Origin: Lachnospiraceae bacterium
GTDB taxonomy: Bacteria; Bacillota; Clostridia; Lachnospirales; Lachnospiraceae
Length of the DNA stretch: 64,000 nucleotides
Assembly (NCBI GenBank): GCA_017460885.1
Contig: JAFUAB010000041.1
Location: 1 to 64,000 of the forward strand
Reading direction: 5' to 3'
Shown here: one piece after another, positions 1 to 64,000 of the stretch
Numbering within the stretch: the stretch's first letter is position 1
How the letters are laid out: every line of letters begins with the position of its first letter
Translations under genes and position numbers: made by a program
Notes under the pieces: generated by a model
Database searches by the model: none
Told to the model about the DNA's origin: nothing
Seen by the model: only the letters and a program-made list of their open reading frames with translations

Positions 1-125
1 GAAAAACGAAATGACTACTTTCATTATGCGCTGAACAGCGGCCAACATGAGCCGAACAGCGGATTGGTAAAAATGGGCTAAAGTGCGGTCAGGGTGCGCT
101 CAACTGCGACCGGGGTGCGCCGGGA
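1..125. repeat. degenerate ~21-bp tandem array (array 1)
   Basis: Units begin tgcgctgaacagcgg, tgagccgaacagcgg, tgggctaaagtgcgg, tgcgctcaactgcga and tgcgccggg, mostly 21 bp apart. The spacing matches two helical turns, as in iteron arrays. It is the same kind of array as those at 7785 and 16694 but has its own consensus. The window edge cuts it on the left, so its full length is unknown. Confidence 0.55.
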
Positions 126-139
126 GCCCGGAATAATCA

Positions 140-205
140 CCTTTGAAAACTGAAAAACTGAAAAAACTGAAAAAACTGAAAAAAACTGAAAAAACTGAAT
201 AATGT
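140..205. repeat. A-rich short tandem repeat
   Basis: About six copies of a 10-12 bp unit reading actgaaaaa, directly before the hairpin at 226. A single similar unit (ctgaaaaaactgg) lies before the hairpin copy at 11058. Confidence 0.7.
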
Positions 206-225
206 GGAAAGTATATAACTATATA

Positions 226-277
226 ACCCGGCGTGGGGAGCGTGATGTTTGTTGTTCCTCGTGCCGGGTTTTTTTGT
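226..277. repeat. recurring hairpin, platform I left border (copy 1)
   Basis: The arms AACCCGGC and GCCGGGTT enclose a partly paired loop and are followed on the plus strand by a T run, so it resembles an intrinsic terminator. The unit, with its leading gtggaaagtatata and trailing ttgcgcattg, recurs at 11058 and 19551, and a shorter form recurs at 38141. In each full copy a minus-strand gene or gene remnant ends just to its right. Confidence 0.75.
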
Positions 278-320
278 TGCGCATTGTGTTATTGTGTTGC
301 CGTTCTGATGCGGCGACCTT

Positions 321-1304
321 TTACACTGTCTGCGTCTGCGCTGTCTGGGCGGTCTGTGCCTGTGTATGAGTCCTGTTGTATTCCTCCATCTGCTGGCGGA
401 ACTGGTCTGTGGTCATGCCGGATTTCTGAGCAGCACGATCAATGGTTAAATCTCCGTCTTGCACCAAACTGAAATAAATCGTGCGTGTGGTGTCAGCAAC
501 TTCCGCATCCCTCTGAGGCTTAAAGTACTCCCAAAGCACATCTCTCATTTTCTCGTCCTCCTCTATCTTTTTCAATACCATTCCGGTATGCTTCTCTTCA
601 ACGATACCCAGCAGCCCTCGCAGATGGTCTCGCGTTTGCTGGTCTGTGGTCTTTTTCATCGCCTGTAGCAGGTAATCCACGTCCTTCTCATCCACCTGAG
701 ACTTCAGCACTCGGTACGCCGCATATTCCGCTCCTTCGATCTCGCTCGTCATCACGATCTGGAAGGGCATGTCAATGATGCCTTTGACCAGGTATATGCC
801 TTTCACGTCAGTCTTTTCAAGCTGCCCGGACTTTTCCATCTCCTCGAACAACCCCTTCTCCCTTTCGGAGGCGAAGATGGTCGCTGTCACTTCGCCAATT
901 TTCACATCCTCCTCCGGCTTTGCCGTGGCGATGTAAAAATAAGCATATGCCGCCACCTTGCGGATGGTGAGCCTGGTCACTTTGTCTCCGGGACCCTTGA
1001 ATTCGATCACGTTCTTCCGGAGGAATCTCTTGAACACAGCCTTCACGTCAGGCGGGAGCTTTCCTCCGCTTGCGACTATAAAGTCGATTCTCGGCGCATC
1101 CTCGCCAAGCGTGTGTTCACGGATCACCCAGCTCTCATCCCATGATCCAACATCAAGCTGCAGGGCATCTTCAAAACCTTTGTGATAATCGGAGCGTGGG
1201 AATGACCGAAGTGCTTTTAGCTCGGTCAATAGTTCTTTTATCCTTTCCTGCCGCTCTTTCTCCGTCATTTCTGATGGGTCAGGCAGGGTTTTCTTATCTT
1301 CCAT
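321..1304 (-). CDS. putative PD-(D/E)XK-like nuclease, platform I cargo
   Basis: A 327-residue soluble protein. The start ATG at 1304 follows AGGGAG at a good distance; an upstream in-frame ATG has no such site. Residues near 80-125 hold an IDFIV strand followed by VIEFKG, the D...ExK layout of PD-(D/E)XK nucleases. The C-terminus is low complexity (TQAQTAQTAQT). It is transcribed from the conserved minus promoter at 1337-1365 and ends at the hairpin at 226. It holds the position taken by a classical Rpn nuclease in platform copy 3 and by a protease pair in copy 2. Nuclease activity is inferred only from the motif; the family was not firmly recognised. Confidence 0.6.
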   Translation of the reverse strand: MEDKKTLPDPSEMTEKERQERIKELLTELKALRSFPRSDYHKGFEDALQLDVGSWDESWVIREHTLGEDAPRIDFIVASGGKLPPDVKAVFKRFLRKNVIEFKGPGDKVTRLTIRKVAAYAYFYIATAKPEEDVKIGEVTATIFASEREKGLFEEMEKSGQLEKTDVKGIYLVKGIIDMPFQIVMTSEIEGAEYAAYRVLKSQVDEKDVDYLLQAMKKTTDQQTRDHLRGLLGIVEEKHTGMVLKKIEEDEKMRDVLWEYFKPQRDAEVADTTRTIYFSLVQDGDLTIDRAAQKSGMTTDQFRQQMEEYNRTHTQAQTAQTAQTQTV

Positions 1305-1336
1305 GTACTCTCCCTTTGATACAATAACTCTACTAT

Positions 1337-1365
1337 AGAGTACCACTAAAAAACTGGTTTGGCAA
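1337..1365 (-). promoter_or_regulatory. conserved minus promoter, platform I copy 1
   Basis: Read on the minus strand: TTGCCA (1365-1360), 17 bases, TACTCT (1342-1337). The same boxes and spacing stand at 12049-12077 and 20550-20578 before unrelated cargo genes. Confidence 0.7.
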
Positions 1366-1413
1366 GGAAAAATTTGATCTTGTGTGAGTCAATCAAAGCG
1401 CTCGTATAGGGGA

Positions 1414-1543
1414 TGTGAGAGTCCTGCAGTACCACGAGCAATCGCTCTTGTAAGTTCGGATTTTGACTCTCACAGGGGTGCTTATCCCTGACAGCGTTGA
1501 TGTCTGTGGTTGTTGTGGGAGTCATCCCTGCTTGTCTCCCACA
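1414..1543. repeat. paired large inverted repeats, platform I copy 1
   Basis: The first pair is TGTGAGAGTC (1414-1423) with GACTCTCACA (1465-1474). The second is TGTGGGAG (1514-1521) with CTCCCACA (1536-1543). The two-stem arrangement is kept at 12109-12251 and 20646-20790 although loops and flanks differ. It could be a recombination site, a protein-binding site or a structured RNA. Confidence 0.7.
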
Positions 1544-1631
1544 GTGGTGAAGAGGCTGGGGGAGGCAAAAACAGCTGAAAACGGCAAAATAACGGTCGCT
1601 ATCAGCTCTTGCTTGTGGTAAGATAAATTGC

Positions 1632-2036
1632 ATGAATGACATGAGTATCAATTTTTTTGCAGTGCTGACAGCTGCTTGGTTCTGCGTGATGTGTTTCTTC
1701 ACTTTCCAGCCTGGACCGGGTACGATAGCAGTGTCAGGACGGTTGACGAAAGTTGTGGAGAGCGTTATAGGGATAGCTTTTTATACGGATGAGGAAGTAT
1801 TAGAGCGGCGGATCCGCTTCCTGGCTCATCCGATAGAGTTTGCAGTTCTGACGGTGCTGACGCTTAAGGCAGTGGGGAGAAGCGGAGCAATAATCGGTGT
1901 GGTCGCACTGATACTCTGGAGCGTTATATCGGAGGGTCTGAAGATCCGTATTCCTGGCAGACACTGCAACGGGATTGATATGGTTGGAAATATTATCGGT
2001 GTGGGGATTGGCGTGGTTATCACGTTATTGACATAG
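1632..2036 (+). CDS. VanZ-like membrane protein (copy 1)
   Basis: A 134-residue protein with about four membrane segments. It has VanZ-family signs: FLAHPIEF after the first loop, RIPGRHCNGIDM and a final NIIGVGIG helix. VanZ confers low-level teicoplanin resistance in enterococci, but the role of most family members is unknown. From FTFQ.GPGTIAVSGR onward it is almost identical to the proteins at 12340 and 20894; only the first dozen residues and the last few differ. A TAAGAT box lies about 7 bases before the ATG and no ribosome binding site is evident, so the mRNA may be nearly leaderless. The next gene starts 27 bases on. Confidence 0.85.
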   Translation: MNDMSINFFAVLTAAWFCVMCFFTFQPGPGTIAVSGRLTKVVESVIGIAFYTDEEVLERRIRFLAHPIEFAVLTVLTLKAVGRSGAIIGVVALILWSVISEGLKIRIPGRHCNGIDMVGNIIGVGIGVVITLLT

Positions 2037-2063
2037 TAACATGCATACGAGGGACTTGTTGTT

Positions 2064-3035
2064 ATGGCATACAGTAATGAGAAGATAATAAATGGGTATC
2101 CGGGAAAGGATCCCGTCAAAGGAGTCAACTGGTTTGAGATTCTTGATGCTTTCGATCCGAAACGCATAGAGCAGAAGTATCTGGATGAATTTGCCAGGCG
2201 AAATCAATATGAGACCTGTTATGGCTGGGAAAAGGATGGAATCCCTCATTCTCCTGTTGCAGAGCGGCTTGATTCGATGAGGACATATTTCGGGTTTCGG
2301 CGAAAGGAACTTGAACAGGCAGTCGAGAGATATGAATCAGAGTGTGCGGCCGGTGTGGATTTCACAACTGCTTACAAAAACTGCCGGACTGCACTTTCCC
2401 AGGCTGTTGGCCACAAGGCTGCCATTGAATACATACAGCTGGAGTATGACAGGCTTGGGGAGGATGGCAGGAAAAAACAGGCAGAAGCATATATTGCATG
2501 GGAAAAGAAGAGAGAAGCCGACAGACAGAGGGAAGAGGATGAATTTGAAGAGAGGATGGAGGCGGCTGCCGAAGAAGGGTACTATTATTATCCTGAGTTT
2601 CGGCCGGCTTCCCTGCATGAAAAGATTGTGAGAGTCCGAAAAGGAATAAAGGGATCCGATGGAAAACCGCTCACACAGAGGGATTTTGCCAAATATATCG
2701 AGTACCCCATCAACAAGTATGTGGAAGCTGAGAAGGTTGACAAGTGGGGAAGAAGCGATAAAGAAGAATCGCCTGTGGAGGATGAACTTCTGGAAAAGCT
2801 GATACTCCGCTGCAACGCAAACCCATACTGGCTCTATGATGAAGAGTGCGAAGCCTTCTATGGCTGGGAGAAGTTGGATGAGGATGCAGTTATACGGGGC
2901 GATGAGCCGTGTATTTTCGCTTACACGGATGTGATTTTGAGATGGATAAAAAATGGTAAGCCAAGAAGCACATCATGGGAAGATGGACGTTTCGGTGAGT
3001 TTGAATATGCAGGCGTAGGGTATTATGGCAATTGA
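2064..3035 (+). CDS. uncharacterised protein with possible XRE-like helix-turn-helix; platform I plus cargo
   Basis: A 323-residue charged soluble protein. A helical segment near 145-175 is rich in E, R and K. At about 190-265 the pattern KIVRVRKG...LTQRDFAKYI...LLEKLILRCN..PYWLY resembles a diverged XRE/Cro-type DNA-binding domain. Two short stretches, CYGWEKDG and FYGWEKLD, bracket the protein; FYGWEK also opens the gene at 15643. It follows VanZ copy 1 closely and is probably cotranscribed. No family is known to me, and the regulatory role is a guess. Confidence 0.65.
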   Translation: MAYSNEKIINGYPGKDPVKGVNWFEILDAFDPKRIEQKYLDEFARRNQYETCYGWEKDGIPHSPVAERLDSMRTYFGFRRKELEQAVERYESECAAGVDFTTAYKNCRTALSQAVGHKAAIEYIQLEYDRLGEDGRKKQAEAYIAWEKKREADRQREEDEFEERMEAAAEEGYYYYPEFRPASLHEKIVRVRKGIKGSDGKPLTQRDFAKYIEYPINKYVEAEKVDKWGRSDKEESPVEDELLEKLILRCNANPYWLYDEECEAFYGWEKLDEDAVIRGDEPCIFAYTDVILRWIKNGKPRSTSWEDGRFGEFEYAGVGYYGN

Positions 3036-3051
3036 TGTGGGGAGAGGCTAT

Positions 3052-3170
3052 GAATAAGGGCAAATACAGAGAAGCATATGAAGAGATCTATAATATTGGC
3101 GGGATATGTCCGGATTGATAAAAGCAGAGCCTCTGCATAGATATTCTGCCGGTGCTTTTCTGTCTTGGCG
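3052..3170 (+). pseudogene. 3' remnant of the membrane-protein gene plus its terminator
   Basis: A 21-codon reading frame (3052-3117, MNKGKYREAY) runs into bases that, in another frame (3096-3140), encode LAGYVRIDKSRASA and a stop. That matches the last residues of the membrane protein at 22941-23449. The following bases (aaaagcagagcctctgc ... ggtgctttt) are also shared and can fold with AAAAGCA/TGCTTTT arms as a terminator. Platform copies 1 and 3 therefore once had the same right end. Confidence 0.7.
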
Positions 3171-3248
3171 GGTTCGAGTTCAGTTGGAAACGTTAAGGAC
3201 TGAGATGTATAAGGCGTGGGAGACAAGGAGTAATGGAGGGATACAACC

Positions 3249-3614
3249 GTGGCAAGTTATAGACACTTAAAGGGCGAAATCAAGAAGTTCATAAATGTGA
3301 TTACGGTGGAGAATGCAAAAATAATAGACGGACAGCTTGATGAATTGCTGGGGAATGCTGATCTCATGGCATTCATTGATAAGATGTGCAGGAAGAACGG
3401 AGCGACAACACCGATATACATTTCTTACATCATCAGGGGAGTAAATGCCGCCTACCACCAATCGTATCCAGCCAATTCAGATTCAGAAGATGTGGAATTC
3501 AAGAACATAGCTAAAGGTTATCGGGAGCAATACGGTGATAGACGACCGAGCCTCGTGGAGTGCTTTGAATCCATAAGGGATTATGCAATAATGAACCACC
3601 CTGAGAGGGTGTGA
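3249..3614 (+). CDS. hypothetical protein
   Basis: A 121-residue soluble protein starting at GTG after GGAGGG. It is mainly helical by composition, with no motif I recognise. It ends 10 bases before the truncated HU gene, which has its own AAGGAG site, so the two were probably cotranscribed. Confidence 0.6.
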   Translation: MASYRHLKGEIKKFINVITVENAKIIDGQLDELLGNADLMAFIDKMCRKNGATTPIYISYIIRGVNAAYHQSYPANSDSEDVEFKNIAKGYREQYGDRRPSLVECFESIRDYAIMNHPERV

Positions 3615-3624
3615 AAGGAGACCA

Positions 3625-3768
3625 ATGAATAAAACAGAACTGATTACTGCCGTGGCAGAAAAGGCAGGAACTTCGAAGAAGGACACGGAGGCGGTTATAA
3701 ATGCGACGATGGACGTAATCAAGTCCACGGTAGCTGGCGGTGATGATAAGGTCGTTCTCGTATATTGA
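3625..3768 (+). pseudogene. hup: HU-family DNA-binding protein, 3' truncated
   Basis: The 47 residues MNKTELITAVAEKAG...VINATMDVIKSTVAGGDDKVVLVY are the HU N-terminal helices and first strand. Intact HU has about 90 residues and continues with a GFG-containing strand and the DNA-clasping arms, all missing here. A stop follows straight after the break at about 3763. The other side of the break is the cut end of a convergent DUF3800 gene, so a deletion joined two unrelated genes tail to tail. A good AAGGAG site suggests the fragment may still be translated, but without arms it is unlikely to bend DNA. Confidence 0.85.
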
Positions 3769-3975
3769 TTCGCGTCGGATCAACGGACCGGTGTGAAGGG
3801 CATGGTGGGGATAACCCAAAGAGGTCAGATATGTTTCCAAGCCATCGATTGTGCTTTGGATATTGTCAGACTGCTCATGCAAGACAACGGAGACAATGTA
3901 ATAAGGAGAATGAAAGTCATATTCCCCAAAGTCTCCAGCTTCGTCTATAAAGCAGCTAAGCACCTTTTCAGCCAA
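3769..3975 (-). pseudogene. DUF3800 protein, 3' truncated
   Basis: The start is TTG at 3975, seven bases after AGGAGG. The residues MAEKVLSCFIDEAGDFG match the N-terminal strand of DUF3800, with its DEsGdfg acidic motif, and HALHTGPLIRRESIYE matches its second motif. Only about 68 residues remain before the junction with the HU fragment; members are usually 200 or more residues and have further acidic residues. DUF3800 is suspected to be an RNase H-like nuclease family often linked to mobile DNA. It has its own promoter (4115-4143) and a long structured leader. Confidence 0.75.
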
Positions 3976-4114
3976 TGTAAACCCTCCTGCCTGTACCTGA
4001 GTTCTCTTTCCCATGACCTGTGTCCGGGCAAAAAAAATGGCGCAGGATCCCCACGCCGTTTCGGTGGACCAAGACCTTTCGGTCAGCCCCTATCGGTTGC
4101 CCGATATTGGTTAA
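3976..4114 (-). ncRNA. structured leader of the DUF3800 gene (candidate RNA motif)
   Basis: There are about 135 transcribed bases between a strong minus promoter and the DUF3800 start, far longer than a normal leader. The start of the RNA (CAATATCGGGCAACCGATAG) resembles the start of a second leader at 9340-9470 (CAATAACGGGCAACGGAGAG). Self-pairing is visible in ATCGGGCAACCGAT and GACCGAAAGGTC. Several conserved RNA motifs upstream of DUF3800 genes have been described computationally by others; whether this is one of them is my inference. Confidence 0.45.
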
Positions 4115-4143
4115 AAGATACAGTAAAAAAGAGGATTTGTCAA
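4115..4143 (-). promoter_or_regulatory. sigma-70 type promoter for the DUF3800 gene
   Basis: On the minus strand TTGACA (4143-4138), 17 bases, TATCTT (4120-4115). Confidence 0.75.
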
Positions 4144-4253
4144 GGGTTTTCGGAAAAATCGTATACTCTTGAAGCATTAGTAGCGCTCTTCGAATGGGTA
4201 TTCGTTGAAGCTTGTGTGATAGGAACACAAAAGACAGAACCACCGGAGCACTC

Positions 4254-4385
4254 ATGCGCACGAGAGAAAAGTCACGTGCAGAACCACCAGAGAGACCCCG
4301 CCCCGGGGGGGCGCGTATGTATCATTATTGCACAAAACTCCTGGAGACCGGGGCCCTCAATCGTGCGAAAACGCGGAATTGCTAG
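4254..4385 (+). CDS. small arginine/proline-rich ORF
   Basis: Forty-three codons starting MRTREKSRAEPPERPRPGGA and ending in MYHYCTKLLETGALNRAKTRNC. It lies in a GC-rich patch (4260-5010) unlike the flanks, which suggests separate acquisition. No clear ribosome binding site and no known family. Confidence 0.3.
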   Translation: MRTREKSRAEPPERPRPGGARMYHYCTKLLETGALNRAKTRNC

Positions 4386-4565
4386 CCCCGGGCCCATAGG
4401 GCTGGAGGGCATAGAATAGAGGGGGTTATGTGAGGGCGGCAGGTGGCAGTACAACCGGCTACGCGGAATGCCCGCGGAAGCCCATAAACAAGGGATTTTG
4501 TGTGATTCTTTGAGGATTTGTGGGAGCAGTGAAGGAGAGAAGCAAGGAACCAGAGGAGGGGAGGC

Positions 4566-5010
4566 ATGGATAAGACGGATGAGAAGGCCCTCCGCGAAAT
4601 CGGCGAGGGCATGGAAGCCCTGCTGAGCGGCATAGTTCCGGGCTTTGACCCCGTAGACCGGGCGGAGCTTCTGGCCGCGATGGTCAAGGGGAACTACTGC
4701 AAAAAACTGTGGGAAGCCGCTCACCCAGAAGGGCAACGGCAGGAGGCGGCTATACTGCTGCGACGAGTGCAGCCGCGAATACTGGAGGAACAATCCGAGG
4801 CCTGACAGGTGGAGATCATACGAGAGAGTGAGATGCGCCTTCTGCGGCACATGGTTCTATGCCCGCAAGGATGCGCACCGGAAATACTGCTCTGCGGACT
4901 GCGGCCACAAGGGCAGGAACATGGAGGCGATAAGACACCGGCTCATAACGGATTCCTTCTCCTGTGAGAGAGCAGGTGACGGGGCGAGTGACGGAACGAA
5001 AGATGTGTAA
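4566..5010 (+). pseudogene. double zinc-ribbon protein, frameshifted at an A6 run
   Basis: Translation from ATG 4566 (after GGAGGGGAGG) gives MDKTDEKALREIGEGMEALL...VKGNYCK and then leaves frame at six A's (4701-4706). Reading one base later restores NCGKPLTQKGNGRRRLYCCDE and, after YERVR, CAFCGTWFYARKDAHRKYCSADC. These are two consecutive Cys4 zinc ribbons, and that frame stays open to 5010. As written, the upstream frame ends at 4805. Similar two-ribbon proteins accompany mobile DNA in Clostridia. It is either a broken gene or one expressed by slippage on the A run. Confidence 0.7.
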
Positions 5011-5095
5011 CACATAAACGAACCTGCCTGACAGGTTTGGCCGTGGGTCAGGCAAGGGAAGAAGAGAACAACAAACCGGAAGGGAGGAGATGCCA

Positions 5096-5296
5096 ATGAA
5101 GGTCATAAAGCGGGACGGCTCCGAGATGCCGTTCGAGGAGATCAGGATACATAAGGCCATAGAAAAAGCAGACAGGGCCGGAAGGGAGTCCGGGCTGAAT
5201 GACAGCCTGTCCATCGAGGAAATCATAAGTGTCACGGAGGCGGTGGCAGCGGACTGTGAGAGACTTCATAGGGCTGTGAACATCGAGGAGATATAA
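5096..5296 (+). pseudogene. ATP-cone domain fragment (NrdD/NrdR type)
   Basis: The 66 residues MKVIKRDGSEMPFEEIRIHKAIEKA... are an ATP-cone, the allosteric nucleotide-binding domain at the N-terminus of ribonucleotide reductases and of the repressor NrdR. Start ATG 5096 has AGGAG six bases ahead; the ATG at 5090 overlaps that site. Nothing of the catalytic reductase follows, so this is most likely the severed start of an anaerobic (NrdD) reductase gene. A free-standing small ATP-cone protein cannot be excluded. Confidence 0.65.
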
Positions 5297-5401
5297 GGAT
5301 CTGTGGCCGCCGCTTTTTTGCGTTTAAAGGGGAATTTTGGACTCGGGGCTACAGTTTCCCACTGTCCTGCCGATAATAGATATGTATGCTTATGCAAATC
5401 A

Positions 5402-5475
5402 GCCCTGTGTCGCGTTATGAGGGAATGCTGCGTGGAAACGGGCGGATAAGGCTCTTCATATCGCGACTGTGGGGC
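5402..5475. repeat. imperfect palindrome R (copy A)
   Basis: The left arm GCCCTGTGTCGCGTTATGAGG and right arm CGCGACTGTGGGGC can pair over most of their length. Related elements stand at 7708, 15456 and 16622, each a short way after the stop of one gene and before the promoter of the next. Confidence 0.65.
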
Positions 5476-5484
5476 TTGTTTTCG

Positions 5485-5513
5485 TTGAGATATAAGCAAT
5501 TTTTTGGTAAAAT
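5485..5513 (+). promoter_or_regulatory. promoter following palindrome R copy A
   Basis: TTGAGA, 17 bases ending in TTTTTTGG, TAAAAT. The same layout follows copy B at 15541. Drives the small ORF at 5550 and the lipoprotein at 5643. Confidence 0.7.
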
Positions 5514-5549
5514 TATAAGCGTTATCTTGACTTTGGACATAAGAAAAAT

Positions 5550-5636
5550 ATGTACCGATATGTGGCTTTAGACAATGATCACGGAGTAGATGATGAAGAA
5601 GCAACAGAGGTGGATGACAGCAATAGGGAGAAGTGA
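5550..5636 (+). CDS. short acidic ORF
   Basis: Twenty-eight codons, MYRYVALDNDHGVDDEEATE..., with a second possible promoter just upstream (TTGACT-N16-TATGTA). It ends 6 bases before the lipoprotein ATG. It may be a leader peptide or the residual tail of a lost gene. Confidence 0.3.
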   Translation: MYRYVALDNDHGVDDEEATEVDDSNREK

Positions 5637-5642
5637 GGACAG

Positions 5643-6584
5643 ATGTTCAAATTGAAGAAAACAATAGCAATATCGCTTGTGGCTGCTTTGATGGGATCCG
5701 TGCTGACAGGTTGCGGTACAGGAACTTTGGAATCAAAAATTGAAGCGGTAGAGGACAATTCTGAAGTATTCAGCAATGCTGTTGTCAGTTATCTTGGACC
5801 GCAGGGAACCTATACTGAGGAAGCTACGCAGTTTTTCTTTCAGAAAGCGGAAACCCTTATTCCTGAGAGTACAGTCGATGAGGCAATACAGGATGTAGTG
5901 AATGGGTCTGCTGACTACGCTGTGATTCCGCAGGAGAATACCCTTGGCGGTGCAGTAACCAATTATGTGGATGCGCTTATTAGCCATGACGATATAAAAG
6001 TCGTGGGAGAAGTAGTCCTGCCTATCAGCCAGACACTGCTGGGTGTTCCCGGAGCCACATTGGGGGACATAAGCACCGTATGCTCACATGCGCAGGGGAT
6101 AACGCAGAGCGAAGAGTGGAGGAAGGAGAATCTTCCGGATGCGAAAACAGAGGAAATGGAGAGCACGGCAGCCGCGGCAAAATACGTGGCTGAGACTGGC
6201 GATAAGACAATTGCGGCAATAGGCGCTCCCGGAGCGGCAGAGTTATATGGACTTTCGGTATTGGCAGAGAATGTGCAGATTACGGATGCAAACAGAACCC
6301 GGTTTTATGTCCTTTCACTATCTTCGTTGGAAGGGCGGCAAACCAATTTAGTAATCGTCGCAAGCTGCGAGGCGAACAGGATCGATGACATTCTTGTCGA
6401 ACTGCATAATGCGGGACTGGAACTTGTGACCATTCATGACAGGCCGGAGGGCAGCAAGTTGGGGATGTATAACTACATTCTTGAATTTGAAAGCAAGAGT
6501 GGGATTACCGACAAGATAAAGAGAACGATTGATGGGATTGACGATATTCAGTATCGTGGCAGTTTTGATGTGATGGAGAAGTAA
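5643..6584 (+). CDS. prephenate dehydratase with a lipoprotein signal peptide
   Basis: A 313-residue protein. Residues 1-23 are a type II signal peptide (two lysines, a hydrophobic stretch, then the lipobox LTGC with Cys24). From about residue 48 a complete prephenate dehydratase domain follows (VSYLGPQGTYTEEA, VIPQENTLGGAV, and the catalytic TRF motif in NRTRFYVLS near 217). Residues 236-305 are an ACT domain in which the usual phenylalanine-binding ESRP reads HDRP. The cytosolic enzyme turns prephenate into phenylpyruvate for phenylalanine synthesis. Membrane anchoring outside the cell would separate it from its substrate, so its role is unclear. No other shikimate-pathway gene is nearby. 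Confidence 0.85.
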   Translation: MFKLKKTIAISLVAALMGSVLTGCGTGTLESKIEAVEDNSEVFSNAVVSYLGPQGTYTEEATQFFFQKAETLIPESTVDEAIQDVVNGSADYAVIPQENTLGGAVTNYVDALISHDDIKVVGEVVLPISQTLLGVPGATLGDISTVCSHAQGITQSEEWRKENLPDAKTEEMESTAAAAKYVAETGDKTIAAIGAPGAAELYGLSVLAENVQITDANRTRFYVLSLSSLEGRQTNLVIVASCEANRIDDILVELHNAGLELVTIHDRPEGSKLGMYNYILEFESKSGITDKIKRTIDGIDDIQYRGSFDVMEK

Positions 6585-6775
6585 AAACCCTGCGTTGTAT
6601 CTACAGGAGCCATCGGCGGATTCTGCCAAAGAATTCTATTTGTCACGGCGAGGGGAATCATAACATATCAAATAGGAGACAAGATAATACAAGAGGATGC
6701 GGAATGGAACGAAAAAAGATCACAATAGATCCTGAAAAATATCCTGAAGAAATCGCATCCTTTGGAGGATAAAGA
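6585..6775. other. intergenic stretch with partial repeat and a 22-codon ORF
   Basis: Begins with ccctgcgttgtatctaca...atcggcgga, a weak relative of palindrome R. A 22-codon frame (6704-6772, MERKKITIDPEKYPEEIASF) ends 3 bases before the next start and carries its ribosome binding site (GGAGG). Confidence 0.35.
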
Positions 6776-7237
6776 ATGGAAAAGGCTGTCAAAAAAACAG
6801 ATATACCTGAATACAGCCCCAGGACATTGCATCTTCGCTATGGGATTATAGTGACAGACCACAAGCATTGCAGGTTCGTGATTGCCAGGGTCGATACGGA
6901 GGATCATCCGCTGGTGTTTTTGCGCGAGTGGGATGATGATACCGAAGAAGGGTATGAGGATTATTATACGCTTTATGAGTCAGCCCTGACAGCGGGTGAG
7001 GCAGATGAGATCTTGGACTTGCTCAAAAATGACGAGAAGCGCAAGGCCAATGCATTGTTAAAGAAGTATTTCAAGCCGGAGGGCGTCCTTTGCGAGTTTG
7101 TGGGTGAGATAAGGCTGGATGATGCGGTTCCTGATTCCTGGTATGATGTTTGGAAAGAAATTGATGGGCCGATCACATTCCGAAGGGACTACCCGGGCTA
7201 TTATGAAACGGATGTGGAGGAACAGGGATTATGGTAG
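6776..7237 (+). CDS. hypothetical acidic protein
   Basis: A 153-residue soluble protein after GGAGGATAAAG. The N-terminal half has a strand-rich RYGIIVTDHKHCRFVIARVD pattern; the C-terminal half is acidic and tyrosine-rich. Its end overlaps the next gene by 7 bases, so the two are probably translationally coupled. No family recognised. Confidence 0.6.
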   Translation: MEKAVKKTDIPEYSPRTLHLRYGIIVTDHKHCRFVIARVDTEDHPLVFLREWDDDTEEGYEDYYTLYESALTAGEADEILDLLKNDEKRKANALLKKYFKPEGVLCEFVGEIRLDDAVPDSWYDVWKEIDGPITFRRDYPGYYETDVEEQGLW

Positions 7238-7704
7238 AAGATAAGAAAGGGTTTAATCTGCCCAACGGCATCCCTCCCAAATATCAGGAGAAGTATGTGA
7301 TCATCAGCGGCATGATTTCAGACTATTGTGAAGGCCGTTTCGATAATAACTTCAGGGATCTCTGCCTCAATGCACTCCAAAAGCTCTGCCGTAAGAGGAC
7401 AGAGCCGATGGCAACGGGACGCAATAATATGTGGGCGGCAGGAATCATTTATGCCATATCACAGAACTGCAATATGATCGGCAACAACGGCAATATGCTC
7501 ATAGGCCGTCCGGGATACCGATTGAAATCTGACGACTTGTGTGCTGCTCTTGGTGTGTCGAAAGGCGGAGTAAGTGAAAAGGCAAAAGCAATACGCAAGG
7601 AACTGGCAATCACGCAGAACAAAGAAGAATGGCTCCTTCCGCCTCAGAGAGAAGGCCTCCAAGTCTTGAAGGACTTTAACAAGGCTATGCGAATGTTGAG
7701 ATAA
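7231..7704 (+). CDS. DUF6398-like protein
   Basis: A 157-residue protein. The pattern ISGMISDYCEGRFDNNFRDLC, then CRKRTEPMATGRNNMWAAGIIYAISQN, then a helix-turn-helix-like LKSDDLCAALGVSKGGVSEKAKAIR fits the DUF6398 domain seen alone or beside SEC-C proteins. The last segment looks like a DNA-binding helix pair, but the function is unknown. It overlaps the preceding gene. Palindrome R copy C begins three bases after the stop. Confidence 0.7.
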   Translation: MVEDKKGFNLPNGIPPKYQEKYVIISGMISDYCEGRFDNNFRDLCLNALQKLCRKRTEPMATGRNNMWAAGIIYAISQNCNMIGNNGNMLIGRPGYRLKSDDLCAALGVSKGGVSEKAKAIRKELAITQNKEEWLLPPQREGLQVLKDFNKAMRMLR

Positions 7705-7707
7705 AAA

Positions 7708-7781
7708 GCCCTGTGTCGCGACAAAACCGTCTCCAGCGAGGAATCGGCGGAACGGCTTTCTCCATAACGCGACGGTGTGGC
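7708..7781. repeat. imperfect palindrome R (copy C), platform II left border
   Basis: GCCCTGTGTCGCG at the left pairs with CGCGACGGTGTGGC at the right; the inner part contains AATCGGCGG, also found in copy D. It opens platform II copy 1. Confidence 0.65.
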
Positions 7782-7784
7782 AAT

Positions 7785-8035
7785 CTGTAATCGAAGATAA
7801 GGTAAAAATGTAACCGAAGATAAGGCAAGAATGTAATCGGGGATAAAAGCCGTGGAATCGAGGATAGGGCAAAAATGTAATCAGGGATAAAAGTCGTGGA
7901 ATCGAGGATAGGGCAAGAATGTATGCGGAGATAAGAGTCGTGTAATCGGAGATAAGAGTCGTGTAACCGGGGATAGGCAAGAATGAAATCGGAGATAAGA
8001 GTCGTGTAACCAGAGATAAAGCACTCTGTAGCATT
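7785..8035. repeat. degenerate 20-24 bp tandem array (array 2)
   Basis: About eleven units close to gtgtaatcggagataagagtc, e.g. atgtaaccgaagataaggc, atgtaatcggggataaaagc, gtgtaaccggggataggc. Spacing of 20-24 bp suggests protein-binding iterons on one helical face. It lies between palindrome R and the promoter at 8068, like array 3 at 16694, but with an unrelated consensus. Confidence 0.7.
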
Positions 8036-8067
8036 CCGTGAAAATTCTGTGAAAAGCGCTCTGTTCA

Positions 8068-8096
8068 TTGAAAAACGGGCGTTTTTATGGTATGAT
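8068..8096 (+). promoter_or_regulatory. promoter with palindromic spacer, platform II copy 1
   Basis: TTGAAA, 17 bases, TATGAT. The spacer contains AAAACGGGCGTTTT, an inverted repeat that could be an operator. Nearly the same promoter is at 17054 and 34078. Confidence 0.75.
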
Positions 8097-8166
8097 GAGG
8101 GTGGTATAGGAGGTACTCCATTAAGCAAGTTTTACGGTTTATGATAGACTGTTCGGAGGTGATCGT

Positions 8167-8403
8167 ATGAGCCAGAGCATAGTATACTGTGATAATAACC
8201 CAATCAGGACAGAGGGTTCGGCTTGGCTGAATAAGTACATAGGTAGAATCGCTGTGGGGATAGAAATTGCAAAGAACCTTTTCGATATAATCGCATACTC
8301 TGATAATGCTTCAGATTCAAAGACATTGCGGGGCTATGCCAGGAAGAATGGGGCAGTGTATCTAAAGAGCGTGGATAATAGTGGGGTGACGTCAATTGAC
8401 TGA
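8167..8403 (+). CDS. small partner protein of a retropepsin-like protease (pair 1)
   Basis: A 78-residue protein starting after CGGAGGTGATCGT. The stretch NPIRTEGSAWLNKYIGRIAV...FDIIAYSDNASD...LRGYARKNG aligns by eye with NPPRTISKEKWMNEH...VVYAFTNNPEY...LSEYRKKRN of the 93-residue protein at 11676-11957. Both precede and overlap a retropepsin-like gene, so this is a recurring two-gene unit. The function is unknown; substrate, inhibitor or targeting factor for the protease are all possible. Confidence 0.65.
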   Translation: MSQSIVYCDNNPIRTEGSAWLNKYIGRIAVGIEIAKNLFDIIAYSDNASDSKTLRGYARKNGAVYLKSVDNSGVTSID

Positions 8404-8887
8404 TATATCTGTTAGAGCAGAAAAGAACGGAACTGTCTATAATGTTCCTATTCGGATTGGAATGGATTTCTTTGACGCAAAATTTGATACAGGATCAAGC
8501 ACTACTGTGATAGCTGCATCGGTTTTTTATGATGGATGGAGTGATGCGGAACTGAAGAACCTTGAGGACTTTTGTGAGTCAAAGGGTTGTACTAAAAGGG
8601 AGTTCACATCTGCGTCGGGACACAAACTTGCAGGCTATCCCGTGGTTGCGACAGATATATTGATCGGAGACACAGAATTCAAAGAGTTTCACTATTACCT
8701 GATTACAAACGGACGTAAAGAAATGTCGCTCCTCGGTGATGATTTTATTGAAAATTGCAGGTACACGCATGAACCTCACGAAGATGTAGAAATTACAAAG
8801 TTTGATTTTGATAATTATTGCGGAGTGAACGATACCTGCATGACCAGTGATGAAGTACTCAGCTTTATCGATGATCTGGTAGGATGA
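8396..8887 (+). CDS. retropepsin-like aspartic protease (pair 1)
   Basis: A 163-residue protein with start TTG 8396, overlapping the preceding gene by 8 bases. FDTGSSTTVIAAS is the aspartic protease active-site motif (D-T-G) followed by the hydrophobic strand. A later LLGDDFIEN matches the conserved Ile/Leu-Leu-Gly segment of single-lobed, dimeric retropepsins. There is no signal peptide, so it should act in the cytoplasm. The acidic C-terminal tail after about residue 120 is extra. The partner gene and substrate are unknown. The related protein at 11174 has DPG instead of DTG. Confidence 0.75.
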   Translation: MTDISVRAEKNGTVYNVPIRIGMDFFDAKFDTGSSTTVIAASVFYDGWSDAELKNLEDFCESKGCTKREFTSASGHKLAGYPVVATDILIGDTEFKEFHYYLITNGRKEMSLLGDDFIENCRYTHEPHEDVEITKFDFDNYCGVNDTCMTSDEVLSFIDDLVG

Positions 8888-8923
8888 AAAGAGTTTGATC
8901 TAAAAATACCAACCAAAAGCCTC

Positions 8924-9046
8924 CGATCCCTTTATTAATAGAAGGGACACCGGGGGCTTTTGTCATACCTCACAAACTTTCCGTGACCTTTGAAAATTGC
9001 CTTGATATGTAGCGGACTCTCTGATAAAGTCAGTCACCAAACGAAC
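8924..9046 (+). terminator. terminator and conserved downstream block, platform II copy 1
   Basis: AAAGCCTCCGATCCC ... GGGACACCGGGGGCTTTT forms a long stem with trailing T's (8925-8962). The next ~85 bases (cacaaactttccgtgacc ... ctctgataaagtcag) are almost identical to 17996-18064. The block separates cargo from the recombinase-like start in both platform II copies. Confidence 0.75.
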
Positions 9047-9124
9047 GATCCCCGCCTCACTTCTCCCTTGGAGGCGAAGGGAAGAACAAGAACAGTATCA
9101 GGGAGGGAATAGGAGAGGAACGGC

Positions 9125-9238
9125 ATGGAAAGAATCGATTTTGATAAGTACGATCTTCACGGAGAGGAGCTGCTGATTGCGGCTGCAGTCGCAGGACTTT
9201 ATGATATTTTGTATCAAGAAGCTTTTGGAATGCTATAA
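9125..9238 (+). pseudogene. N-terminal remnant of a recombinase-linked gene
   Basis: Thirty-seven codons, MERIDFDKYDLHGEELLIAA..., matching the start of the broken serine-recombinase gene at 18103 (FDLSKYNLRGEELLASATV) and a shorter trace near 35690. It stops after unrelated residues. It marks the right end of platform II copy 1. Confidence 0.6.
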
Positions 9239-9470
9239 GGCATTGGTAAAGCGTTTGTTCATCCATAAGTACAGTCTCTCAGTTTTCCGGTTAATGGGCT
9301 GCAAAGTAAAAGGCTCTCCCGCCGAAGCAGAAGAGCCAGTGAATGTTTTCGTCGCCAGTTCTTGGGAACCATCCAACCATCCATAAAGCTCCACGAGCAC
9401 CGCATACTGGCACGACACTACGCTTCACCGCTTGAACGGACACTCTCCGTTGCCCGTTATTGACAGCTAC
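9230..9470 (-). ncRNA. orphan structured transcript related to the DUF3800 leader
   Basis: A strong minus promoter (9471-9499) reads left into bases beginning CAATAACGGGCAACGGAGAG, like the DUF3800 leader at 4114. Pairing is visible in GGCTCT/AGAGCC (9312-9337). A frame of up to 61 codons exists but has no good start signal. No DUF3800 gene follows; it may have been lost. Confidence 0.35.
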
Positions 9471-9499
9471 ATAGTAACATTAAGGGACTTTTTTGTCAA
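9471..9499 (-). promoter_or_regulatory. sigma-70 type minus promoter
   Basis: TTGACA (9499-9494), 17 bases, TACTAT (9476-9471). No intact gene follows on that strand until past 9230. Confidence 0.7.
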
Positions 9500-9652
9500 T
9501 GTGTCATAGAGCAGAAATTGTGAAAAATTCATGAAAATTTCGGGCATTTTTCAGCAATTTTACGAAGTATGTTGAACTGAGCTTTTAAGACTTTTAAGTC
9601 CGTGATGAATCATCGTGAATTCCCGTAAACCACGCCACAGAAAGGATGTTTT

Positions 9653-10273
9653 TTGAACGAATCAATCATCGACAACCTAATAGAACGGTATCCGGCTCTC
9701 TCATATGCAAGGGAGGACTTCACAGCCGCTTACGATATCTTGGAAGCCACATACGAACACGGTGGTAAGCTCTTAACCGCCGGAAACGGAGGATCCGCTG
9801 CTGATGCAGAGCACATAGCTGGCGAGTTGATGAAGAGGTTCCGGCTTCCGAGGCCAATAAACGATTCCCTGGCTGAGAAGCTGATAAGCATTGATAAAGA
9901 GCGGGGAGCTTCTTTAGCTCGTAACCTTGAGCAATGCCTCATGGCGATACCTTTAGTTGCTCACGAAGCCCTCACAACAGCATATATCAACGATGTCGAT
10001 GGCTATGGTGTGTTTGCACAGCAGCTCCTTGGTTTCGGCAGAGAAGGCGACTGTTTCTTAGCAATAAGCACATCCGGAAACAGTGAGAACATCCTGAATG
10101 CCGCGGTTGTAGCTAAAGCCGTGGGAATAAGCATTATTGGATTGACCGGTGCAGACGGTGGAAATCTGAAGGAACTTGCTGATGTAACAGTACGTGTTCC
10201 GGAGACGGAAACATATAAGATTCAGGAACTGCATCTGCCAATTTATCATGCCTGGTGCATGATGCTGGAGTAG
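9653..10273 (+). CDS. gmhA: sedoheptulose-7-phosphate isomerase
   Basis: A 206-residue SIS-domain protein. AGNGGSAADAEHIAGEL (about residues 43-59) is the GmhA signature, and a second SIS segment ISTSGNSENIL lies near 145. The enzyme makes heptose 7-phosphate, the first step to NDP-heptose for surface glycans. Start TTG 9653 lies six bases after AAAGGA; no in-frame ATG fits. The length is normal, so this is the only intact member of the heptose cluster here. The next two steps are present only as a deleted fusion (10324-10834), so the pathway is incomplete unless supplied elsewhere. Confidence 0.85.
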   Translation: MNESIIDNLIERYPALSYAREDFTAAYDILEATYEHGGKLLTAGNGGSAADAEHIAGELMKRFRLPRPINDSLAEKLISIDKERGASLARNLEQCLMAIPLVAHEALTTAYINDVDGYGVFAQQLLGFGREGDCFLAISTSGNSENILNAAVVAKAVGISIIGLTGADGGNLKELADVTVRVPETETYKIQELHLPIYHAWCMMLE

Positions 10274-10323
10274 AGGTTCTTTGGCGGATCTGAGGCTATT
10301 GAGAGTGCAGAGGACGGGGAGAA

Positions 10324-10834
10324 GTGAAAACCGTCATAATGGCAGGCGGGAAAGGCTCGCGGATACAATCTGTAAACTCAGAACTTCCGAAGCCGTTGAT
10401 TCCGATAAATGGCAGACCCATACTGCAATGGGAAATTGAGTGTCTGGTTCGGCAGGGCTTCACAGATATAATCCTTACGGTCTCCCACAAGGCGGAGATG
10501 ATAGAGGATTACTTTAGGGATGGATCTAAGTTCGGAGCTTCAATCACCTACTAAAGGGTTTGCCGGTGAGATAAGTTCCCTCAAGTTTGACTGCGACTGT
10601 CGAAAGCCAAAGCCTGGGCTTATCGTACGAGCCGCTAAAGATTTCAACATTGATATTGAGGCATCGTGGATGATCGGCGATGGTTGGAGAGATGTTGAAT
10701 GCGGCATAAATGCAGGGACTCACACAGTTCTCATAACTGGAGAAGGAACCGAAGGAGGAGAGTGTGAGAGACTGGCAGATATGACTGCTCCTGATTTATT
10801 AAGGGCAGTAAAGAAAATCATATGTCTTCAATAA
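10324..10834 (+). pseudogene. heptose-1-P nucleotidyltransferase / heptose-bisphosphatase, internal deletion
   Basis: The first 77 codons (GTG 10324; MKTVIMAGGKGSRIQS...PKPLIPINGRPILQWEIE) are the start of an NDP-sugar pyrophosphorylase of HddC type, with the GGKGSR nucleotide loop. The frame breaks at about 10550. In another frame (to 10834) comes the C-terminal half of a GmhB-type HAD phosphatase (CRKPKPGLI, MIGDGWRDVECGINAG). NTase-HAD arrangements of this kind occur in heptose clusters. The middle, including the HAD nucleophile DxD motif, is missing, so both activities are lost. Confidence 0.75.
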
Positions 10835-11057
10835 AAACAAGAATCCGAATTGCTTTATCACTATCGGAGCGGAGGATATTCATAACCGCTGTGGAAATCC
10901 ACAATCCTTCCGAACTTGATGAAATTGAAATTGAAATGAATGAGTGTGAGCGTAAGCGTGAGTGTGAGAGTGGGGAGAACTGTGAGAGTGGGGAGGGCTG
11001 TGAAGGCTGTGAGGGCGATGAACGAACAGCTCTGAAAAAACTGGATAATGTGGAAAG
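10835..11057. other. low-complexity stretch before platform I copy 2
   Basis: It has TGTGGAAATCCACA near 10890 (6-bp arms), also present at 19281 before platform copy 3, so it marks a shared border. Then 10940-11020 is a GA/GT-rich repeat (gtgagagtggggag units). An 80-codon frame across it is probably not a gene. Confidence 0.5.
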
Positions 11058-11112
11058 TATATAACCCGGCGTGGGGAGCATGATGTTTGTTGTTCCTCGT
11101 GCCGGATTTTTT
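11058..11112. repeat. recurring hairpin, platform I left border (copy 2)
   Basis: ACCCGGCGTGGGGAGC ... CCTCGTGCCGGAT followed by T's; the same unit as at 226 and 19551 with a few substitutions. Confidence 0.75.
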
Positions 11113-11124
11113 GTTGCGCATTGA

Positions 11125-11148
11125 CTAATCATCTTCCAAATCAAGAAT
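11125..11148 (-). pseudogene. C-terminal stub of a lost Rpn-type gene
   Basis: On the minus strand the bases encode ILDLEDD and a stop, matching VLNMEDDD at the end of the Rpn gene at 19620-20498, at the same distance from the hairpin. Platform copy 2 therefore appears to have carried an Rpn gene before the protease pair replaced it. Confidence 0.5.
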
Positions 11149-11173
11149 GTTTTAGCTATATCCTTTAAGCTCT

Positions 11174-11698
11174 TTAAGATGTTTTTCGGAATTTATCTGC
11201 AACCGTGTCGAAGTCCAGCAACTTCTGACCGGCGTAATAATCCGCTCCGGGTTTATCCTTCATTCCTGTGATGTTTAGATTTCCGTTGATGGTATGGACA
11301 TAACCGCAGTCATCAGTAAAAGAGCTTCCGAGAAGCGGTATGCTTATCTCGTCAAACGAAATATCGAAATAGAAGTCCAGTCTCTTTGTGTTCTCAATCG
11401 ATACATTGTGGCATATGCACGGATAAGTGGCAACATACTGGCTGTTTGCGGCTTTGAGAGGCTTTGAACGTGGCAATATCTGCTGAATGGCAAGTTCGCT
11501 TTTTATCAATTCTTCAAGCCTGGATCTGTTTTTCTTGTCATCTCCCTCGCTGAAAAAACTATTTACGCCGATAACAGGACAGGCAGCTCCTGGATCGAAC
11601 AGAAATACAAGGTCTTTATCCTCGTCAAGAATGCCATTAATATCGAAGAAGTGAAATCTGTTTATTTTTTGTGAGCTAAAAGAGGCTATTAAGTCCAT
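11174..11698 (-). CDS. retropepsin-like protein with altered active site (pair 2)
   Basis: A 174-residue protein. FLFDPGAACPVIGV stands where 8396 has KFDTGSSTTVIAA, and IPLLGSSFTDDCGYVH matches MSLLGDDFIENCRYTH, so the fold is shared. The catalytic D-T/S-G reads D-P-G; the Asp is kept but the hydrogen-bonding Thr/Ser is lost, so activity is doubtful. It overlaps the upstream partner gene by 23 bases. As in pair 1 it has no signal peptide and ends in an extra tail. It sits on platform I, whereas pair 1 sits on platform II. Confidence 0.7.
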   Translation of the reverse strand: MDLIASFSSQKINRFHFFDINGILDEDKDLVFLFDPGAACPVIGVNSFFSEGDDKKNRSRLEELIKSELAIQQILPRSKPLKAANSQYVATYPCICHNVSIENTKRLDFYFDISFDEISIPLLGSSFTDDCGYVHTINGNLNITGMKDKPGADYYAGQKLLDFDTVADKFRKTS

Positions 11699-11957
11699 CA
11701 GAAGAAATTCCCATTAAAATATGCTGCTGCTTATAATTTCTTTTCTTGCGGTATTCACTAAGTAAATAGTTGTACTCTGGATTATTTGTAAAGGCATAAA
11801 CCACGATCATACTGCCCATATTATCGATAATTGCATCGCAGTCCAAATGCTCATTCATCCACTTTTCTTTGCTTATTGTGCGTGGAGGATTGTACTCAAA
11901 AATCCCTGTTTCAGGCTCTGTAATCATACTGTCTTTGTTCTCGGTCGTTGTCGGCAT
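11676..11957 (-). CDS. small partner protein (pair 2)
   Basis: A 93-residue protein with start ATG 11957 after a strong AGGAGGTGATTTT. Residues from about 24 (NPPRTISKEKWMNEH ... IVVYAFTNNPEYNYL) resemble the 78-residue partner at 8167. It is transcribed from the conserved platform I promoter at 12049-12077 and followed, with overlap, by the protease-like gene. Confidence 0.65.
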   Translation of the reverse strand: MPTTTENKDSMITEPETGIFEYNPPRTISKEKWMNEHLDCDAIIDNMGSMIVVYAFTNNPEYNYLLSEYRKKRNYKQQHILMGISSDGLNSLF

Positions 11958-12048
11958 AAAATCACCTCCTAAAAACTAAGGGCTATTGTTGAGACTTGTG
12001 TGATTTACACCAGTTTCTCGGCTCGTCTAATTAAAATACCTCTAACAT

Positions 12049-12077
12049 AGAGTATCATGAAAATGGAGGGATGGCAA
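12049..12077 (-). promoter_or_regulatory. conserved minus promoter, platform I copy 2
   Basis: TTGCCA (12077-12072), 17 bases, TACTCT (12054-12049), the same boxes as at 1337-1365. Confidence 0.7.
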
Positions 12078-12108
12078 GGATTTTTTGAAAGTCCAAACGA
12101 AAGTACCT

Positions 12109-12251
12109 TGTGAGAGTCCGTAGAACAGTACCACATCAATCGCTTTTGTAAGTCCGGGTTTTGACTCTCACAATGGTGCTCATAACAGACAACGCTGATG
12201 AGTGTGGGAGAAGAGGTTGAAGGTAAAGCTGAGATCTTCTTGTCTCTCACA
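12109..12251. repeat. paired large inverted repeats, platform I copy 2
   Basis: TGTGAGAGTC (12109-12118) with GACTCTCACA (12163-12172); TGTGGGAG (12203-12210) with CTCTCACA (12244-12251, one G-T pair). Much of the sequence between the arms is shared with copy 3. Confidence 0.7.
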
Positions 12252-12339
12252 GTGGTAAAGGCCCTAATACCAGATAAAACGCTGAAATTGCTTGATTTTC
12301 AGGTCGATAGATAGGGTGTGTTATGGTAAAATTCAAGCT

Positions 12340-12756
12340 ATGGAGACTTTTGAGACGAGAGAAGTATTCACTATCCTGACGGTCCTTTGGTTCTGCGTGA
12401 TGTGTTTCTTCACTTTCCAGCTTGGACCGGGTACGATAGCAGTGTCAGGACGGTTGACGAAAGTTGTGGAGAGCGTCATAGGGATAGCTTTCTATACGGA
12501 TGAGGAAGTATTAGAACGGCGGATCCGCTTTCTGGCTCATCCGATAGAGTTCTTTATATTGACGGTGCTGACGCTTAAGGCAGTGGGGAGAAGCGGAGCA
12601 ATCATCATTGTGGTCGCACTGATACTCTGGAGCGTTATTTCTGAGGTATTGAAAGTTCGAATCCCCGGCAGGCACTGCAATGGGATAGATATGGTTGGAA
12701 ATATTATCGGTGTGGGGATTGGAGTCCTTATATCGGTCCTTGCAACGATGATGTGA
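12340..12756 (+). CDS. VanZ-like membrane protein (copy 2)
   Basis: A 138-residue protein starting METFETREVF. From LWFCVMCFFTFQ to NIIGVGIGV it is nearly identical to copies 1 and 3, differing at scattered sites (ILTVLTL for VLTVLTL, IIIVVAL for IIGVVAL). ATG 12340 was chosen because copy 3 aligns from here; a TAAAAT box ends 8 bases before it and no ribosome binding site is visible. It is followed at 23 bases by the large DUF2325 gene. Confidence 0.85.
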   Translation: METFETREVFTILTVLWFCVMCFFTFQLGPGTIAVSGRLTKVVESVIGIAFYTDEEVLERRIRFLAHPIEFFILTVLTLKAVGRSGAIIIVVALILWSVISEVLKVRIPGRHCNGIDMVGNIIGVGIGVLISVLATMM

Positions 12757-12778
12757 AGGAGAGTGGAACAATAACAGT

Positions 12779-14953
12779 ATGGGAAGAAAAGAAGACCGAA
12801 TAAGGCGGAAAAGAGAAAAATTGGAAAAAATGTCATGGGGCAGCGAAAAAGGAAGTGCCTCATCCATGCAGCCGTTTATCGCTGATGGCGTGAAGATATT
12901 CCCTGTTTCAAACGCAAATGCGAATCAGGGGATGGCTCCTTTGGCAAACCCTGAAAGTTCTGCTCCTATGCTGATGGATTCGAATCAGCTGAAGCGACAA
13001 ATGCATACCATGACGGACGATGAGCTCAATCAGCTGATGTATATGCAGGCGAAGGATGCCGTGGAAAACGGCACGATGGAAGCATGGCCGGAGGATGATT
13101 TTGGCGTGGTCATGTGGTTCATGTTCTCCTTTATAACGCCCGAGATGAGGGAAGCCTTTCCAGAGATTGCGAAGGAGTATATAAACCACGAGGAAATAGT
13201 GAGGAGAGGGGATTCTTTTGACGATATCCCATATCCGAGGTCGAACGAGAAACACTGGGAGGATGCGTACTATTATAGGATCCTTGGCATCATGATCCAT
13301 TCCGCGAGGCGGGGATCGAGCTACAGCAGGAATTTTCTCCTGTCCCTTTACAAAGTTTATTACAAGCGTGCATATAACAGACTGAAACGGATGAAGGAGC
13401 TGAACTACCTTGATTTCCTAGGGATGTTTGATGAGGATTGCCGGGAACATGGCTATTCATCGTCGCACTCAACCGTTCAGTTTGGTGAGAAAGGTTCGTC
13501 GTTCAAGGAGCAGACCATAGAGAGGCGCAGGCACGAGGCGGGCTGGATGGATGTGTTCGGCGACCGTTTCCTGTCTCCGGTTCCGGAGGGAAAGATCGAG
13601 AAGAACGATGAGCTGGAGCAGGCGGCAAGCATGGTCAGGGACATGGCAGAATCTCCCGATGAACCTCCGTTGCAGCCGGTGGCATCAAGGATTTTCATCA
13701 TGTGTGAGATGCTGGGGATAGAGATTGACGAGACATGTAACAGGCAGGCTGTCCTCATGAACCAGGAGATTGGAAGCATGCTTGCTCTCGAATTTCTGGG
13801 CGGCACGGATTACCGTGATGCGATGCGCGATGTGACGGACAGGACGCGTGCATGGATCAAGGCTACGTATCCTGAGATGAAGGATCCTTACATCTATCAG
13901 ACAGATGAGAGGTTCTTCCATTTGCAGATAGCAGAGGAGATCCTCGCAAAAGCATTCATGACATACGGGCGTAATGTAAGGATGCCCTATGAGAGCAGGA
14001 AGTTCGATCTGCCGAACCTGATATCAAAAATGCTTGTGACCATTGACATTGACTTTCCGGGATACTCCCCAGGATTCGGAGAGACACTGTACCTTGCCAT
14101 GATACAGTATCTGTCGGAATGTCTGTGCGATATGATGATCACAAGAGACAGCGAGATCGAGGAGCTACTTCATTTCCACAGAATGATCCACAGAGGCGAG
14201 TGGGATGTGAAAGCCGGGGACAACGTGTTCGATGAGGGAAAAGAACGGGGATCGGATCCGAAACAGGACAGGGTGCTGAAGGCCGTGTCGGAATCGACTA
14301 ACGCCGCAGAATCCGCTGCTTCCACAAAAAAAGGAGCAGAAGCGTCGGATAGCATCAAATTGGAGGAGGACAAGAGCATAGAAGCCCTTGAAGCAGAAAT
14401 AGCGGAACTGAAAGCCCGGTTGGAGTCCAAGGAGGAATCGCTGGTCGAGGAGCAGCAGAAAACCATCCGCCAGCGGGTACTTTATGAAAAAACGCGTAAA
14501 AATGAGGAAGAGCTGCGGCAGGAGAGTATGAGGCTGGCGGCTGAGCATGAGGAACTTATTGCGCTTCGGGAGTATGTATATGGCCTAAAGATTGAGGATG
14601 AGACCGGGGAGGATGCGGAAGAGGATCTGAATGTAATGGTCGAGGCCTTGCAGGGAAAGAATGTGGCTGTCCTTGGTGGCATAGAGAAGTGGACCAGGAA
14701 GATGCACAGGCTGTTTCCGGGATGGTCATTCATAGCTGTTGACGACAACAGCATAGGTGCGGTAAATGCCATGGAGTCGGCTGACTACATTTACATCTAC
14801 ACGAACGCCCTTAAACATGACCAGTATTATCGCGCAATGAACATCATAAGAGCCGGAAATAAGATGCTCTATTATCTTGGCAGCACGAACATGGAAGAGA
14901 ATATCAAGAAATTCTACAAGGACCTCTGCCAGGGAGCGGTCAGGGGAGAGTGA
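12779..14953 (+). CDS. large protein with C-terminal DUF2325 domain; platform I plus cargo
   Basis: A 724-residue protein. The first 30 residues are highly basic. The middle (about 70-480) is helical and of unknown fold. Residues 530-615 are a coiled coil (ALEAEIAELKARLESKEESL). Residues 635-720 (NVAVLGGIEKWTRKMHRLFPGW...ADYIYIYTNALKHDQYYRAM) fit DUF2325, a small Rossmann-like domain found at the end of bacterial proteins of unknown role. GAAGGAGAG lies 17 bases before the ATG, which is far. It replaces the cargo genes at 2064 and 21368 in the other platform copies. Confidence 0.75.
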   Translation: MGRKEDRIRRKREKLEKMSWGSEKGSASSMQPFIADGVKIFPVSNANANQGMAPLANPESSAPMLMDSNQLKRQMHTMTDDELNQLMYMQAKDAVENGTMEAWPEDDFGVVMWFMFSFITPEMREAFPEIAKEYINHEEIVRRGDSFDDIPYPRSNEKHWEDAYYYRILGIMIHSARRGSSYSRNFLLSLYKVYYKRAYNRLKRMKELNYLDFLGMFDEDCREHGYSSSHSTVQFGEKGSSFKEQTIERRRHEAGWMDVFGDRFLSPVPEGKIEKNDELEQAASMVRDMAESPDEPPLQPVASRIFIMCEMLGIEIDETCNRQAVLMNQEIGSMLALEFLGGTDYRDAMRDVTDRTRAWIKATYPEMKDPYIYQTDERFFHLQIAEEILAKAFMTYGRNVRMPYESRKFDLPNLISKMLVTIDIDFPGYSPGFGETLYLAMIQYLSECLCDMMITRDSEIEELLHFHRMIHRGEWDVKAGDNVFDEGKERGSDPKQDRVLKAVSESTNAAESAASTKKGAEASDSIKLEEDKSIEALEAEIAELKARLESKEESLVEEQQKTIRQRVLYEKTRKNEEELRQESMRLAAEHEELIALREYVYGLKIEDETGEDAEEDLNVMVEALQGKNVAVLGGIEKWTRKMHRLFPGWSFIAVDDNSIGAVNAMESADYIYIYTNALKHDQYYRAMNIIRAGNKMLYYLGSTNMEENIKKFYKDLCQGAVRGE

Positions 14954-14960
14954 GAGGATT

Positions 14961-15268
14961 ATGAAAAAGGTAAAGCTTGACACTATCATCGATGGTCTGG
15001 AATGCGTAAGCGATGACACGCAGGTCTATTACGACACAGAGTCCGGAGAAACAATCCTGTGGATGGAATACGGGGACAACGACATCGATGAAGAGGAACT
15101 GGAGGAAGGATGGGATTCCGGCAGGCTTATCCCTCTCCCTGATCAATTCGAGATCAATGAATACCACATGATGGAGGCATTCCCGGTTTTTTTGTCCTTG
15201 CAAATGATGATGTGAGGAACGGCAAGACCGCAGAGGAGGCGTGGAAAGAGCTCAGAAGATTGCGGTGA
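14961..15268 (+). pseudogene. UPF0158-family protein, frameshifted at a T7 run
   Basis: MKKVKLDTIIDGLECV...YYDTESGETILWMEY...LIPLPDQFEINEYHMMEAF follows the UPF0158 pattern. At seven T's (15187-15193) the frame as written runs to a stop at 15215. Shifting by one base gives FFVLANDDVRNGKTAEEAWKELRRLR and a stop at 15268, the expected C-terminus. It is broken or slippage-dependent. It starts 8 bases after the DUF2325 gene. Confidence 0.7.
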
Positions 15269-15455
15269 TGGCACCGTCCTTATACTCATACACGCTCCTT
15301 GTGAGCGGCTTTTGCTCCTTCATCATAAGATTCCTCTCACGTTCAAGCGTCAAGCTGTTTGTACAAAGCACACCATGTTCGGATATCGGCAGGAGATGGA
15401 AGTGGGAAGTTTGCAGGACTTCGCTAACCTCCTTTATATGGATTGGAATGATAAT
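15269..15455. other. non-coding stretch
   Basis: Frames continue on the plus strand (about 15312-15563) but run through palindrome R and the promoter, so they are not credible genes. Nothing else recognised. Confidence 0.4.
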
Positions 15456-15529
15456 GCCCTGTGTCGCGTTATGAGGGGAAGCAGCGTGGGGATTATCGGC
15501 CTGTTCTTCCTGAAAACCGCACTGTGGGC
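15456..15529. repeat. imperfect palindrome R (copy B)
   Basis: GCCCTGTGTCGCGTTATGAGG is identical to copy A over the first 21 bases; the right arm CGCACTGTGGGC is degraded. The promoter follows 11 bases on. Confidence 0.65.
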
Positions 15530-15540
15530 ATATTTTTTCG

Positions 15541-15569
15541 TTGAGAGATCAGGCTTTTTATAGTAAGGT
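15541..15569 (+). promoter_or_regulatory. promoter following palindrome R copy B
   Basis: TTGAGA, 17 bases (ending in TTTTTATAG), TAAGGT; preceded by TTTTTTCG as in copy A (TTTTCG). Confidence 0.65.
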
Positions 15570-15642
15570 ATGAGTGGAAGCAACTGCTCGGTTTGACCAG
15601 CCGGGCTTTATTAATAGGAAAGTACAGAAGGGCGCGTCTGTG

Positions 15643-16080
15643 ATGAAAGAGTACGCATTTTACGGCTGGGAGAAGGCTGATATAAAGGATGAGAGGGGAC
15701 TGACCCCAAGGGATTATTACGATATCCTCTCAGGCATCTGGTGCGCTGATACCTGCGCTCCGAGGATGAGGAATGACTGGAGCGCAGACAATCCCACGCT
15801 CGGACAGTGCTCAATAACGGCATTCCTGATGCAGGATATCTATGGCGGCGAAGTGAAGGGGATACTCAGGAGCGGCGGGAATTACCACTGTTTTAACGAC
15901 GTCGATGGCTGTGTATTTGACATGACAAGTGAGCAGTTCGGAGGTGAGAAACTGGACTACTCTGACTGCACGGTTCAGGAGAGGTCAGTTCATTTTGCCA
16001 AGGCGGAGAAAGAACGGCGGTATGAATATCTGCGGACGATGCTTGCGGAAGCCGTCGGGAGAAATATGGCATCATCATGA
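15643..16080 (+). CDS. YunG-like protein
   Basis: A 145-residue protein starting MKEYAFYGWEK. From about residue 27, LSGIWCADTCAPRMRNDWSADNPTLGQCSITAFLMQDIYGGEV...YHCFNDVDGCVFDMTSEQF resembles the YunG family: paired cysteines, then the CxxTA helix, a histidine and DMT, reminiscent of papain-fold enzymes with Cys and His. Activity is unproven. The FYGWEK opening is shared with the gene at 2064. It is the first gene behind promoter B and is followed at 21 bases by 16102. Confidence 0.65.
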   Translation: MKEYAFYGWEKADIKDERGLTPRDYYDILSGIWCADTCAPRMRNDWSADNPTLGQCSITAFLMQDIYGGEVKGILRSGGNYHCFNDVDGCVFDMTSEQFGGEKLDYSDCTVQERSVHFAKAEKERRYEYLRTMLAEAVGRNMASS

Positions 16081-16101
16081 AGATACTGAGGGGATTGTAA
16101 A

Positions 16102-16617
16102 ATGGCAAAGAAGCAGATAAAGTATGATATCAAAAATCTTCCATTCCCGATACGACCGGGGGATCAGGTCTACTTTGTTCTGGAAGATGGGAGCATTGAG
16201 GCGGACAAGGCCACTTCCGTCGGAATCAACGAGGATGGGAGGATCCTGATCATGTGCGGACAGGATGAATATGAAGTCGGTGTGAAAGACGGGGCTTTTC
16301 TGTCCGAGGAGGACGCCGAGAAGTACGTCGAGAACCCGGATGCCATTTCGGAGGACTACGGGGAGATAGACTACAGCGATATGGATCTGCCGTATTATCC
16401 AGGGACGGACTTTTATTACTGCGACTATGATGGATTCATGAACAGATGGGAGATTTTCGAGGAGCACTATACCTATGTCTATTTTGACATGAATGGTGAG
16501 GTCTGCGTAGGTGATGGCGACTCCGAGTGCACGGTAATAGGAAAGAACGTGGATCCCTGTTTCGACACTCCAAGAAAAGCACAGGCTTATGTCAGGTCTC
16601 GAATGCGTGAGGACTGA
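16102..16617 (+). CDS. hypothetical acidic protein
   Basis: A 171-residue acidic, aromatic-rich protein. The N-terminal part (RPGDQVYFVLEDGSIEADKATSVGI) looks like a small beta barrel; the rest is DY-rich. No known family. It is probably cotranscribed with the YunG-like gene. Palindrome R copy D follows 4 bases after the stop. Confidence 0.55.
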   Translation: MAKKQIKYDIKNLPFPIRPGDQVYFVLEDGSIEADKATSVGINEDGRILIMCGQDEYEVGVKDGAFLSEEDAEKYVENPDAISEDYGEIDYSDMDLPYYPGTDFYYCDYDGFMNRWEIFEEHYTYVYFDMNGEVCVGDGDSECTVIGKNVDPCFDTPRKAQAYVRSRMRED

Positions 16618-16621
16618 TGGC

Positions 16622-16693
16622 GGCTGTGTCGCAATATGAAGAGTGGCATCGGGGAATCGGCGGAAACCCTCTCTGCATAACGCGACTGTGGGC
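16622..16693. repeat. imperfect palindrome R (copy D), platform II left border
   Basis: GGCTGTGTCGCAATATG pairs with CATAACGCGACTGTGGGC; it shares GGAATCGGCGGAA with copy C. Confidence 0.65.
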
Positions 16694-17035
16694 AACAATG
16701 GTTTATGGGCTGAATGCAAGGAAGTTCTACCTGTTGAAAGCCGTGGTTTATGGGCTGTTTGCCGTGGCTTGTCAGCCATTAGCCGTGGTCTGTACGCTGA
16801 AAGCAACAGCGGTTTTTGAGCCATAAGCTGTGGTCTGTAGGCTGTTTCAATACGGTCTATCATCTATAAGGGTATAGTCTGTACGCTTTAAGGCGTGGTT
16901 TACACGCTACAAGGAATACGGTCTATACGCTATATGGCTCTGAAATAAAAGGAGCTTGCAGGCTGCAAAATGTAGTTTATCGGCTGTGATAAAAACGGTT
17001 TATGTGCCGCATTTTCAGAGGGTAAAAACGGTTTA
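16694..17035. repeat. degenerate ~21-bp tandem array (array 3)
   Basis: Roughly thirteen units near cgtggtttatgggctgaaagc, e.g. cgtggtctgtacgctgaaagc, tgtggtctgtaggctgtttc, tacggtctatacgctatatggc, aaacggtttatgtgccgc. Spacing is mostly 21-22 bp. It has the same position as array 2 but a different consensus. No open frame of note. Confidence 0.7.
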
Positions 17036-17053
17036 TGGGATGTCCTGTTCTCA

Positions 17054-17082
17054 TTGAAAAACGGACGTTTTTGTGGTAGGAT
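17054..17082 (+). promoter_or_regulatory. promoter with palindromic spacer, platform II copy 2
   Basis: TTGAAA, 17 bases holding AAAACGGACGTTTT, TAGGAT. The start of the Rpn gene is only 18 bases past the -10 box, so the leader is very short. Confidence 0.75.
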
Positions 17083-17100
17083 AACGGTGGAAGGATAGGA

Positions 17101-17925
17101 TTGTTTGAGGGAGACATAACATTGGAGGATTCGCAGAAAAACTATATGACGGATGATAATCTGCGTATACTAAACGCATTCCGTCTTATGGATGATGATT
17201 TTATGAATCTCGTCTTTAATGAGAATTATGAAGCAGTAGAGTTGCTCCTTAACATTATTCTGGAACGAAACGATATAGAGGTTAAGCGCGTTGAAATCCA
17301 AAAAGAGGAAAAGAGCCCCGTAATAGGTGGAAGATCTATAACTCTTGATATTTTTGCAATGGATTCGACAGGGAAGAACTACGATATAGAAGTTCAGAGA
17401 GCAGATCGTGGAGCCGGATTTAAGAGGGCGAGAATTCACAGCAGTGCACTTGATTCGAGGATTATGAAGGCGGGGCAGGACTTTGAAGATGTAGATGATT
17501 CTTATGTGGTTTTTATAACAGAGAATGATGTGGTGGGACTCGGATTACCGATGTACCATGATGAGCGTGTCATATTGGAGGATAACAGGCTGGCAAATGA
17601 TGGCTCCCACATCATATATGTGAATGGAGCATATAAAAATGATGAGGATCCAGTTGGACGTTTGATGCATGATTTCAGATGTACCAGCGCATCAGATATG
17701 TTTTATGATGTCTTGGCTTCTCAGGTTAGATTCTTTAAGGAGACAGAAGGAGGGCAGGAGCAAGTGTGTAAGATGATAGAGGATGAAAGAGATAAGACAA
17801 GGATTGCTCTGTTGTTTGAGAATATCAAGAACATAATGGAAGAAACTAAGTGGTCCCTTGAGAAGGCGATGTCCGTTCTTAAGGTGTCTGATAAAGACAG
17901 GGCAACGTTATCTAAGATGTTTTGA
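17101..17925 (+). CDS. Rpn/PD-(D/E)XK transposase-family nuclease
   Basis: A 274-residue protein. LNAFRLMDDDFMNLVF...EAVELLLNIIL, then SITLDIFAMDSTGKNYDIEVQRAD (D and ExQ of the PD-(D/E)XK core) and a helical ARIHSSALDSRIM follow the recombination-promoting nuclease (Rpn) family. These nucleases are linked to recombination and, in E. coli, to phage defence. The TTG start at 17101 is taken because the promoter leaves little room; ATG 17146 is possible but lacks a binding site. Near the C-terminus AGGAG precedes GTG 17764 and ATG 17773 (VCKMIEDERDKTR...), so a short C-terminal product may be made separately, as in E. coli Rpn systems. Confidence 0.8.
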   Translation: MFEGDITLEDSQKNYMTDDNLRILNAFRLMDDDFMNLVFNENYEAVELLLNIILERNDIEVKRVEIQKEEKSPVIGGRSITLDIFAMDSTGKNYDIEVQRADRGAGFKRARIHSSALDSRIMKAGQDFEDVDDSYVVFITENDVVGLGLPMYHDERVILEDNRLANDGSHIIYVNGAYKNDEDPVGRLMHDFRCTSASDMFYDVLASQVRFFKETEGGQEQVCKMIEDERDKTRIALLFENIKNIMEETKWSLEKAMSVLKVSDKDRATLSKMF

Positions 17926-17947
17926 AATGACCAAGAAATAACCACCA

Positions 17948-18074
17948 AGAGCCTCCGATCCCTATAATAGAAGTAGGGATACCGGGGGCTTTTGTCATCC
18001 CTCACAAACTTTCCGTGACCTTTGAAAATTGCCTTGATATGTAGCGGACTCTCTGATAAAGTCAGTGGCTAAAC
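17948..18074 (+). terminator. terminator and conserved downstream block, platform II copy 2
   Basis: GAGCCTCCGATCCCTA ... TAGGGATACCGGGGGCTTTT stem with T's, then the block shared with 8963-9046 (cacaaactttccgtgacc to gataaagtcag). Confidence 0.75.
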
Positions 18075-18102
18075 AAAGACCACGCAGAGAAAGGAGAACG
18101 GT

Positions 18103-18620
18103 ATGGATAAGATCAATAAGTTCGATTTAAGCAAGTACAATCTTCGCGGCGAGGAGCTGCTTGCCTCGGCAACAGTTACAGGACTCTATGCGATGCAGGC
18201 AGACGGGGCTGATTGCCCACATTGCGACTTTGGATCCCTTGTTGAAGGTGTTGAGGGAAAGCAGGTCACGATAAACGCTCCTGCGGCAAAGGAGATCATA
18301 CGATTCATCTACGAGAGATTTGTGGAGGGAGACACGTACAGCGCCATCTCAAAACAGCTTGAAGAGAAAGGAGCAAGGCGGCTCCGTTCCGACAAGCCAT
18401 TCAGCGCATCGGCAATCATCCGCTTTACGGACACCTTTTCTGCGCCGAGTGCGGGGCCCCTTTCAAAAGGCGTACGCTCACGAATTCCTGTGGCCATTAC
18501 AAGGCATGGAACTGCGCCGAGAGGCAGAAGGGGAAGAACGGGAACGGCTGCAGGAACATGGTCTGGAAAGAGGAGGTCCTCACCGATGCGGTCTGTGGAC
18601 TCCTTGGATATAGAGTGCGG
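18103..18620 (+). pseudogene. large serine recombinase, fragmented
   Basis: MDKINKFDLSKYNLRGEELL is followed by a recombinase-domain segment (PAAKEIIRFIYERFVEGDTYSAI, QLEEKGARR), then a frameshift. In another frame at about 18427-18610 comes the Cys4 zinc ribbon LFCAECGAPFKRRTL...GHYKAWNC. The catalytic N-terminal resolvase domain with its serine is absent, so it cannot be active. Its first residues are also found alone at 9125. It was probably the enzyme of an integrated element. Confidence 0.75.
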
Positions 18621-18771
18621 TATAAATGCAGGGACTCGCACAGTTCTATTGAATGGAGAGGGGACGGAGAGCGCGAGTTTGGACGGTTCAAAAATGGTTG
18701 ATTGTGAGAGACAAACGGAATTCACTGCTCCAGATCTGTTAACTGCTGTGAAGATGATTCTTAATCTTTGA
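18599..18771 (+). pseudogene. C-terminal piece of a GmhB-type HAD phosphatase
   Basis: SLDIECGINAGTRTVLLNGEGTE...TAPDLLTAVKMIL is homologous to the tail at 10684-10834 (VECGINAGTHTVLITGEGTE...TAPDLLRAVKKII). It is joined in frame to recombinase-derived codons, so it is a chance fusion. Confidence 0.75.
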
Positions 18772-18911
18772 TACCAGCTCTCAAACTTGTCGGTTATCCA
18801 TGCTGTCCGGCGGACGCTTATCAGTCTGTCAAGGACATAGCTGTGTGGATATCCACAAAGGATGGCGGTTATGGCGTTGTAAGGGAATTGATGGATGCGC
18901 TGTTAGGATGA
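18768..18911 (+). pseudogene. C-terminal piece of a KdsC-type HAD phosphatase
   Basis: Forty-seven codons: ALKLVGYPCCPADAYQSV...TKDGGYGVVRELMDALLG. This is the C-terminal motif of Kdo-8-phosphate phosphatase-like HAD proteins (PadA ... GGxGavRE) of acidic-sugar clusters. The catalytic part is missing. Confidence 0.65.
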
Positions 18912-19550
18912 GAAGAAGTACGTCAGCTCCGAATACGGAAAAACGAAGCGATCCGGGAACTTGTTCAGGGAAGTGCTTAAGGCCCTTAAGGCCCTTAACC
19001 CTATGCGAGGAGTGGAAGTGCCGGTGCCTGAATTGCAGCGGCGTGAAGAGTTAAAAAAGTTAGAAAGCGGTGAGTCCTGAAAAGTTAGAAAGCGGTAGAA
19101 GTGGTGAGGGTGTAGACAGTGTAGATAGTGTAAAGGGTAAACACGTCCTCCACATCGGCGATAATTACATCTCTGATGTACTTATGCCGAGGAAATGTGG
19201 GATGAAGAGCTTCCTGTATAATCGGCTTTCCCGGAGTTAGGAGTTAAGAGAGCGTTGTGAGGAGTGTGAGGTGTGTTACCGCTGTGGAAATCCACAATCA
19301 TTAGGAGTGGTTCGGCGGATACCAAAACTGACGAGCTGGATGAAGTGGATGAAGTGGATTAGTGTGGAAATGTACGAGCCTTCTGGACAACATCTGCCAG
19401 AGGGCTTTTCTTGGTTTTGTTCATTGCTTCAGTTTTCCTCCTTTGTTTTATAGTTAGTAGTTTTCGCAAACTCAAATTATAACACAAGGAGGTGCTGAAG
19501 CGATGAACAAAGGTAGGAAGATGTGGAGTGAGTGTGGAAAGTATATAACT
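18912..19550. other. scrap region of surface-sugar genes
   Basis: At 19145-19240 a 31-codon frame reads VLHIGDNYISDVLMPRKCG..., a HAD motif IV fragment. At 19022-19080 a small frame holds two gttagaaagcggt repeats. TGTGGAAATCCACA at 19281 matches 10890. No intact gene is present. Confidence 0.5.
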
Positions 19551-19603
19551 ATATAACCCGGCGTGGGGAGCGTGATGTTTGTTGTTCCTCGTGCCGGGTT
19601 TTT
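19551..19603. repeat. recurring hairpin, platform I left border (copy 3)
   Basis: Nearly base-for-base the unit at 226, including gtggaaagtatataactatata before it and ttgcgcattgtg after it. Confidence 0.8.
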
Positions 19604-19619
19604 TGTTGCGCATTGTGTT

Positions 19620-20498
19620 CTAATCATCGTCCTCCATATTAAGGACTTCCTCTGCCACATCCTCGTCATCCCAGTCGGGGTGTGAGCTTAGTACGGCTTT
19701 GATGTTGTTCAGTGTCTTCATGGATATTTTCAAAAACTTTATAATCATGTCATCTGGTGCATCTACATCTCGTACCTGCCTTACATAAGTTCTATAATCT
19801 CCAATCTCCTTCATATCCGCCGCATTCGCATAAATACTCATATATTCCCGCCTCCTTTCTTCGTTCTGCTTGATCTCGGAAACCGCACTGTCAAGCATCC
19901 TCGTATAATCCGATGTGGGCTCGTTCCCATCCATGTAGGAGAGCATTTCTTTTATCTCAGTGCTCACTTCGTGCCCCTCAGCATCTGTGGTTCCCTTTGT
20001 GTTCAGAACATACCAATTTGATGCGCTGTTCATCTTGATGTCATGATCCCATGAGCAGGATGTCTCGAATGGATAGACATACCATCCCTTTCCGAAAGGG
20101 TCATAAGTGGTGATGAAGATGATATAGGCGGTCTTCAGCTTATTGAAATCATCGCCCTTTGAAACAATGGAAACGTCAATTGTTCCCTGGTAATAACGGA
20201 AGCGTTTTCCGAGATGCCGTTTCCTTGAAGCCTGCATTTCCACATCATATACCGTGTTCGCATCATCTTCAATATACACATCCATCCGTATCCCGCGAGA
20301 CTGATAGCCCGTTTCTATGGGCTTCTCCGTGGCAACTATGACAATCTTCCGGATCTTCTTTCCCAGTATCATCTCCAGAAGGGGCTTGACATGGTTCGGG
20401 TCCTGCATGACCGCCTGAAACATATAGTTGTCTGTGATGGTTAAGCTCTCGAAGGGCTTTTTCTCCGGGGAATTCTTTTTCTGTTTCTGTTCTTCCAA
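19620..20498 (-). CDS. Rpn family recombination-promoting nuclease/putative transposase
   Basis: A 292-residue protein with clear family marks: TITDNYMFQAVMQDP, LLEMILGKKIRKI, GIRMDVYIEDDANTVYDVEMQ (catalytic D and E-Q), RFRYYQGTIDVSIVSKGDDF and AYIIFITTYDPFG. The length is typical. It is transcribed from the conserved platform I promoter (20550-20578). Its C-terminal VLNMEDDD is echoed by the stub at 11125. Rpn proteins are sequence-nonspecific nucleases linked to RecA-independent recombination. As the most complete nuclease here it is a candidate for mobilising the repeated cargo, though nothing shows that directly. Confidence 0.9.
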   Translation of the reverse strand: MEEQKQKKNSPEKKPFESLTITDNYMFQAVMQDPNHVKPLLEMILGKKIRKIVIVATEKPIETGYQSRGIRMDVYIEDDANTVYDVEMQASRKRHLGKRFRYYQGTIDVSIVSKGDDFNKLKTAYIIFITTYDPFGKGWYVYPFETSCSWDHDIKMNSASNWYVLNTKGTTDAEGHEVSTEIKEMLSYMDGNEPTSDYTRMLDSAVSEIKQNEERRREYMSIYANAADMKEIGDYRTYVRQVRDVDAPDDMIIKFLKISMKTLNNIKAVLSSHPDWDDEDVAEEVLNMEDDD

Positions 20499-20549
20499 AA
20501 CTCGATAAATCCTCTGAATTAATGCATTTACCTATAATTACTCAAATTT

Positions 20550-20578
20550 ATAATAGCATGAAAATAGAGGGATGGCAA
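20550..20578 (-). promoter_or_regulatory. conserved minus promoter, platform I copy 3
   Basis: TTGCCA (20578-20573), 17 bases, TATTAT (20555-20550). Confidence 0.7.
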
Positions 20579-20645
20579 GGAAAAATTTGATCTTGTGAGA
20601 GCCGCCTGAGAGCTGATTAAAGGGCTTGTAAAGGGCTTAAATGGA

Positions 20646-20790
20646 GTGAGAGTGTCCATAGAACAGTACCACGAGCAATCGCCATTGTAAGTCCGGATTT
20701 TGACTCTCACAATGGTGCTCATAACGGACAGGGTTGATGAGTGTGGGAGAAGAGGTGGATGGTAAAGCTGAGATCTTCTTGTCTCCCACA
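20646..20790. repeat. paired large inverted repeats, platform I copy 3
   Basis: GTGAGAGTGTC (from 20646) with GACTCTCACA (20702-20711); TGTGGGAG (20742-20749) with CTCCCACA (20783-20790). Confidence 0.7.
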
Positions 20791-20893
20791 GTGGTGCGGT
20801 GGTGAAGAGCGGCAAGGGATATGCCGGACAAAACGCAGAAATTGTTTTATTTTTCGGTCGATAGATAGGGCGTGTTATGGTAAAATTCAAGCT

Positions 20894-21301
20894 ATGGAGA
20901 CTTTGGAGACGAGAGAAGTATTTAGCATCCTGACAGTCCTCTGGTTCTGCGTGATGTGTTTCTTCACTTTCCAGCCGGGACCGGGTACGATAGCGGTGTC
21001 GGGACGGTTGACGAAAGTTGTGGAGAGCGTTATAGGGATAGCTTTCTATACGGATGACGAGTACTTGGAACGACAGATCCGCTTCCTGGCTCATCCGATT
21101 GAGTTTGCAGTTCTGACGGTGCTGACGCTTAAGGCAGTGGGGAGAAGCGGAACAATCATCGGTGTGGTCGCACTGATACTCTGGAGCATTATTTCTGAGG
21201 TGTTGAAAGTTCGAATCCCCGGACGACACTGCAACGGAATTGACATGGTTGGGAATATTATCGGTGTGGGAGTCGGCGTACTTCTCATCGTTTTAGTATA
21301 G
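20894..21301 (+). CDS. VanZ-like membrane protein (copy 3)
   Basis: A 135-residue protein starting METLETREVFSILTV. It is nearly identical to copies 1 and 2 from residue 15 on, with DDEYLERQ for DEEVLERR and a different last few residues (GVLLIVLV). Differences cluster at the ends; the middle is constant, which suggests purifying selection or gene conversion. The TAAAAT box before the ATG is as in copy 2. The next gene begins 67 bases on. Confidence 0.85.
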   Translation: METLETREVFSILTVLWFCVMCFFTFQPGPGTIAVSGRLTKVVESVIGIAFYTDDEYLERQIRFLAHPIEFAVLTVLTLKAVGRSGTIIGVVALILWSIISEVLKVRIPGRHCNGIDMVGNIIGVGVGVLLIVLV

Positions 21302-21367
21302 GCGTCACCAGGCAATCTTTAAGCATTACTAAGCATCAGATACAATGCACAAATGATAGGAATATAA

Positions 21368-22936
21368 ATGGAAACAGTAAACGGAGAATTCATAATGCAG
21401 TCCTGTGAGGCAGATGATCCAAACCGCCTGCGGACGATAGATGACCTGTACGACCTTGTTCGTACTATCGGATTTCTGCCTTTGTTTGCCAGTAGTTTGC
21501 CGGGGGATAAGGGTTCTAAAAGCTCTAAAAGCTCTAACGTCTTATCAGGCTTGTCCGGTTTGTCAGGCTTATCAGGTTTCTCCGTTGAGGAGCGCGTGAC
21601 GGCGGAGCAGTGGTGGACGGGTGACAGTTATTCCGATCCGTGGGAATGGAGAATTATGGCATCGCGTCATCCCGATATCGCCTACGGCAAGTTCTTTGAC
21701 AGGAAGGCGGGATTTATCAGCAGGGAATGGTTCCCGGTGTTTGCCAATTACCGCCGTGAGGGGTATGATTTTGAGGCTCTTTTTGAGGATGAACTGGCGA
21801 GCTATCGTTCCAAGAAGATTATGGATGCACTGGGGCTTGATGGCGAGGGGCAAAGCTCTGAAATCATGAGCAATGAACTGAAAACTCTGGCAGGCTTTGG
21901 CAAGAGGGCTGACGGCACTGCCGGCGAGAAGAACTTCGAGGGAATCCTCACAGAGCTTCAGATGCAAAGCTATGTGATCATGTCGGATTTCCAGAGGAGA
22001 AAAAACAAAAAGGGACAGGATTACGGATGGCATATTGCCATGATATCCACGCCGGAGACAAAATGGGGATATGATCATGTTACAAGTGCGTATTCGGAGG
22101 ATCCGGCTGATTCGTGGGAACGGATAAAGGGACAGATTAAAAGTTTCTTTCCGGAGGCTGATGATGAGAGTATTTTCAAGCTCCTGGGCATCAGATGGGC
22201 ATCCTCCTCCGTGAGTGTTGATAATAATACAAAGAAGAGTATCAAAACAACCACAGCAAAAGTCCGAAAGAACCCACGCCCACAGGAACTTCCATGGCCT
22301 GAGAATATCATCACAGAGATGCGGGTATCGGATGTGCTGGAGAAGGAGACTTATGAACCGCTGAATGATGACCAGATGGAAGGTCTCCGTTTTGCAATAA
22401 GTACTTTGAAAGACACCGAGCAGAGAGTTATAAAGCTTCGGTATGAGGAGCATAGGACGCTTAAATACTGCGGCAAGGAGATGGGGCTTTCCAGCTCACG
22501 GATTCAGCAAATCGCAAAGAAGGCGATACGCAAGCTTCATCATCCGTCAAGGACAGTATATATCCGGGAAGGCTATCAAGGCTACCTTAAGCGGAAGCAG
22601 GCCGAGAAGCTTAAGATGCAGAACGGCGTCAGGAACATGACTGATGACGAGCGAATAGAGTTTTTAGCTGGAATACAAACATCTGATGTCGGTCTATCCG
22701 CACGATCCTATAACTGCCTGCGCAGAGCGGGACTTGATACCATGGCAGATGTCTTAAGGAAAGCTGAGGAAGGCAATGTGAAGGTCAATCTGACAGCCTG
22801 GACCGTTGATGTAAAAGGGTTGCTGGGCATCAGAAATCTGGGAAAGAAGTCCACGCTTGAAGTGCTGGAGAAGCTGGAGGAGTATGGTGTGGACATTAGC
22901 AAATATGTGACTGAGTATGGTCTTGAGGGGATGTGA
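21368..22936 (+). CDS. AlkZ-related domain fused to sigma-70 region 4 and an alpha-CTD-like domain
   Basis: A 522-residue protein. Residues 1-75 hold a GLSGLSGLSG linker. Residues 75-275 (WEWRIMASRHPDIAYGKFFDRKAGFIS, ANYRREGYDF, LTELQMQSYVIMSDF, YGWHIAMISTPE) match AlkZ-related winged-helix proteins, relatives of DNA glycosylases. Residues 340-400 (LNDDQMEGLRFAISTLKDTEQRVIKLRY...SSSRIQQIAKKAIRKL) are a sigma-70 region 4 helix-turn-helix, which reads -35 boxes. Residues 430-515 (LSARSYNCLRRAGLDTMADVL...VKGLLGIRNLGKKSTLEVLEKL) resemble the RNA polymerase alpha C-terminal domain. It is the platform I plus cargo of copy 3. A transcriptional role is inferred. Confidence 0.75.
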   Translation: METVNGEFIMQSCEADDPNRLRTIDDLYDLVRTIGFLPLFASSLPGDKGSKSSKSSNVLSGLSGLSGLSGFSVEERVTAEQWWTGDSYSDPWEWRIMASRHPDIAYGKFFDRKAGFISREWFPVFANYRREGYDFEALFEDELASYRSKKIMDALGLDGEGQSSEIMSNELKTLAGFGKRADGTAGEKNFEGILTELQMQSYVIMSDFQRRKNKKGQDYGWHIAMISTPETKWGYDHVTSAYSEDPADSWERIKGQIKSFFPEADDESIFKLLGIRWASSSVSVDNNTKKSIKTTTAKVRKNPRPQELPWPENIITEMRVSDVLEKETYEPLNDDQMEGLRFAISTLKDTEQRVIKLRYEEHRTLKYCGKEMGLSSSRIQQIAKKAIRKLHHPSRTVYIREGYQGYLKRKQAEKLKMQNGVRNMTDDERIEFLAGIQTSDVGLSARSYNCLRRAGLDTMADVLRKAEEGNVKVNLTAWTVDVKGLLGIRNLGKKSTLEVLEKLEEYGVDISKYVTEYGLEGM

Positions 22937-22940
22937 GAGT

Positions 22941-23449
22941 ATGAAAAAGCGGTACATTGCTTATGGCTTGATTCTGATCGAATTGATCATTCAGGTCATA
23001 GGATTTATTGACTACGATGGGGCTCCGTCTTTTCTGTGGACACTAGCTGATGCGATCGTGTTTCTGGTTCCGCTGCTGTTTGGAACCAGGCTGGGAATGA
23101 TATGTCTCCTGCCCGTCGCCGTATCGGAGATAGTATGGTTTTTATCGTATCACTCAGTGGGGCACTTTTGCACCTGTTATCCTTCGCCATTGCAGTCATT
23201 ATACTGGGGGCAGTCAGTAAAAAGATCAACCGGGAGGCTGGATTTCGCAGGGGAGTATTCAGCATTATCCTGTTTATTGCGGTTTGGGTTTTGGAAGAAG
23301 TGCTGTACCGTGCGTTGGTCGCACTGTTTCTGCAAATCCCTTTTGCCTGGGCAGATGTGTTCAAATCAATCCTTTCACCTGTCACAATTATTGTCGTGAT
23401 GATGTTGGCGGGATTTGTCAAGATTGATAAAAGCAGAGCCTCTGCATAG
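22941..23449 (+). pseudogene. membrane protein, frameshifted
   Basis: The frame from ATG 22941 gives LILIELIIQVIGFI, DAIVFLVPLLFGTRLG and VAVSEIVWFLSYHS, then turns non-membrane. A second frame takes over at about 23155 with GALLHLLSFAIAVIILGAV...FSIILFIAVWVLEEVLYRALVALFL and ends KIDKSRASA at 23449. Joined, they make one protein of about 165 residues with five membrane segments. The shared C-terminus survives at 3096-3140. No family recognised. Confidence 0.6.
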
Positions 23450-23470
23450 ATATCCTGCCGGTGCTTTTCT
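23425..23470 (+). terminator. candidate terminator shared with 3118-3165
   Basis: AAAAGCAGAGCCTCTGC...GGTGCTTTT with outer arms AAAAGCA/TGCTTTT; it overlaps the end of the membrane-protein frame and is repeated after the remnant at 3096. Confidence 0.5.
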
Positions 23471-23566
23471 GTCCTGGCGGCTGGCGGCTTCGAATTCTAT
23501 GCCATAGCGGACGAAGGAATGGTGATTGCTCCGTACAGTTCAATATGATTCTTGATATTTTATAAA

Positions 23567-23622
23567 CCCGGCGGTGGCTGTTGGAGTGTTGGAGTTTAGC
23601 TGCTTGCTGGGTTATTTTTTGC
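23567..23622 (+). terminator. intrinsic terminator
   Basis: AACCCGGCGG ... TGCTGGGTT followed by ATTTTTTG. The stretch from here to 23847 holds no credible gene; AGACGG/CCGTCT at 23831-23848 may end the minus-strand gene beyond. Confidence 0.6.
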
Positions 23623-23847
23623 CCACTCAACAGGCCATTTGTTATGTCAGACCAGTCAAGTCTCGTCCTGTGCAAATGTCACGATGCTAAAAGTTCCTAA
23701 ACCGTGCTTTACCGCACAGCATCTGGGTAGGCAGCAAGGAATTCTGTCTCACCCGCGCACCAAACAGGCGTCTCAGCTCCGCTGTCGACCAGAGCCATTA
23801 TCTTTACATCGTTCGATTCATATTGAAAAGACGGTCTTTCCTTCCGT

Positions 23848-24096
23848 CTAAACAGTCGTAATACTAAAGTCTGCATACAGAATCCCATTCCATCCGTTGT
23901 CAGTAGTTCTCATATACTCCAAACCTTGCCCCCTGTGAGTGGCTTTAAAGTTACCGATTTCATCATCGGAGAGAACGGCAACAACATCTCCCTCTAAAAT
24001 GTCGGGATAATCACCATCAAATATTGGATTGCTTATAGCGACCCATTGATCTGGGTACGAATTGACCATCTGGTCCCATGTCATCCTGGTAGGCAT
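23848..24096 (-). CDS. small protein of DUF5678-like type
   Basis: Eighty-two residues from ATG 24096, seven bases after GGAGG. WDQMVNSYPDQWVAISNP...ILEGDVVAVLSDDEIGNF...YMRTTDN resembles short DUF5678-like proteins, in which a KYPdkWVa motif is followed by a strand pair. These are often paired with retropepsin-like proteins, but no protease follows here. It has a good minus promoter at 24146-24174. The assignment is tentative. Confidence 0.55.
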   Translation of the reverse strand: MPTRMTWDQMVNSYPDQWVAISNPIFDGDYPDILEGDVVAVLSDDEIGNFKATHRGQGLEYMRTTDNGWNGILYADFSITTV

Positions 24097-24145
24097 AAGA
24101 TTTACCTCCACATTATGATAGCTTTGATTAAAATCACCCAACTAT

Positions 24146-24174
24146 ATAGTATCATAAACAAGGGCTGTGGACAA
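24146..24174 (-). promoter_or_regulatory. minus promoter of the 23848-24096 gene
   Basis: TTGTCC (24174-24169), 17 bases, TACTAT (24151-24146). Confidence 0.65.
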
Positions 24175-24244
24175 GAGGATTAGCTGTATTTCCTAGGCTT
24201 AAGTGATATCAAATTCAATGCCTGCGCAGCTAGCTGAGAGTGTT

Positions 24245-24373
24245 TTACTCACTCATTATATCATCCATATTCTCAAGCTCCCGGTCGGTCATGGAAGTTA
24301 TATCAGACCTGCTCATGCCGTATGGGAGATGGGATAAGTAGTATTCACGCAAGTCTTTTATATGTTCAGACAT
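24245..24373 (-). CDS. 42-residue hypothetical protein
   Basis: MSEHIKDLREYYLSHLPYGM...SMTDRELENMDDIMSE, a single acidic helical protein 12 bases after the zinc-ribbon gene stop on the same strand. A weak GGGAAAA site precedes it. No family known. Confidence 0.45.
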   Translation of the reverse strand: MSEHIKDLREYYLSHLPYGMSRSDITSMTDRELENMDDIMSE

Positions 24374-24385
24374 TGGTAGTACATA

Positions 24386-24796
24386 TCATTTTCCCTTCGC
24401 TTTCTTGCCATTATTGCTCTTACTGCCTTTAGCTTTCATCGCATTCTGACTCTTATTGGCAGCAGAGGGGATCTCTTTCCCACAGTAGTAGCAGTAAATC
24501 TTATCGCAGCCTTTACGGCTTGTCCTGAAGGACTCCCCACAGGATTTGCATTCGAATATCTCAGTCTCATCGTCTGGATACATTTCAAACGGCTCGTCAT
24601 CCTCCGGTTCTTCATCTTCATCGACCAGTGTTACGCCCATATCATCCCGACGCCACCAGTAGTCTTCTTCATTGTAGTCATCTTCATCATCCCACTCATC
24701 CTCATCATCGGCATCCATATCCACGGAGTGTATTTCATAAGGGCTGAAACCCGTGTGCTGTACTCCGCAGGGATGATGCATCGGCGAGTGAGCCAT
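24386..24796 (-). CDS. acidic protein with C-terminal zinc ribbon
   Basis: A 136-residue protein. Residues 28-85 are extremely acidic (DADDEDEWDDEDDYNEEDY). Residues 88-108 hold ECKSCGESF ... IYCYYCGKEI, a Cys4 zinc ribbon, and the tail is lysine-rich (KSNNGKKAKGK). AAGGA lies three bases before ATG. The layout suggests a nucleic-acid or protein-binding adaptor. Its 5' end overlaps, on the opposite strand, the dubious N-terminal codons of the frame leading into 24892. Confidence 0.6.
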   Translation of the reverse strand: MAHSPMHHPCGVQHTGFSPYEIHSVDMDADDEDEWDDEDDYNEEDYWWRRDDMGVTLVDEDEEPEDDEPFEMYPDDETEIFECKSCGESFRTSRKGCDKIYCYYCGKEIPSAANKSQNAMKAKGSKSNNGKKAKGK

Positions 24797-24891
24797 GAGT
24801 CCTTAAAACTGGGCTTAGTTCCTGCTGTTTCGACTCTGGCGTTTATGACCGGACGGTCTAACCCTGTGATGTTAAATCCCCATACAGTAAG

Positions 24892-25498
24892 CATGATCTT
24901 CAAGTACCTTATCGGGATCCGGTATCTTTGCAGCAAGGAAATAAACAAGAAAAACAGGTACAGGAAATGGGATTATGAACAGTCGGAACAAACTTCTGCG
25001 TACAGGTCAACCGGACGTGACATGGGGAGAGAACTGGGAATGCACCACACGACGGTTGAGAAATATGCAGCCTACGCGGTTGCCGTAAATAAGGTAGCAG
25101 ACCTTGAACCGAAGTTGTTTGAAGCCTTAAAAGCAGGGACATTTACAGTTTCCATGAGAACGATGCTCAAGATGGCATCGGAAGACGGGAGGAGGCTTCA
25201 GGAAGAAAAGCGGCGCTATAGGGAACTGAGTGGGAGAAAGCCTGTGGAAATAAAAGCTCCTTCTGCGGAACAGCCAAAGCCTCTTGCACTGAGGATAAAG
25301 GAAATGCCCGTGCATGATCCGGACATGGAATTAAATGGTCTTGCCTATACAGTTCCCACCTGGACTTCGGCGATAAAACGTGCTTGTGAGAAGACTGATA
25401 TGATGGCGGCATCCCTCGGGGCGAAGAAAAATCTCTCAAACAGCTTAAGTGGACTCCTGGACCAGATAAATATCACGCTGGAGGTGATCGGAGAATGA
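24892..25498 (+). pseudogene. KorB/ParB-like helix-turn-helix protein, 5' end lost
   Basis: The credible part begins FKYLIGIRYLCSKEINKKN and continues DMGRELGMHHTTVEKYAAYA, a helix-turn-helix, followed by helical LFEALKAGTFTVSMRTMLKMA. The open frame extends to 24728, but those codons are antisense to the zinc-ribbon gene and look spurious. The original start therefore seems to have been cut off. The stop overlaps the next start (ATGA), so this and the 25495 gene form a partition-like pair from a plasmid or conjugative element. Confidence 0.55.
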
Positions 25499-26349
25499 AT
25501 GAAAATGAGGGGATGCTTAACGAGCGCCAGAGAAAATGCATACCATCGGTAACTTTTGAGCTGATACCGATAAAGAACCTCGTATCAAATCAGGAATACC
25601 AGAGGGGACTGTCGGAGTGACATATACGGAGTACTCTTGAGGAATTTGATGTATACCAGCTTAATCCCGTGAAGGTCAGCCGACGTGACGGTGTAAATTA
25701 CGTGTTCGACGGTCAACATACGATTGAGATCGTGGCTACGGAGTCAGGATCGCGCGATACGCCTGTCTGGTGCATGATCTATGATGATCTGGCATACAAG
25801 GAGGAAGCCCATATCTTCGCAGACCAGAAGAAGCATGTGAAAAAACTTTCGCCTTATGAGACGTTCAAGGGGCATATCGAGGCAGGAGATGAAAAGCAGC
25901 TGATGATACAGACCATCCTGAAGTCATACGGTCTTGTTGCCGCCGGGACCAAGATACCAAACGGCGTGTGTGCAGTGACCACGCTGGAGCGTATCTATGA
26001 CAAGTTCGGGCAGAGTACGCTCGATACGGTGCTGCGCATAGCAGTTGCCACATGGGAGGGCGAGGACAATTCCCTTTCCGGTAGCATGCTGATGGGCATT
26101 GCGAGGATCGTAGTGGCATACGGTGACCTACTGAAGGAAGACCGTTTCAAGGAGCAGGTGGGAAGGGTGTCAGTCAAGTCCATCATAAGGACAGCAAAGG
26201 AGAGGCGGCCCGGAGCTCTTGGCTTTGCCGAGGCCATGATGATCGCATACAACAATAAGAGCAAAAATGGCCTGTCAATCAGGATGCTCTACGGCGGAAA
26301 GAACATGGCGTATGAGTCGGAAGAGGAAGATGATGCCGGACAGGGATGA
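25495..26349 (+). pseudogene. ParB-like (DUF6551-type) protein with premature stop
   Basis: Starts MNENEGMLNERQRKC, then FELIPIKNLVSNQEYQRGLSE, a TGA at 25618-25620, and in the same frame HIRSTLEEFDVYQLNPVKVSRRDGVNYVFDGQHTIEI, a ParB/Srx-type nuclease-like fold with its DGQH motif. A CGA to TGA change would explain the stop. The remaining 230 codons are intact and could restart at GTG 25669. It is coupled to the preceding gene. Length without the stop is about 284 residues. Confidence 0.65.
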
Positions 26350-26442
26350 GCCGGGCCGATTATACTACAGGTTCAATGACAGGGAAGATGCATTATTCTA
26401 AAATTATTTCAGAACACAAAGCGGATTGCAAAGGAGGCGAAT

Positions 26443-27102
26443 ATGGCAGATAAAATGTTAGTCACACAGGCTTTGGATGAGAGGGATCTTCTGGTCAAGA
26501 AGATCGGGGACAAGATCAAAAAGGCGTCATTTACCGATGTGAAAAAGCACAACGAGGAAAAAGTGATGGAGGCCAGGCTTACAGAAGATGACTATAAGAA
26601 GAATGCCGAAAGTGCCTATCAGCAGATCTTGGATCTGATCAACAGGTTCCAGAAGATCGATGCGGCGATCGTGGCATCCAATGCTTCCACGATGATCCAC
26701 ACATCCTTCGGGGATTATACCGTGGCGGGTGCGATCTCTCTAAGGAGCAGGATGCGGGGAACCGGAAGCTTCGATGAAGCGGCGGATTTTGAACAGCTAC
26801 TGTATGACAAGATGAAGTCTGAAATGGACAACCGCCTTGTTATGATGGAGAGCAAAAACAAACAGCTGGAGACAACGGCGGAGAGCATGAGACTAAGCAT
26901 CCTTGGCAAGGATTCCAAGACTAAGGATGACAAGCCCTTAGAGGTTGTTGCGACTTATGTAAAGGAGAATACGACAGAGCTTGTGGATCCACTGGATATA
27001 AAGAAAAAGATCGAGGAGATCAGTGAAAAGAGGGACAAACTTTTGTCGGAACTGGACACCCAGATTAAGGTTTCAAATGCAACGACATTTATAGAGATAT
27101 GA
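26443..27102 (+). CDS. DIP1984/septicolysin-like protein
   Basis: A 219-residue protein starting MADKMLVTQALDERDLLVKK after GGAGGCGAAT. It is largely helical, with YQQILDLINRFQKIDAAIVASNASTMI and, near the end, a KKKIEEISEKRDKLLSELDTQI coiled coil and VSNATTF. This is the pattern of the DIP1984/septicolysin family, of unknown function despite the toxin-derived name. A fragment of a relative lies at 28098-28307. The opening bases recur at 34183 (MADKMLT, then stops). Confidence 0.65.
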   Translation: MADKMLVTQALDERDLLVKKIGDKIKKASFTDVKKHNEEKVMEARLTEDDYKKNAESAYQQILDLINRFQKIDAAIVASNASTMIHTSFGDYTVAGAISLRSRMRGTGSFDEAADFEQLLYDKMKSEMDNRLVMMESKNKQLETTAESMRLSILGKDSKTKDDKPLEVVATYVKENTTELVDPLDIKKKIEEISEKRDKLLSELDTQIKVSNATTFIEI

Positions 27103-27359
27103 TGTTTTTGCCTGCAGCACGAAAGCTTTAAACCCGGTTCCCCCGGCAGCGGGGTTATGCTGTCTGTAAATTCAGATCGATATGCAGGCATAGCGATATG
27201 CCGAAACCCATGGTACAGGTTTTGCGTGCTGAGCCGGTTGACGCAAAGTTTTCCTCATGGCTGTGCTGCAGGCGTTTTTAATAATGTTTTTTTATTCAGA
27301 AGGCATAAGAATGTTTGTTGCCACACGGGAGACAGATGGGAAGCGTAAAGGAGGCAGGC
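27103..27359. other. intergenic stretch with GC-rich hairpin
   Basis: AACCCGGTTCCCCCGGCAGCGGGGTT near 27130 can fold; the rest shows no gene. A T-rich run near 27280 precedes the next gene's AAAGGAGG site. Confidence 0.4.
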
Positions 27360-27935
27360 ATGTCTAAGGAAAAGGCTATGCCGGTTATTACGGCAAAAGA
27401 GCTGGGAACACATATCAATGATGAGGATTTCTCAGAGCGGTTCGGAGATCCTGTGGAAGTTGTGGCGGATGGCGACAGAAGATACGCCTGCATGACGAAG
27501 AATCTGTATGACAGAATAGCCGTGGAAACCGATGACAGGGATTATGAGGTCAAATACTGGATCTATGAGCTTGAATTTTCTGAAACAGGCAAACTTCTGC
27601 TCGACAATGCATGTACCATTGCCGGAATGAGTATGGAGGAATTTGCCTACAATGCACTATGGCAGGCCATGCGGATGGCGAAGAAGGATCCGGAAGGTTT
27701 CAAGAGGATGCATGAGAAACACCTTGCCGAAAGAGCTGCATCGGATATCACAGAGGATATGGTGAGACTGGTAAGGTATTACCCTGTATATTGGGACGAA
27801 ACGGAAGCACAGGCGCATGACAGATGTCTACGCGAAGAGATGGAAGCACCTGAGCGGGAGATGGAGGCCAAAATGACAGAAACGGATGGTAAGAATGATG
27901 GGATGGAGAAACCGGAAACTTTCAAAGATAAATGA
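27360..27935 (+). CDS. Phd-like N-terminal domain protein, hypothetical
   Basis: A 191-residue protein from ATG 27360 after AAAGGAGG. Residues 8-55 (VITAKELGTHINDEDFSERFGDPVEVVADGDRRYACM) look like a prevent-host-death (Phd/YefM) fold. Residues 75-110 (LLLDNACTIAGMSMEEFAYNALWQAMR) look like a ribbon-helix-helix-type segment. The tail is charged. It may be a DNA-binding regulator or orphan antitoxin; no toxin gene is adjacent. Confidence 0.5.
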   Translation: MSKEKAMPVITAKELGTHINDEDFSERFGDPVEVVADGDRRYACMTKNLYDRIAVETDDRDYEVKYWIYELEFSETGKLLLDNACTIAGMSMEEFAYNALWQAMRMAKKDPEGFKRMHEKHLAERAASDITEDMVRLVRYYPVYWDETEAQAHDRCLREEMEAPEREMEAKMTETDGKNDGMEKPETFKDK

Positions 27936-27951
27936 TTTATAGGGGAAGTCT

Positions 27952-28098
27952 ATGAATATCAGATACAGGTATAAGGATACAGAATTCCATATAAGAGAAT
28001 ACCATCGGGAAAACGAACGTCCGTATGCTGAGATCATTGGTCTGGTTTCATACGGAAATGAGGTATGCGTGCCTTCTACAGTAAGGTATGCAGGATAA
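27952..28098 (+). CDS. 48-residue hypothetical protein
   Basis: MNIRYRYKDTEFHIREYHRE...VSYGNEVCVPSTVRYAG after AGGGGAAG. Too short to classify. Confidence 0.4.
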   Translation: MNIRYRYKDTEFHIREYHRENERPYAEIIGLVSYGNEVCVPSTVRYAG

Positions 28099-28307
28099 AG
28101 CATGCGATCAATGTTTCTAATGCAAGTGCTTCTATTGATATCGGTGGTGAGATCATGAGCGTGGATGTCATACTTATCCGCATGTCACAGCTTAGCAAGC
28201 GCCGGAATATGCTTGATAAGATGCGAAAACAGCTGCCGAAAGCGAGGGTGAATGACACATACGGTATACGGAAAGGCGCTGCAGAGTACCCTGACGGTTT
28301 TCTGTGA
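28098..28307 (+). pseudogene. middle fragment of a DIP1984-like gene
   Basis: INVSNASASIDIGGEIMSVDVILIRMSQLSKRRNMLDKMRK fits the segment that follows VSNATTF in full-length DIP1984 proteins, so it is a piece left over from another copy of that family. Confidence 0.5.
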
Positions 28308-28479
28308 CAAGGCAGATGATCTGATGAAGAAAAAGATCGAAGAGACACAGATTTCAGAGATTGAGCCGGGAGTTCATATACTTCCGGAATATGAGGGATT
28401 TCCGGTATATCTGATAGAAGTGACAAAGATGCAGGGCTCATGCAGCATTTTGGATAAGCTGTTTCAAATGAGATTTTGA
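28288..28479 (+). pseudogene. fragment of unknown gene
   Basis: About 60 codons ending TQISEIEPGVHILPEYEGFPVYLIEVTKMQG...FQMRF. No start signal; partly overlaps the previous fragment in another frame. Confidence 0.3.
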
Positions 28480-28515
28480 TGGTGACAAGGGATGATAGTT
28501 TTAGGGAGTAAGGCG

Positions 28516-29676
28516 ATGACAAGGGGGATCGTATATCTGATAGATGAAAGAGGCGGGGGCTATAAGACAGTAGTGTTCAGAGGCGATATGTACCTCACGC
28601 TTCCATGTGGACATGGCGCAGAGATCATAGAGGCATTTTTGCACCGGGAAATAGAAACTGATAACGATCTTGTAAAGTTTACGAAAGATGCTTTTCACAA
28701 GTGGTTTGGAGTTGAATTTGAAGGACTGGATGACCCAGACTGCCCGGACGAAGAAACAGATGATGATATCTATTATGACGAGTATGGTGAAGAAATCATA
28801 ACAGGTCTTGGAAAGATATCAGAGCTGGATATTGGAGATTCTTTCGTAGATTACAGCTATATCATGAACCTTTCAGAAAGCGGGATAAGCGTCAAACTCA
28901 AGGATAGCACACTTTCTGTCGACAGAGCTGAGATGCTGGTCATAAATTATGACAGTGTTCTCGGCAAGATTAAACGCAGCGATGGGGATATAAAGGTTAT
29001 ACTCTCTGATGATGAAACAAAACTCATCACGGATGCACTGGATTTTTATAACAGGATTTTCATCGGTCAGTATGACAGGATCGAGAGTATTATCACTTGG
29101 TGGAATCTGAACGGTGGTAATCCCGCGCAGAGAGATGCATATACAAGGAAAAATCTGCTTGAAGCCATAAGGAGCAGAATGTTCAGGGATACAGATATAG
29201 CGCGTGTCGGATTAAGCGGCAGCCTCGGCATCTGGAATCCTCTTACTGATATCAGAGCCAAAGACGGCTATGGCATACAGCAGGTAATGAGATATAAGAG
29301 AGCGTTAGTACAGAACCCGGGTGATACATGGTCTGTGGATCACGGCGAACCGATAATAAAGGGATCGCTGCCGGAGATAGGCTGTGAATATCTCAAAAAT
29401 GGAGAATCGGGTACGGAGACGATCAAGGTAAATACCGGGCATTTAAAAATCATCAATGATGCCCTTATGGTATATGAACGGCTTTACGATTTGAAGATAC
29501 GAAAACTGTTTGAATATTTCACGGATGATGCAGTCTGCTTTGATATTGCATCCATACTGGACAGGATGTATGCGGGGACACAGAGGGATAAGAAGACGTC
29601 TGACTTGATACTTGCCCTTCGGAAGAAAATGATCCTTGCCGGAGCAGAAGATGTGGATGATGGCATTGCCCTTTGA
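28516..29676 (+). CDS. hypothetical protein
   Basis: A 386-residue soluble protein. ATG 28516 is preferred (AGGGAG ahead); ATG 28492 is an alternative. The N-terminal 60 residues form a strand-rich unit (IVYLIDERGGGYKTVVFRGDMYL). An acidic patch (DDPDCPDEETDDD) separates it from the remainder, which has two similar segments (LSDDETKLITDALDFYNRIF and NTGHLKIINDALMVYERLY), perhaps an internal repeat. No family recognised. Confidence 0.6.
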   Translation: MTRGIVYLIDERGGGYKTVVFRGDMYLTLPCGHGAEIIEAFLHREIETDNDLVKFTKDAFHKWFGVEFEGLDDPDCPDEETDDDIYYDEYGEEIITGLGKISELDIGDSFVDYSYIMNLSESGISVKLKDSTLSVDRAEMLVINYDSVLGKIKRSDGDIKVILSDDETKLITDALDFYNRIFIGQYDRIESIITWWNLNGGNPAQRDAYTRKNLLEAIRSRMFRDTDIARVGLSGSLGIWNPLTDIRAKDGYGIQQVMRYKRALVQNPGDTWSVDHGEPIIKGSLPEIGCEYLKNGESGTETIKVNTGHLKIINDALMVYERLYDLKIRKLFEYFTDDAVCFDIASILDRMYAGTQRDKKTSDLILALRKKMILAGAEDVDDGIAL

Positions 29677-29757
29677 TGGACAAATCGGATGGAATATGGC
29701 TTTGACCACAGTCTGGAGAGGAAACTATACGCAAAGCGGTAAAGAAATTAGTGTGAA

Positions 29758-29850
29758 AATGAGATAGCGGTTCTTGAAAGTGTATTTGAAGCGATCAATG
29801 TGGACTATGACAGGATAGAGGATACGTTCCGCGATAACCAGAGGAGATAA
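29758..29850 (+). pseudogene. C-terminal remnant of unknown gene
   Basis: Thirty codons, NEIAVLESVFEAINVDYDRI..., ending 3 bases before the next start. Confidence 0.3.
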
Positions 29851-29853
29851 GGG

Positions 29854-30723
29854 ATGTGGAAAGATCATAAAACACTTAACAGAATACCGGAAAGCATATC
29901 AGGAATGTCCATAGATGGAGACCATAAACCTTATCCATACTATGTAAGATATAATGGGCTTATGAAAGAGGATTCTGCATTGGAATACAGTACAGAGAAG
30001 CCGGAAAAAGAGAAGATACCAGAAGAACTATATCAAACTTCTGCGGGTCGGATAGAAATGTATGAAGAGGGAGAGTTCGGCGGATGCCTCAAAATCGGAG
30101 GGAGGCATATCTGTAACGGAAACTTCTCAACCATTTTTGAGTATAACGGTGAAAAGTATGTCGTTGACAGTCTTGCTCATATGGGTACCCACAGATTTGG
30201 ATTGATCCGCGTAAATGATGACGGAACTACAGAAATGATATACAGAACAGACGATAATAATCCGTTTGGATATTTTTTCAGCAGTGGCGGAGCAATGGCA
30301 GCCTACTATATCGGGAAGAGCATAATAGAAACAGAGGCAGTGTTCTTTCTATGCACTGGATATGAAAACCCGAGGTTTACATGGCCGGGGGACGACAAAG
30401 AAAAGAACGAAACAGATCTGTCTGAACGGAATAAGAAGTTTCAGAGGATAAGGTTTCTTCTCATATTTGATTCGCATAGAGAGAAAGAGAAGCAGTTCAT
30501 TCGGATAAACCTGCCGGATTCATTGGAGTTTTCCTATGTGAATTCCATTTGGTCTGATGGAGTCATGCTTGCGATCGGTTGTGATAAAGAAGTTATCATG
30601 GTGCATCTTCCCGATATGGACATCGAATACTGGACAGGTTTGGATAAGGATCTGGTTGAGAGGCTGCTTAAGAAGAAGCACAGGCGATGGGACATTTGGG
30701 AAACACAGAGGGTGCCTGGTTGA
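29854..30723 (+). CDS. hypothetical protein, possibly beta-propeller-like
   Basis: A 289-residue protein after GGAGATAAGG. From about residue 60 it shows alternating short strands (EYNGEKYVVDSLAHMG, LIRVNDDGTTEMIYR, YYIGKSIIETEAVFFLC, FLLIFDSHREKEKQ, MLAIGCDKEVIMVHLPD), compatible with a propeller-like fold. No family recognised. It ends 29 bases before the Thg1-like gene and may share its transcript. Confidence 0.5.
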   Translation: MWKDHKTLNRIPESISGMSIDGDHKPYPYYVRYNGLMKEDSALEYSTEKPEKEKIPEELYQTSAGRIEMYEEGEFGGCLKIGGRHICNGNFSTIFEYNGEKYVVDSLAHMGTHRFGLIRVNDDGTTEMIYRTDDNNPFGYFFSSGGAMAAYYIGKSIIETEAVFFLCTGYENPRFTWPGDDKEKNETDLSERNKKFQRIRFLLIFDSHREKEKQFIRINLPDSLEFSYVNSIWSDGVMLAIGCDKEVIMVHLPDMDIEYWTGLDKDLVERLLKKKHRRWDIWETQRVPG

Positions 30724-30752
30724 TTAAAAGACAGCTGTTTCAGCGGAGAAAT

Positions 30753-31562
30753 ATGAGATTCGATGATTTTGACAAAGAAATGAGGGTATACGAGGAATCG
30801 CTCGACCAATATATCCTGCCGGATATGTATATAGCAGCGAGACTGGATGGAAGATCCTTTACGAAGCTCACAAAGGAGGTGTGCCGGTTTGAGACACCGT
30901 TCGATGTGAGATTCCGGGATCTTATGGTCGATACGACCAAAGCGCTTATGGACTGCGGATTCAGGATCATCTATGGTTATACGGAATCAGATGAGATCTC
31001 GCTTTTATTCCATCCGAAGGATGATACGTTCGGAAGAAAGGTCAGAAAGATAAATACAACGCTGTCAGGTGAGGCAAGTGCAGCTTTTTCGCTATCGCTT
31101 GGGAAGCCTGCAACCTTTGACTGCCGCGTGATCCCCTTGCCGAACATGGAGCGTGTGATTGACTATTTTGCATGGCGGCAGGAGGATTCCCATCGGAATT
31201 CGCTTAACAGTTGGTGTTATTGGACGCTTAGAAAAGAAGGCATGAGCAAGCGCAAGGCCACATCACAGCTTTCAGGCAAGAGTGTCAGCTATAAGAACGA
31301 GCTTCTGTTTCAGAGGGGTATCAACTATAATGATCTCCCTACCTGGCAGAGGCGCGGTGTGGGAGTATATTACCAGTATGACGAGAAAGAAGGCTTTAAT
31401 CCGATAAAGAAGGAAAAAGAAACGGCTCTGCGCAGGGAACTGTTTGTGGATTACGAGATACCGTATGGCAGGCAATACAGGGATTTTCTGGATTTGGAAA
31501 TATTGTCTGAAAATGACGCTGATGAGATAACCGATAGCATTTGGGGGAATCAGGTGCTATGA
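30753..31562 (+). CDS. Thg1-like 3'-5' RNA polymerase (tRNA-His guanylyltransferase family)
   Basis: A 269-residue protein. AARLDGRSFTKLTK (Asp32) and IIYGYTESDEISLLF (Asp80, Glu81) are the two metal-binding motifs of Thg1, which adds nucleotides in the 3'-5' direction. SLNSWCYWTLRKEGMS matches the conserved helix after the catalytic core. Eukaryotic Thg1 adds G-1 to tRNA-His; bacterial Thg1-like proteins repair 5'-truncated tRNAs. ATG 30753 follows CGGAG. Its stop overlaps the start of the metallophosphoesterase (ATGA), so the two are translationally coupled. Such genes are sporadic in bacteria, in keeping with transfer. Confidence 0.9.
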   Translation: MRFDDFDKEMRVYEESLDQYILPDMYIAARLDGRSFTKLTKEVCRFETPFDVRFRDLMVDTTKALMDCGFRIIYGYTESDEISLLFHPKDDTFGRKVRKINTTLSGEASAAFSLSLGKPATFDCRVIPLPNMERVIDYFAWRQEDSHRNSLNSWCYWTLRKEGMSKRKATSQLSGKSVSYKNELLFQRGINYNDLPTWQRRGVGVYYQYDEKEGFNPIKKEKETALRRELFVDYEIPYGRQYRDFLDLEILSENDADEITDSIWGNQVL

Positions 31563-32296
31563 AAGTCATTGTGATCCCGGACATCCACTTAAAGCCGTGG
31601 ATATTTGACCGGGCAGATGAGATTATGAAAAAGGAAATGGCGGACAGGGCAGTCTGTCTGATGGATATCGCCGACGACTGGGGGATGGAATTGCATATCA
31701 AACGGTATGAGGAGAGCTATGACCGCGCCATCGCATTTGCCAAAGCTCACCCAAATACTCTGTGGTGCTATGGAAACCACGATGTAAGCTATGTCTGGGG
31801 GAAGTTGGAAACGGGATATTCCGCATACGCAGAAGCGACAGTCAGGTCAAAGCTTAAGGAACTGGAGAAAACGCTTCCGGGTCCCGCTCAGATAGCATTC
31901 GTTCATCGTATTGAAAAAGTGATCTTCTCGCACGGCGGCATAACAACAGATTTTGTACGATGGATAGATGGGAGTCAGAGCATAGACCTTATGGAGTGCG
32001 GTATAGAAGATGTGATCACGGCGATAAACGCCGTATCGGTCGAATATCTGTGGAATGATATATCCCCATTGTGGACAAGGCCGCAGTATGGAAGCCTTGA
32101 AATCTTCCGAAATGACGAATTTATGCAGGTGGTTGGGCATACGCCGGTCGAAAGGGTTTTTGAAAAAGATGGTGTCATATCGACAGATGTCTTTTCAACA
32201 TATCGTGATGGCAGACAGATTGGCGAATCATGTATGATTGTAATCGATACAGAAACCGGAGATTATGAAAAGCATATGGTGAACGGAGCACCATGA
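31559..32296 (+). CDS. calcineurin-like metallophosphoesterase
   Basis: A 245-residue protein. Metal ligands are visible in order: PDIH (Asp8, His10), MDIADD (Asp36/39), CYGNHD (Asn73, His74), FSHGG (His125) and VVGHTP near 184. The second motif reads MDIADD where GDxxD is usual, so one metal site may be altered. Family members dephosphorylate nucleotides, proteins or RNA ends. Coupling to the Thg1-like gene suggests trimming of RNA termini before or after 3'-5' repair, which is my inference. Confidence 0.85.
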   Translation: MKVIVIPDIHLKPWIFDRADEIMKKEMADRAVCLMDIADDWGMELHIKRYEESYDRAIAFAKAHPNTLWCYGNHDVSYVWGKLETGYSAYAEATVRSKLKELEKTLPGPAQIAFVHRIEKVIFSHGGITTDFVRWIDGSQSIDLMECGIEDVITAINAVSVEYLWNDISPLWTRPQYGSLEIFRNDEFMQVVGHTPVERVFEKDGVISTDVFSTYRDGRQIGESCMIVIDTETGDYEKHMVNGAP

Positions 32297-32359
32297 GGAG
32301 TGGAGGATGATGAGACAGCTTATGGGCGGAGCAGAGGGTTAAAAGCAGGAGGCAGGATT

Positions 32360-32866
32360 ATGGGAAGGTTCAGTTTCAAGACAGGTACATTCAGCAGTGA
32401 CAGAAGACCGATTTTTACAAGCAACGGAATGCGGGTGCTGTTTGCCACGGGGAGCGCTACGCAGGTGTCGTTGTTAGAACCGGAGGTGTTGGAGGAAAAG
32501 TATGGAGCGGAGCTGGTTCTTGATAATGTTAAGCTCGATCCATACTGGCAGATCGGTGAGTGTAACGGCGGTATATACAGACTGTCACATTTTCCGATTG
32601 ACGGAACAGACTATGATTACCAGGGGTTATATGTGTTCAACACTCCGCAAACAGAGGAGCACAAGAAAGCGTGTGAGGATCCGAATGTGGATGCGGTTGG
32701 CAAGGTGTGCGACATAATAATCGGAATGAATCTGTTTGATGGAAGCGGAAAGGACTTTGAAGAGTGGTATTTTGACATTGCAGAAGATACTACAGATGCC
32801 GTAAAAAGAGCAAATGAGGTTTTACAGGCTGTCATTGATGAGCTGAAGGGAACCTCAAATGGATGA
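32360..32866 (+). CDS. hypothetical protein
   Basis: A 168-residue protein; ATG 32360 follows AGGAGG at eight bases. The N-terminal half is strand-rich (FSFKTGTFSSDRRPIF...MRVLFATGSATQVSLL); the C-terminal helix is EEWYFDIAEDTTDAVKRANEVLQ. No family known. Overlaps the next gene by 8 bases; likely the same operon as the phosphoesterase. Confidence 0.55.
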   Translation: MGRFSFKTGTFSSDRRPIFTSNGMRVLFATGSATQVSLLEPEVLEEKYGAELVLDNVKLDPYWQIGECNGGIYRLSHFPIDGTDYDYQGLYVFNTPQTEEHKKACEDPNVDAVGKVCDIIIGMNLFDGSGKDFEEWYFDIAEDTTDAVKRANEVLQAVIDELKGTSNG

Positions 32867-33092
32867 GGATGGTTATATGCCGGAAAACGGGAAAAGAGCG
32901 GAGAACTCCATAGAAAATGCAGCTCGATATACAACCAGAGATTATTCCAGGCCGATCGTGTTGAACCTTCGTGGGATAGAGGGACTTCGGACATATCTTA
33001 AAATAATCACGACACCGGCGAAGAAATATGACGCTGCCAAGGCAAAGGAAATTGCGGCAGAGAATCTGCGGAGGCAGGGGTTGGATGTATGA
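32859..33092 (+). CDS. 77-residue hypothetical protein
   Basis: MDEDGYMPENGKRAEN...YSRPIVLNLRGIEGLRTYLKII...AKEIAAENLRRQGLDV; a basic helical C-terminus. It overlaps both neighbours by 8 bases, a tight coupling pattern. Confidence 0.5.
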   Translation: MDEDGYMPENGKRAENSIENAARYTTRDYSRPIVLNLRGIEGLRTYLKIITTPAKKYDAAKAKEIAAENLRRQGLDV

Positions 33093-33150
33093 GAATCAAA
33101 TGTCTGAAGGTGATGAGTATGACGAGGACAATGAGACGCAGGATGAGTGA
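33085..33150 (+). CDS. 21-residue acidic ORF
   Basis: MYENQMSEGDEYDEDNETQDE, with its ATG overlapping the previous stop and its stop abutting the next ATG. It may be a real micro-protein in the coupled chain or only a linker frame. Confidence 0.3.
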   Translation: MYENQMSEGDEYDEDNETQDE

Positions 33151-33447
33151 ATGGTCACGACAAGAACTGTAAAGTATAGAAAACCATCTATGACAGACTT
33201 GCCGTATGAACTGGGGCGGAGGATTTTTTCACAGATGAACAGCACTCCGAAGCCTGATTTTACAGAAGCAAGGAAAGAGGTTGATGAGATCAAGCAGAGG
33301 ATAATAGCAGAGAGGATGGCACAGAGTGATAAACCGGAAACAGCCAAAACTCAGGCGCACAGCGTTATACCGGATGAGGACGTATGCAAGGCATCTGAAG
33401 AACTGATGGAAAGGAATTGCGCAATATATAAGAAAGTGGCGCAATAA
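33151..33447 (+). CDS. hypothetical protein with Phd-like C-terminal tail
   Basis: A 98-residue protein. The end, EDVCKASEELMERNCAIYKKVAQ, closely matches the end of the Phd antitoxin at 35349 (ELFAASAELMERNHHVYEELA). That tail is the toxin-binding part of Phd. The first 75 residues are unrelated, so this is either a divergent antitoxin or a fusion with a severed phd tail. Confidence 0.5.
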   Translation: MVTTRTVKYRKPSMTDLPYELGRRIFSQMNSTPKPDFTEARKEVDEIKQRIIAERMAQSDKPETAKTQAHSVIPDEDVCKASEELMERNCAIYKKVAQ

Positions 33448-33506
33448 TCGATGGGAATTTTGACTTAACTTTCAACACCTCGCATATCCGGGGTCTGCAT
33501 CAAAGC

Positions 33507-33529
33507 TAATGATGCCTTTGGCATCATTA
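33507..33529. terminator. perfect hairpin
   Basis: TAATGATGCC-TTT-GGCATCATTA, 10-bp arms, followed by TAATACC rather than a T run. Confidence 0.5.
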
Positions 33530-33625
33530 TAATACCTATGTCAAGTCCTCTTGTTTGAATCGGTATAGTTGTCTGCCAGATACTTCCGCTGCTGATATGT
33601 GAAAAACGATAGAGGTGGGGTTAAT

Positions 33626-33847
33626 GTGTGTTACGGAATACAAGAAATAAAAAAGAAGACATTTGTAGAGGCCGCACAGAGATTTAAGCAGACAATTTCT
33701 GAAACAGTGACTCAGTTTATCGAACAGTTTGGCGGCACGCAATCTGAAGCGGAGGCAACTGTCAGGAAATACTGGAAGACAGTACAAGATACTGATGGAA
33801 ACCGATCAAAGACTGATTGGCGAGAAAATGGCTGGATTTTTGTTTAG
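33626..33847 (+). CDS. stand-alone Rpn C-terminal mini-gene 1
   Basis: GTG start after AGGTGGGG. The 73 residues (GIQEIKKKTFVEAAQRFKQT...FIEQFGGTQSEAEATVRKYWK) look like the C-terminal helical tail of Rpn-type nucleases. No nuclease domain precedes it. In E. coli Rpn genes a short C-terminal protein made from an internal start counteracts the full nuclease; this could be a free form of it, or mere debris. Confidence 0.45.
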   Translation: MCYGIQEIKKKTFVEAAQRFKQTISETVTQFIEQFGGTQSEAEATVRKYWKTVQDTDGNRSKTDWRENGWIFV

Positions 33848-33893
33848 TGCGGTCAATCTTGACATAGAGATCGTGTAGGAATGAGGCGTTAAT

Positions 33894-34100
33894 ATGTGCA
33901 AAGCTTTAAAGGAGAAAGAAACAAGAGATAAGATTTCAGGCTTTATTGAAGGCATGCAGACAGCGGGAGTGAATGAGAATGATATAATAACAAAAGCTGC
34001 TGAAAAGTTCCATGTAACAAAGGAGTTAGTATTATCCTTGGTTATGCCTCAGAAAGCATCCAAAAATGTGCTGCTCATTGAAAAACAGGCACTTTTATAG
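33894..34100 (+). CDS. stand-alone Rpn C-terminal mini-gene 2
   Basis: MCKALKEKETRDKISGFIEG...VNENDIITKAAEKFHVTKELV...MPQKAS, with GAGG seven bases before the ATG. It matches the mini-gene at 34780 over its length. The bases before it (aatcttgacatagagatcg) match those before 34780, showing both came from one Rpn family; the upstream frame is broken by stops. The last eleven codons run through the promoter at 34078. Confidence 0.55.
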   Translation: MCKALKEKETRDKISGFIEGMQTAGVNENDIITKAAEKFHVTKELVLSLVMPQKASKNVLLIEKQALL

Positions 34101-34106
34101 TAGTAT
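34078..34106 (+). promoter_or_regulatory. third copy of the palindromic-spacer promoter
   Basis: TTGAAA, 17 bases starting AACAGGCACTTTTATAG, TAGTAT. Now followed only by remnants (ATGGCGGATAAAATGTTAAC at 34183 copies the start of the gene at 26443, then stops). Confidence 0.6.
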
Positions 34107-34235
34107 GTGCATGGTAAAGTATGTGTGGCGATAGGAATGTGTGAAAAGAACATTTTTTTCTATGTAAGGGAGATTTGGCCAAATGGCGGATAAAATGTTA
34201 ACATCGCCTTTATCATCATAAGATAAGGACGCAGA

Positions 34236-34536
34236 TAAAGCAAATATTGTCATCATAGATGAGAAGTCCATCCGCGATAAAATATACGAGGTTCGTGGAG
34301 TAAAAGTTATGCTCGATTTTGAACTGGCGGAGATATATGGGTATGAAACGAAGAATTTTAATCGTCAGGTTAAGAATAACGCTGAGAAGTTCGAAGGCGA
34401 TGACTTCATGTTCCAATTGACCAAGGAAGAACTTGAAGCATTATCGCGGTGCAAAAATTTCACCTCGATCCAGACAAAAGGAGTAAAGGGAGGTCGCTCT
34501 AATTCTGTACGATGTCAGCAATTGTGTAGCCGCTGA
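34236..34536 (+). pseudogene. ORF6N-domain protein fragment
   Basis: IIDEKSIRDKIYEVRGVKVMLDFELAEIYGYETKNFNRQVKNNAEKF...DFMFQLTKEEL is the ORF6N phage regulatory domain. It has no proper start in frame upstream and ends at RSNSVRCQQLCSR, where the normal continuation is lost by frameshift. Phage-derived. Confidence 0.75.
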
Positions 34537-34636
34537 TTGACGAGGGGATGCTTCTTCTGACCATCCCTGAAAAACCCAAGAGTCCAAAGCAAAGATTCGT
34601 TACAAGCAAATAATACATAGAAATTTAGATTTTGCC

Positions 34637-34950
34637 ATGAGGCTTATCAAGCATCAGTCGGATGACGCGGATAAGATTCTTATGGAGTCCGGTCAGAGAA
34701 TGATTGACTCGGAAACGGCGAGATTCTTGAACATTGCGATCAACCTTGACCTCGAGATTGCGGAAGAAAAGGCGTTAATATGTGCAAGGCGATGGAGAAG
34801 AAAGAGAAAAAGGATAAGATCACTGGTGCGATAGAAATGCTTCGTTTAGAAGGCACAAAGGATGATGATATAATCGTTAGGGTGATGAAAGCATTTGGAG
34901 TCACTCAGGATTATGTTGATTCGTTGCTTACGCCTCAGAAGGCATCCTGA
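34637..34950 (+). pseudogene. Rpn remnant with C-terminal mini-gene 3
   Basis: 34637-34779 encodes an Rpn-like segment (SETARFLNIAINLDLEIAEE). After a one-base frame change, ATG 34780 opens a 56-residue frame, MCKAMEKKEKKDKITGAIEM...DDDIIVRVMKAFGVTQDYV...TPQKAS, homologous to 33894-34100. AAAAGG stands seven bases before that ATG. The mini-gene looks intact although the nuclease is gone. Confidence 0.55.
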
Positions 34951-34974
34951 TATTGGACGGATTATCATAAAATA

Positions 34975-35352
34975 CTATGCGATGTGGGCTTTTACCCAGG
35001 CGAGAAGCTCTTCATAACCGAAGGAACCATCGGCTACTTTCAATATCGTATCGATAAGGTCCTGATCATCGTAATCGATGGTGACACCATTAATTTTCAG
35101 CATGAGGATGAGTGCATGAGCTCCGATACGTTTATTTCCGTCTATGAAAGGATGGTTCTTTATGAGTCCAAATCCGAGACGAGAGGCTTTTTCTATAACT
35201 GTGGGGAATGGCTCGATTCCTGCGAATGAGGCATAGGGAGCGCTGACAGCCGAATCCAGCATACCCTCATCACGGATGTCCACAGAACCTCCGGTCTCCT
35301 CCACGAGTTGGGTATGGAGCTTGATGATCTGTTCTTTTGATATTTCTTTCAT
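34975..35352 (-). CDS. doc: Doc-type toxin (Fic fold)
   Basis: A 125-residue protein with the Fic/Doc motif HPFIDGNKRIGAHAL (His67, Asp71, Asn73, Arg75) and the Doc opening LHTQLVEETGGSVDIRDEGMLDSAV. Doc kinases phosphorylate EF-Tu and stop translation. The start overlaps the end of the antitoxin gene by 4 bases (ATGA), the usual antitoxin-first operon. A second, broken copy lies at 36741-36966. Confidence 0.9.
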   Translation of the reverse strand: MKEISKEQIIKLHTQLVEETGGSVDIRDEGMLDSAVSAPYASFAGIEPFPTVIEKASRLGFGLIKNHPFIDGNKRIGAHALILMLKINGVTIDYDDQDLIDTILKVADGSFGYEELLAWVKAHIA

Positions 35353-35591
35353 TTAGCAAGCTCCTCATAAACATGATGGTTTCGCTCCATAAGTTCCGCA
35401 GAAGCTGCAAAAAGCTCATCATCCGAAACCGTATGGGACTTTTCATACATTGAAAACTCCACAAGGATGTACTTTGGAGCATTATTTTTGAGTATGAGTG
35501 TTGAGCCGTTCTGGTCTGCCAAGCGACAGGCTTTAGAGAAGTTCTGGTTCGCCTCTGACACGGACATCATTGCATTTGTATCAAATTTCAT
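35349..35591 (-). CDS. phd: Phd/YefM-family antitoxin
   Basis: Eighty residues from ATG 35591, preceded by GGAGGTGATCACA. FDTNAMMSVSEANQNFSKACRLADQNGSTLILKNNAPKYILV is the Phd DNA-binding fold, and the tail AASAELMERNHHVYEEL is the toxin-clamping helix. It neutralises Doc and normally represses its own operon. An upstream in-frame ATG 48 bases earlier lacks a binding site. Confidence 0.9.
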   Translation of the reverse strand: MKFDTNAMMSVSEANQNFSKACRLADQNGSTLILKNNAPKYILVEFSMYEKSHTVSDDELFAASAELMERNHHVYEELAK

Positions 35592-36020
35592 TGTGATCAC
35601 CTCCAATGCCATTATCGCATAGATAAGGCAAGGAGTCAAGATAATTTAGGGGTAAGATTTAGGGGTTAAATACATATCATTGAATGATTTTCATGGAGGA
35701 AAACTGCTGATTACGGCTACAGTTACGGGGGTTTAGGATATACCCACAACTGCTACCGATCAAGGGTAGAGGACTGGTGCAAAGATCACAATCTGGAATG
35801 GCCAGAGCCATAGCTGAAGATCCGTATTTGCAATGTGGGAGACAAGAGCCGGTTCAAGATAAAATTTTATAAGTACGCCGAAAGGGACAACGTGAGGATG
35901 GCAACTCAGCGCGATCGACCTACTCTGACCGCAATTATCGGGTACGGACTGCACAAAAAGAAACACCACTCAGGCGCTCAGGCTTGGGTGGGGGGTGTGC
36001 GGTGATTTGCCGGGAACCGG
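35592..36020. other. gap with recombinase trace and 131-bp repeat
   Basis: Near 35690-35735 HGGKLLITATVTG echoes the recombinase-linked N-terminus at 9125/18103. The repeat at 35744 follows. A frame RFKIKFYKYAERDNVRMATQ continues after it but has no start. Nothing else is supported. Confidence 0.45.
35744..35874. repeat. 131-bp direct repeat, copy 1
   Basis: Matches 36969-37099 at about nine of ten positions. One frame reads YRSRVEDWCKDHNLEWPEP and a stop, so it is probably the end of a small lost gene. Confidence 0.75.
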
Positions 36021-36374
36021 TCAGAATGCAAGAGTTTTTTGTTTTTCGTTTCTTTCACGCACGGCATCTACGATGTATGAGTTTATGCTTTGATGGTTGG
36101 CGAATGAGTAAACCGCTGTCTCTTCGTGCAGTTTCTCGCCAAGTCGGACGCTGAGACTTCCCTTGTAGGCAATCTCAGGTGCTGTTCCATCTTCTTCGCA
36201 CATGAGAAGGTAATCGTCCACGGCTCCATGAAAATCCTCAATCAGTTCCTTGATGGTGGTGCCCTCATAGGAGATAAGTGAGTGGATTCCGAGGACCGAC
36301 CCATATAGGAGGTTGTCTTCCTCGGAGTACTCAACGCTGCCTATGTACTTTTTGTACTTCAGTAAATTATTCAT
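36021..36374 (-). CDS. hicB: HicB-family antitoxin
   Basis: A 117-residue protein. YIGSVEYSEEDNLLYGSVLGIHSLISYEGTTIKELIEDFHGAVDDYL is the degenerate RNase H-like HicB fold, and VRLGEKLHEETAVYSFANHQSINSYIVDAV is a ribbon-helix-helix DNA-binding end. It neutralises HicA and represses the operon. It overlaps hicA by 4 bases. Confidence 0.88.
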   Translation of the reverse strand: MNNLLKYKKYIGSVEYSEEDNLLYGSVLGIHSLISYEGTTIKELIEDFHGAVDDYLLMCEEDGTAPEIAYKGSLSVRLGEKLHEETAVYSFANHQSINSYIVDAVRERNEKQKTLAF

Positions 36375-36628
36375 ATCAATCCCTCCTGTTCAAGATGCTT
36401 TTTAAGCTGCTTTGTCTGATAGGGTTTGAGAGTGTTGTCGGGATGAGGCTTGTGCATTATCAGCTTTGCTCCCAAGTCAATATTGCGGAATTCAACCCTT
36501 GATCCGCTTGTTTTTCCCTTATTGCCCTTGGAATAGCCGAGGTATCCAAGCAGGGAATCGGCTTCGTCAAATGTGAAGTTTTTTGGCAGGCTTTTGAGCC
36601 TCGCTATGAGTTTTTCTTTTTTGCCCAT
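36371..36628 (-). CDS. hicA: HicA-family mRNA interferase toxin
   Basis: Eighty-five residues from ATG 36628, with GGAGG upstream. KLIARLKSLPKNFTFDEADSLLGYLGY, then GSRVEFRN and LIMHKPHPDNTLKPYQTKQLKKHL, is the double-stranded RNA-binding-like HicA fold with its conserved His-rich strand. It cleaves mRNA. Order toxin then antitoxin, as usual for hicAB. Confidence 0.88.
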   Translation of the reverse strand: MGKKEKLIARLKSLPKNFTFDEADSLLGYLGYSKGNKGKTSGSRVEFRNIDLGAKLIMHKPHPDNTLKPYQTKQLKKHLEQEGLI

Positions 36629-36740
36629 TGCATAGCATCCTCCACATGGAGAGTATAGCACAATACAAAGGATAATGCAACCGTATATGGTTGCAAAAAA
36701 ATGTAGCTTTCAAGAGGAGGCAGGACGAATGGCCACCATA

Positions 36741-36966
36741 CTTTCAATATCGTATCGATAAGGTCCTGATCATCGTAATCGATGGTGACACCATTAATTC
36801 TCAGCATGAGGATGAGCGCATGAGTTCCGATACGTTTATTTCCGTCTATGAACGGATGGTTCTTTATGAGTCCAAATCCGAGACGAGAGGCTTTTTCTAT
36901 AACTGTGGGAAATGGCACGATTCCTGCGAATGAGGCATAAGGAGCGCTGACAGCCGAATCCAACAT
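36741..36966 (-). pseudogene. broken doc copy
   Basis: About 225 bp nearly identical to 35037-35261 (HPFIDGNKRIGTHALILML). The first 30 and last 15 codons of doc are missing, and there is no phd beside it. The cut falls next to the 131-bp repeat copy 2. Confidence 0.85.
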
Positions 36967-36968
36967 AT

Positions 36969-37099
36969 CCCACAACTGGTATCGATCAAGGGCAGAGGAC
37001 TGGTACCGAGATCACAATCTGAAATGGTCAGAGCCATAGCTGAAGATCCGTATTTGCAATGTGGGAGACAAGAGCCGGTTCAAGATAAAATTTTATAAG
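36969..37099. repeat. 131-bp direct repeat, copy 2
   Basis: Counterpart of 35744-35874; here it abuts the broken doc. Confidence 0.75.
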
Positions 37100-37105
37100 C
37101 TTTTC

Positions 37106-37152
37106 AAAATAAGCAGGCATAAGCCATATTCCGGCGTATGTCTGCTTATTTT
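37106..37152. terminator. bidirectional terminator
   Basis: AAAATAAGCAG (37106-37116) and CTGCTTATTTT (37142-37152), 11 perfect pairs with A/T ends on both sides. The stretch to 37422 has no supported gene; a 63-codon minus frame there lacks a binding site. Confidence 0.7.
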
Positions 37153-37422
37153 CTTGCCTGCGATATCAAACATAAGTTCTTGTGCGCCTTATCACATAAA
37201 CCTGTGGAAGACACGAACATATTAACATTTCATTTTCTATCGTTACAGCATCATGACTACTATTTTCCGGCTCCTGACCACTTTCTGTCGCAGGTCTGAA
37301 TATTGAAGTATTTCCAAAATAACTATTACAGGCAGGACAAGTTGTGGTCAATGACAACCAGATGTCCTATTCATAGTGTCTTAGGTTTTCAACGATTGAA
37401 GTCTTTTCATGGAGGTAAACAT

Positions 37423-37656
37423 ATGAGGGCATATGCGGACCCGACCGCTGACATTGCGATAAGCCATGTGATGCGGGAGTGGAAGGAAAACAGGAAGAAA
37501 AGCAGCAGGCAGGGGAGGGCTGAAAGGCTCTCCCTTGATTCCTTCAGGCGCGATGGCAGACAAAGGAGACATATAGGCCTGGGTTTTGGTTCAGGCGGAG
37601 GCGTCCGTGAGATAGGAAGGGGGCAGAGGCATGAGACCGATTTTCTACACGAGTGA
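37423..37656 (+). CDS. small basic mobile-element protein
   Basis: Seventy-seven residues after GGAGG. MRAYADPTADIAISHVMREWKE is an opening I associate with short genes of clostridial phage or plasmid regions that precede zinc-binding genes; the remainder is arginine-rich. It overlaps the next gene, so the two are coupled. Confidence 0.5.
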   Translation: MRAYADPTADIAISHVMREWKENRKKSSRQGRAERLSLDSFRRDGRQRRHIGLGFGSGGGVREIGRGQRHETDFLHE

Positions 37657-37887
37657 TGGCTCGGATGAGACCTATGTCGATGACCAGCACTGCGGGAACT
37701 GCCGCTTCTGGGGAGCGGACATGGACACAGGGAAGATGAAGTGCAAGAACGGCAGGTCGGAAAAAAATACAAGGAGACGCCGTTTGATTGCTGGTGCTGG
37801 CGTTGGGTCAAAGACCGGGGGCGGTCAAACCGCCGGGAAAGACCGGGTGATGACAATGCATATGACTATGATCATGTTGACGGATAG
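37631..37887 (+). pseudogene. cysteine-rich protein, frameshifted at an A7 run
   Basis: MRPIFYTSDGSDETYVDDQHCGNCRFWGADMDTGKMKC is followed by KNGRSEK and seven A's (37761-37767). One more A would give KKYKETPFDCWCWRWVKDR, which continues the Cys/Trp pattern to a stop at 37887. As written the frame runs on to 37984 with unrelated residues. Four cysteines in CxxC and CWC arrangement suggest metal binding. Confidence 0.6.
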
Positions 37888-37977
37888 GAGAGCCAGGAGG
37901 GCATCGGCGTCGGTTCTGCTTGCCGTGTACAGCGCGATGCTGATCACGGGAATTGCCGTTATGTTCCGATTAGATTC

Positions 37978-38133
37978 ACCTTAGCCGGATCGTATATCAC
38001 ACCGGATGGGGACAGGCTTGGGAAGTGGGCCAAGCGGAACCGCAATGAAAAGCATAAGCTGAACGAGAAGCAAATAGAACTTCTGGACAGGCTGGGTATG
38101 ATATGGCAAGTAAGACCACAAAAAGGGGCATAA
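37978..38133 (+). pseudogene. helicase-associated domain fragment
   Basis: SYITPDGDRLGKWAKRNRNE...LNEKQIELLDRLGMIW is one helicase-associated (HA) helical domain, normally repeated at the C-terminus of large DEAD/DEAH helicases of mobile elements. Only the last unit remains; no start. Confidence 0.7.
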
Positions 38134-38140
38134 TGCATAT

Positions 38141-38182
38141 AACCCGGCGTGGGGAGCGTGTGTGTTCCTCGTGCCGGTTTTT
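38141..38182. repeat. recurring hairpin (copy 4), possible island end
   Basis: AACCCGGCGTGGGGAGCG ... CCTCGTGCCGGTTTTTTT, a shortened form of the platform I border. To its right, minus-strand codons ending ESLQAAQTV and a stop (38190) sit where the cargo gene ends in platform copy 1 (QTAQTQTV), suggesting a fourth, decayed platform. Confidence 0.65.
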
Positions 38183-38284
38183 TTGTCTTTTAAACCGTCT
38201 GGGCTGCCTGTAACGATTCCTGTGGTATATCCTTCACCGATTCCGCGCGATTTTTTGAGAAGAATATAAACCTCTGTACAGAAT

Positions 38285-38505
38285 TCGAGGATGCCTGGCT
38301 TTTCCAAAATACGAAGAAGAAGCACAACATATATAATCCTGTGGTCATTATGAAAGATGGTGAAGCTGTTCCGGCGGATATATATAAGCGGACGAAGATG
38401 GTACAGGGTTTTAAGTTTCCTGTAACCCATTTGGTAGGAACCGGCATTTCAGGATCGATACATCAAAAAGAGGGTGGTGTACCACCCTGTTTTTTGTTAA
38501 ACTGA
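38285..38505 (+). pseudogene. fragment of unknown gene
   Basis: FEDAWLFQNTKKKHNIYNPV...ADIYKRTKMVQGFKFPVTH, no start; the frame runs through the terminator at 38471. Confidence 0.3.
38471..38497 (+). terminator. intrinsic terminator
   Basis: AGGGTGG-TGTA-CCACCCT followed by GTTTTTTG. Confidence 0.85.
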
Positions 38506-38602
38506 TTAAGGATGATAAGTCGGCGCTATGGCCTCAGTAAGCCGTCATCCGGCCATAAAACGGTCATTTGACCGACAATTATACAGATCAGGAGATTTTT
38601 CA

Positions 38603-39787
38603 ATGAAAACCAGGATTGCATTGCTGTTTGGAGGCAGGAGCGTTGAACATGAGGTATCCGTCATCTCGGGACTTCAGGCTTATAACAATATAGACAGAGA
38701 TAAATATGATGTGACACCGGTGTATATGACCAAGGACGGACTTTTTTTTGTCGGAGATGATGTCGGTAAGATAGAGAGCTACCGCAATATCCCCGGATTG
38801 CTCAAAGGTTCGCATCAGGTGATCTGGGTAAATGATGGTAACGGAACTGTGCTTAAACAGTACCCGGCACCGAAGCTTGGAAAAGGGATCTTTGTTCCGG
38901 TTGATCTGGCTTTTCCGGTGGTACACGGCACTAATGTCGAGGACGGCGCACTGCAGGGCTTTCTAAAGACTATCGGAGTTCCGTTTGTGGGATGTGATGT
39001 ATGCGCATCGGCCATCGGCATGGATAAATATGTCCAGAAAACGGTTCTTAGGGACAATGATATCCCGGTGCTTGAAGCTACGGTCTATACACTGTCGGAT
39101 TATGAGGAGATGGACGGGCTGATCGGGAGAATAGAGGAAACATACGGATATCCCGTGATAATCAAACCGGTCAATCTTGGCTCCAGCGTGGGGATCAGCG
39201 TTGCTCACGACCGGAACGAACTGACCTCTTCAATAGACGATGCATACAGATATGCCTCGGTAATACTAGCGGAGAGAGCTATAGCGAATCTGCGTGAGAT
39301 CAACTGTTCGGTGCTCGGGGACGAGAACCATGCCGAGGCCTCGGAATGTGAGGAACCGATGCATACCGAGGATATACTGAGTTATAAGGACAAATATGTT
39401 TCGGGAAGCAAGGGCGGCAAATCCAGCGGGATGGCAAGTGTATCCCGCAGGATCCCTGCCGATATTCCCGATGAGATGCGTACCCGGATCAGGGACCTTG
39501 CCGTCAGAGCTTTTAAGGCGCTCAGATGCAACGGTGTGGCCCGTATGGATTTTATGATCGATACGGATAATGACCGGCTGTATTTTAATGAGATCAACAC
39601 GATCCCGGGTTCGCTCGCTTTCTATCTGTGGGAACCGCTCGGCAAGCCTTATAAACAGCTTCTGACCGATATGATCGAGCTTGCCCGTGCCAGAGCGAGA
39701 AATGAGGGAGCGCTCACCTTTACCTTTGATACCAATATATTGAACAATGCTTCGATCGGGGGTTCCAAGGGACGCAAGCAAAGCTGA
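38603..39787 (+). CDS. ddl: D-alanine--D-alanine ligase
   Basis: A 394-residue ATP-grasp enzyme joining two D-alanines for peptidoglycan. ATG 38603 follows AGGAG; the upstream frame has no site. Motifs in order: LFGGRSVEHEVSVISG (N-terminal domain), FPVVHGTNVEDGALQGFL, YPVIIKPVNLGSSVGIS (ATP lysine and glycine loop), REINCSVLGD, and RMDFMIDTDNDRLYFNEINTIPGSLAFYLW (Mg-binding E and N). A SGSKGGKSSGMASVSR insertion lies in the omega-loop region. First core gene after the accessory region; followed by a strong terminator. Confidence 0.93.
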   Translation: MKTRIALLFGGRSVEHEVSVISGLQAYNNIDRDKYDVTPVYMTKDGLFFVGDDVGKIESYRNIPGLLKGSHQVIWVNDGNGTVLKQYPAPKLGKGIFVPVDLAFPVVHGTNVEDGALQGFLKTIGVPFVGCDVCASAIGMDKYVQKTVLRDNDIPVLEATVYTLSDYEEMDGLIGRIEETYGYPVIIKPVNLGSSVGISVAHDRNELTSSIDDAYRYASVILAERAIANLREINCSVLGDENHAEASECEEPMHTEDILSYKDKYVSGSKGGKSSGMASVSRRIPADIPDEMRTRIRDLAVRAFKALRCNGVARMDFMIDTDNDRLYFNEINTIPGSLAFYLWEPLGKPYKQLLTDMIELARARARNEGALTFTFDTNILNNASIGGSKGRKQS

Positions 39788-39825
39788 GTTTACATAATAC
39801 TATAACAGCATAATGAATAAAAAGT

Positions 39826-39858
39826 GGGTGTTATTTATTATAACACCCCTTTTTTTTT
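39826..39858 (+). terminator. intrinsic terminator of ddl
   Basis: GGGTGTTAT-TTATT-ATAACACCC with nine T's after it. Confidence 0.92.
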
Positions 39859-40233
39859 GAAACCGGTTCCGAATTATATAGTACAAGGGAAAATAAGAAC
39901 CTCGTGAAGAGGAAAACGGAGATCACCCATCCTTTTGGGGAAAAGGATGATAAGGGGAAAAAGGAAATCGGAAGGAGACTTGGAGGAGATGAAACAATTG
40001 TTTCGTGAATGCAGACGCATGGTAATGGCGTCAATGGCGTCCTGGATGGTGAGACTACTTTAGGAGCCGGGGATTCAGCGGAAAAAACGGATGCCGCTGT
40101 TCCCACAAAAAGGAAGGGTTGATCAAAAGCTGGCAGCGGAATAGTCCACTGTCAGCTTTTGATTTATGCAGATGACATCGGTTCGAATATTATGATAAAA
40201 TAAAGGTTCGGAAAGTATTTGCGCATTTCGGAG
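39859..40233. other. intergenic region before the C1 peptidase
   Basis: An inverted repeat, TCAAAAGCTG ... CAGCTTTTGA (40122-40162), may be a terminator. A likely promoter follows: ATGACA (40172), 18 bases, TAAAAT (40196-40201). A 37-codon frame near 40010 ends before the repeat and has no known relative. Confidence 0.55.
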
Positions 40234-40312
40234 CAGGTTCAGGGGAAACGCTGATCAAAGCGTTCTCGCACGGTGCAGATCGTCCAAAGGACGATTGCCT
40301 TTCGCCAACCTG
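40234..40312 (+). promoter_or_regulatory. structured leader, three-way-junction shape
   Basis: An outer stem CAGGTT (40234-40239)/AACCTG (40307-40312) encloses hairpins AACGCT/AGCGTT (40247-40264) and ATCGTCC/GGACGAT (40279-40295). The outer 3' arm ends against the GAGGAG ribosome binding site of the peptidase gene. This suggests a translational switch or riboswitch; I could not match it to a known class. Confidence 0.5.
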
Positions 40313-40324
40313 AGGAGAGAAGTA

Positions 40325-43300
40325 ATGAAAAGAAACAGGATACTTAGCAGAATATCAGCTTTATCACTGGCTGCCGTTATGGCAGTTTCCTCGCCTGTCG
40401 ATTCTCTCGGAGCCGAGTATTCCGTAAATGAAGCAGAAGTAATCGGGGAAGACGGTGCAGAGAGCACCGATTCAGCTTCGGATCCCGGTGCAGAGGATTC
40501 TCTTTATACAGGGTACAGGGAGATAGAATTTGATATAGAACAGACGTCCGGGGTAAGCCGGGATGCTTCTGGGGATTCTGACTCCGTTGATCCCGATTCC
40601 GAAGATATTGAAATAATAGAAGATACCTATGGGCTGCCTTCTTCCTATACTACTCCTCTTCTTCCGGATCTCAGAGATCAGACCCCGTACAATAACTGCT
40701 GGGCATATTCTTCCATCGCTCTTGCGGAGATCAATCTGCTTAATAACGGAAAGGCTCGGCCGGATATCAATCTTTCAGAGCTTCAGTTGTCATACTTTAC
40801 ATATAATTTTGTTACCGATCCGCTGGGCGGAACGGAGGATGACGATAACCGTTCCATAGGTTCCAAAGGTCCGCTTCAGGTCGGAGGGAATCTGCTGTTT
40901 TCAACAAATGTTCTGGCAGGATGGATCGGAGCTGCCGACGCTGACGACGTTGATGGCAGAAGTGAGATATCTTACGGCGGGCTGTCCGGCGCGGAACTGA
41001 ACAGCGGAATTTCACCGGATGAACAATATGCCTATGGTGCGGATACCGCCCATCTGACCGGATATTACATCGCCGAATACGATCGTGATAATCTGGATGT
41101 CATCAAAAACATGGTCATGGAGTACGGCGCTGCGAGTATCGCCATGCGTTCCGCCGCATATACTTCATATTATAACAGTACGTACAACAGCTTCTACTAT
41201 AATGGTTCATCCTCAAACGATCATGCTGCGACCATAGTGGGCTGGAATGATGATTTTCCCAAAGAGCATTTCAAATATACACCGGCTGGCGACGGGGCGT
41301 GGCTCATCAGGAACAGCTGGGGCGGCAGGAACGGCAAAGACGATGATTACAGCGGTTATTTCTGGATGTCGTATTATGATTCTGCTTTCCGTGGCTCGAG
41401 CAGCAGCAAGGCAAAGGTATTTGCGATGGAGTTTGATACTGCGGATAACTATGACCATAATTACCAGTATGATGGCGGGATGTATTCGACATCAACCGGG
41501 TTTTCCAAAGCAGCAAATGTTTTTGAAGCCCACGGAAACAGCCGGAACAGCGAAAGCATTGAGGCAGTGTCGTTTGCCACGATGGGCGCTGATGCGGCAT
41601 ACCGGATCGACATATATCTTGGACTCGAGGATCCTGACGATCCGGAAAGCGGAACACTACGATATACTACAGAGGGTCTTACCTCCTATGCAGGCTATTA
41701 TACGATACCCACAGAAAGCATAAGCCTCTCTGAGGGAGAACTTTTTTCGGTGATCGTGACTCTGTCGGGTACATCAAAGGGAATTACAAGCGAGGGTAAA
41801 ACTTCCTCGAGCTGGTATGACATTACTGTGGATAAAAAGCCCGGACAGAGCTTTGTATATGACGGCGGGAAATGGCAGGACTGGTCGGGGATATATGCCA
41901 AATACGGTAATTTCAGGATAAAAGCGTTTACAAATAACGGAGTGGGAGTTTCCTTTGATACGAATGCGGATGACGGAGAGGTGTCTTTTGAGGGGCACGG
42001 TATCAATGTTCAAACGGGAGGTATATACGGTGAACTGCCTGTTCCCGAGAGAAAGGGATACACATTTGTAAACTGGAATACGAGTCCCGACGGCAGCGGT
42101 GAGGTAATTGTTTCGGATACGGTCGTATCGGCAAAGTCGGATCATACACTTTATGCCATATGGGAGATCAACAGGTATCTGGTGGAGTTTGACAGCCGGG
42201 GCGGCAGTGAAGTTGCTTCACAGACAGTCGAGTATTCAGACCGAGCCGAAGAACCGGAAGAACCTGTATCAGAAGGTCATATCTTCGGCGGGTGGTATAC
42301 GGATACCGGATTTGGCAGGAAATATGATTTCGATTCTCTGATAACGGATGATATTGTTCTGTATGCCCGCTGGGGAATACCGGTTACCCTTGATCCTGTC
42401 GGAGGTTATTTCGGAGACTCCGCTAAGAAAACCGTTATCGTATATAATGGCAGCACTTACGGTGTCCTTCCTGTTCCGGTACGTGGCGGATATTGCTTTG
42501 CCGGATGGTATACTGAGGATAATGAGATGGCAGGCTCGCGAAGTATTGTCTATCGCGACGGGCCGCATACCCTTTATGCCAAATGGGTGGAGGAAACAGA
42601 CGATATTACAGTAGATACTGCCGTGTCTGCCGTTGTTCTGGATACAGCCGCATGCTTTGCCTGCATCGGAGAGACTGTAATGATACGGGCACAGCTGCTG
42701 CCGGTGACTGCAGATCCGCCTGTTGTCTGGAGTACGGACAGGGCCGGCATTATCGGATATGAAGAAAACGGTGATACGCTGATCGTTACCCCAAAGGCTG
42801 AGGGCACGGTCACGCTTACTGCCAGAGCCGGCAGTAAAAAGGCTGTATGCAGGATAACTGTGACCGGATCTCCCGAAGATGAAGAAACTCCGATGATCGT
42901 CAGTTCGTCAGCCGGAAGCGTTGCGGTAGAAAAGACGATTACCATGAAAGCAGTATATGGCGGTTTGAAGCCGGCTAATGCTTCAGTAAACTGGAGTGTC
43001 GAAAGCGCCGACGGAAACGGGCAGGCAGCGATAACAGCAAAGGGAGTTTTGCGCGGCATAAGCGAAGGCCGGGTAAATGTTTACGCATATAATCCCGCAA
43101 CCGGATCCCGTTCGGAGGCATATACTGTCGATATCTATGTTCCGGTCAAAAAGGCATCGTTAAATGTCGCTACGGTCACGCTGCCGGTTGATCCGGATGC
43201 GGATTATCAGCTCGGCGTCAATATCACGCCTGCCGTTACGGGAGCCACGGCTGCAACGGGCAGTGAACCCGGCAGGGATCTGGCCGATGAGATCACCTGG

Positions 43301-44437
43301 TCATTAAAGAATCCACAGGATGCCGCGTATGTTTACCTTGATCCGGAAACAGGCAGGGTCAGCGGGTTAAAAGCCACATCAGCAGGAATTCCGGTTCTTG
43401 CAGCTTTCACTCCTTATGGTGCGGCAAAGGCAAAGGTACTTACATGCAGGGTCTTCGTAAGGGATATTGTACTTAACAGACTGACGATCTCTGCCAGGAG
43501 CCTGACCGTGGATGAGAATCATTCCGCGAAGCTGAGCATTTCTGCGGTACCGATGCCGGCGAATGATGGTATAAGCATCAGCGCGGACAACGATAATATT
43601 TTATTTGATTACGATCCGGCTGCCGGCATCTGTATGATAAGGGGTGTTAAGCAGGGATCTTCAACTCTGACTGTAACCGCTTCTGACGGAAATGTGATCA
43701 AAAAGGCATCCTGTAAGGTGACAGTTTCACCACCACCGGAAAGGATCGATATATGCGGAGGCAGTGGTATCTCCAGCCCTGTGCGGAGCTATGACAAAGA
43801 AATAACAAAAGATATCGACGGACTGATCCCGACGGGAAAGTCCGCTGTGCTCAAAGCTGCCGTATACTCATCCTCCGGGCGGAAATACAGGACACAGAAC
43901 GTGAGCTGGAGCTCGGATGATCCGTCGGTATTATTTTTTCCATCTGCGGGTAAGATCATGACATTAAAAACGGGAACGGCGGTCATAACCGCCCGTAGTA
44001 CTGCTGACCCCTCGGTTTATGCTACATACAGGGTAATGGTATACGATCCGGTTTCATCAATTAAGCTCGACAGGACAAAAGCAGTGATATATTCAAACGG
44101 GAGTGTGACCGACTGCCTGGATGCTTTCAGACCGGTCTGTACAGGTTCTGTATCAGATCCCGGTAAATACCGGATAACGGTTTCCGCCTCCGGTAAGGGT
44201 GAGGTCGGTGCGGCATCCGTTCGCATCGATGAACTGGAGGCTGTTTTGTCGGGAAAGGCGAGAAAGATATATATTTCCGGACTGGATTATTCCGCCGATC
44301 CCGAGGGTTTCGCTTTTGCGGGAAACGAAATATTATGTGTGCGAGGGAAAAGAGCGGGCAGTGTCAAGCTGAAGCTGACGATCACCGATATGGCCGGCAG
44401 GAGTAAAAAAACAAATATCACTGTCAGGATAATATGA
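40325..44437 (+). CDS. secreted C1-family cysteine peptidase with InlB-type repeats and Ig-like domains
   Basis: A 1370-residue protein. Signal peptide 1-30. A papain-like domain has Cys125 (NNCWAYSS), His300 (NDHAATIVGW) and Asn330 (WLIRNSWGG). Next comes a carbohydrate-binding-like region (about 380-530) and three Listeria-Bacteroides (InlB B) repeats at about 540-757 (GYTFVNWNTSPDG, HIFGGWYTDTGF, GYCFAGWYTEDN; each ends TLYAxW or VLYARW). From about 770 to the end are several bacterial Ig-like (Big2) domains. There is no sortase motif. It probably acts on the cell surface in adhesion or protein degradation. Behind a structured leader. Confidence 0.9.
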   Translation: MKRNRILSRISALSLAAVMAVSSPVDSLGAEYSVNEAEVIGEDGAESTDSASDPGAEDSLYTGYREIEFDIEQTSGVSRDASGDSDSVDPDSEDIEIIEDTYGLPSSYTTPLLPDLRDQTPYNNCWAYSSIALAEINLLNNGKARPDINLSELQLSYFTYNFVTDPLGGTEDDDNRSIGSKGPLQVGGNLLFSTNVLAGWIGAADADDVDGRSEISYGGLSGAELNSGISPDEQYAYGADTAHLTGYYIAEYDRDNLDVIKNMVMEYGAASIAMRSAAYTSYYNSTYNSFYYNGSSSNDHAATIVGWNDDFPKEHFKYTPAGDGAWLIRNSWGGRNGKDDDYSGYFWMSYYDSAFRGSSSSKAKVFAMEFDTADNYDHNYQYDGGMYSTSTGFSKAANVFEAHGNSRNSESIEAVSFATMGADAAYRIDIYLGLEDPDDPESGTLRYTTEGLTSYAGYYTIPTESISLSEGELFSVIVTLSGTSKGITSEGKTSSSWYDITVDKKPGQSFVYDGGKWQDWSGIYAKYGNFRIKAFTNNGVGVSFDTNADDGEVSFEGHGINVQTGGIYGELPVPERKGYTFVNWNTSPDGSGEVIVSDTVVSAKSDHTLYAIWEINRYLVEFDSRGGSEVASQTVEYSDRAEEPEEPVSEGHIFGGWYTDTGFGRKYDFDSLITDDIVLYARWGIPVTLDPVGGYFGDSAKKTVIVYNGSTYGVLPVPVRGGYCFAGWYTEDNEMAGSRSIVYRDGPHTLYAKWVEETDDITVDTAVSAVVLDTAACFACIGETVMIRAQLLPVTADPPVVWSTDRAGIIGYEENGDTLIVTPKAEGTVTLTARAGSKKAVCRITVTGSPEDEETPMIVSSSAGSVAVEKTITMKAVYGGLKPANASVNWSVESADGNGQAAITAKGVLRGISEGRVNVYAYNPATGSRSEAYTVDIYVPVKKASLNVATVTLPVDPDADYQLGVNITPAVTGATAATGSEPGRDLADEITWSLKNPQDAAYVYLDPETGRVSGLKATSAGIPVLAAFTPYGAAKAKVLTCRVFVRDIVLNRLTISARSLTVDENHSAKLSISAVPMPANDGISISADNDNILFDYDPAAGICMIRGVKQGSSTLTVTASDGNVIKKASCKVTVSPPPERIDICGGSGISSPVRSYDKEITKDIDGLIPTGKSAVLKAAVYSSSGRKYRTQNVSWSSDDPSVLFFPSAGKIMTLKTGTAVITARSTADPSVYATYRVMVYDPVSSIKLDRTKAVIYSNGSVTDCLDAFRPVCTGSVSDPGKYRITVSASGKGEVGAASVRIDELEAVLSGKARKIYISGLDYSADPEGFAFAGNEILCVRGKRAGSVKLKLTITDMAGRSKKTNITVRII

Positions 44438-44483
44438 TATGATATCTGGGAGAGATTCTTTTCTTGATAACTGAGAACGAATT

Positions 44484-45458
44484 ATGTATGATATAAATGA
44501 TGCGTCGTATGCTGCATACAGACGCAGAAGGGTACAGAGGCTCAAAAAAATAATAGTTGTTACTATTCTGTTGGCCATACTTATTCCCCTTATCTGTTCC
44601 GTCGTCTTCATATCGCTGTATGTACATAGCCGTAAGGAGTACAGAGAGCTGAACACAAGATATGAAGAACTGCTCTCCACCATGGAGAGCCTGCGTGACG
44701 ATATTGCGTATATCGAGGAGGAACAGGACGTTTACAGTGTTTCGGAGGTGACCGAATCCGCCCGCGAATACAGCGGGGAGGTATATCAGGCGGATACACC
44801 GGTTGATGCGGATGGATCCGGGACGAATGTACGCAGGGTATATCTTACCTTTGACGACGGGCCCAGCATTTATACCGGAGAGATTTTGGATGTACTGGCT
44901 GAATACGGGGTACACGCCACTTTTTTTGTGACAGGTAAGGATGACGAGGCTTCGCAGGAGGCGTATAAACGGATCGTAGACGAGGGACATACGCTCGGTA
45001 TGCATTCGTACAGTCACAGGTACTCCCAGATCTATGCATCCAAAGAGGCTTTTGCCGAGGATCTGGATAAGCTTCAGGAATACCTGTATGACGTGACCGG
45101 AGTGTGGTCCAGGTATTACCGGTTTCCGGGAGGCAGCTCCAATACCGCGTCCAAAGTGGATATGAAGGTATTGATAGATTACCTGACCGACAGGGATATA
45201 ATGTACTTTGACTGGAATATAGTATCCGGGGATGCGTCGGGTTATGTTTTGAGCGCGGATACGATATATAACAATTGTATTTCAAAGCTTGAGGACGTGA
45301 ACGAAGCCATCATACTCATGCATGATGCATCGGGTAAGCATACAACCGTGGAAGCACTGCCGAGAGTGATCGAAGCCATACAGGGAATGGATAATACGGA
45401 ACTTTTGCCGATAGATGACGACACCTATCCGATACAGCACCGTAAAGCCGGTAGCTGA
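44484..45458 (+). CDS. membrane-anchored polysaccharide deacetylase
   Basis: A 324-residue protein. A basic N-terminus and one membrane helix (about 24-47) are followed by a coiled coil (50-85), then the NodB domain: TFDDGPS (catalytic Asp pair), HSYSH (metal histidines), RFPGGS, YFDWN and ILMHD. Such enzymes remove acetyl groups from peptidoglycan or other extracellular glycans, often giving lysozyme resistance. The N-out topology puts the catalytic domain outside the membrane. It stands 46 bases after the peptidase gene, probably on the same transcript. Confidence 0.92.
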   Translation: MYDINDASYAAYRRRRVQRLKKIIVVTILLAILIPLICSVVFISLYVHSRKEYRELNTRYEELLSTMESLRDDIAYIEEEQDVYSVSEVTESAREYSGEVYQADTPVDADGSGTNVRRVYLTFDDGPSIYTGEILDVLAEYGVHATFFVTGKDDEASQEAYKRIVDEGHTLGMHSYSHRYSQIYASKEAFAEDLDKLQEYLYDVTGVWSRYYRFPGGSSNTASKVDMKVLIDYLTDRDIMYFDWNIVSGDASGYVLSADTIYNNCISKLEDVNEAIILMHDASGKHTTVEALPRVIEAIQGMDNTELLPIDDDTYPIQHRKAGS

Positions 45459-45572
45459 TCAGGGGCGGCTGAGCGATCCGGATCCTCCCGCGTAAAGAGA
45501 GATTAAAGGCGTTATTTTATGCAGGGATGCATTACAAGCCTATGATATTTTAATAAGGAAAGGAATATTCAA

Positions 45573-46403
45573 ATGGGATTTTTTTCAGACTTGAAGGATG
45601 ATCTTTCACAGGCAGTGAACGAAATGATGCCGGAAGAAGAAATGCAGGTTGAGGGTTCATCTGCGGATTCAATGACGGATGTGGATCTGAGTGCGATGCT
45701 CGATCAGATGGACAGCAGTGTTGCCATGGGCGAGGCCGCGGCTGCTGAAAGTACAGATTATCCGGAAAGTATCGATAATTCGCATGCAGAGATTCCGGAG
45801 CCGGAACCGGTTGCCGAATCTGTTCCTGAGCCGGTTGTGATACCTGAGCCCGCAGTTATGCCGGATCCACCCACTTCACAGGCAGAGGCGGTCCGGGAGT
45901 ATCTGAATCATGACAATACTCCCCGCAATCCGCAGCAGGTGCTGGATGAAACTGCTGTCATCACTCAGGGCATGTCAATTAACGGTGATGTCACCACTCA
46001 GGGCTCGCTTGATCTGGTCGGTGCGATCATCGGAAATGTAAACGCTCTCGGTAAACTCAATATTACCGGAGCTATCAGAGGTGATTCGAAGGCAGCCGAG
46101 ATCTATGCCGAGGGAGCACAGATCAACGGCAATGTGAACAGTGACGGAGCCGTCAAGATAGGTCAGAGCACCGTTATAATCGGCAATATCTCGGGAACCA
46201 GTGCCGTGATCGCGGGTGCTGTCAAGGGTGATATCGATGTCAGAGGACCGGTCATTCTGGACGGAACTGCCATAGTTATGGGTAATATCAAGTCCAAATA
46301 TGTACAGATAAACAACGGTGCGGTTATCGAGGGTATGTGTTCGCAGGCATATGCCGACGTTAATCCCACATCGTTCTTTGAGGAACTTAAGAAGTCATTT
46401 TAA
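45573..46403 (+). CDS. bactofilin-family protein
   Basis: A 276-residue protein. Residues 1-125 are acidic and proline-rich (PEPEPVAESVPEP), with a short amphipathic start MGFFSDLKDDLSQAV. Residues 130-260 are the beta-helical bactofilin domain (GMSINGDVTTQGSLDLVGAIIGNVNA..., repeated G-N-V/I steps). Bactofilins polymerise into filaments that position cell-wall enzymes. It lies between the deacetylase and pyrH, in the place rpsB-tsf often hold in other Firmicutes. AAAGGAAAGG precedes the ATG. Confidence 0.9.
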   Translation: MGFFSDLKDDLSQAVNEMMPEEEMQVEGSSADSMTDVDLSAMLDQMDSSVAMGEAAAAESTDYPESIDNSHAEIPEPEPVAESVPEPVVIPEPAVMPDPPTSQAEAVREYLNHDNTPRNPQQVLDETAVITQGMSINGDVTTQGSLDLVGAIIGNVNALGKLNITGAIRGDSKAAEIYAEGAQINGNVNSDGAVKIGQSTVIIGNISGTSAVIAGAVKGDIDVRGPVILDGTAIVMGNIKSKYVQINNGAVIEGMCSQAYADVNPTSFFEELKKSF

Positions 46404-46421
46404 CCCATCAGAGAGGTGCAG

Positions 46422-47120
46422 ATGAAAAGAATATTGCTCAAGCTCAGCGGAGAAGCACTTGCCGGCGACAAAAGGACCGGCTTTGATGAAGATACGGTAC
46501 GTATGGTGGCGCTTCAGGTTAAAAAGCTTATCGACTCCGGGACTCAGGTGGGAATAGTCATCGGAGGCGGTAATTTCTGGAGGGGCAGGACCAGCGAACA
46601 TATAGATCGTACCAAGGCTGACCAGATCGGGATGCTCGCCACGGTCATGAACTGTATCTATGTATCGGAGATATTCAGAAGCGAAGGCATGATGACGAAT
46701 ATCCTGACCCCCTTTGAGATCGGCTCGTTTACCAAGCTGTTTTCCAAAGACAGAGCCAATAAGTATTTTGAAAAGGGTATGGTCGTATTCTTCGCCGGGG
46801 GGACCGGACATCCGTATTTCTCGACAGATACGGGAGTAGTACTCAGGGCCGTGGAGGTGGAGGCAGATGTGATACTGCTGGCAAAGGCCATTGACGGAGT
46901 ATACAGTGCCGATCCCAAGGTAGATCCCTCAGCTAAGAGATATGATGAGATATCGATAGATGATGTTATCGCAAAGAATCTCCAGGTCGTTGATATGACT
47001 GCGTCGATACTGGCAAGAGACAATCATATGCCCATGAGGGTATTTTCATTAAATGAACCGGACAGTATAGTTAATTCAGTTACGGATCCGTTCAACGGAA
47101 CAAAGATCACAGTTGATTAA
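46422..47120 (+). CDS. pyrH: UMP kinase
   Basis: A 232-residue amino-acid-kinase fold protein that phosphorylates UMP to UDP. ILLKLSGEALAGDKRTGFD, GIVIGGGNFWRGR, DQIGMLATVMNC and GGTGHPYFSTDTGVVLRAVE are diagnostic. ATG 46422 is chosen over GTG 46416 because AGAGAGG fits it. It begins the conserved run to rseP. Confidence 0.96.
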   Translation: MKRILLKLSGEALAGDKRTGFDEDTVRMVALQVKKLIDSGTQVGIVIGGGNFWRGRTSEHIDRTKADQIGMLATVMNCIYVSEIFRSEGMMTNILTPFEIGSFTKLFSKDRANKYFEKGMVVFFAGGTGHPYFSTDTGVVLRAVEVEADVILLAKAIDGVYSADPKVDPSAKRYDEISIDDVIAKNLQVVDMTASILARDNHMPMRVFSLNEPDSIVNSVTDPFNGTKITVD

Positions 47121-47130
47121 GGGGGTATAT

Positions 47131-47685
47131 ATGAACGATAAGCTGACAGCATATAACGAAAAGATGGATAAGACTCTGGAGCATCTCTCCGGAGATTATA
47201 TGTCGATCAGGGCGGGACGCGCCAATCCGCATGTACTGGATAAGATCAAGGTGGATTATTACGGAACTCCCACGCCTTTGCAGTCTGTGGGCAATATCAC
47301 GGTTCCCGAGCCCAGGATGATCCAGATCGCTCCGTGGGAAAAGACCATGATCAAGGAAATAGAGAAGGCTATCATGGCTTCGGATGTCGGTATCACTCCC
47401 AACAACGACGGTGCAGTCATAAGACTTGTGTTCCCTGAACTGACCGAGGAGCGTCGTAAGGATCTGGTCAAGGATGTTAAGAAAAAAGCCGAGGAAGCCA
47501 AGGTTGCAGTCCGTAATATCAGACGTGACGGCAATGATGCTTTCAAAAAGCTATCCAAATCGGATGATATCTCCGAGGATGAGATCAAGGATCTGGAGGA
47601 TGAGCTTCAGAAGCTTACGGATAAGTTCATTACCAGGATCGACAAGCTCTGTGAAGAGAAGTCGACTGAGATAATGACGGTTTAG
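47131..47685 (+). CDS. frr: ribosome recycling factor
   Basis: A 184-residue protein (family about 185). GDYMSIRAGRANPHVLDKIKVDYYGTPTPLQSV and ELTEERRKDLVKDVKKKAEEAKVAVRNIRRD are the tRNA-mimicking three-helix bundle and its hinge. With EF-G it splits post-termination ribosomes. AAGGGGG lies five bases before ATG. A terminator follows. Confidence 0.97.
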   Translation: MNDKLTAYNEKMDKTLEHLSGDYMSIRAGRANPHVLDKIKVDYYGTPTPLQSVGNITVPEPRMIQIAPWEKTMIKEIEKAIMASDVGITPNNDGAVIRLVFPELTEERRKDLVKDVKKKAEEAKVAVRNIRRDGNDAFKKLSKSDDISEDEIKDLEDELQKLTDKFITRIDKLCEEKSTEIMTV

Positions 47686-47708
47686 ACAAAGAGCAAAAGG
47701 GTATCGGC

Positions 47709-47734
47709 AAAGGGGACAGCTTTTGTCCCCTTTT
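47709..47734 (+). terminator. terminator or attenuator between frr and uppS
   Basis: AAAGGGGACA-loop-TGTCCCCTTTT. It may only reduce read-through, since no clear promoter precedes uppS. Confidence 0.8.
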
Positions 47735-47756
47735 GATATTTGGGAAATCATAAAAA

Positions 47757-48464
47757 ATGGATAAAGTACCTGAACATGTAGCGATCATAATGGACGGAAA
47801 CGGACGCTGGGCAAAGGCCAGGGGAATGCCTCGCACCTACGGTCACACGGAGGGTGCCAAAAGAGTGGCGGATGTTACCAGGGCTGCCGGAGAGCTTGGC
47901 ATTAAATATGTTACGGTCTATGCATTTTCAACCGAGAACTGGAGCAGAGCCGAGGAGGAAGTCGGAGCTCTGATGAAGCTTTTCAGAGGATATCTGAAGA
48001 CCTGTACCAGGGATGCGGACGAAAATAACATGCGTATTCGTATAATCGGAGACAGGACACGACTTGATAAGGATATACAGGAAGCTATGTCAAAGGTGGA
48101 GGCACATACCGCTTCCTACAACCGGGTGACTCTCACGCTTGCGATCAATTACGGCGGGAGAGATGAATTGACCAGAGCAGTCAAACGACTTGCCGGTGAT
48201 GTCAGAAACGGAGCCTTATCGGAAGAGGATATTACTTCCGAGACGATATCTTCTTATCTGGATGCGCCGGATATACCCGATCCGGATCTGATGATCCGTA
48301 CCTGCGGAGAGCAGAGGATCTCGAATTTCCTGCTCTGGCAGCTGGCTTATACGGAACTGTACTTTACGGATGTGGCATGGCCGGATTTCGGAGCCGAAGA
48401 ATTAAGAAGGGCTGTAGAGGCATACGGTAACCGTGACAGACGGTTCGGCGGAGTAAAACAATGA
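47757..48464 (+). CDS. uppS: isoprenyl transferase (undecaprenyl diphosphate synthase)
   Basis: A 235-residue cis-prenyltransferase that builds the C55 carrier for wall synthesis. HVAIIMDGNGRWAKARGMPRTYGHTEGAK, AFSTENWSRAEEEV and the C-terminal PDPDLMIRTCGEQRISNFLLWQLAYTELYFTD are the family signatures. Ends overlapping cdsA by 4 bases. Confidence 0.96.
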   Translation: MDKVPEHVAIIMDGNGRWAKARGMPRTYGHTEGAKRVADVTRAAGELGIKYVTVYAFSTENWSRAEEEVGALMKLFRGYLKTCTRDADENNMRIRIIGDRTRLDKDIQEAMSKVEAHTASYNRVTLTLAINYGGRDELTRAVKRLAGDVRNGALSEEDITSETISSYLDAPDIPDPDLMIRTCGEQRISNFLLWQLAYTELYFTDVAWPDFGAEELRRAVEAYGNRDRRFGGVKQ

Positions 48465-49315
48465 CTAATTTTCAACAGAGAACCCTGACAACGATAATAG
48501 GCGGCGCTATAATGATAGCCGTTTTGATAATCGGAAGGGAGCTGCTGCTTGCAGTTCTTCTCGCCCTGGCGCTTATCGGCTACCATGAGATGGCTTCCGC
48601 TTTGGGTGTAAACGGGTCGGATCACGGGAATTCCCAATTGATGTGGGTGGGATATCTTTCCGTAACGGCATGGTATCTGGCACTGGAACTGATAGCGCGC
48701 GGAGTGATAAGCGATGGATTTACCCTGGGACTCGGAGTCGTGATCCTTGTGATTTCCCTGTTGGTACATATGGGTGTATATGTTTTTACATTTCCAGGGT
48801 ACAAAGCGTCCCAGACCGTGGGTTCGGTGTTCTCGGTCATATATCCGGCAGTAATGCTTTCCTTTCTGTATATGATAAGAAGTCTGGACGTGGGCGTCTG
48901 GATCGTGTGGTATGTACTGATCTGCTCGTGGATATGTGATATCTGTGCATATCTGGTGGGTATAAAGATAGGACGGCACAAGATGAGTCCTAAGCTCAGT
49001 CCCAAAAAGAGCATAGAGGGTGCGGTCGGAGGAGTTGCTGGTTCTGCCCTTATCGGGGGTATCTATGCCGCTATCGCGGTCGCGCCCCGGCTGGAAGCTT
49101 CCACCGGACGGGTGGTTATCATATTTGTGATCATGAGTATTCTCGGAGCGCTTATATCGATGGTAGGTGATCTTGCGGCTTCCGCGATCAAGAGAGATCA
49201 CGGGATCAAGGATTACGGACATATCATACCGGGGCATGGGGGCGTCATGGACAGATTTGACTCTTTTGTGTTTGTCGCACCGCTGGTGTATATTTTGTGT
49301 ATATGGTTATTATAA
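48461..49315 (+). CDS. cdsA: phosphatidate cytidylyltransferase
   Basis: A 284-residue integral membrane enzyme making CDP-diacylglycerol. About eight membrane segments; the C-terminal signature KKSIEGAVGGVAGSALIGG ... SMVGDLAASAIKRDHGIKDYGHIIPGHGGVMDRFDS is complete. It is coupled to uppS and followed by dxr at 24 bases. Confidence 0.95.
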   Translation: MTNFQQRTLTTIIGGAIMIAVLIIGRELLLAVLLALALIGYHEMASALGVNGSDHGNSQLMWVGYLSVTAWYLALELIARGVISDGFTLGLGVVILVISLLVHMGVYVFTFPGYKASQTVGSVFSVIYPAVMLSFLYMIRSLDVGVWIVWYVLICSWICDICAYLVGIKIGRHKMSPKLSPKKSIEGAVGGVAGSALIGGIYAAIAVAPRLEASTGRVVIIFVIMSILGALISMVGDLAASAIKRDHGIKDYGHIIPGHGGVMDRFDSFVFVAPLVYILCIWLL

Positions 49316-49339
49316 ATGGATATGCTGATATAAAAAAAT

Positions 49340-50476
49340 ATGAGAAATATAGCGATAATAGGTTCGACGGGGTCGATCGGGACGCAGACCCTGGAGATCG
49401 TCAGAAAAGAAAAGGATATAAGAGTTACCGCACTCGCGGCGGGGAGGAACATAGATCTGCTGGAGGCACAGGTCAGGGAGTTTAAGCCTGTGCTGTGTTC
49501 GTGTCTGGATGAAGAGGATGCAAAGACGCTCAGGACCAGACTCATCGATACGGATGTCCGTGTATTGTCGGGAATGGACGGTCTGATAGAGGTATCTGTG
49601 GAGCCGGAGTCGGAAATACTGGTTACGGGTATCGTGGGGATGATAGGCATCCGTCCTACGATAGCAGCCATCGAAGCAGGCAAGGATATCGCTCTGGCCA
49701 ATAAGGAGACGCTTGTATGTGCCGGACATATTATCATGCCATTGGCGGCTAAGCGCGGAGTCAGTATTCTGCCCGTCGATTCCGAGCACAGTGCGATCTT
49801 CCAGTCCCTGCAGGGACAGCCGCGTAAACGGCTGGAAAAGATTCTGCTCACGGCTTCGGGAGGACCATTCAGAGGCAGGACCGCGGAGGAGATCAGAAAT
49901 GTATCGCTGGAGGATACACTGCATCACCCCAACTGGACAATGGGCAGAAAGGTTACGATCGATTCCGCGTCATTGTGCAACAAAGGACTCGAGGTTATGG
50001 AGGCCAGATGGCTTTTTGATGTTGACCTTGATCAGATAGAGGTAGTGATCCATCCTCAGTCAATAGTTCATTCGGCGGTTCAGTATGCGGACGGTGCTAT
50101 GATCGCCCAACTTGGAGTTCCGGATATGAAGCTTCCCATCCAGTATGCATTGTATTACCCTGACAGAAGACCTATGGATGCAGGCAGGGTTGATCTTTTC
50201 AAGCTTCACGAGCTGACCTTTGAAAAGCCTGATACCGATGTTTTTCCCGGACTTAAGCTGGCTTATGAGGCTGCACGCAGGGGAGGGAGTCTGCCGACGG
50301 TATTTAATGCTGCTAACGAGGTCGCCGTCAGATTGTTTACGGACGGCAGGATCGGATTCGCGGAGATCCCCGATTTTATAGGGGAGTGCATGAGCAGACA
50401 TACGGTTATGGATGACCCTGGTGTGGACGATATCCTGGCGGTGGAAGCTGAGATTGCCGGACGTACGGCCGTATGA
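49340..50476 (+). CDS. dxr: 1-deoxy-D-xylulose-5-phosphate reductoisomerase
   Basis: A 378-residue enzyme, second step of the MEP isoprenoid pathway. IAIIGSTGSIGTQTLEIV is the NADPH fold, ALANKETLVCAG and PVDSEHSAIFQ the metal site, and LTASGGPFRG the flexible loop over the substrate. It supplies the same pathway as ispG downstream and the precursors used by UppS. Confidence 0.96.
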   Translation: MRNIAIIGSTGSIGTQTLEIVRKEKDIRVTALAAGRNIDLLEAQVREFKPVLCSCLDEEDAKTLRTRLIDTDVRVLSGMDGLIEVSVEPESEILVTGIVGMIGIRPTIAAIEAGKDIALANKETLVCAGHIIMPLAAKRGVSILPVDSEHSAIFQSLQGQPRKRLEKILLTASGGPFRGRTAEEIRNVSLEDTLHHPNWTMGRKVTIDSASLCNKGLEVMEARWLFDVDLDQIEVVIHPQSIVHSAVQYADGAMIAQLGVPDMKLPIQYALYYPDRRPMDAGRVDLFKLHELTFEKPDTDVFPGLKLAYEAARRGGSLPTVFNAANEVAVRLFTDGRIGFAEIPDFIGECMSRHTVMDDPGVDDILAVEAEIAGRTAV

Positions 50477-50511
50477 TGCGGTTGACGATAACGAAGGGAA
50501 CGGTAGGATAA

Positions 50512-51567
50512 GTGATAGTAACTGTTATTTTTTTCATAATAATCATAGGAATTCTGATCACAAGTCACGAATTCGGACACTATATCGTGGGAACCATGTG
50601 CGGTGCCAGGGTTAACGAGTTCACGGTGGGATTCGGACCGAAGCTTTTTTCCTACTATAAGGGTGACACGCTTTTCTGTGTCAGACTGCTTCCTTTGGGC
50701 GGAGCATGTATTTTTGACGGAGCGGAGGGGATCGTGGAGGATGCGGCCGATCTTGATGAGCATTCCCTGCCGAATCTGCCGCCGCTTAAGAGAGCCGCGA
50801 CACTCGTTGCAGGGCCTTTTTTCAATTTTCTGCTTTCCTTCCTGCTGGGGCTGATACTGGTTGGCTTCACGGGAGCGGATCTGCCCGTGATAGGCTCGAT
50901 AATGGAGGACTCTGCGGCTGAGGAAGCGGGACTGATGGCAGGAGACACCATCCGGAAGATCGACGGTGAGCATGTCCATCTGTACAGGGAGGTCAGTATG
51001 ATCTCTGCCATGTATTCCGGCGATAAGTCGATGAATATTGAATTTGAACGAAACGGAGAGCGGCATTCCGTAACCCTGACCCCCAAATACTCGGAGGAGG
51101 ATCAGCGATATTATATAGGTTTCACCGGAGGCAGTGAGATCCTTAAATGCAATCCTCTGCAGATCTTCCAGTATGCCGCCTATGAGGTTCAATACTGGAT
51201 GAGATATACGATACGCTCTCTCGGAATGCTCTTTACCGGTAAAGTGGGGATAGACGCCCTCTCGGGACCGGTAGGAATGGCCGGTATGGTAAATGATACA
51301 TATGAAGAGGTGAAACCCTACGGGATAAAGAGTATCATACTGACCATGATGAACCTTCTTCTGTTGTTATCGATAAATGTGGGCATCATCAACCTGCTTC
51401 CGCTGCCTGCTTTTGACGGCGGGAAACTGATATTTGCACTTATAGAGCTTGTAAGCGGACGCCGGGTTCCTCCGGAAAAGGAAGCGATAGTTCATCTGGT
51501 GGGAACCGTAGGGATCATAATCCTGATGGTTGTGGTCATGTATCACGATATTGCCAGATTGTTCTGA
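50512..51567 (+). CDS. rseP: RseP-type site-2 metalloprotease
   Basis: A 351-residue membrane protease with GTG start. ILITSHEFGHYIVG contains the zinc HExxH; a PDZ domain lies at about 125-205; and LLPLPAFDGGKLIFALIE supplies the third ligand near 300. It cleaves regulatory or signal peptides inside the membrane. Its place after cdsA-dxr is the common one. Confidence 0.94.
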   Translation: MIVTVIFFIIIIGILITSHEFGHYIVGTMCGARVNEFTVGFGPKLFSYYKGDTLFCVRLLPLGGACIFDGAEGIVEDAADLDEHSLPNLPPLKRAATLVAGPFFNFLLSFLLGLILVGFTGADLPVIGSIMEDSAAEEAGLMAGDTIRKIDGEHVHLYREVSMISAMYSGDKSMNIEFERNGERHSVTLTPKYSEEDQRYYIGFTGGSEILKCNPLQIFQYAAYEVQYWMRYTIRSLGMLFTGKVGIDALSGPVGMAGMVNDTYEEVKPYGIKSIILTMMNLLLLLSINVGIINLLPLPAFDGGKLIFALIELVSGRRVPPEKEAIVHLVGTVGIIILMVVVMYHDIARLF

Positions 51568-51582
51568 TAACCGGGTAATAAT

Positions 51583-53817
51583 ATGGAATTTGTCAATAGT
51601 TATGTAATATCCGCTATGTTGTCCCTTATTCTTTTCGGGATGGGGATGACGGCCATGATCCTGGGACTTCATCTTTTCAGGGAAAATATGAATTCCTCGG
51701 GCGGACGCAAGATGTTCTTTGTGTTCGTATGCGTTTTTATCTGGGATCTGGGATATGCATGGATGGGATTAAGCTATAACAGCAGCTTTGCATATGTCGC
51801 CAGGGCTATCGCACTGGCAGGTGTGTTTATGTACATGCCGTCGATACTTGAGTATACAGGGTATCTGGCAGGTCATCCGCGACGCGGTCGCATCGTCTTC
51901 TATGTCATATACGGGATTCCTGCTACGATCAGCTGGTTTAATCTGATAGGCGGTGATACAGTCAGCTTCGAAATGACCGGATGGGGTTACTGGTATACCA
52001 CAAATGCCGGTTGGCCCAGATATCTGCAGTTTGCGTGCATCATCGCGGCGATCGGATACTATTACCTTATTCTCAGGTACTGGTATGTCCGCATCGAACT
52101 CAAGAGAGAAAGCATGATAATCCGCAGGTTCATGTGGTTTTCACCCGTTGTTTTTGCGGGATACATATTTGATACGCTTATACCTATCGTACTGCATACC
52201 GCCGCCGTGCCCGGAAGTGCGATCACGGCTTTTGTTTCGGCGCTGATGCTGTACAGTATATCTCTCAGGTACAAGGCCTTCGGTATATCCGAGAGCAATG
52301 TCAGCGAGTATGTTTTCAGGGACGTGGGTGTCCCGGTACTTGTCATGGACTGGAAGGGCAGGATAGAGCTTTGGAACAGAGAGGCTGCCAGGTATTTTAA
52401 CAAAACCGGAAACGAACTCCTGGGACTGACCAGGAGCGATCTTGTTTCGCTGCCGGCGGAGGATTTTATCCTTACCGGTATCGGCGGAGAGGAGATCTTT
52501 GTAACCAATGACAGAAGACTTTACTGTGAGTTTGTGACTACCGAGATATTTGATGAATTTCATGAACCACTGTATACAATATGCTTTATCAGGGATATGA
52601 CCGATACCCAGAACGCTCTCAGGATGATGGATGAGGGACGAAGGATCGCGGAGGCGGCCAACAGATCCAAGAGCGCATTCCTGGCCAATATGAGTCATGA
52701 AATACGCACTCCGATGAACGCGATAATCGGTATGAGCGATATCCTGCTGCAGAATCCGGAGATCAGGGGAGATGAACAGCAGCAGGTTATGAATATCCGC
52801 GAAGCAGGAGAAAGTCTGCTGGGGATCATCAATGATGTTCTGGATATATCCAAGATCGAGGCAGGCAGATATGATCTTGTCGAGAATCCCTATAAGCTTG
52901 CGGATATGGTAAATGCTGTAAGCAGCATCATACGCATGAGGATCTGTAATACCTCCCTTGAATATATTGTCGATATAGATCCGGAAATGCCGGAGGTGCT
53001 CATCGGTGATGAACTGAGAGTACGTCAGATACTGATCAATCTGCTGGGCAATTCGGTAAAATTTACCGAAAGAGGATTCATCCGGCTTGCAATGCACGGC
53101 ATACGCGAGGGCGATAATTACAGGGTGTATGTCGATGTCGAGGACAGTGGCATCGGAATACGTGAAGCGGATATCGCACGTATCTTTGAGGCATTTAATC
53201 AGGTGGACACCCGCAGGAACCGCAGTTCACAGGGCACGGGACTCGGACTTTCCATAGCGCTTCGCCTTTCTCAGGCAATGGGCGGCGGTGTGACCGTTGA
53301 AAGCGAATATGGCAAGGGTACCGTTTTTCACCTGGAATACCTGCAGAAGGTGGATGCATATGAGCCGATCGGTTCCCGTGTCTGCGAGATGCTTAAAAGA
53401 GATGATTATGAGTATGCTGCCGAAGAACGCAGATTTGATTATAAACAGCATCCCAGCAAAAAGGTACTGGTTGTTGACGATTCCAAGGTCAATCTTATGG
53501 TTGCAAAGGGACTGCTTGCGCCCTACGGGATGGACGTGGATCTGGTGGGCAGCGGACGTAAGTGCCTTGAAAATGTGGCAGCTACGGAATATGACCTGAT
53601 CTTTATGGATCACATGATGCCCGAAATGGACGGTGTGGATACTACACGTGCGATCCGTGCTCTTGGAGGATATAACGCGACGGTTCCGATAGTTGCGCTG
53701 ACTGCCAACGCCATTGACGGCACAAGAGAGCAGCTGATGAAAGAGGGCATGCAGGATTTCATTACCAAACCTATAAATAAACTGGCATTGAATGAAGTCA
53801 TAGAAAAGTATTGCTGA
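51583..53817 (+). CDS. hybrid histidine kinase with 7TM sensor
   Basis: A 744-residue protein. Seven membrane helices fill residues 1-230 (HisKA_7TM-type sensor), a PAS domain lies at about 240-345, the HisKA box SHEIRTPMNAII has His at about 372, the ATPase NLLGNSVKFTERG...DSGIGI...GTGLGLSI ends near 585, and the receiver VLVVDDSKVNLMVAKG...DLIFMDHMMPEMDG (phospho-Asp about 673) is at the C-terminus. There is no output domain, so it must signal to a separate partner. It begins 15 bases after rseP and interrupts the usual rseP-ispG neighbourhood. Confidence 0.93.
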   Translation: MEFVNSYVISAMLSLILFGMGMTAMILGLHLFRENMNSSGGRKMFFVFVCVFIWDLGYAWMGLSYNSSFAYVARAIALAGVFMYMPSILEYTGYLAGHPRRGRIVFYVIYGIPATISWFNLIGGDTVSFEMTGWGYWYTTNAGWPRYLQFACIIAAIGYYYLILRYWYVRIELKRESMIIRRFMWFSPVVFAGYIFDTLIPIVLHTAAVPGSAITAFVSALMLYSISLRYKAFGISESNVSEYVFRDVGVPVLVMDWKGRIELWNREAARYFNKTGNELLGLTRSDLVSLPAEDFILTGIGGEEIFVTNDRRLYCEFVTTEIFDEFHEPLYTICFIRDMTDTQNALRMMDEGRRIAEAANRSKSAFLANMSHEIRTPMNAIIGMSDILLQNPEIRGDEQQQVMNIREAGESLLGIINDVLDISKIEAGRYDLVENPYKLADMVNAVSSIIRMRICNTSLEYIVDIDPEMPEVLIGDELRVRQILINLLGNSVKFTERGFIRLAMHGIREGDNYRVYVDVEDSGIGIREADIARIFEAFNQVDTRRNRSSQGTGLGLSIALRLSQAMGGGVTVESEYGKGTVFHLEYLQKVDAYEPIGSRVCEMLKRDDYEYAAEERRFDYKQHPSKKVLVVDDSKVNLMVAKGLLAPYGMDVDLVGSGRKCLENVAATEYDLIFMDHMMPEMDGVDTTRAIRALGGYNATVPIVALTANAIDGTREQLMKEGMQDFITKPINKLALNEVIEKYC

Positions 53818-53837
53818 CATTATACTGCAAAAAGGCG

Positions 53838-53894
53838 TTGCATAAAGTTTCGTTTTGATTTATACTCTTATCAATTCATGATCGATTCGATCAT
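53838..53894 (+). promoter_or_regulatory. promoter and palindrome before the PP2C gene
   Basis: TTGCAT (53838), 17 bases, TATACT (53861-53866). ATGATCGA-T-TCGATCAT (53878-53894) lies just after the likely start point and could be an operator. Confidence 0.65.
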
Positions 53895-54000
53895 TATTCG
53901 CCATTTTTTTAATATTGTATGATTATGCGCTAATATCGGATTTCTGCCGGGACTGCTTTGCATTCCCGGGACGGAGATGGCCGGTGATCGGAGGTACTGC

Positions 54001-54699
54001 ATGTTCAGTGGGATTTACTGGGGCATTGGCAGCCGCACTTCCAATGAGGATTCTCTTGCGCTGGAACAGGTCAGTACCGACAAGGGGACCGCGGCTCTGG
54101 CCGTAGTCTGTGACGGTATAGGTACTCTGGAGCACGGAGAGATCGTCAGCGGATATGTGACTGAAATGTGTGTCAAATGGTTTTATCGTGTCGGAGTGTT
54201 TATGTCCGGGGCTTCTGCATCAAGGATCCGGAGGAGTATTTCCAAATGTGTATATGACTGTCACACGGAATTAAAAAAACGGGCAGCAGGATCGGATATC
54301 GTCTGGGGCTGCACTTTTACGCTCATCTGTATTTGGAACGGGCGATTTGTATGTGCGCATCTGGGAGATTCCTCGGCTATGATTCTGACAGACAGGGGAG
54401 TAAGGCATATAACACAACTGCACAGAAACGAAAGGGGGCAGCTGACCAGATGCGTGGGAAGCATGGGGTATTATAAGCCCGAATTCAGCTTCGGCAGACT
54501 TAAAAAGAAACAGGGGATACTTGTAGCAAGTGATGGGTTTACGGAAAAACTGACAGACACGGAAATATCCGGAATGCTTGCGATACACTCCGAAATATCC
54601 GATGAGATGATCGAAAAGAGGCTGGTCAAAATAGGCGCGGAAACGGAACGCAGAGGCGGCGGTGACAACAGGAGTGCGGTATGTATTTTCAGGAGGTGA
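54001..54699 (+). CDS. PP2C-family Ser/Thr phosphatase
   Basis: A 232-residue protein from ATG 54001 (GGAGG seven bases ahead; the ATG at 53977 has none). GIGSRTSNEDSLALEQV, LAVVCDGIGTLEHGEIVS, FVCAHLGDSSAMIL, VASDGFTEKLTD and GGGDNRSAV are PP2C metal motifs. It removes phosphate from Ser/Thr and is set to reverse the kinase encoded 3 bases downstream. Confidence 0.92.
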   Translation: MFSGIYWGIGSRTSNEDSLALEQVSTDKGTAALAVVCDGIGTLEHGEIVSGYVTEMCVKWFYRVGVFMSGASASRIRRSISKCVYDCHTELKKRAAGSDIVWGCTFTLICIWNGRFVCAHLGDSSAMILTDRGVRHITQLHRNERGQLTRCVGSMGYYKPEFSFGRLKKKQGILVASDGFTEKLTDTEISGMLAIHSEISDEMIEKRLVKIGAETERRGGGDNRSAVCIFRR

Positions 54700-54702
54700 G
54701 CT

Positions 54703-56145
54703 ATGATAAACGATCAGATAACACAGGAGATGATAGAACAGATGATAGGTGAGCGTTTCCGGATAGATGAGCTGGCCGGAAACGGCGGGTTTGGAGATGT
54801 ATACAGAGGCTTCGACAACAGGATGAGCCGGCCGGTGGCGATAAAGGTAGTCAGATCCCTCGGAGATAAGGAGGCGGATGTACTCATTAACCTGGATCAT
54901 CGCGGCCTGCCCAGGCTTTATGATGTGATAAGGGGAGAAGAGGTCACTGTTATGATCATGGAATGGATCCCGGGTGTCGATCTCGAAAAATATATCACGT
55001 TAAACGGCTCTCTGTCCGAGAGAACCTCGGTCAGGATCGGACTGGAGCTGCTGGATATACTGGATTACCTTCATCATCATAAGCCTAATATCATTTATCA
55101 GGATCTTAAACCGTCCAACATAATGATGATGCCTGACGGGCATGTCAAGCTTGTGGATTTCGGAACTGCGCTGGTAATGGATTATGGTGATGAGGATATG
55201 ATACTTGCAGGGACCGTCGGTTACGGAGCACCGGAGCAGAGGGGGATAACGGGAGAGAGGCATGCCGGCACAGGCAGTGATATCTATGCATGGGGAGCGG
55301 TGATGTACAGCCTTTTGAGCGGTATCATGCTGAACCATCCCCCTTATACTATGAAGAGGATACGTACGGTCTGCCCGGGGATCTCATACGGAGTATCACA
55401 TGTAGTGTCGGTATGTACCAGAAGGAACGAAAAAGACAGATACAGTGACGTACAGAGCGTATCGCGCGCACTCAGCCGCAGGAATGCAACGAATGCGGTG
55501 TGCAGATTTTTGTTCACCGCTTTGTATATAATGTGTGTATTGCCTTTTATCTGGATCTGGAAAAGAATGTACATCTCAGGTGACTTCACCCTTATGGAGC
55601 AGAGGCTGAATACCGCGGCCAGGCTGCTGCAGGGACGCGGCGGGACGGATATGCAATATCTGGGCAGGACAGTGAAATATCTGATCGGCAATGACAGACT
55701 TCTTATGAATCTGGGAGTTATGGTTTTGACCGGAGCATGGATGCTTGCAGGGTTTAAGCTTCTGCAGGACAGAAAGTTTATCAAGGTCAGAAGAAGTATA
55801 TTCTTAAGCGGACGCAGATATCCCGGATTGTGGATCCCGACCCTCGTTGCGGGGATAGTTTTCGGATACGGTATAGGAGGAGAGCTGATGCCGGTAGTAT
55901 CTTATGCCGAGGAGCTTCATGAGGATGAACCGGAAACCACACTTCCGGTCACCATACTTGATGACGACGGAAACAAACTGCTGCTAAGATACAATACAGC
56001 CTACGAGCCGGAGGGGGAACTCAGGATATGTATCGATGAGAATGTGCTTGACACCTGTAATGGCGGATGCCTGAGGCTGGAATATGTGCCGGATGATGGA
56101 GAAAGCGTATTGACCAGAACTATACGCATCGGAGGTGATGAATGA
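54703..56145 (+). CDS. membrane Ser/Thr protein kinase
   Basis: A 480-residue protein. The kinase domain at 15-260 has the glycine loop GNGGFGDVY, Lys48, the catalytic YQDLKPSN (Asp134) in place of HRD, VDFGTA (Asp152) and GTVGYGAPEQ. Three membrane segments follow (about 268-287, 330-350, 382-402) with a basic stretch between, then an outside tail of about 75 strand-rich residues. There are no PASTA repeats, so the sensed signal differs from PknB/PrkC. It forms a pair with the preceding phosphatase. Confidence 0.92.
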   Translation: MINDQITQEMIEQMIGERFRIDELAGNGGFGDVYRGFDNRMSRPVAIKVVRSLGDKEADVLINLDHRGLPRLYDVIRGEEVTVMIMEWIPGVDLEKYITLNGSLSERTSVRIGLELLDILDYLHHHKPNIIYQDLKPSNIMMMPDGHVKLVDFGTALVMDYGDEDMILAGTVGYGAPEQRGITGERHAGTGSDIYAWGAVMYSLLSGIMLNHPPYTMKRIRTVCPGISYGVSHVVSVCTRRNEKDRYSDVQSVSRALSRRNATNAVCRFLFTALYIMCVLPFIWIWKRMYISGDFTLMEQRLNTAARLLQGRGGTDMQYLGRTVKYLIGNDRLLMNLGVMVLTGAWMLAGFKLLQDRKFIKVRRSIFLSGRRYPGLWIPTLVAGIVFGYGIGGELMPVVSYAEELHEDEPETTLPVTILDDDGNKLLLRYNTAYEPEGELRICIDENVLDTCNGGCLRLEYVPDDGESVLTRTIRIGGDE

Positions 56146-56186
56146 TTGCGGAAGAGCCGCAGATCAGGCCGGTGGCAAAATACCTT

Positions 56187-56231
56187 TTGACCCTGACATC
56201 ATTGTGATCATAATATGATATAATGATGTCA
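56187..56231 (+). promoter_or_regulatory. ispG promoter region with inverted repeat
   Basis: TTGACC (56187), 18 bases, TAATAT (56211). TGACATCATT (56194-56203) and AATGATGTCA (56222-56231) form a perfect 10-bp inverted repeat over the promoter, fit for a repressor or weak hairpin. Confidence 0.6.
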
Positions 56232-56282
56232 GAAGCTGCAAGATCCGGATCAGATCACTGTCAAACGAAATAAGGAAGAACC

Positions 56283-57341
56283 ATGTACAGAGATAATACC
56301 AAAGTCATAAAAATAGGCGACCGTGTCATAGGAGGCGGGAATCCGGTACTTATACAGTCTATGACCAATACCCCTACGGAGAACGTGGATGAGACGGTCA
56401 GACAAATCCTCGGGCTTGAAAAGGCCGGCTGCGAGATAATCAGATGTACGGTTCCCACCGCCGAAGCGGCCAGGGCTCTGGGTGAGATAAAGAAGCAGAT
56501 TCATATCCCGCTGGTGGCGGATATTCATTTTGATCACAGATGTGCCATTGCCGCCATGGAGAACGGTGCAGACAAGATCCGTATCAATCCCGGCAATATC
56601 GGCGGCAGGGACAAGCTCTCCGAGGTCGTGAGATGTGCAAAAGAGCGTGGGATCCCCATCAGAGTCGGAGTCAATTCGGGGTCACTGGAAAAGCATATAG
56701 TCGAAAGGGACGGAGGCGTTACGGCGGCAGGTATAGTTGAGAGCGCGCTTGACAAGGTTCATATGATAGAGGATATGGACTATGATAATATCGTGATAAG
56801 CGTCAAGTCTTCGGATGTGTTGATGAGTGTGGAGACACACAGGCTTCTGGCGGAGAAGACGGATTATCCTCTGCATGTCGGGATCACGGAGGCCGGTACT
56901 CTATGGAGCGGCAATATCAAGTCATCCCTCGGGCTCGGCATGATCCTTTCACAGGGAATAGGGGACACCGTCAGAGTCTCACTTACCGGAGATCCCGTCG
57001 AGGAGATCAGATCCGCTAAGCTTATCCTCAGAACACTCGGGCTGCGAGGAGGCGGCATTGAGGTAGTCAGCTGTCCGACCTGCGGACGTACCAGGATCGA
57101 TCTTATCGGTCTTGCCGGGCAGGTTGAAGCATTTGTTTCCGATATACCGCTGGATATCACGGTTGCCGTTATGGGATGTGCGGTCAACGGTCCCGGAGAA
57201 GCCAGAGAGGCTGATATCGGCATAGCCGGCGGAGATCACGAGGGTTTGCTCTTTAAGCACGGAGAGATCGTCCGCAAGGTTCCCGAAGAGGAGCTTCTCG
57301 ATGCATTGAAGGAAGAACTTATGAATTGGGATCGAAACTGA
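56283..57341 (+). CDS. ispG: 4-hydroxy-3-methylbut-2-enyl-diphosphate synthase
   Basis: A 352-residue iron-sulfur enzyme of the MEP pathway. NPVLIQSMTNTPTENV opens the TIM-barrel domain; SCPTCGRT and VAVMGCAVNGPGEA supply the three [4Fe-4S] cysteines. Length is typical of the short bacterial form. Confidence 0.96.
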   Translation: MYRDNTKVIKIGDRVIGGGNPVLIQSMTNTPTENVDETVRQILGLEKAGCEIIRCTVPTAEAARALGEIKKQIHIPLVADIHFDHRCAIAAMENGADKIRINPGNIGGRDKLSEVVRCAKERGIPIRVGVNSGSLEKHIVERDGGVTAAGIVESALDKVHMIEDMDYDNIVISVKSSDVLMSVETHRLLAEKTDYPLHVGITEAGTLWSGNIKSSLGLGMILSQGIGDTVRVSLTGDPVEEIRSAKLILRTLGLRGGGIEVVSCPTCGRTRIDLIGLAGQVEAFVSDIPLDITVAVMGCAVNGPGEAREADIGIAGGDHEGLLFKHGEIVRKVPEEELLDALKEELMNWDRN

Positions 57342-57356
57342 TCCACGGTATTGGAT

Positions 57357-60300
57357 ATGGAGCCGAAATTATTTTTTGATGTATTTCCGACAATAGAAGT
57401 CGATCAATCTATTACGGGTCTGCTTGGTCAGACCCGGATTGTTCGTTTGGGCAGTGCCGATAACGGTCAGATCGTCCGCATATATATGACCAGTGACCAT
57501 CTTTTCACGTACAGGCAGGCAACCATGGTCCGCAACGCCATCGAGAGCAAACTGTCCTCCAACGGCAGAGTCCGTGTGTATTTATATTTTAAATATAACC
57601 TTTCTGCCCAATATAATATCCCCAAGCTTTATGACGTATATCAGGATTCGATCCTTGAGGAAATGAAGGAAAATGACAGGGTTCTCTATGATATGCTCAA
57701 TAATGCCAGCGTTGACTGCTCCGGCGACCACGATATGCATATCACGCTGGAAAACGGTATTTTACAGAAAGAGAAGACCGCGAAGCTGGAAGCTGTTCTC
57801 ACGAAGATCTTTACGGACAGATGCGGACTCGATGTGCATATAAGCATTACGATGAACGAGCCGGTGGATACCGAGGCCAATAAGGGCTGGACCGGAAGCT
57901 GGGTGCGTGATACTGTCGCTGCCCCAGGTACCGGCGCCGGTCAGGGATCCGATAACCTGCCGGGAGAGACTGAGGGATCCGCGGCAGCAGGCGAAAATCC
58001 CGATACCGTGAATATGCCCGGAGTGCAGAGACAGGTACGCGGAGGCAGGAATGTCAAAAAGGCCAAAACCCTGACTTTCAGTGACGATCCCAATGTGATA
58101 TACCGCAAGGACGTGACGGAGGATGCACAGTCTATAGCGGACATACAGGGTGAGATAGGAGATGTGATCATCCACGGTCAGGTCAGCGCCCTTGAAACCA
58201 GAGGGATCAAGGGTGACAGAACTATCGTCATGTTCGTGATAACGGATTTTGAGGATTCGATCAAGGTCAAGATATTTGTTGAGGACGAGCTTCTTCCGGA
58301 ATTGCTGGGCTCGCTGCAGGACGGTAAATTTGTCAAGTTGTCCGGCAAGGCGCTGATGGACAGCTTCGATCATGAGATATCGATCTCTTCCGTAAGCGGT
58401 ATCAGACTTATTCCGGATTTTCGCGCTACCAGAATGGATACGGCAGAAGTGAAGAGAGTTGAGCTTCACTGCCATACACAGATGAGCGAACTTGATGCCG
58501 TTACGCCCTGTGCGGAATTGGTCAGGAGGGCGTATTCCTGGGGAATGAAGGCACTGGCCATAACCGATCACGGAGTAGTTCACGGCTTCACGGATGCTTT
58601 TCATACATGGCAGGCATTGTGGGGCAAGGAGTCCGAAAAACGTAAGGCGGCGGGGGATCCCAATCCCGATCCTCAGGATTTCTTCAAGATAATATATGGC
58701 TGTGAGGCGTATCTGGTAGACGATCTGGAGAAGGTTGTGACCGGGGACCTGGACAGAAAAATAGCCGATCAGACATATGTGGTATTTGATATAGAAACTA
58801 CCGGGTTTTCGCCGGTCAATGACCGTATCATAGAGATCGGAGCGGTCAAGATACGGGGCGGAGAAGTGATAGACAGGTATTCGACATTTGTAAATCCCGA
58901 GATACCGATCCCATTCGATATAGAGACACTCACCCATATCAATGACAATATGGTGATGGGATCTCCGACCATAGAGCATATCCTTCCGGAGTTTCTTGAA
59001 TTCATAGAGGGGCCGGATACGGTTCTGGTCGGCCATAATGTCAAGTTTGACGTCAGCTTTATCCGGGAGAACATGAAACGTATACTTCATGAGGAACTGC
59101 CCTATACCTATGCGGATACCGCGGGAATGGCAAGAGTTGTGCTTCCCGGACATAAAAAATATACTCTGGATGCCGTGGCCAAGCTTCTGAACGTTCGCCT
59201 TGACACGCATCACAGGGCAGTGGATGATGCGGAATGTACTGCATGGATATATATCGATCTCATGAAGAAGATACTGGCAAAGGGTATTGAGGATTTTGCC
59301 GGATTAAATGATTTTGCGGAATCTGGAACCGATATCATCAAGAGTCTGCATCCGTATCACTGCATCATACTGGCCAAGAACAATACCGGGCGTGTCAATC
59401 TGTACAAGCTTGTGAGCTTTGCTCATCTGAATTACTTCTCACGTGTACCCAGGATACCCAAGAGCAAACTTCAGGAATACCGCGAAGGCCTGATAATAGG
59501 CAGCGCCTGTGAGGCCGGCGAGCTGTTTGAGGCTCTGGAAAACAGACAGTCCGAGGAAAAAATAGCCAATATCGTTGAGTTCTATGACTATCTTGAGATC
59601 CAGCCGGTAGATAATAACAGATTTATGATAGCATCTCCAAAGAGGCGCAATATCAATTCCGAAGAGGATATAAGGGACATCAACAGGGCTATAGTTGAGC
59701 TGGGCGAAAAGTGGAACAAGCCAGTTGTCGCAACCTGCGATGTGCATTTTATGGATCCGGAGGATAATATCTACCGCAAGATCGTGCTTGCGGGACATGG
59801 CTTTGAGGACGCGGATGATTCACCGCCGCTCTATCTGCGGACTACTGATGAGATGCTTCAGGAGTTTTCTTATCTTGGGGACAAAAAGGCATATGAAGTG
59901 GTAGTTGTCAATACCAATATGATTGCCGATATGATCGATTCCATGTCTCCGGTACGTCCCGATAAATGTCCGCCTGTCATCCCGGATTCGGATAAGACCC
60001 TGAGGGAGATCTGCGAGAACAAAGCTCATGAGATATACGGCCCCGATCTGCCCAGGGTAGTTGAGGACCGTATGGAAAAGGAACTGGATTCCATCATAGG
60101 CAACGGCTTTGCCGTTATGTATATCATAGCGCAGAAACTGGTATGGAAATCCGTGGAGGACGGATATCTGGTGGGATCGAGGGGATCCGTGGGTTCTTCC
60201 TTCGTGGCGTTTCTGGCCGGAATATCCGAGGTCAATTCGCTTGCTCCGCATTATTATTGTCCGGAATGCCATTATGTGGACTTTGATTCCGAGGAAGTCA

Positions 60301-61916
60301 GGGCGTACGGAGGAATGGCCGGATGCGATATGCCTCCCAAAAACTGTCCGGTTTGCGGCAAGCCTCTGAACCGTGACGGATTTGATATTCCCTTTGAAAC
60401 CTTTCTGGGCTTCAACGGTGACAAGGAACCCGATATAGACCTTAATTTCTCAAGTGAATACCAGTCCAAGGCTCATGCTTATACCGAGGTTATCTTTGGA
60501 GCCGGACAGACCTACCGCGCGGGCACGATCTCTACTCTGGCGGGAAAGACGGCCTACGGTTATGCCAGTCATTACTACAGTGACAGACAGATCATCAAAA
60601 GGAGATGTGAGATAGAGAGGATCGCAGCCAGGTGTGAAGGCGCGCGTACCACGACCGGACAGCACCCTGGAGGGATCGTTGTATTGCCGGTAGGGGAGGA
60701 GATATATACGTTTACTCCGATACAGCATCCGGCGAACAAAGAGGATTCGGAATCCGTAACCACTCATTTCGATTACCATTCGATCGACCACAACCTGCTC
60801 AAGCTGGATATCCTGGGCAAGGACGACCCGACTCAGGTACGTATATTGTATGATCTGACGGGACTTGATCCGCTGGATGTACCGCTGGATGACGAGAAGG
60901 TCATGTCACTTTTCCAGAATACGGAGGCTCTTGGGATAACTCCCGCTGACATTGGTGGCACCAGGCTCGGATGTCTGGCGATCCCGGAATTCGGTACCGA
61001 TAACTGTATCAACATGGTGCTTGAGGCCAAACCACAGCATCTTTCAGATCTGATACGCATATCCGGACTGGGACATGGAGAGGGAGTCTGGGGAGATAAC
61101 GCCCAGACACTGATCCGGGACGGCAAGGCTACGATATCGACCGCCATATGCTGTCGTGACGATATTATGATCTACCTGATACAAAAGGGGTTGGAACCTG
61201 GCAAGTCATTTGATATTATGGAGAAGGTGCGTAAAGGTCAGGTTGCCAAGGGCAAGGTGGCCAAATGGGAATCCTGGAAGGAGGATATGAAGGCCCATGA
61301 TGTCCCCGACTGGTATATCTGGTCCTGCGAACAGATCAAGTACATGTTCCCGAAGGCTCACGCAGCGGCTTATGTGCTGATGGCATGGAGGATGGGATAT
61401 TACAAGATCTACTATCCGCTGGCTTTCTATACCACTTATTTTTCAATCAAGGAAACCGGCACCACCGGCGGTTTTTCATATGAAAAAATGGGAATGGGCA
61501 GGGGCGCGCTTGAGAAGACACTGTCGGAGCTGCGGGCCAAATCGAAGAACGAGAAGCTGGAGTCCAAAGAGAAGAATATGTACAGGGCGATCCGTGTGGC
61601 TGAGGAAATGTATGCCAGAGGGATAGAATTCGCTCCGATAGACATTATGAAAGCGGATTCGCGAAGATTTACCATCACCGATGACGGGCGGATCATGCCT
61701 TCCATCAACAGTATCGACGGCATCGGAGATGAACTTGCGGAATCGATAGCACATGCGGCAACCCAGGGTGAATTCCTTTCCAAGGACGAATTCAGAGCCC
61801 GTACCAAGGCTTCACAGACCAATGTTGAGAAGCTGTCCGAGCTGGGGATCATAGATCATCTTCCGCAGTCGGGTCAGCTGAGTATATTTGATTTTATGAA
61901 GGGAAACGTGAATTAA
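57357..61916 (+). CDS. polC: DNA polymerase III alpha subunit, PolC type
   Basis: A 1519-residue replicative polymerase of low-GC Gram-positives. N-terminal domain, then an OB fold (about 255-345), PHP domain (VELHCHTQMSELDAV, about 368), inserted DEDD exonuclease (VFDIETTGFSP about 477, with HRAVDDAE near 620), polymerase palm (GSRGSVGSS, about 942; DIDLNF about 1025), zinc site (YYCPECHYVDF and NCPVCGK) and tandem helix-hairpin-helix at the end. ATG 57357 is used; TTG 57351 is an alternative. About 80 more residues than B. subtilis PolC, mostly a low-complexity linker at about 180-230. Confidence 0.96.
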   Translation: MEPKLFFDVFPTIEVDQSITGLLGQTRIVRLGSADNGQIVRIYMTSDHLFTYRQATMVRNAIESKLSSNGRVRVYLYFKYNLSAQYNIPKLYDVYQDSILEEMKENDRVLYDMLNNASVDCSGDHDMHITLENGILQKEKTAKLEAVLTKIFTDRCGLDVHISITMNEPVDTEANKGWTGSWVRDTVAAPGTGAGQGSDNLPGETEGSAAAGENPDTVNMPGVQRQVRGGRNVKKAKTLTFSDDPNVIYRKDVTEDAQSIADIQGEIGDVIIHGQVSALETRGIKGDRTIVMFVITDFEDSIKVKIFVEDELLPELLGSLQDGKFVKLSGKALMDSFDHEISISSVSGIRLIPDFRATRMDTAEVKRVELHCHTQMSELDAVTPCAELVRRAYSWGMKALAITDHGVVHGFTDAFHTWQALWGKESEKRKAAGDPNPDPQDFFKIIYGCEAYLVDDLEKVVTGDLDRKIADQTYVVFDIETTGFSPVNDRIIEIGAVKIRGGEVIDRYSTFVNPEIPIPFDIETLTHINDNMVMGSPTIEHILPEFLEFIEGPDTVLVGHNVKFDVSFIRENMKRILHEELPYTYADTAGMARVVLPGHKKYTLDAVAKLLNVRLDTHHRAVDDAECTAWIYIDLMKKILAKGIEDFAGLNDFAESGTDIIKSLHPYHCIILAKNNTGRVNLYKLVSFAHLNYFSRVPRIPKSKLQEYREGLIIGSACEAGELFEALENRQSEEKIANIVEFYDYLEIQPVDNNRFMIASPKRRNINSEEDIRDINRAIVELGEKWNKPVVATCDVHFMDPEDNIYRKIVLAGHGFEDADDSPPLYLRTTDEMLQEFSYLGDKKAYEVVVVNTNMIADMIDSMSPVRPDKCPPVIPDSDKTLREICENKAHEIYGPDLPRVVEDRMEKELDSIIGNGFAVMYIIAQKLVWKSVEDGYLVGSRGSVGSSFVAFLAGISEVNSLAPHYYCPECHYVDFDSEEVRAYGGMAGCDMPPKNCPVCGKPLNRDGFDIPFETFLGFNGDKEPDIDLNFSSEYQSKAHAYTEVIFGAGQTYRAGTISTLAGKTAYGYASHYYSDRQIIKRRCEIERIAARCEGARTTTGQHPGGIVVLPVGEEIYTFTPIQHPANKEDSESVTTHFDYHSIDHNLLKLDILGKDDPTQVRILYDLTGLDPLDVPLDDEKVMSLFQNTEALGITPADIGGTRLGCLAIPEFGTDNCINMVLEAKPQHLSDLIRISGLGHGEGVWGDNAQTLIRDGKATISTAICCRDDIMIYLIQKGLEPGKSFDIMEKVRKGQVAKGKVAKWESWKEDMKAHDVPDWYIWSCEQIKYMFPKAHAAAYVLMAWRMGYYKIYYPLAFYTTYFSIKETGTTGGFSYEKMGMGRGALEKTLSELRAKSKNEKLESKEKNMYRAIRVAEEMYARGIEFAPIDIMKADSRRFTITDDGRIMPSINSIDGIGDELAESIAHAATQGEFLSKDEFRARTKASQTNVEKLSELGIIDHLPQSGQLSIFDFMKGNVN

Positions 61917-61961
61917 AGCGATCTCGCGCATTGACGTTCCGCTTCTGTTACAAAGAAGAAT

Positions 61962-62909
61962 ATGAAAAAAAAGATCACCCTGCCAAAGGAAAAAGATGAT
62001 AACGACATCCGGCTTGCACCGATGATGAAGGCACTGAAAACCTTTCATTCGGCAATGTCCGCTACGGATATGCAGGATGCGGAGGCCCTTGCGAAGCACC
62101 GTTCATCCCAGGAGATACTTTCACGTCTGGTCACACCCGCGGTTGCTGTATCGTATGAAAAGGATATGATCAAGAGTATCCCTGTCGAATGGGCCAGACC
62201 CGAGTTTGTTCACCGCGAACATCCCGTGATCCTGTATTGCCACGGCGGCGGATATACCTCCGGTGGTCTCGGATATGCCGGGATACTGGCCGGTAAGCTC
62301 GCCATGCATACAGGACTGGAGGTATGCACCTTTGAGTACAGGCTTGCCCCGGAGAATCCCTATCCGGCAGCGATTGAGGATGCTGTGGATGTCTGGAATC
62401 ATCTGATGTACCTTGGATACGGAGCACGTGATATTATCGTGGCGGGAGATTCTGCAGGCGGCAATATGGCTCTGGAGCTCACGCTCATCCTTCAGTCGCA
62501 GCGCAGGATGATGCCGGCGGGAATGATACTGATGAGTCCCTGGACCGATATGACCGCCAGCTCTTCGACATACGAAAAATACAAAGAAACGGATCCGATG
62601 CTTACATATGATTACGTATGCGGGGCCAGAGATGCCTATGCGGGAGCGGATATTGACTATACAAATCCTTCCCTGAGTCCGTTGTTTGCAGATCTGACCG
62701 AAATGCCCCCGACACTTATAGAAGTCGGGAGCAATGAGATATTGAGAGCGGACAGTGAGGATCTGTATAAGAAACTGCACAAAAACGGGTGTATAGCAAG
62801 ATTACGTGTATACAGCGGAGGCTGGCATGTTTTTCAGATCCTGCCTACACCGAGAGCGGCAAGGGCACTGGATGATGTCGCCGATTTCATCAGGGAAGTG
62901 GGTTTATAA
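61962..62909 (+). CDS. alpha/beta hydrolase, hormone-sensitive-lipase type
   Basis: A 315-residue esterase. VILYCHGGGYTSGG is the HGG oxyanion motif, VAGDSAGGNMAL the nucleophile elbow, SNEILRADSE carries the acid, and SGGWHVFQI the catalytic His. No signal peptide; probably a cytoplasmic carboxylesterase. The acyltransferase gene starts 6 bases after it, suggesting a joint role with acyl esters. Confidence 0.9.
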   Translation: MKKKITLPKEKDDNDIRLAPMMKALKTFHSAMSATDMQDAEALAKHRSSQEILSRLVTPAVAVSYEKDMIKSIPVEWARPEFVHREHPVILYCHGGGYTSGGLGYAGILAGKLAMHTGLEVCTFEYRLAPENPYPAAIEDAVDVWNHLMYLGYGARDIIVAGDSAGGNMALELTLILQSQRRMMPAGMILMSPWTDMTASSSTYEKYKETDPMLTYDYVCGARDAYAGADIDYTNPSLSPLFADLTEMPPTLIEVGSNEILRADSEDLYKKLHKNGCIARLRVYSGGWHVFQILPTPRAARALDDVADFIREVGL

Positions 62910-62915
62910 AAGATC

Positions 62916-64000
62916 TTGAGTGAAAATACATGGTATAAAACAGACAACGTAGCAAAGGTCTTTCTGGCGTCGCTCAACAGGAGAGACACAAGGACAATGC
63001 GTGTCAGCTGCACATTGACCGAGAGAGTCAATCCGGAATTTCTTCAGCAGGCTGTCGAATCCGCACTGGATGTCAGACCGCAGTTCAGAGTACGCATAAG
63101 AAGAGGTTTTTTCTGGCATTATATAGAGTCCACGGAGGCCCTGCCCAGGGTTTCCGAAGAGCATGATCGTCCGTGCCCCCTTTTGTACGGCAGGGAGTAC
63201 GGCGGTATTTTACATTTTGCGGTGACATATTTTAAGAACCGGATCAATCTCGATATGTTCCATGCACTGAGCGACGGAACGGGTGTTATGGAATTCCTGT
63301 ATGTTATTCTGGGCGAGTATATGAAGCTTGCCCATCCCGGGGAGATGGGAGATCTTTCGCTCGGGAGCGGCGCTTCCTACGGAGATATGACACAGAACGC
63401 TTTCAGCCAGTATTACGGTCAGAGCTCTGAGGGCGCCCAGATTCCTGTTACGGAGAATAAAAAGGCGTATCACCATCCCGGACGTAAGCTTCCCTATGAC
63501 CAGCTGCAGTTTCTTGAGATAGGGATGGACAGCTCTGAGATCATATCCCGGGCCAAAGCCATGGGAGTCGGACTGACGAGCTATCTCGGTGCTCTTCTTG
63601 TACTGGCAATGTACAAGGATATGCCTGCCCTGATGAAAAAAATGCCTATCACGGTAAGTCTTCCCGTTAATCTGAGGCAGTTTTTCTCATCTGAGACCTC
63701 ACGTAATTTCTTTAACAGCATAAACGTAGTGTTTGATCCGGGATCGGATATGACACCTGAGGGTATTGCCCATTCGTTTGAGAAACAGATGAAGGAAAAC
63801 CTGAAGCAGGAGAATATTGCGCATCAGATGGATGCGTATGAAAAGATCGAAAGATACTTTTTTATCCGAATGGTACCACTTGTTATTAAACAGCCGGTAG
63901 TCAGATATTTCTCACGGATGGAGAACAAGAGGATATCCTTTGTGATGTCGAATCTGGGCAAGTTTACGGTTGATGAGAGGCTGAAACCGTATATCGAATC
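62916..64000 (+). CDS. condensation-domain/alcohol acetyltransferase-like protein, partial
   Basis: TTG start at 62916; the gene runs off the window after about 361 codons. MFHALSDGTGVMEF is the HxxxDG catalytic motif of condensation and chloramphenicol-acetyltransferase-like enzymes, and PITVSLPVNLRQFFSSETSRNFFN and FVMSNLGKF match the later conserved strands of the alcohol acetyltransferase family. Reading TWYKTDNVAKVF as the opening agrees with that family. Substrate unknown. Confidence 0.8.
   Translation, partial: MSENTWYKTDNVAKVFLASLNRRDTRTMRVSCTLTERVNPEFLQQAVESALDVRPQFRVRIRRGFFWHYIESTEALPRVSEEHDRPCPLLYGREYGGILHFAVTYFKNRINLDMFHALSDGTGVMEFLYVILGEYMKLAHPGEMGDLSLGSGASYGDMTQNAFSQYYGQSSEGAQIPVTENKKAYHHPGRKLPYDQLQFLEIGMDSSEIISRAKAMGVGLTSYLGALLVLAMYKDMPALMKKMPITVSLPVNLRQFFSSETSRNFFNSINVVFDPGSDMTPEGIAHSFEKQMKENLKQENIAHQMDAYEKIERYFFIRMVPLVIKQPVVRYFSRMENKRISFVMSNLGKFTVDERLKPYIE

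Follow-up and report, generated by a model that had tools for sequence, protein, structure and literature searches.

Can whole genes be exchanged along a bacterial chromosome between regulatory signals that themselves stay conserved? A locus in a Lachnospiraceae genome raises this question. In the window (the whole 64,000-nucleotide stretch of DNA that was analysed, from contig JAFUAB010000041.1), a preliminary description reported two copies of an 8.5-8.9 kb super-repeat with differing cargo genes, and proposed cassette exchange at fixed borders. The explanation that we consider probable is that the array arose by gene shuffling between conserved regulatory blocks, through recombination both inside the genome and across species.

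Extent and organization of the array

Self-BLAST of the window finds eight blocks common to copies 1 and 2 (E 4.5e-5 to 0). They share a single strand and follow one order, as the preliminary description had it for the order. The collinear pairs (copy 1/copy 2) are as follows:

5402/15456, 7734/16647, 8065/17051 and 8896/17928 (89%)
9135/18122, 10691/18607, 11055/19547 (91%) and 12109/20647 (86%)

Between 7708 and 16600, seven blocks sum to approximately 1.1 kb, or 12% of the 8.9-kb unit, and the DR-VanZ block makes up more than half of this. The common parts are mostly intergenic (R, PA, T, H, PB and DR), together with a VanZ-like gene. A true 8.5-kb repeat is rejected with 12% common to both copies, and the array is instead a scaffold of short blocks; what survives of the super-repeat is that it is real and collinear. 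Scattered short matches had been named as the result that would count against it: the matches are short, yet they keep one order and one strand. The copies also exceed the two stretches first described, with a half copy (copy 0) at window 217-2036 and a full copy on the upstream contig (C50:123001-131812; self-BLAST).

A promoter scan finds promoter-like sites at PA, PT and PV in both copies and at PB in copy 2. Single promoter or terminator sites are weak evidence, as the scans give 31 promoters vs 21.0 +/- 5.0 in shuffles and 13 terminators vs 9.9 +/- 3.2. H and T are absent from the terminator list because their loops or stems misfit its rule, and their assignment as terminators rests on folding against shuffles. 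The blocks may function as promoters and terminators.

The left half: R, PA and T

7708..7785 (+), R element, copy 1 (self-BLAST, alignment)
7786..8020 (+), minisatellite, copy 1 only (TRF)
8052..8104 (+), putative PA promoter block (TTGAAA-17-TATGAT), copy 1 (alignment, promoter scan)
8896..9045 (+), T block (terminator-type hairpin and promoter-like PT), copy 1 (89% to 17928-18077)
9135..9203 (+), recombinase-start remnant, copy 1 (75% to 18122-18190)
9653..10273 (+), SIS-domain (GmhA-like) gene, copy 1 (Pfam SIS_2)
10520..10834 (+), HAD phosphatase 3' part (GmhB-like tail), copy 1 (Pfam Hydrolase_like; 81% to 18607-18668)
10890..10903, palindrome TGTGGAAATCCACA, copy 1 (exact match)
15574..16617 (+), YunG and 171-aa genes, with R the left border of copy 2 (YunG by Pfam)
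16620..16695 (+), R element, copy 2 (G171 match, alignment)
17038..17090 (+), putative PA promoter block, copy 2 (alignment, promoter scan)
17928..18077 (+), T block, copy 2 (self-BLAST, folding)
18103..18420 (+), serine-recombinase remnant, copy 2 (18122-18190 75% to copy 1; Pfam Recombinase)
19283..19296, palindrome TGTGGAAATCCACA, copy 2 (exact match)
34062..34124 (+), isolated PA-like block (alignment)

PA copies are 75-92% identical, with 6/6 pairs above the shuffle maximum (the lowest pairs narrowly), and T copies are 87-89% identical (3/3 pairs above). The T block of copy 1 is 93% identical to C50:125017 over 8911-9045, and its hairpin folds with z -6.75 against shuffles. R is partly palindromic and folds no better than shuffles; a conserved structured hairpin is rejected, as 113 and 77 of 200 shuffles fold equally well in the two copies examined. 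The tandem array that had been counted as part of the unit is clear in copy 1, and TRF lists none at 16.7-17.0 kb in copy 2 or in the upstream copy.

Between T and H, several genes are fragmentary. The remnant at 18103..18420 matches residues 61-106 of Pfam Recombinase (E 4e-4, 21.0 bits vs a cut-off of 21.1). The names GmhA, GmhB and KdsC go beyond the domain hits and are presumptive. For the palindrome TGTGGAAATCCACA, shuffles give a mean of 0.05 matches at <=1 mismatch.

The right half: H, PB, DR, PV and VanZ

217..278 (+), putative H terminator hairpin, copy 0 (alignment)
1320..1380 (-), putative PB promoter block, copy 0 (87% to C50:131029)
1441..1545 (+), DR element (direct-repeat pair), copy 0
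1632..2036 (+), VanZ-like gene, copy 0 (Pfam VanZ 29.3 bits, cut-off 30.1)
11055..11115 (+), putative H terminator hairpin, copy 1 (folding z -4.8)
12032..12080 (-), putative PB promoter block, copy 1 (alignment; absent from promoter scan)
12139..12253 (+), DR element, copy 1
12281..12345 (+), PV promoter-like block, copy 1 (alignment, promoter scan)
12340..12756 (+), VanZ-like gene, copy 1 (89% identical to copy 2)
19547..19607 (+), putative H terminator hairpin, copy 2 (folding z -6.1)
20533..20593 (-), putative PB promoter block (TTGCCA-17-TATTAT), copy 2 (alignment, promoter scan)
20678..20792 (+), DR element, copy 2
20835..20899 (+), PV promoter-like block, copy 2 (alignment, promoter scan)
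20894..21301 (+), VanZ-like gene, copy 2 (NCBIfam vanZ_1 24.3 bits, cut-off 20)
38137..38186 (+), isolated putative H terminator near the island's right end (alignment)

H copies are 81-100% identical, with 10/10 pairs above the shuffle maximum, and those of copies 0 and 2 (203-290 vs 19533-19619) are 98.9% identical over 88 bp. PB exceeds its shuffles in 6/10 pairs only. The VanZ family cut-off is passed by copy 2 with vanZ_1; with Pfam VanZ, copy 0 and copy 2 (28.9 bits) fall just under, and the two remaining copies align with these scanned ones.

What had been called two inverted repeats fits the description of direct repeats better: the pair is TTGACTCTCACA and CTTGTCTCYCACAG, separated by 69-79 nt, with left arms missing or altered in several copies. 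The DR region is 71-91% identical, and all 15 pairs exceed the shuffle maximum. The DR core lies above it in 33/36 pairs, the left flank in 13/36 and the right flank in 4/36, with one shuffle per pair as control and with fixed 100-nt flanks that understate similarity where there are indels (G54b/C50c align at 79% over 1301 columns, and their left windows score 49%). A structured RNA at DR is rejected (z -1.26 and -1.09, double change at 1/20 predicted pairs). It is quite doubtful, in our estimate, that the DR pair is a dedicated site at which protein binding would direct crossover or breakage to the DR2 edge, with left and right modules assorting independently.

Blocks that adjoin many different genes could also be mobile in their own right, as small MITE-like or REP-like elements that inserted beside genes and thereby mimic swapped genes, and the motif TTGWCTCYCACA does occur singly in the island as well. 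Such elements would be expected in both orientations and dispersed through the genome; however, all self-matches listed for array blocks are in the same orientation, apart from one weak minus-strand match of the partly palindromic R to itself at C50:118551, and there is one block order. DNA queries over the array find the blocks only on contigs C19, C50 and the redundant C33, 17/18 distinct motif sites lie within the island, and borders differ from copy to copy. A MITE family is thus rejected, and insertion of such elements is a very improbable source of the pattern.

Cargo genes

321..1306 (-), nuclease-like platform-B cargo, copy 0 (by eye; no Pfam or NCBIfam family over cut-off)
2064..3035 (+), plus cargo downstream of VanZ, copy 0 (323 aa, without a family match)
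8167..8887 (+), platform-A cargo, copy 1, small protein and retropepsin-like gene (Asp_protease_2 24.0 bits, cut-off 24.3)
11174..11957 (-), platform-B cargo, copy 1, small protein and retropepsin-like gene (itself without a Pfam family)
12779..14953 (+), plus cargo downstream of VanZ, copy 1 (724 aa)
17101..17925 (+), platform-A cargo, copy 2, Rpn-type nuclease (PDDEXK_2 36.1 bits, cut-off 27.4)
19620..20498 (-), platform-B cargo, copy 2, Rpn nuclease (TIGR01784 80.7 bits, cut-off 52.1)
21368..22936 (+), plus cargo downstream of VanZ, copy 2 (AlkZ-rel, sigma-70 r4, alpha CTD)

The two cargo families were thought to sit in opposite arrangement in the two copies. In fact, copy 1 carries a small protein and retropepsin-like gene on both platforms, and copy 2 carries Rpn/PDDEXK_2 genes on both. 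The retropepsin-type cargoes of platforms A and B are 25% identical over 112 aa (E 8e-10 in a single comparison). Rpn membership is secure for 19620-20498, which passes the curated TIGR01784 cut-off, and 17101-17925 scores 33.3 bits, under that cut-off. The 341- and 375-aa cargoes are presumptive PD-(D/E)XK proteins, a name that goes beyond the domain hits. Cargo identity is 60-66% and lies above the shuffle maximum in only 2/9 pairs (by 1-2 points, with one tie), and the blocks are mostly above theirs, in agreement with the earlier statement that signals are conserved and genes are not.

Of ten proteins compared with PADLOC, the DUF1016/YhcG protein matches (PDC-S02), the AlkZ-rel protein does so weakly, and no other does. 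A PDB sequence search with two cargo alignments gave one match each (E 0.45 and 0.73). Rpn proteins are reported as toxin-antitoxin systems combating phage (PMC10327210). The likeness to such defence genes lies in the family of the cargo that both copy-2 platforms carry; it concerns the cargo and not the array, and the platforms also carry retropepsin-like and other genes.

Chromosomal setting

All copies lie inside an island of approximately 117 kb that also holds a capsule cluster. The island lies between a Mur-ligase gene and ddl, which are adjacent in 6/6 congeners. The names MurF, pyrH, bactofilin and TetR are presumptive and go beyond the domain hits. Searched with G171 recombinases, the island yielded no recombinase besides the remnant at 18103, and no machinery for exchange was identified; the best E was 0.58 with seven query proteins, of which three were confirmed Phage_integrase, and three recombinases and one IS66-type were assigned by eye.

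A mosaic could also arise from misjoined repeats during assembly. The redundant contig C33 is near-identical to C50 (its first 8000 bases are C50 reversed, with further matches in step within 1-2 bases), G171 is a metagenome-assembled genome (MAG), and the near-identity of H in copies 0 and 2 is what misjoining might give. However, T, DR, R and PA diverge between copies by several to many percent, and this speaks against identical k-mers having been misjoined; the same blocks occur in two assemblies, and gene order outside the island agrees with that of six congeners. We give an assembly artefact very little credence.

Changed neighbours in a second genus

G171, a Lachnospiraceae MAG of another genus from roe-deer rumen, carries five of the eight blocks queried; queries with T, PT and PV gave no match on the five G171 contigs searched. 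Contig C34 is 95% identical to 15870-16695, the YunG-171aa-R border of copy 2, and there the border runs into a promoter of the copy-1 type and a small gene. The H terminator and gene tail join a gene without similarity to those of our copies, and a 121-aa gene, or the first of two toxin-antitoxin-like genes, takes the place of VanZ after DR; two key junctions, on C34 and C54, are at contig ends of this MAG. A fused gene of G171 is presumably an ATP-grasp gene, although it has no Pfam match. The minus cargo of copy 0 has a tail (321-497) common to C50 and G171 C34 and a body (498-1306) 81% identical to G171 C54; this H-side tail occurs at three loci and ends within a few bases before three different bodies. 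Aligned parts of the core locus are 67-71% identical between the genera, and three exchanged pieces are 94-95% identical. On G171 contig C51, where none of the eight block queries has a match, lies a gene related (74% nt) to the minus Rpn gene of copy 2; cargo also exists off the platform.

Thus conserved blocks are collinear, cargo differs and, in a second genus, these blocks have changed neighbours. Flanking genes that are always kept, which would have spoken against exchange at fixed borders, were not seen; exchange at such borders gains from these changed neighbours, in a comparison with one other genome.

Alternatively, the array may be an old tandem duplication that decayed, its genes degraded or replaced one by one through unrelated events and its promoters and terminators kept by selection, with no active exchange. 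Copies that are tandem, collinear and in a single orientation fit this history, as do the fragmentary genes between T and H. However, the platform A and B cargo reading frames are open, and in G171, DR, R and H are flanked on the left and right by sequences with different partners, at 60-95% identity, changes that decay alone is insufficient to produce. We regard duplication and decay as unlikely.

H with its tail is found in 2/397 family genomes, our own included, so no strain series shows exchange; short blocks may be missed family-wide, since the best two candidates per genome were scored. The exact H pattern returned only the G171 contig from genome_contigs, a collection in which records near our genome may be left out. 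For VanZ, 8/78 other genomes (79 with our own) have weak matches at 25-36% identity, and 0/6 congeners have any. The VanZ alignment against genome_contigs and viral_contigs gave nothing informative, nor did the H and DR patterns against viral_contigs; the B half (11020-12765) has no match in plasmids and the A half (7677-9480) none in a phage collection.

A model of gene shuffling and its relation to known systems

Under gene shuffling, R, PA, T with PT, H, PB, DR and PV would serve as shared borders between genes. An incoming gene would carry one block, its source being either a further copy in the same genome or a different member of the Lachnospiraceae; recombination at that block would replace the gene lying between two blocks, and the newcomer would immediately sit between a promoter and a terminator. 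The exchange may be homologous or microhomology-driven, and may be selected for rotating accessory genes of defence- or toxin-like kind. The DR repeats, at 12-14 nt, are short for RecA-type recombination, which counts against the shuffling model.

The layout was said to have no described counterpart; systems that act similarly do exist. In T4-like phages, PeSL cassettes place a promoter and stem-loop between accessory ORFs and shuffle genes among related phages (PMC4503421, citing Arbiol 2010, Comeau 2014), and in Neisseria, minimal mobile elements hold different whole-gene cassettes between conserved flanks, through homologous recombination (PMC3898611). The array may work like either, without membership in them being implied. 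With PeSL cassettes it shares promoter-like sites and H/T hairpins repeated between shuffled ORFs with changed neighbours; it differs in lying in a bacterial chromosome island and not in a T4-like phage, in having several distinct kinds of block whose set order recurs as a unit, and in its direct-repeat element, which is also found between convergent genes. A likeness to the Neisseria elements may lie in different whole-gene cassettes between conserved flanks, here judged from one other genome, of another genus; their flanks are conserved genes, whereas those of the array are mostly intergenic blocks, multiple per genome. Replacement flexible genomic islands encode exposed structures, and exchange by homologous recombination has been proposed for them (PMC4033161). 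The array likewise shares one island with a capsule cluster, but its exchange would involve just one or two genes at a time, inside a repeated scaffold.

Integrons, too, are cassette arrays. No tyrosine integrase was found in the array's island with the G171 recombinases as queries. Cargo of the array lies on either strand and has a promoter-like block for each orientation. As to an attC-like trait, R was assessed by folding, with the result given above.

The array supplies concrete candidate borders for exchange and an island-specific motif pair. Were DR a dedicated site, it would represent a chromosomal module-swapping system not described before. Gene shuffling of this kind would show how a chromosome can rotate individual accessory genes, some of them probably for phage defence, into transcription units that already stand ready, and such rotation would need no obvious mobile element.

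Genomic context of the array

The genome is assembled in 55 contigs, the window being the start of contig C19. Because its first 104 bases are identical to the end of contig C50 and the gene order agrees, C50 and C19 probably adjoin each other. The six congeneric genomes used for comparison all carry a Mur-ligase gene (534 aa in the genome G001) next to ddl, and then what we take by eye to be pyrH. Here, with Mur-ligase and Ddl assigned from domain matches, the former gene ends at C50:60128 and ddl starts near window position 38528. The ~117 kb between them form an island that holds a capsule cluster (CpsB/CapC, Wzz, LytR-CpsA, glycosyltransferase), the array and a stretch of presumably phage-like genes, assigned by eye.

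Over its first 8000 bases, contig C33 reproduces part of C50 exactly, in reverse; matches beyond stay in register within 1-2 bases. The assembly thus contains a nearly identical duplicate, a possible reason for its contamination estimate of 6.64%.

Conserved blocks and variable cargo

A self-comparison shows eight blocks common to copies 1 and 2, collinear and all on one strand. Other than the VanZ-like gene and some short remnants of genes, these blocks lie between genes. Further copies and the blocks are as follows.

C50:123001-131812, third full array copy
Window 217-2036, half array copy (copy 0, or W0)
R, element directly after the preceding gene
PA, promoter-like TTGAAA-17-TATGAT or TAGGAT, short palindrome in spacer
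T, terminator-type hairpin (folding z -6.8 and -5.6), then a second promoter-like site (PT) at 9002/18034
H, hairpin with T-run (folding z -4.8 to -8.3)
PB, minus strand, promoter-like block, TTGCCA-17-TATTAT in copy 2
DR, pair of direct repeats
PV, promoter-like block upstream of the VanZ-like gene

Scans give 31 promoter-like sites (21.0 +/- 5.0 in shuffles) and 13 terminator-like sites (9.9 +/- 3.2), both little above shuffles; the predicted sites are supported not by these totals but by occupying the same place in each copy. Nucleotide identity of flanks between copies is 87-89% for T, 81-100% for H, 71-91% for the DR region and 71-86% for VanZ. PB is weak, beating shuffles in 6 of 10 pairs. 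Between these blocks lie the following cargoes.

PA to T, copy 1, small protein and retropepsin-like protein
PA to T, copy 2, Rpn-type nuclease
PA to T, C50, Transposase_31-like 300-aa protein (21.8 bits, cut-off 21)
H to PB, copy 0, minus strand, nuclease-like 341-aa gene
H to PB, copy 1, minus strand, small protein and retropepsin-like protein
H to PB, copy 2, minus strand, Rpn
H to PB, C50, minus strand, nuclease-like 375-aa gene

Profile searches (Pfam, NCBIfam) place no family over its cut-off in the 341-aa and 375-aa cargoes. The gene after VanZ differs in each copy. For cargo, nucleotide identity between copies is 60-66%, and the maxima reached by shuffles are 63-65%; of nine pairs, two lie above their maximum and one ties. 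PA-to-T cargoes of copies 1 and 2 reach 65 (maximum 64), and H-to-PB cargoes of copy 0 and C50, which have a tail in common, reach 66 (maximum 64).

Related blocks in a second genus

At E 1e-4, 41 of 299 family genomes (own included) match window 7677-12765; among the matches listed, all fall in SIS and HAD genes except those in the own genome and G171, a roe-deer-rumen MAG of another genus, which has array parts in common with it. H plus the adjoining tail occurs in these two of 397 family genomes. Among 84,980 species (genome_contigs), the exact H pattern is found only in JAFUVF010000066.1, which belongs to a roe-deer-rumen MAG of the Lachnospiraceae, at the position of the match on G171 contig C34. 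Where the core locus of the own genome aligns with that of G171, identity is 71% and 67% (one 114-bp piece, 83%). In the five G171 contigs searched, five of eight block queries match (DR region, H, R, PA, PB), and T, PT and PV do not.

Neighbours are swapped at shared borders. C34:13426-14252 matches the left border of copy 2 up to R (window 15870-16695) at 95% identity. Past this point C34 instead follows copy 1, matching window 7734-8227 at 83-87% and taking in the copy-1 PA and the first part of the small gene, where the contig stops. C34:8129-8341 comprises H and the minus-cargo tail (88% to C50); nothing in the own island matches the rest of this gene, which has a MatE gene and an AMP-binding/PP-binding gene as neighbours. 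On G171 contig C54 the copy-0 minus-cargo body recurs (window 498-1351, 81%); there it has another tail, and H is absent. In W0, C50 and C34, the common tail stops within a few bases of GTGCGTGTGGTGT, followed by three different bodies.

The DR element as a possible junction

VanZ stands after the DR pair in four copies. Elsewhere it is followed by two paired genes that include a ParE-type toxin (C50:133783-134385), by the first of these two at the contig end (G171 C54), by a 121-aa gene 95% identical to window 3231-3695 (C34), and by a convergent gene, by eye presumably TetR-like (C50:93.8 kb). The genes on either side of DR are divergent at some sites, tandem at others and convergent at C50:93.7 kb, so a simple operator role does not fit all copies.

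Nine elements, six own and three from G171, were compared in 36 pairs with one shuffle per pair as control. The core exceeds the shuffled maximum in 33 pairs, the 100 nt to its left in 13 and the 100 nt to its right in 4; these fixed windows underrate similarity at indels (G54b of G171 and C50c of the own genome are 79% identical when aligned, but 49% in the left window). Partners switch from one side of the core to the other: for C50b the partner is G34 of G171 in the left flank (78%) and G54b in the right flank (63%). Exact matches to TTGWCTCYCACA number 22 genome-wide, or 18 without four on the redundant C33, and 17 of the 18 lie in the island; its reversed control has 1. Congeners have 0-2 matches (controls 0-1); in G171 the count is 6 against 2 for the control, with C34 and C54 together accounting for four.

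Other features

Window 9338-9433, minus strand, inside copy 1: drum RNA (RF02958; 55.1 bits, gathering 43); surrounding 9312-9468 is 90% identical to G171 C3:1946-2101
Window 4042-4090, minus strand: DUF3800-XI RNA (RF02975; 45.8 bits, gathering 37.8); directly downstream lies a partial DUF3800-like ORF, 3511-4014 (17.7 bits against a cut-off of 21)
Window 21368-22936, after copy-2 VanZ: one protein with AlkZ-rel, sigma-70 region 4 and RNA polymerase alpha C-terminal domains
Window 23848-24141, minus strand: small protein, by eye like the one preceding the C50 retropepsin-like gene, with no Pfam match
Window 30753-32296, in the island: Thg1-type tRNA-His guanylyltransferase, then a calcineurin-like phosphoesterase gene
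Window 35035-35266 and 36739-36970: recent duplication, 96% over 232 bp
C50:134567 and 136672: recent duplication, 96% over 631 bp
C50:115434, 116157 and 117442: further repeat set left of the array, by eye leaders before small genes
G171 C51 (L053) 8491-9390, minus strand: relative of the copy-2 minus Rpn gene, with none of the eight blocks on the contig
G171 C99 (L054) 1-261: another relative of that gene, with a PB block

Possible mechanism of exchange

The preliminary description proposed a cassette-exchange locus of a layout not previously described; among the open-access abstracts listed, analogues are described and the array itself is not. G171 C54 carries tyrosine recombinases, with Phage_integrase domains in all three scanned, and, between two copies of DR, what we take by eye to be a transposase of IS66 type. 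The G171 recombinase queries have no match in the own island (best E 0.58), where the sole recombinase trace seen is a serine-recombinase remnant slightly below its cut-off.

Three segments are 94-95% identical between the genomes, against ~70% for the core locus, and these identities point to recent transfer between genera. Candidate agents of the exchange are RecA, an annealing protein of phage type and a dedicated recombinase. The pattern is most economically explained by recombination within the blocks held in common, of one copy with another as well as with DNA from outside.
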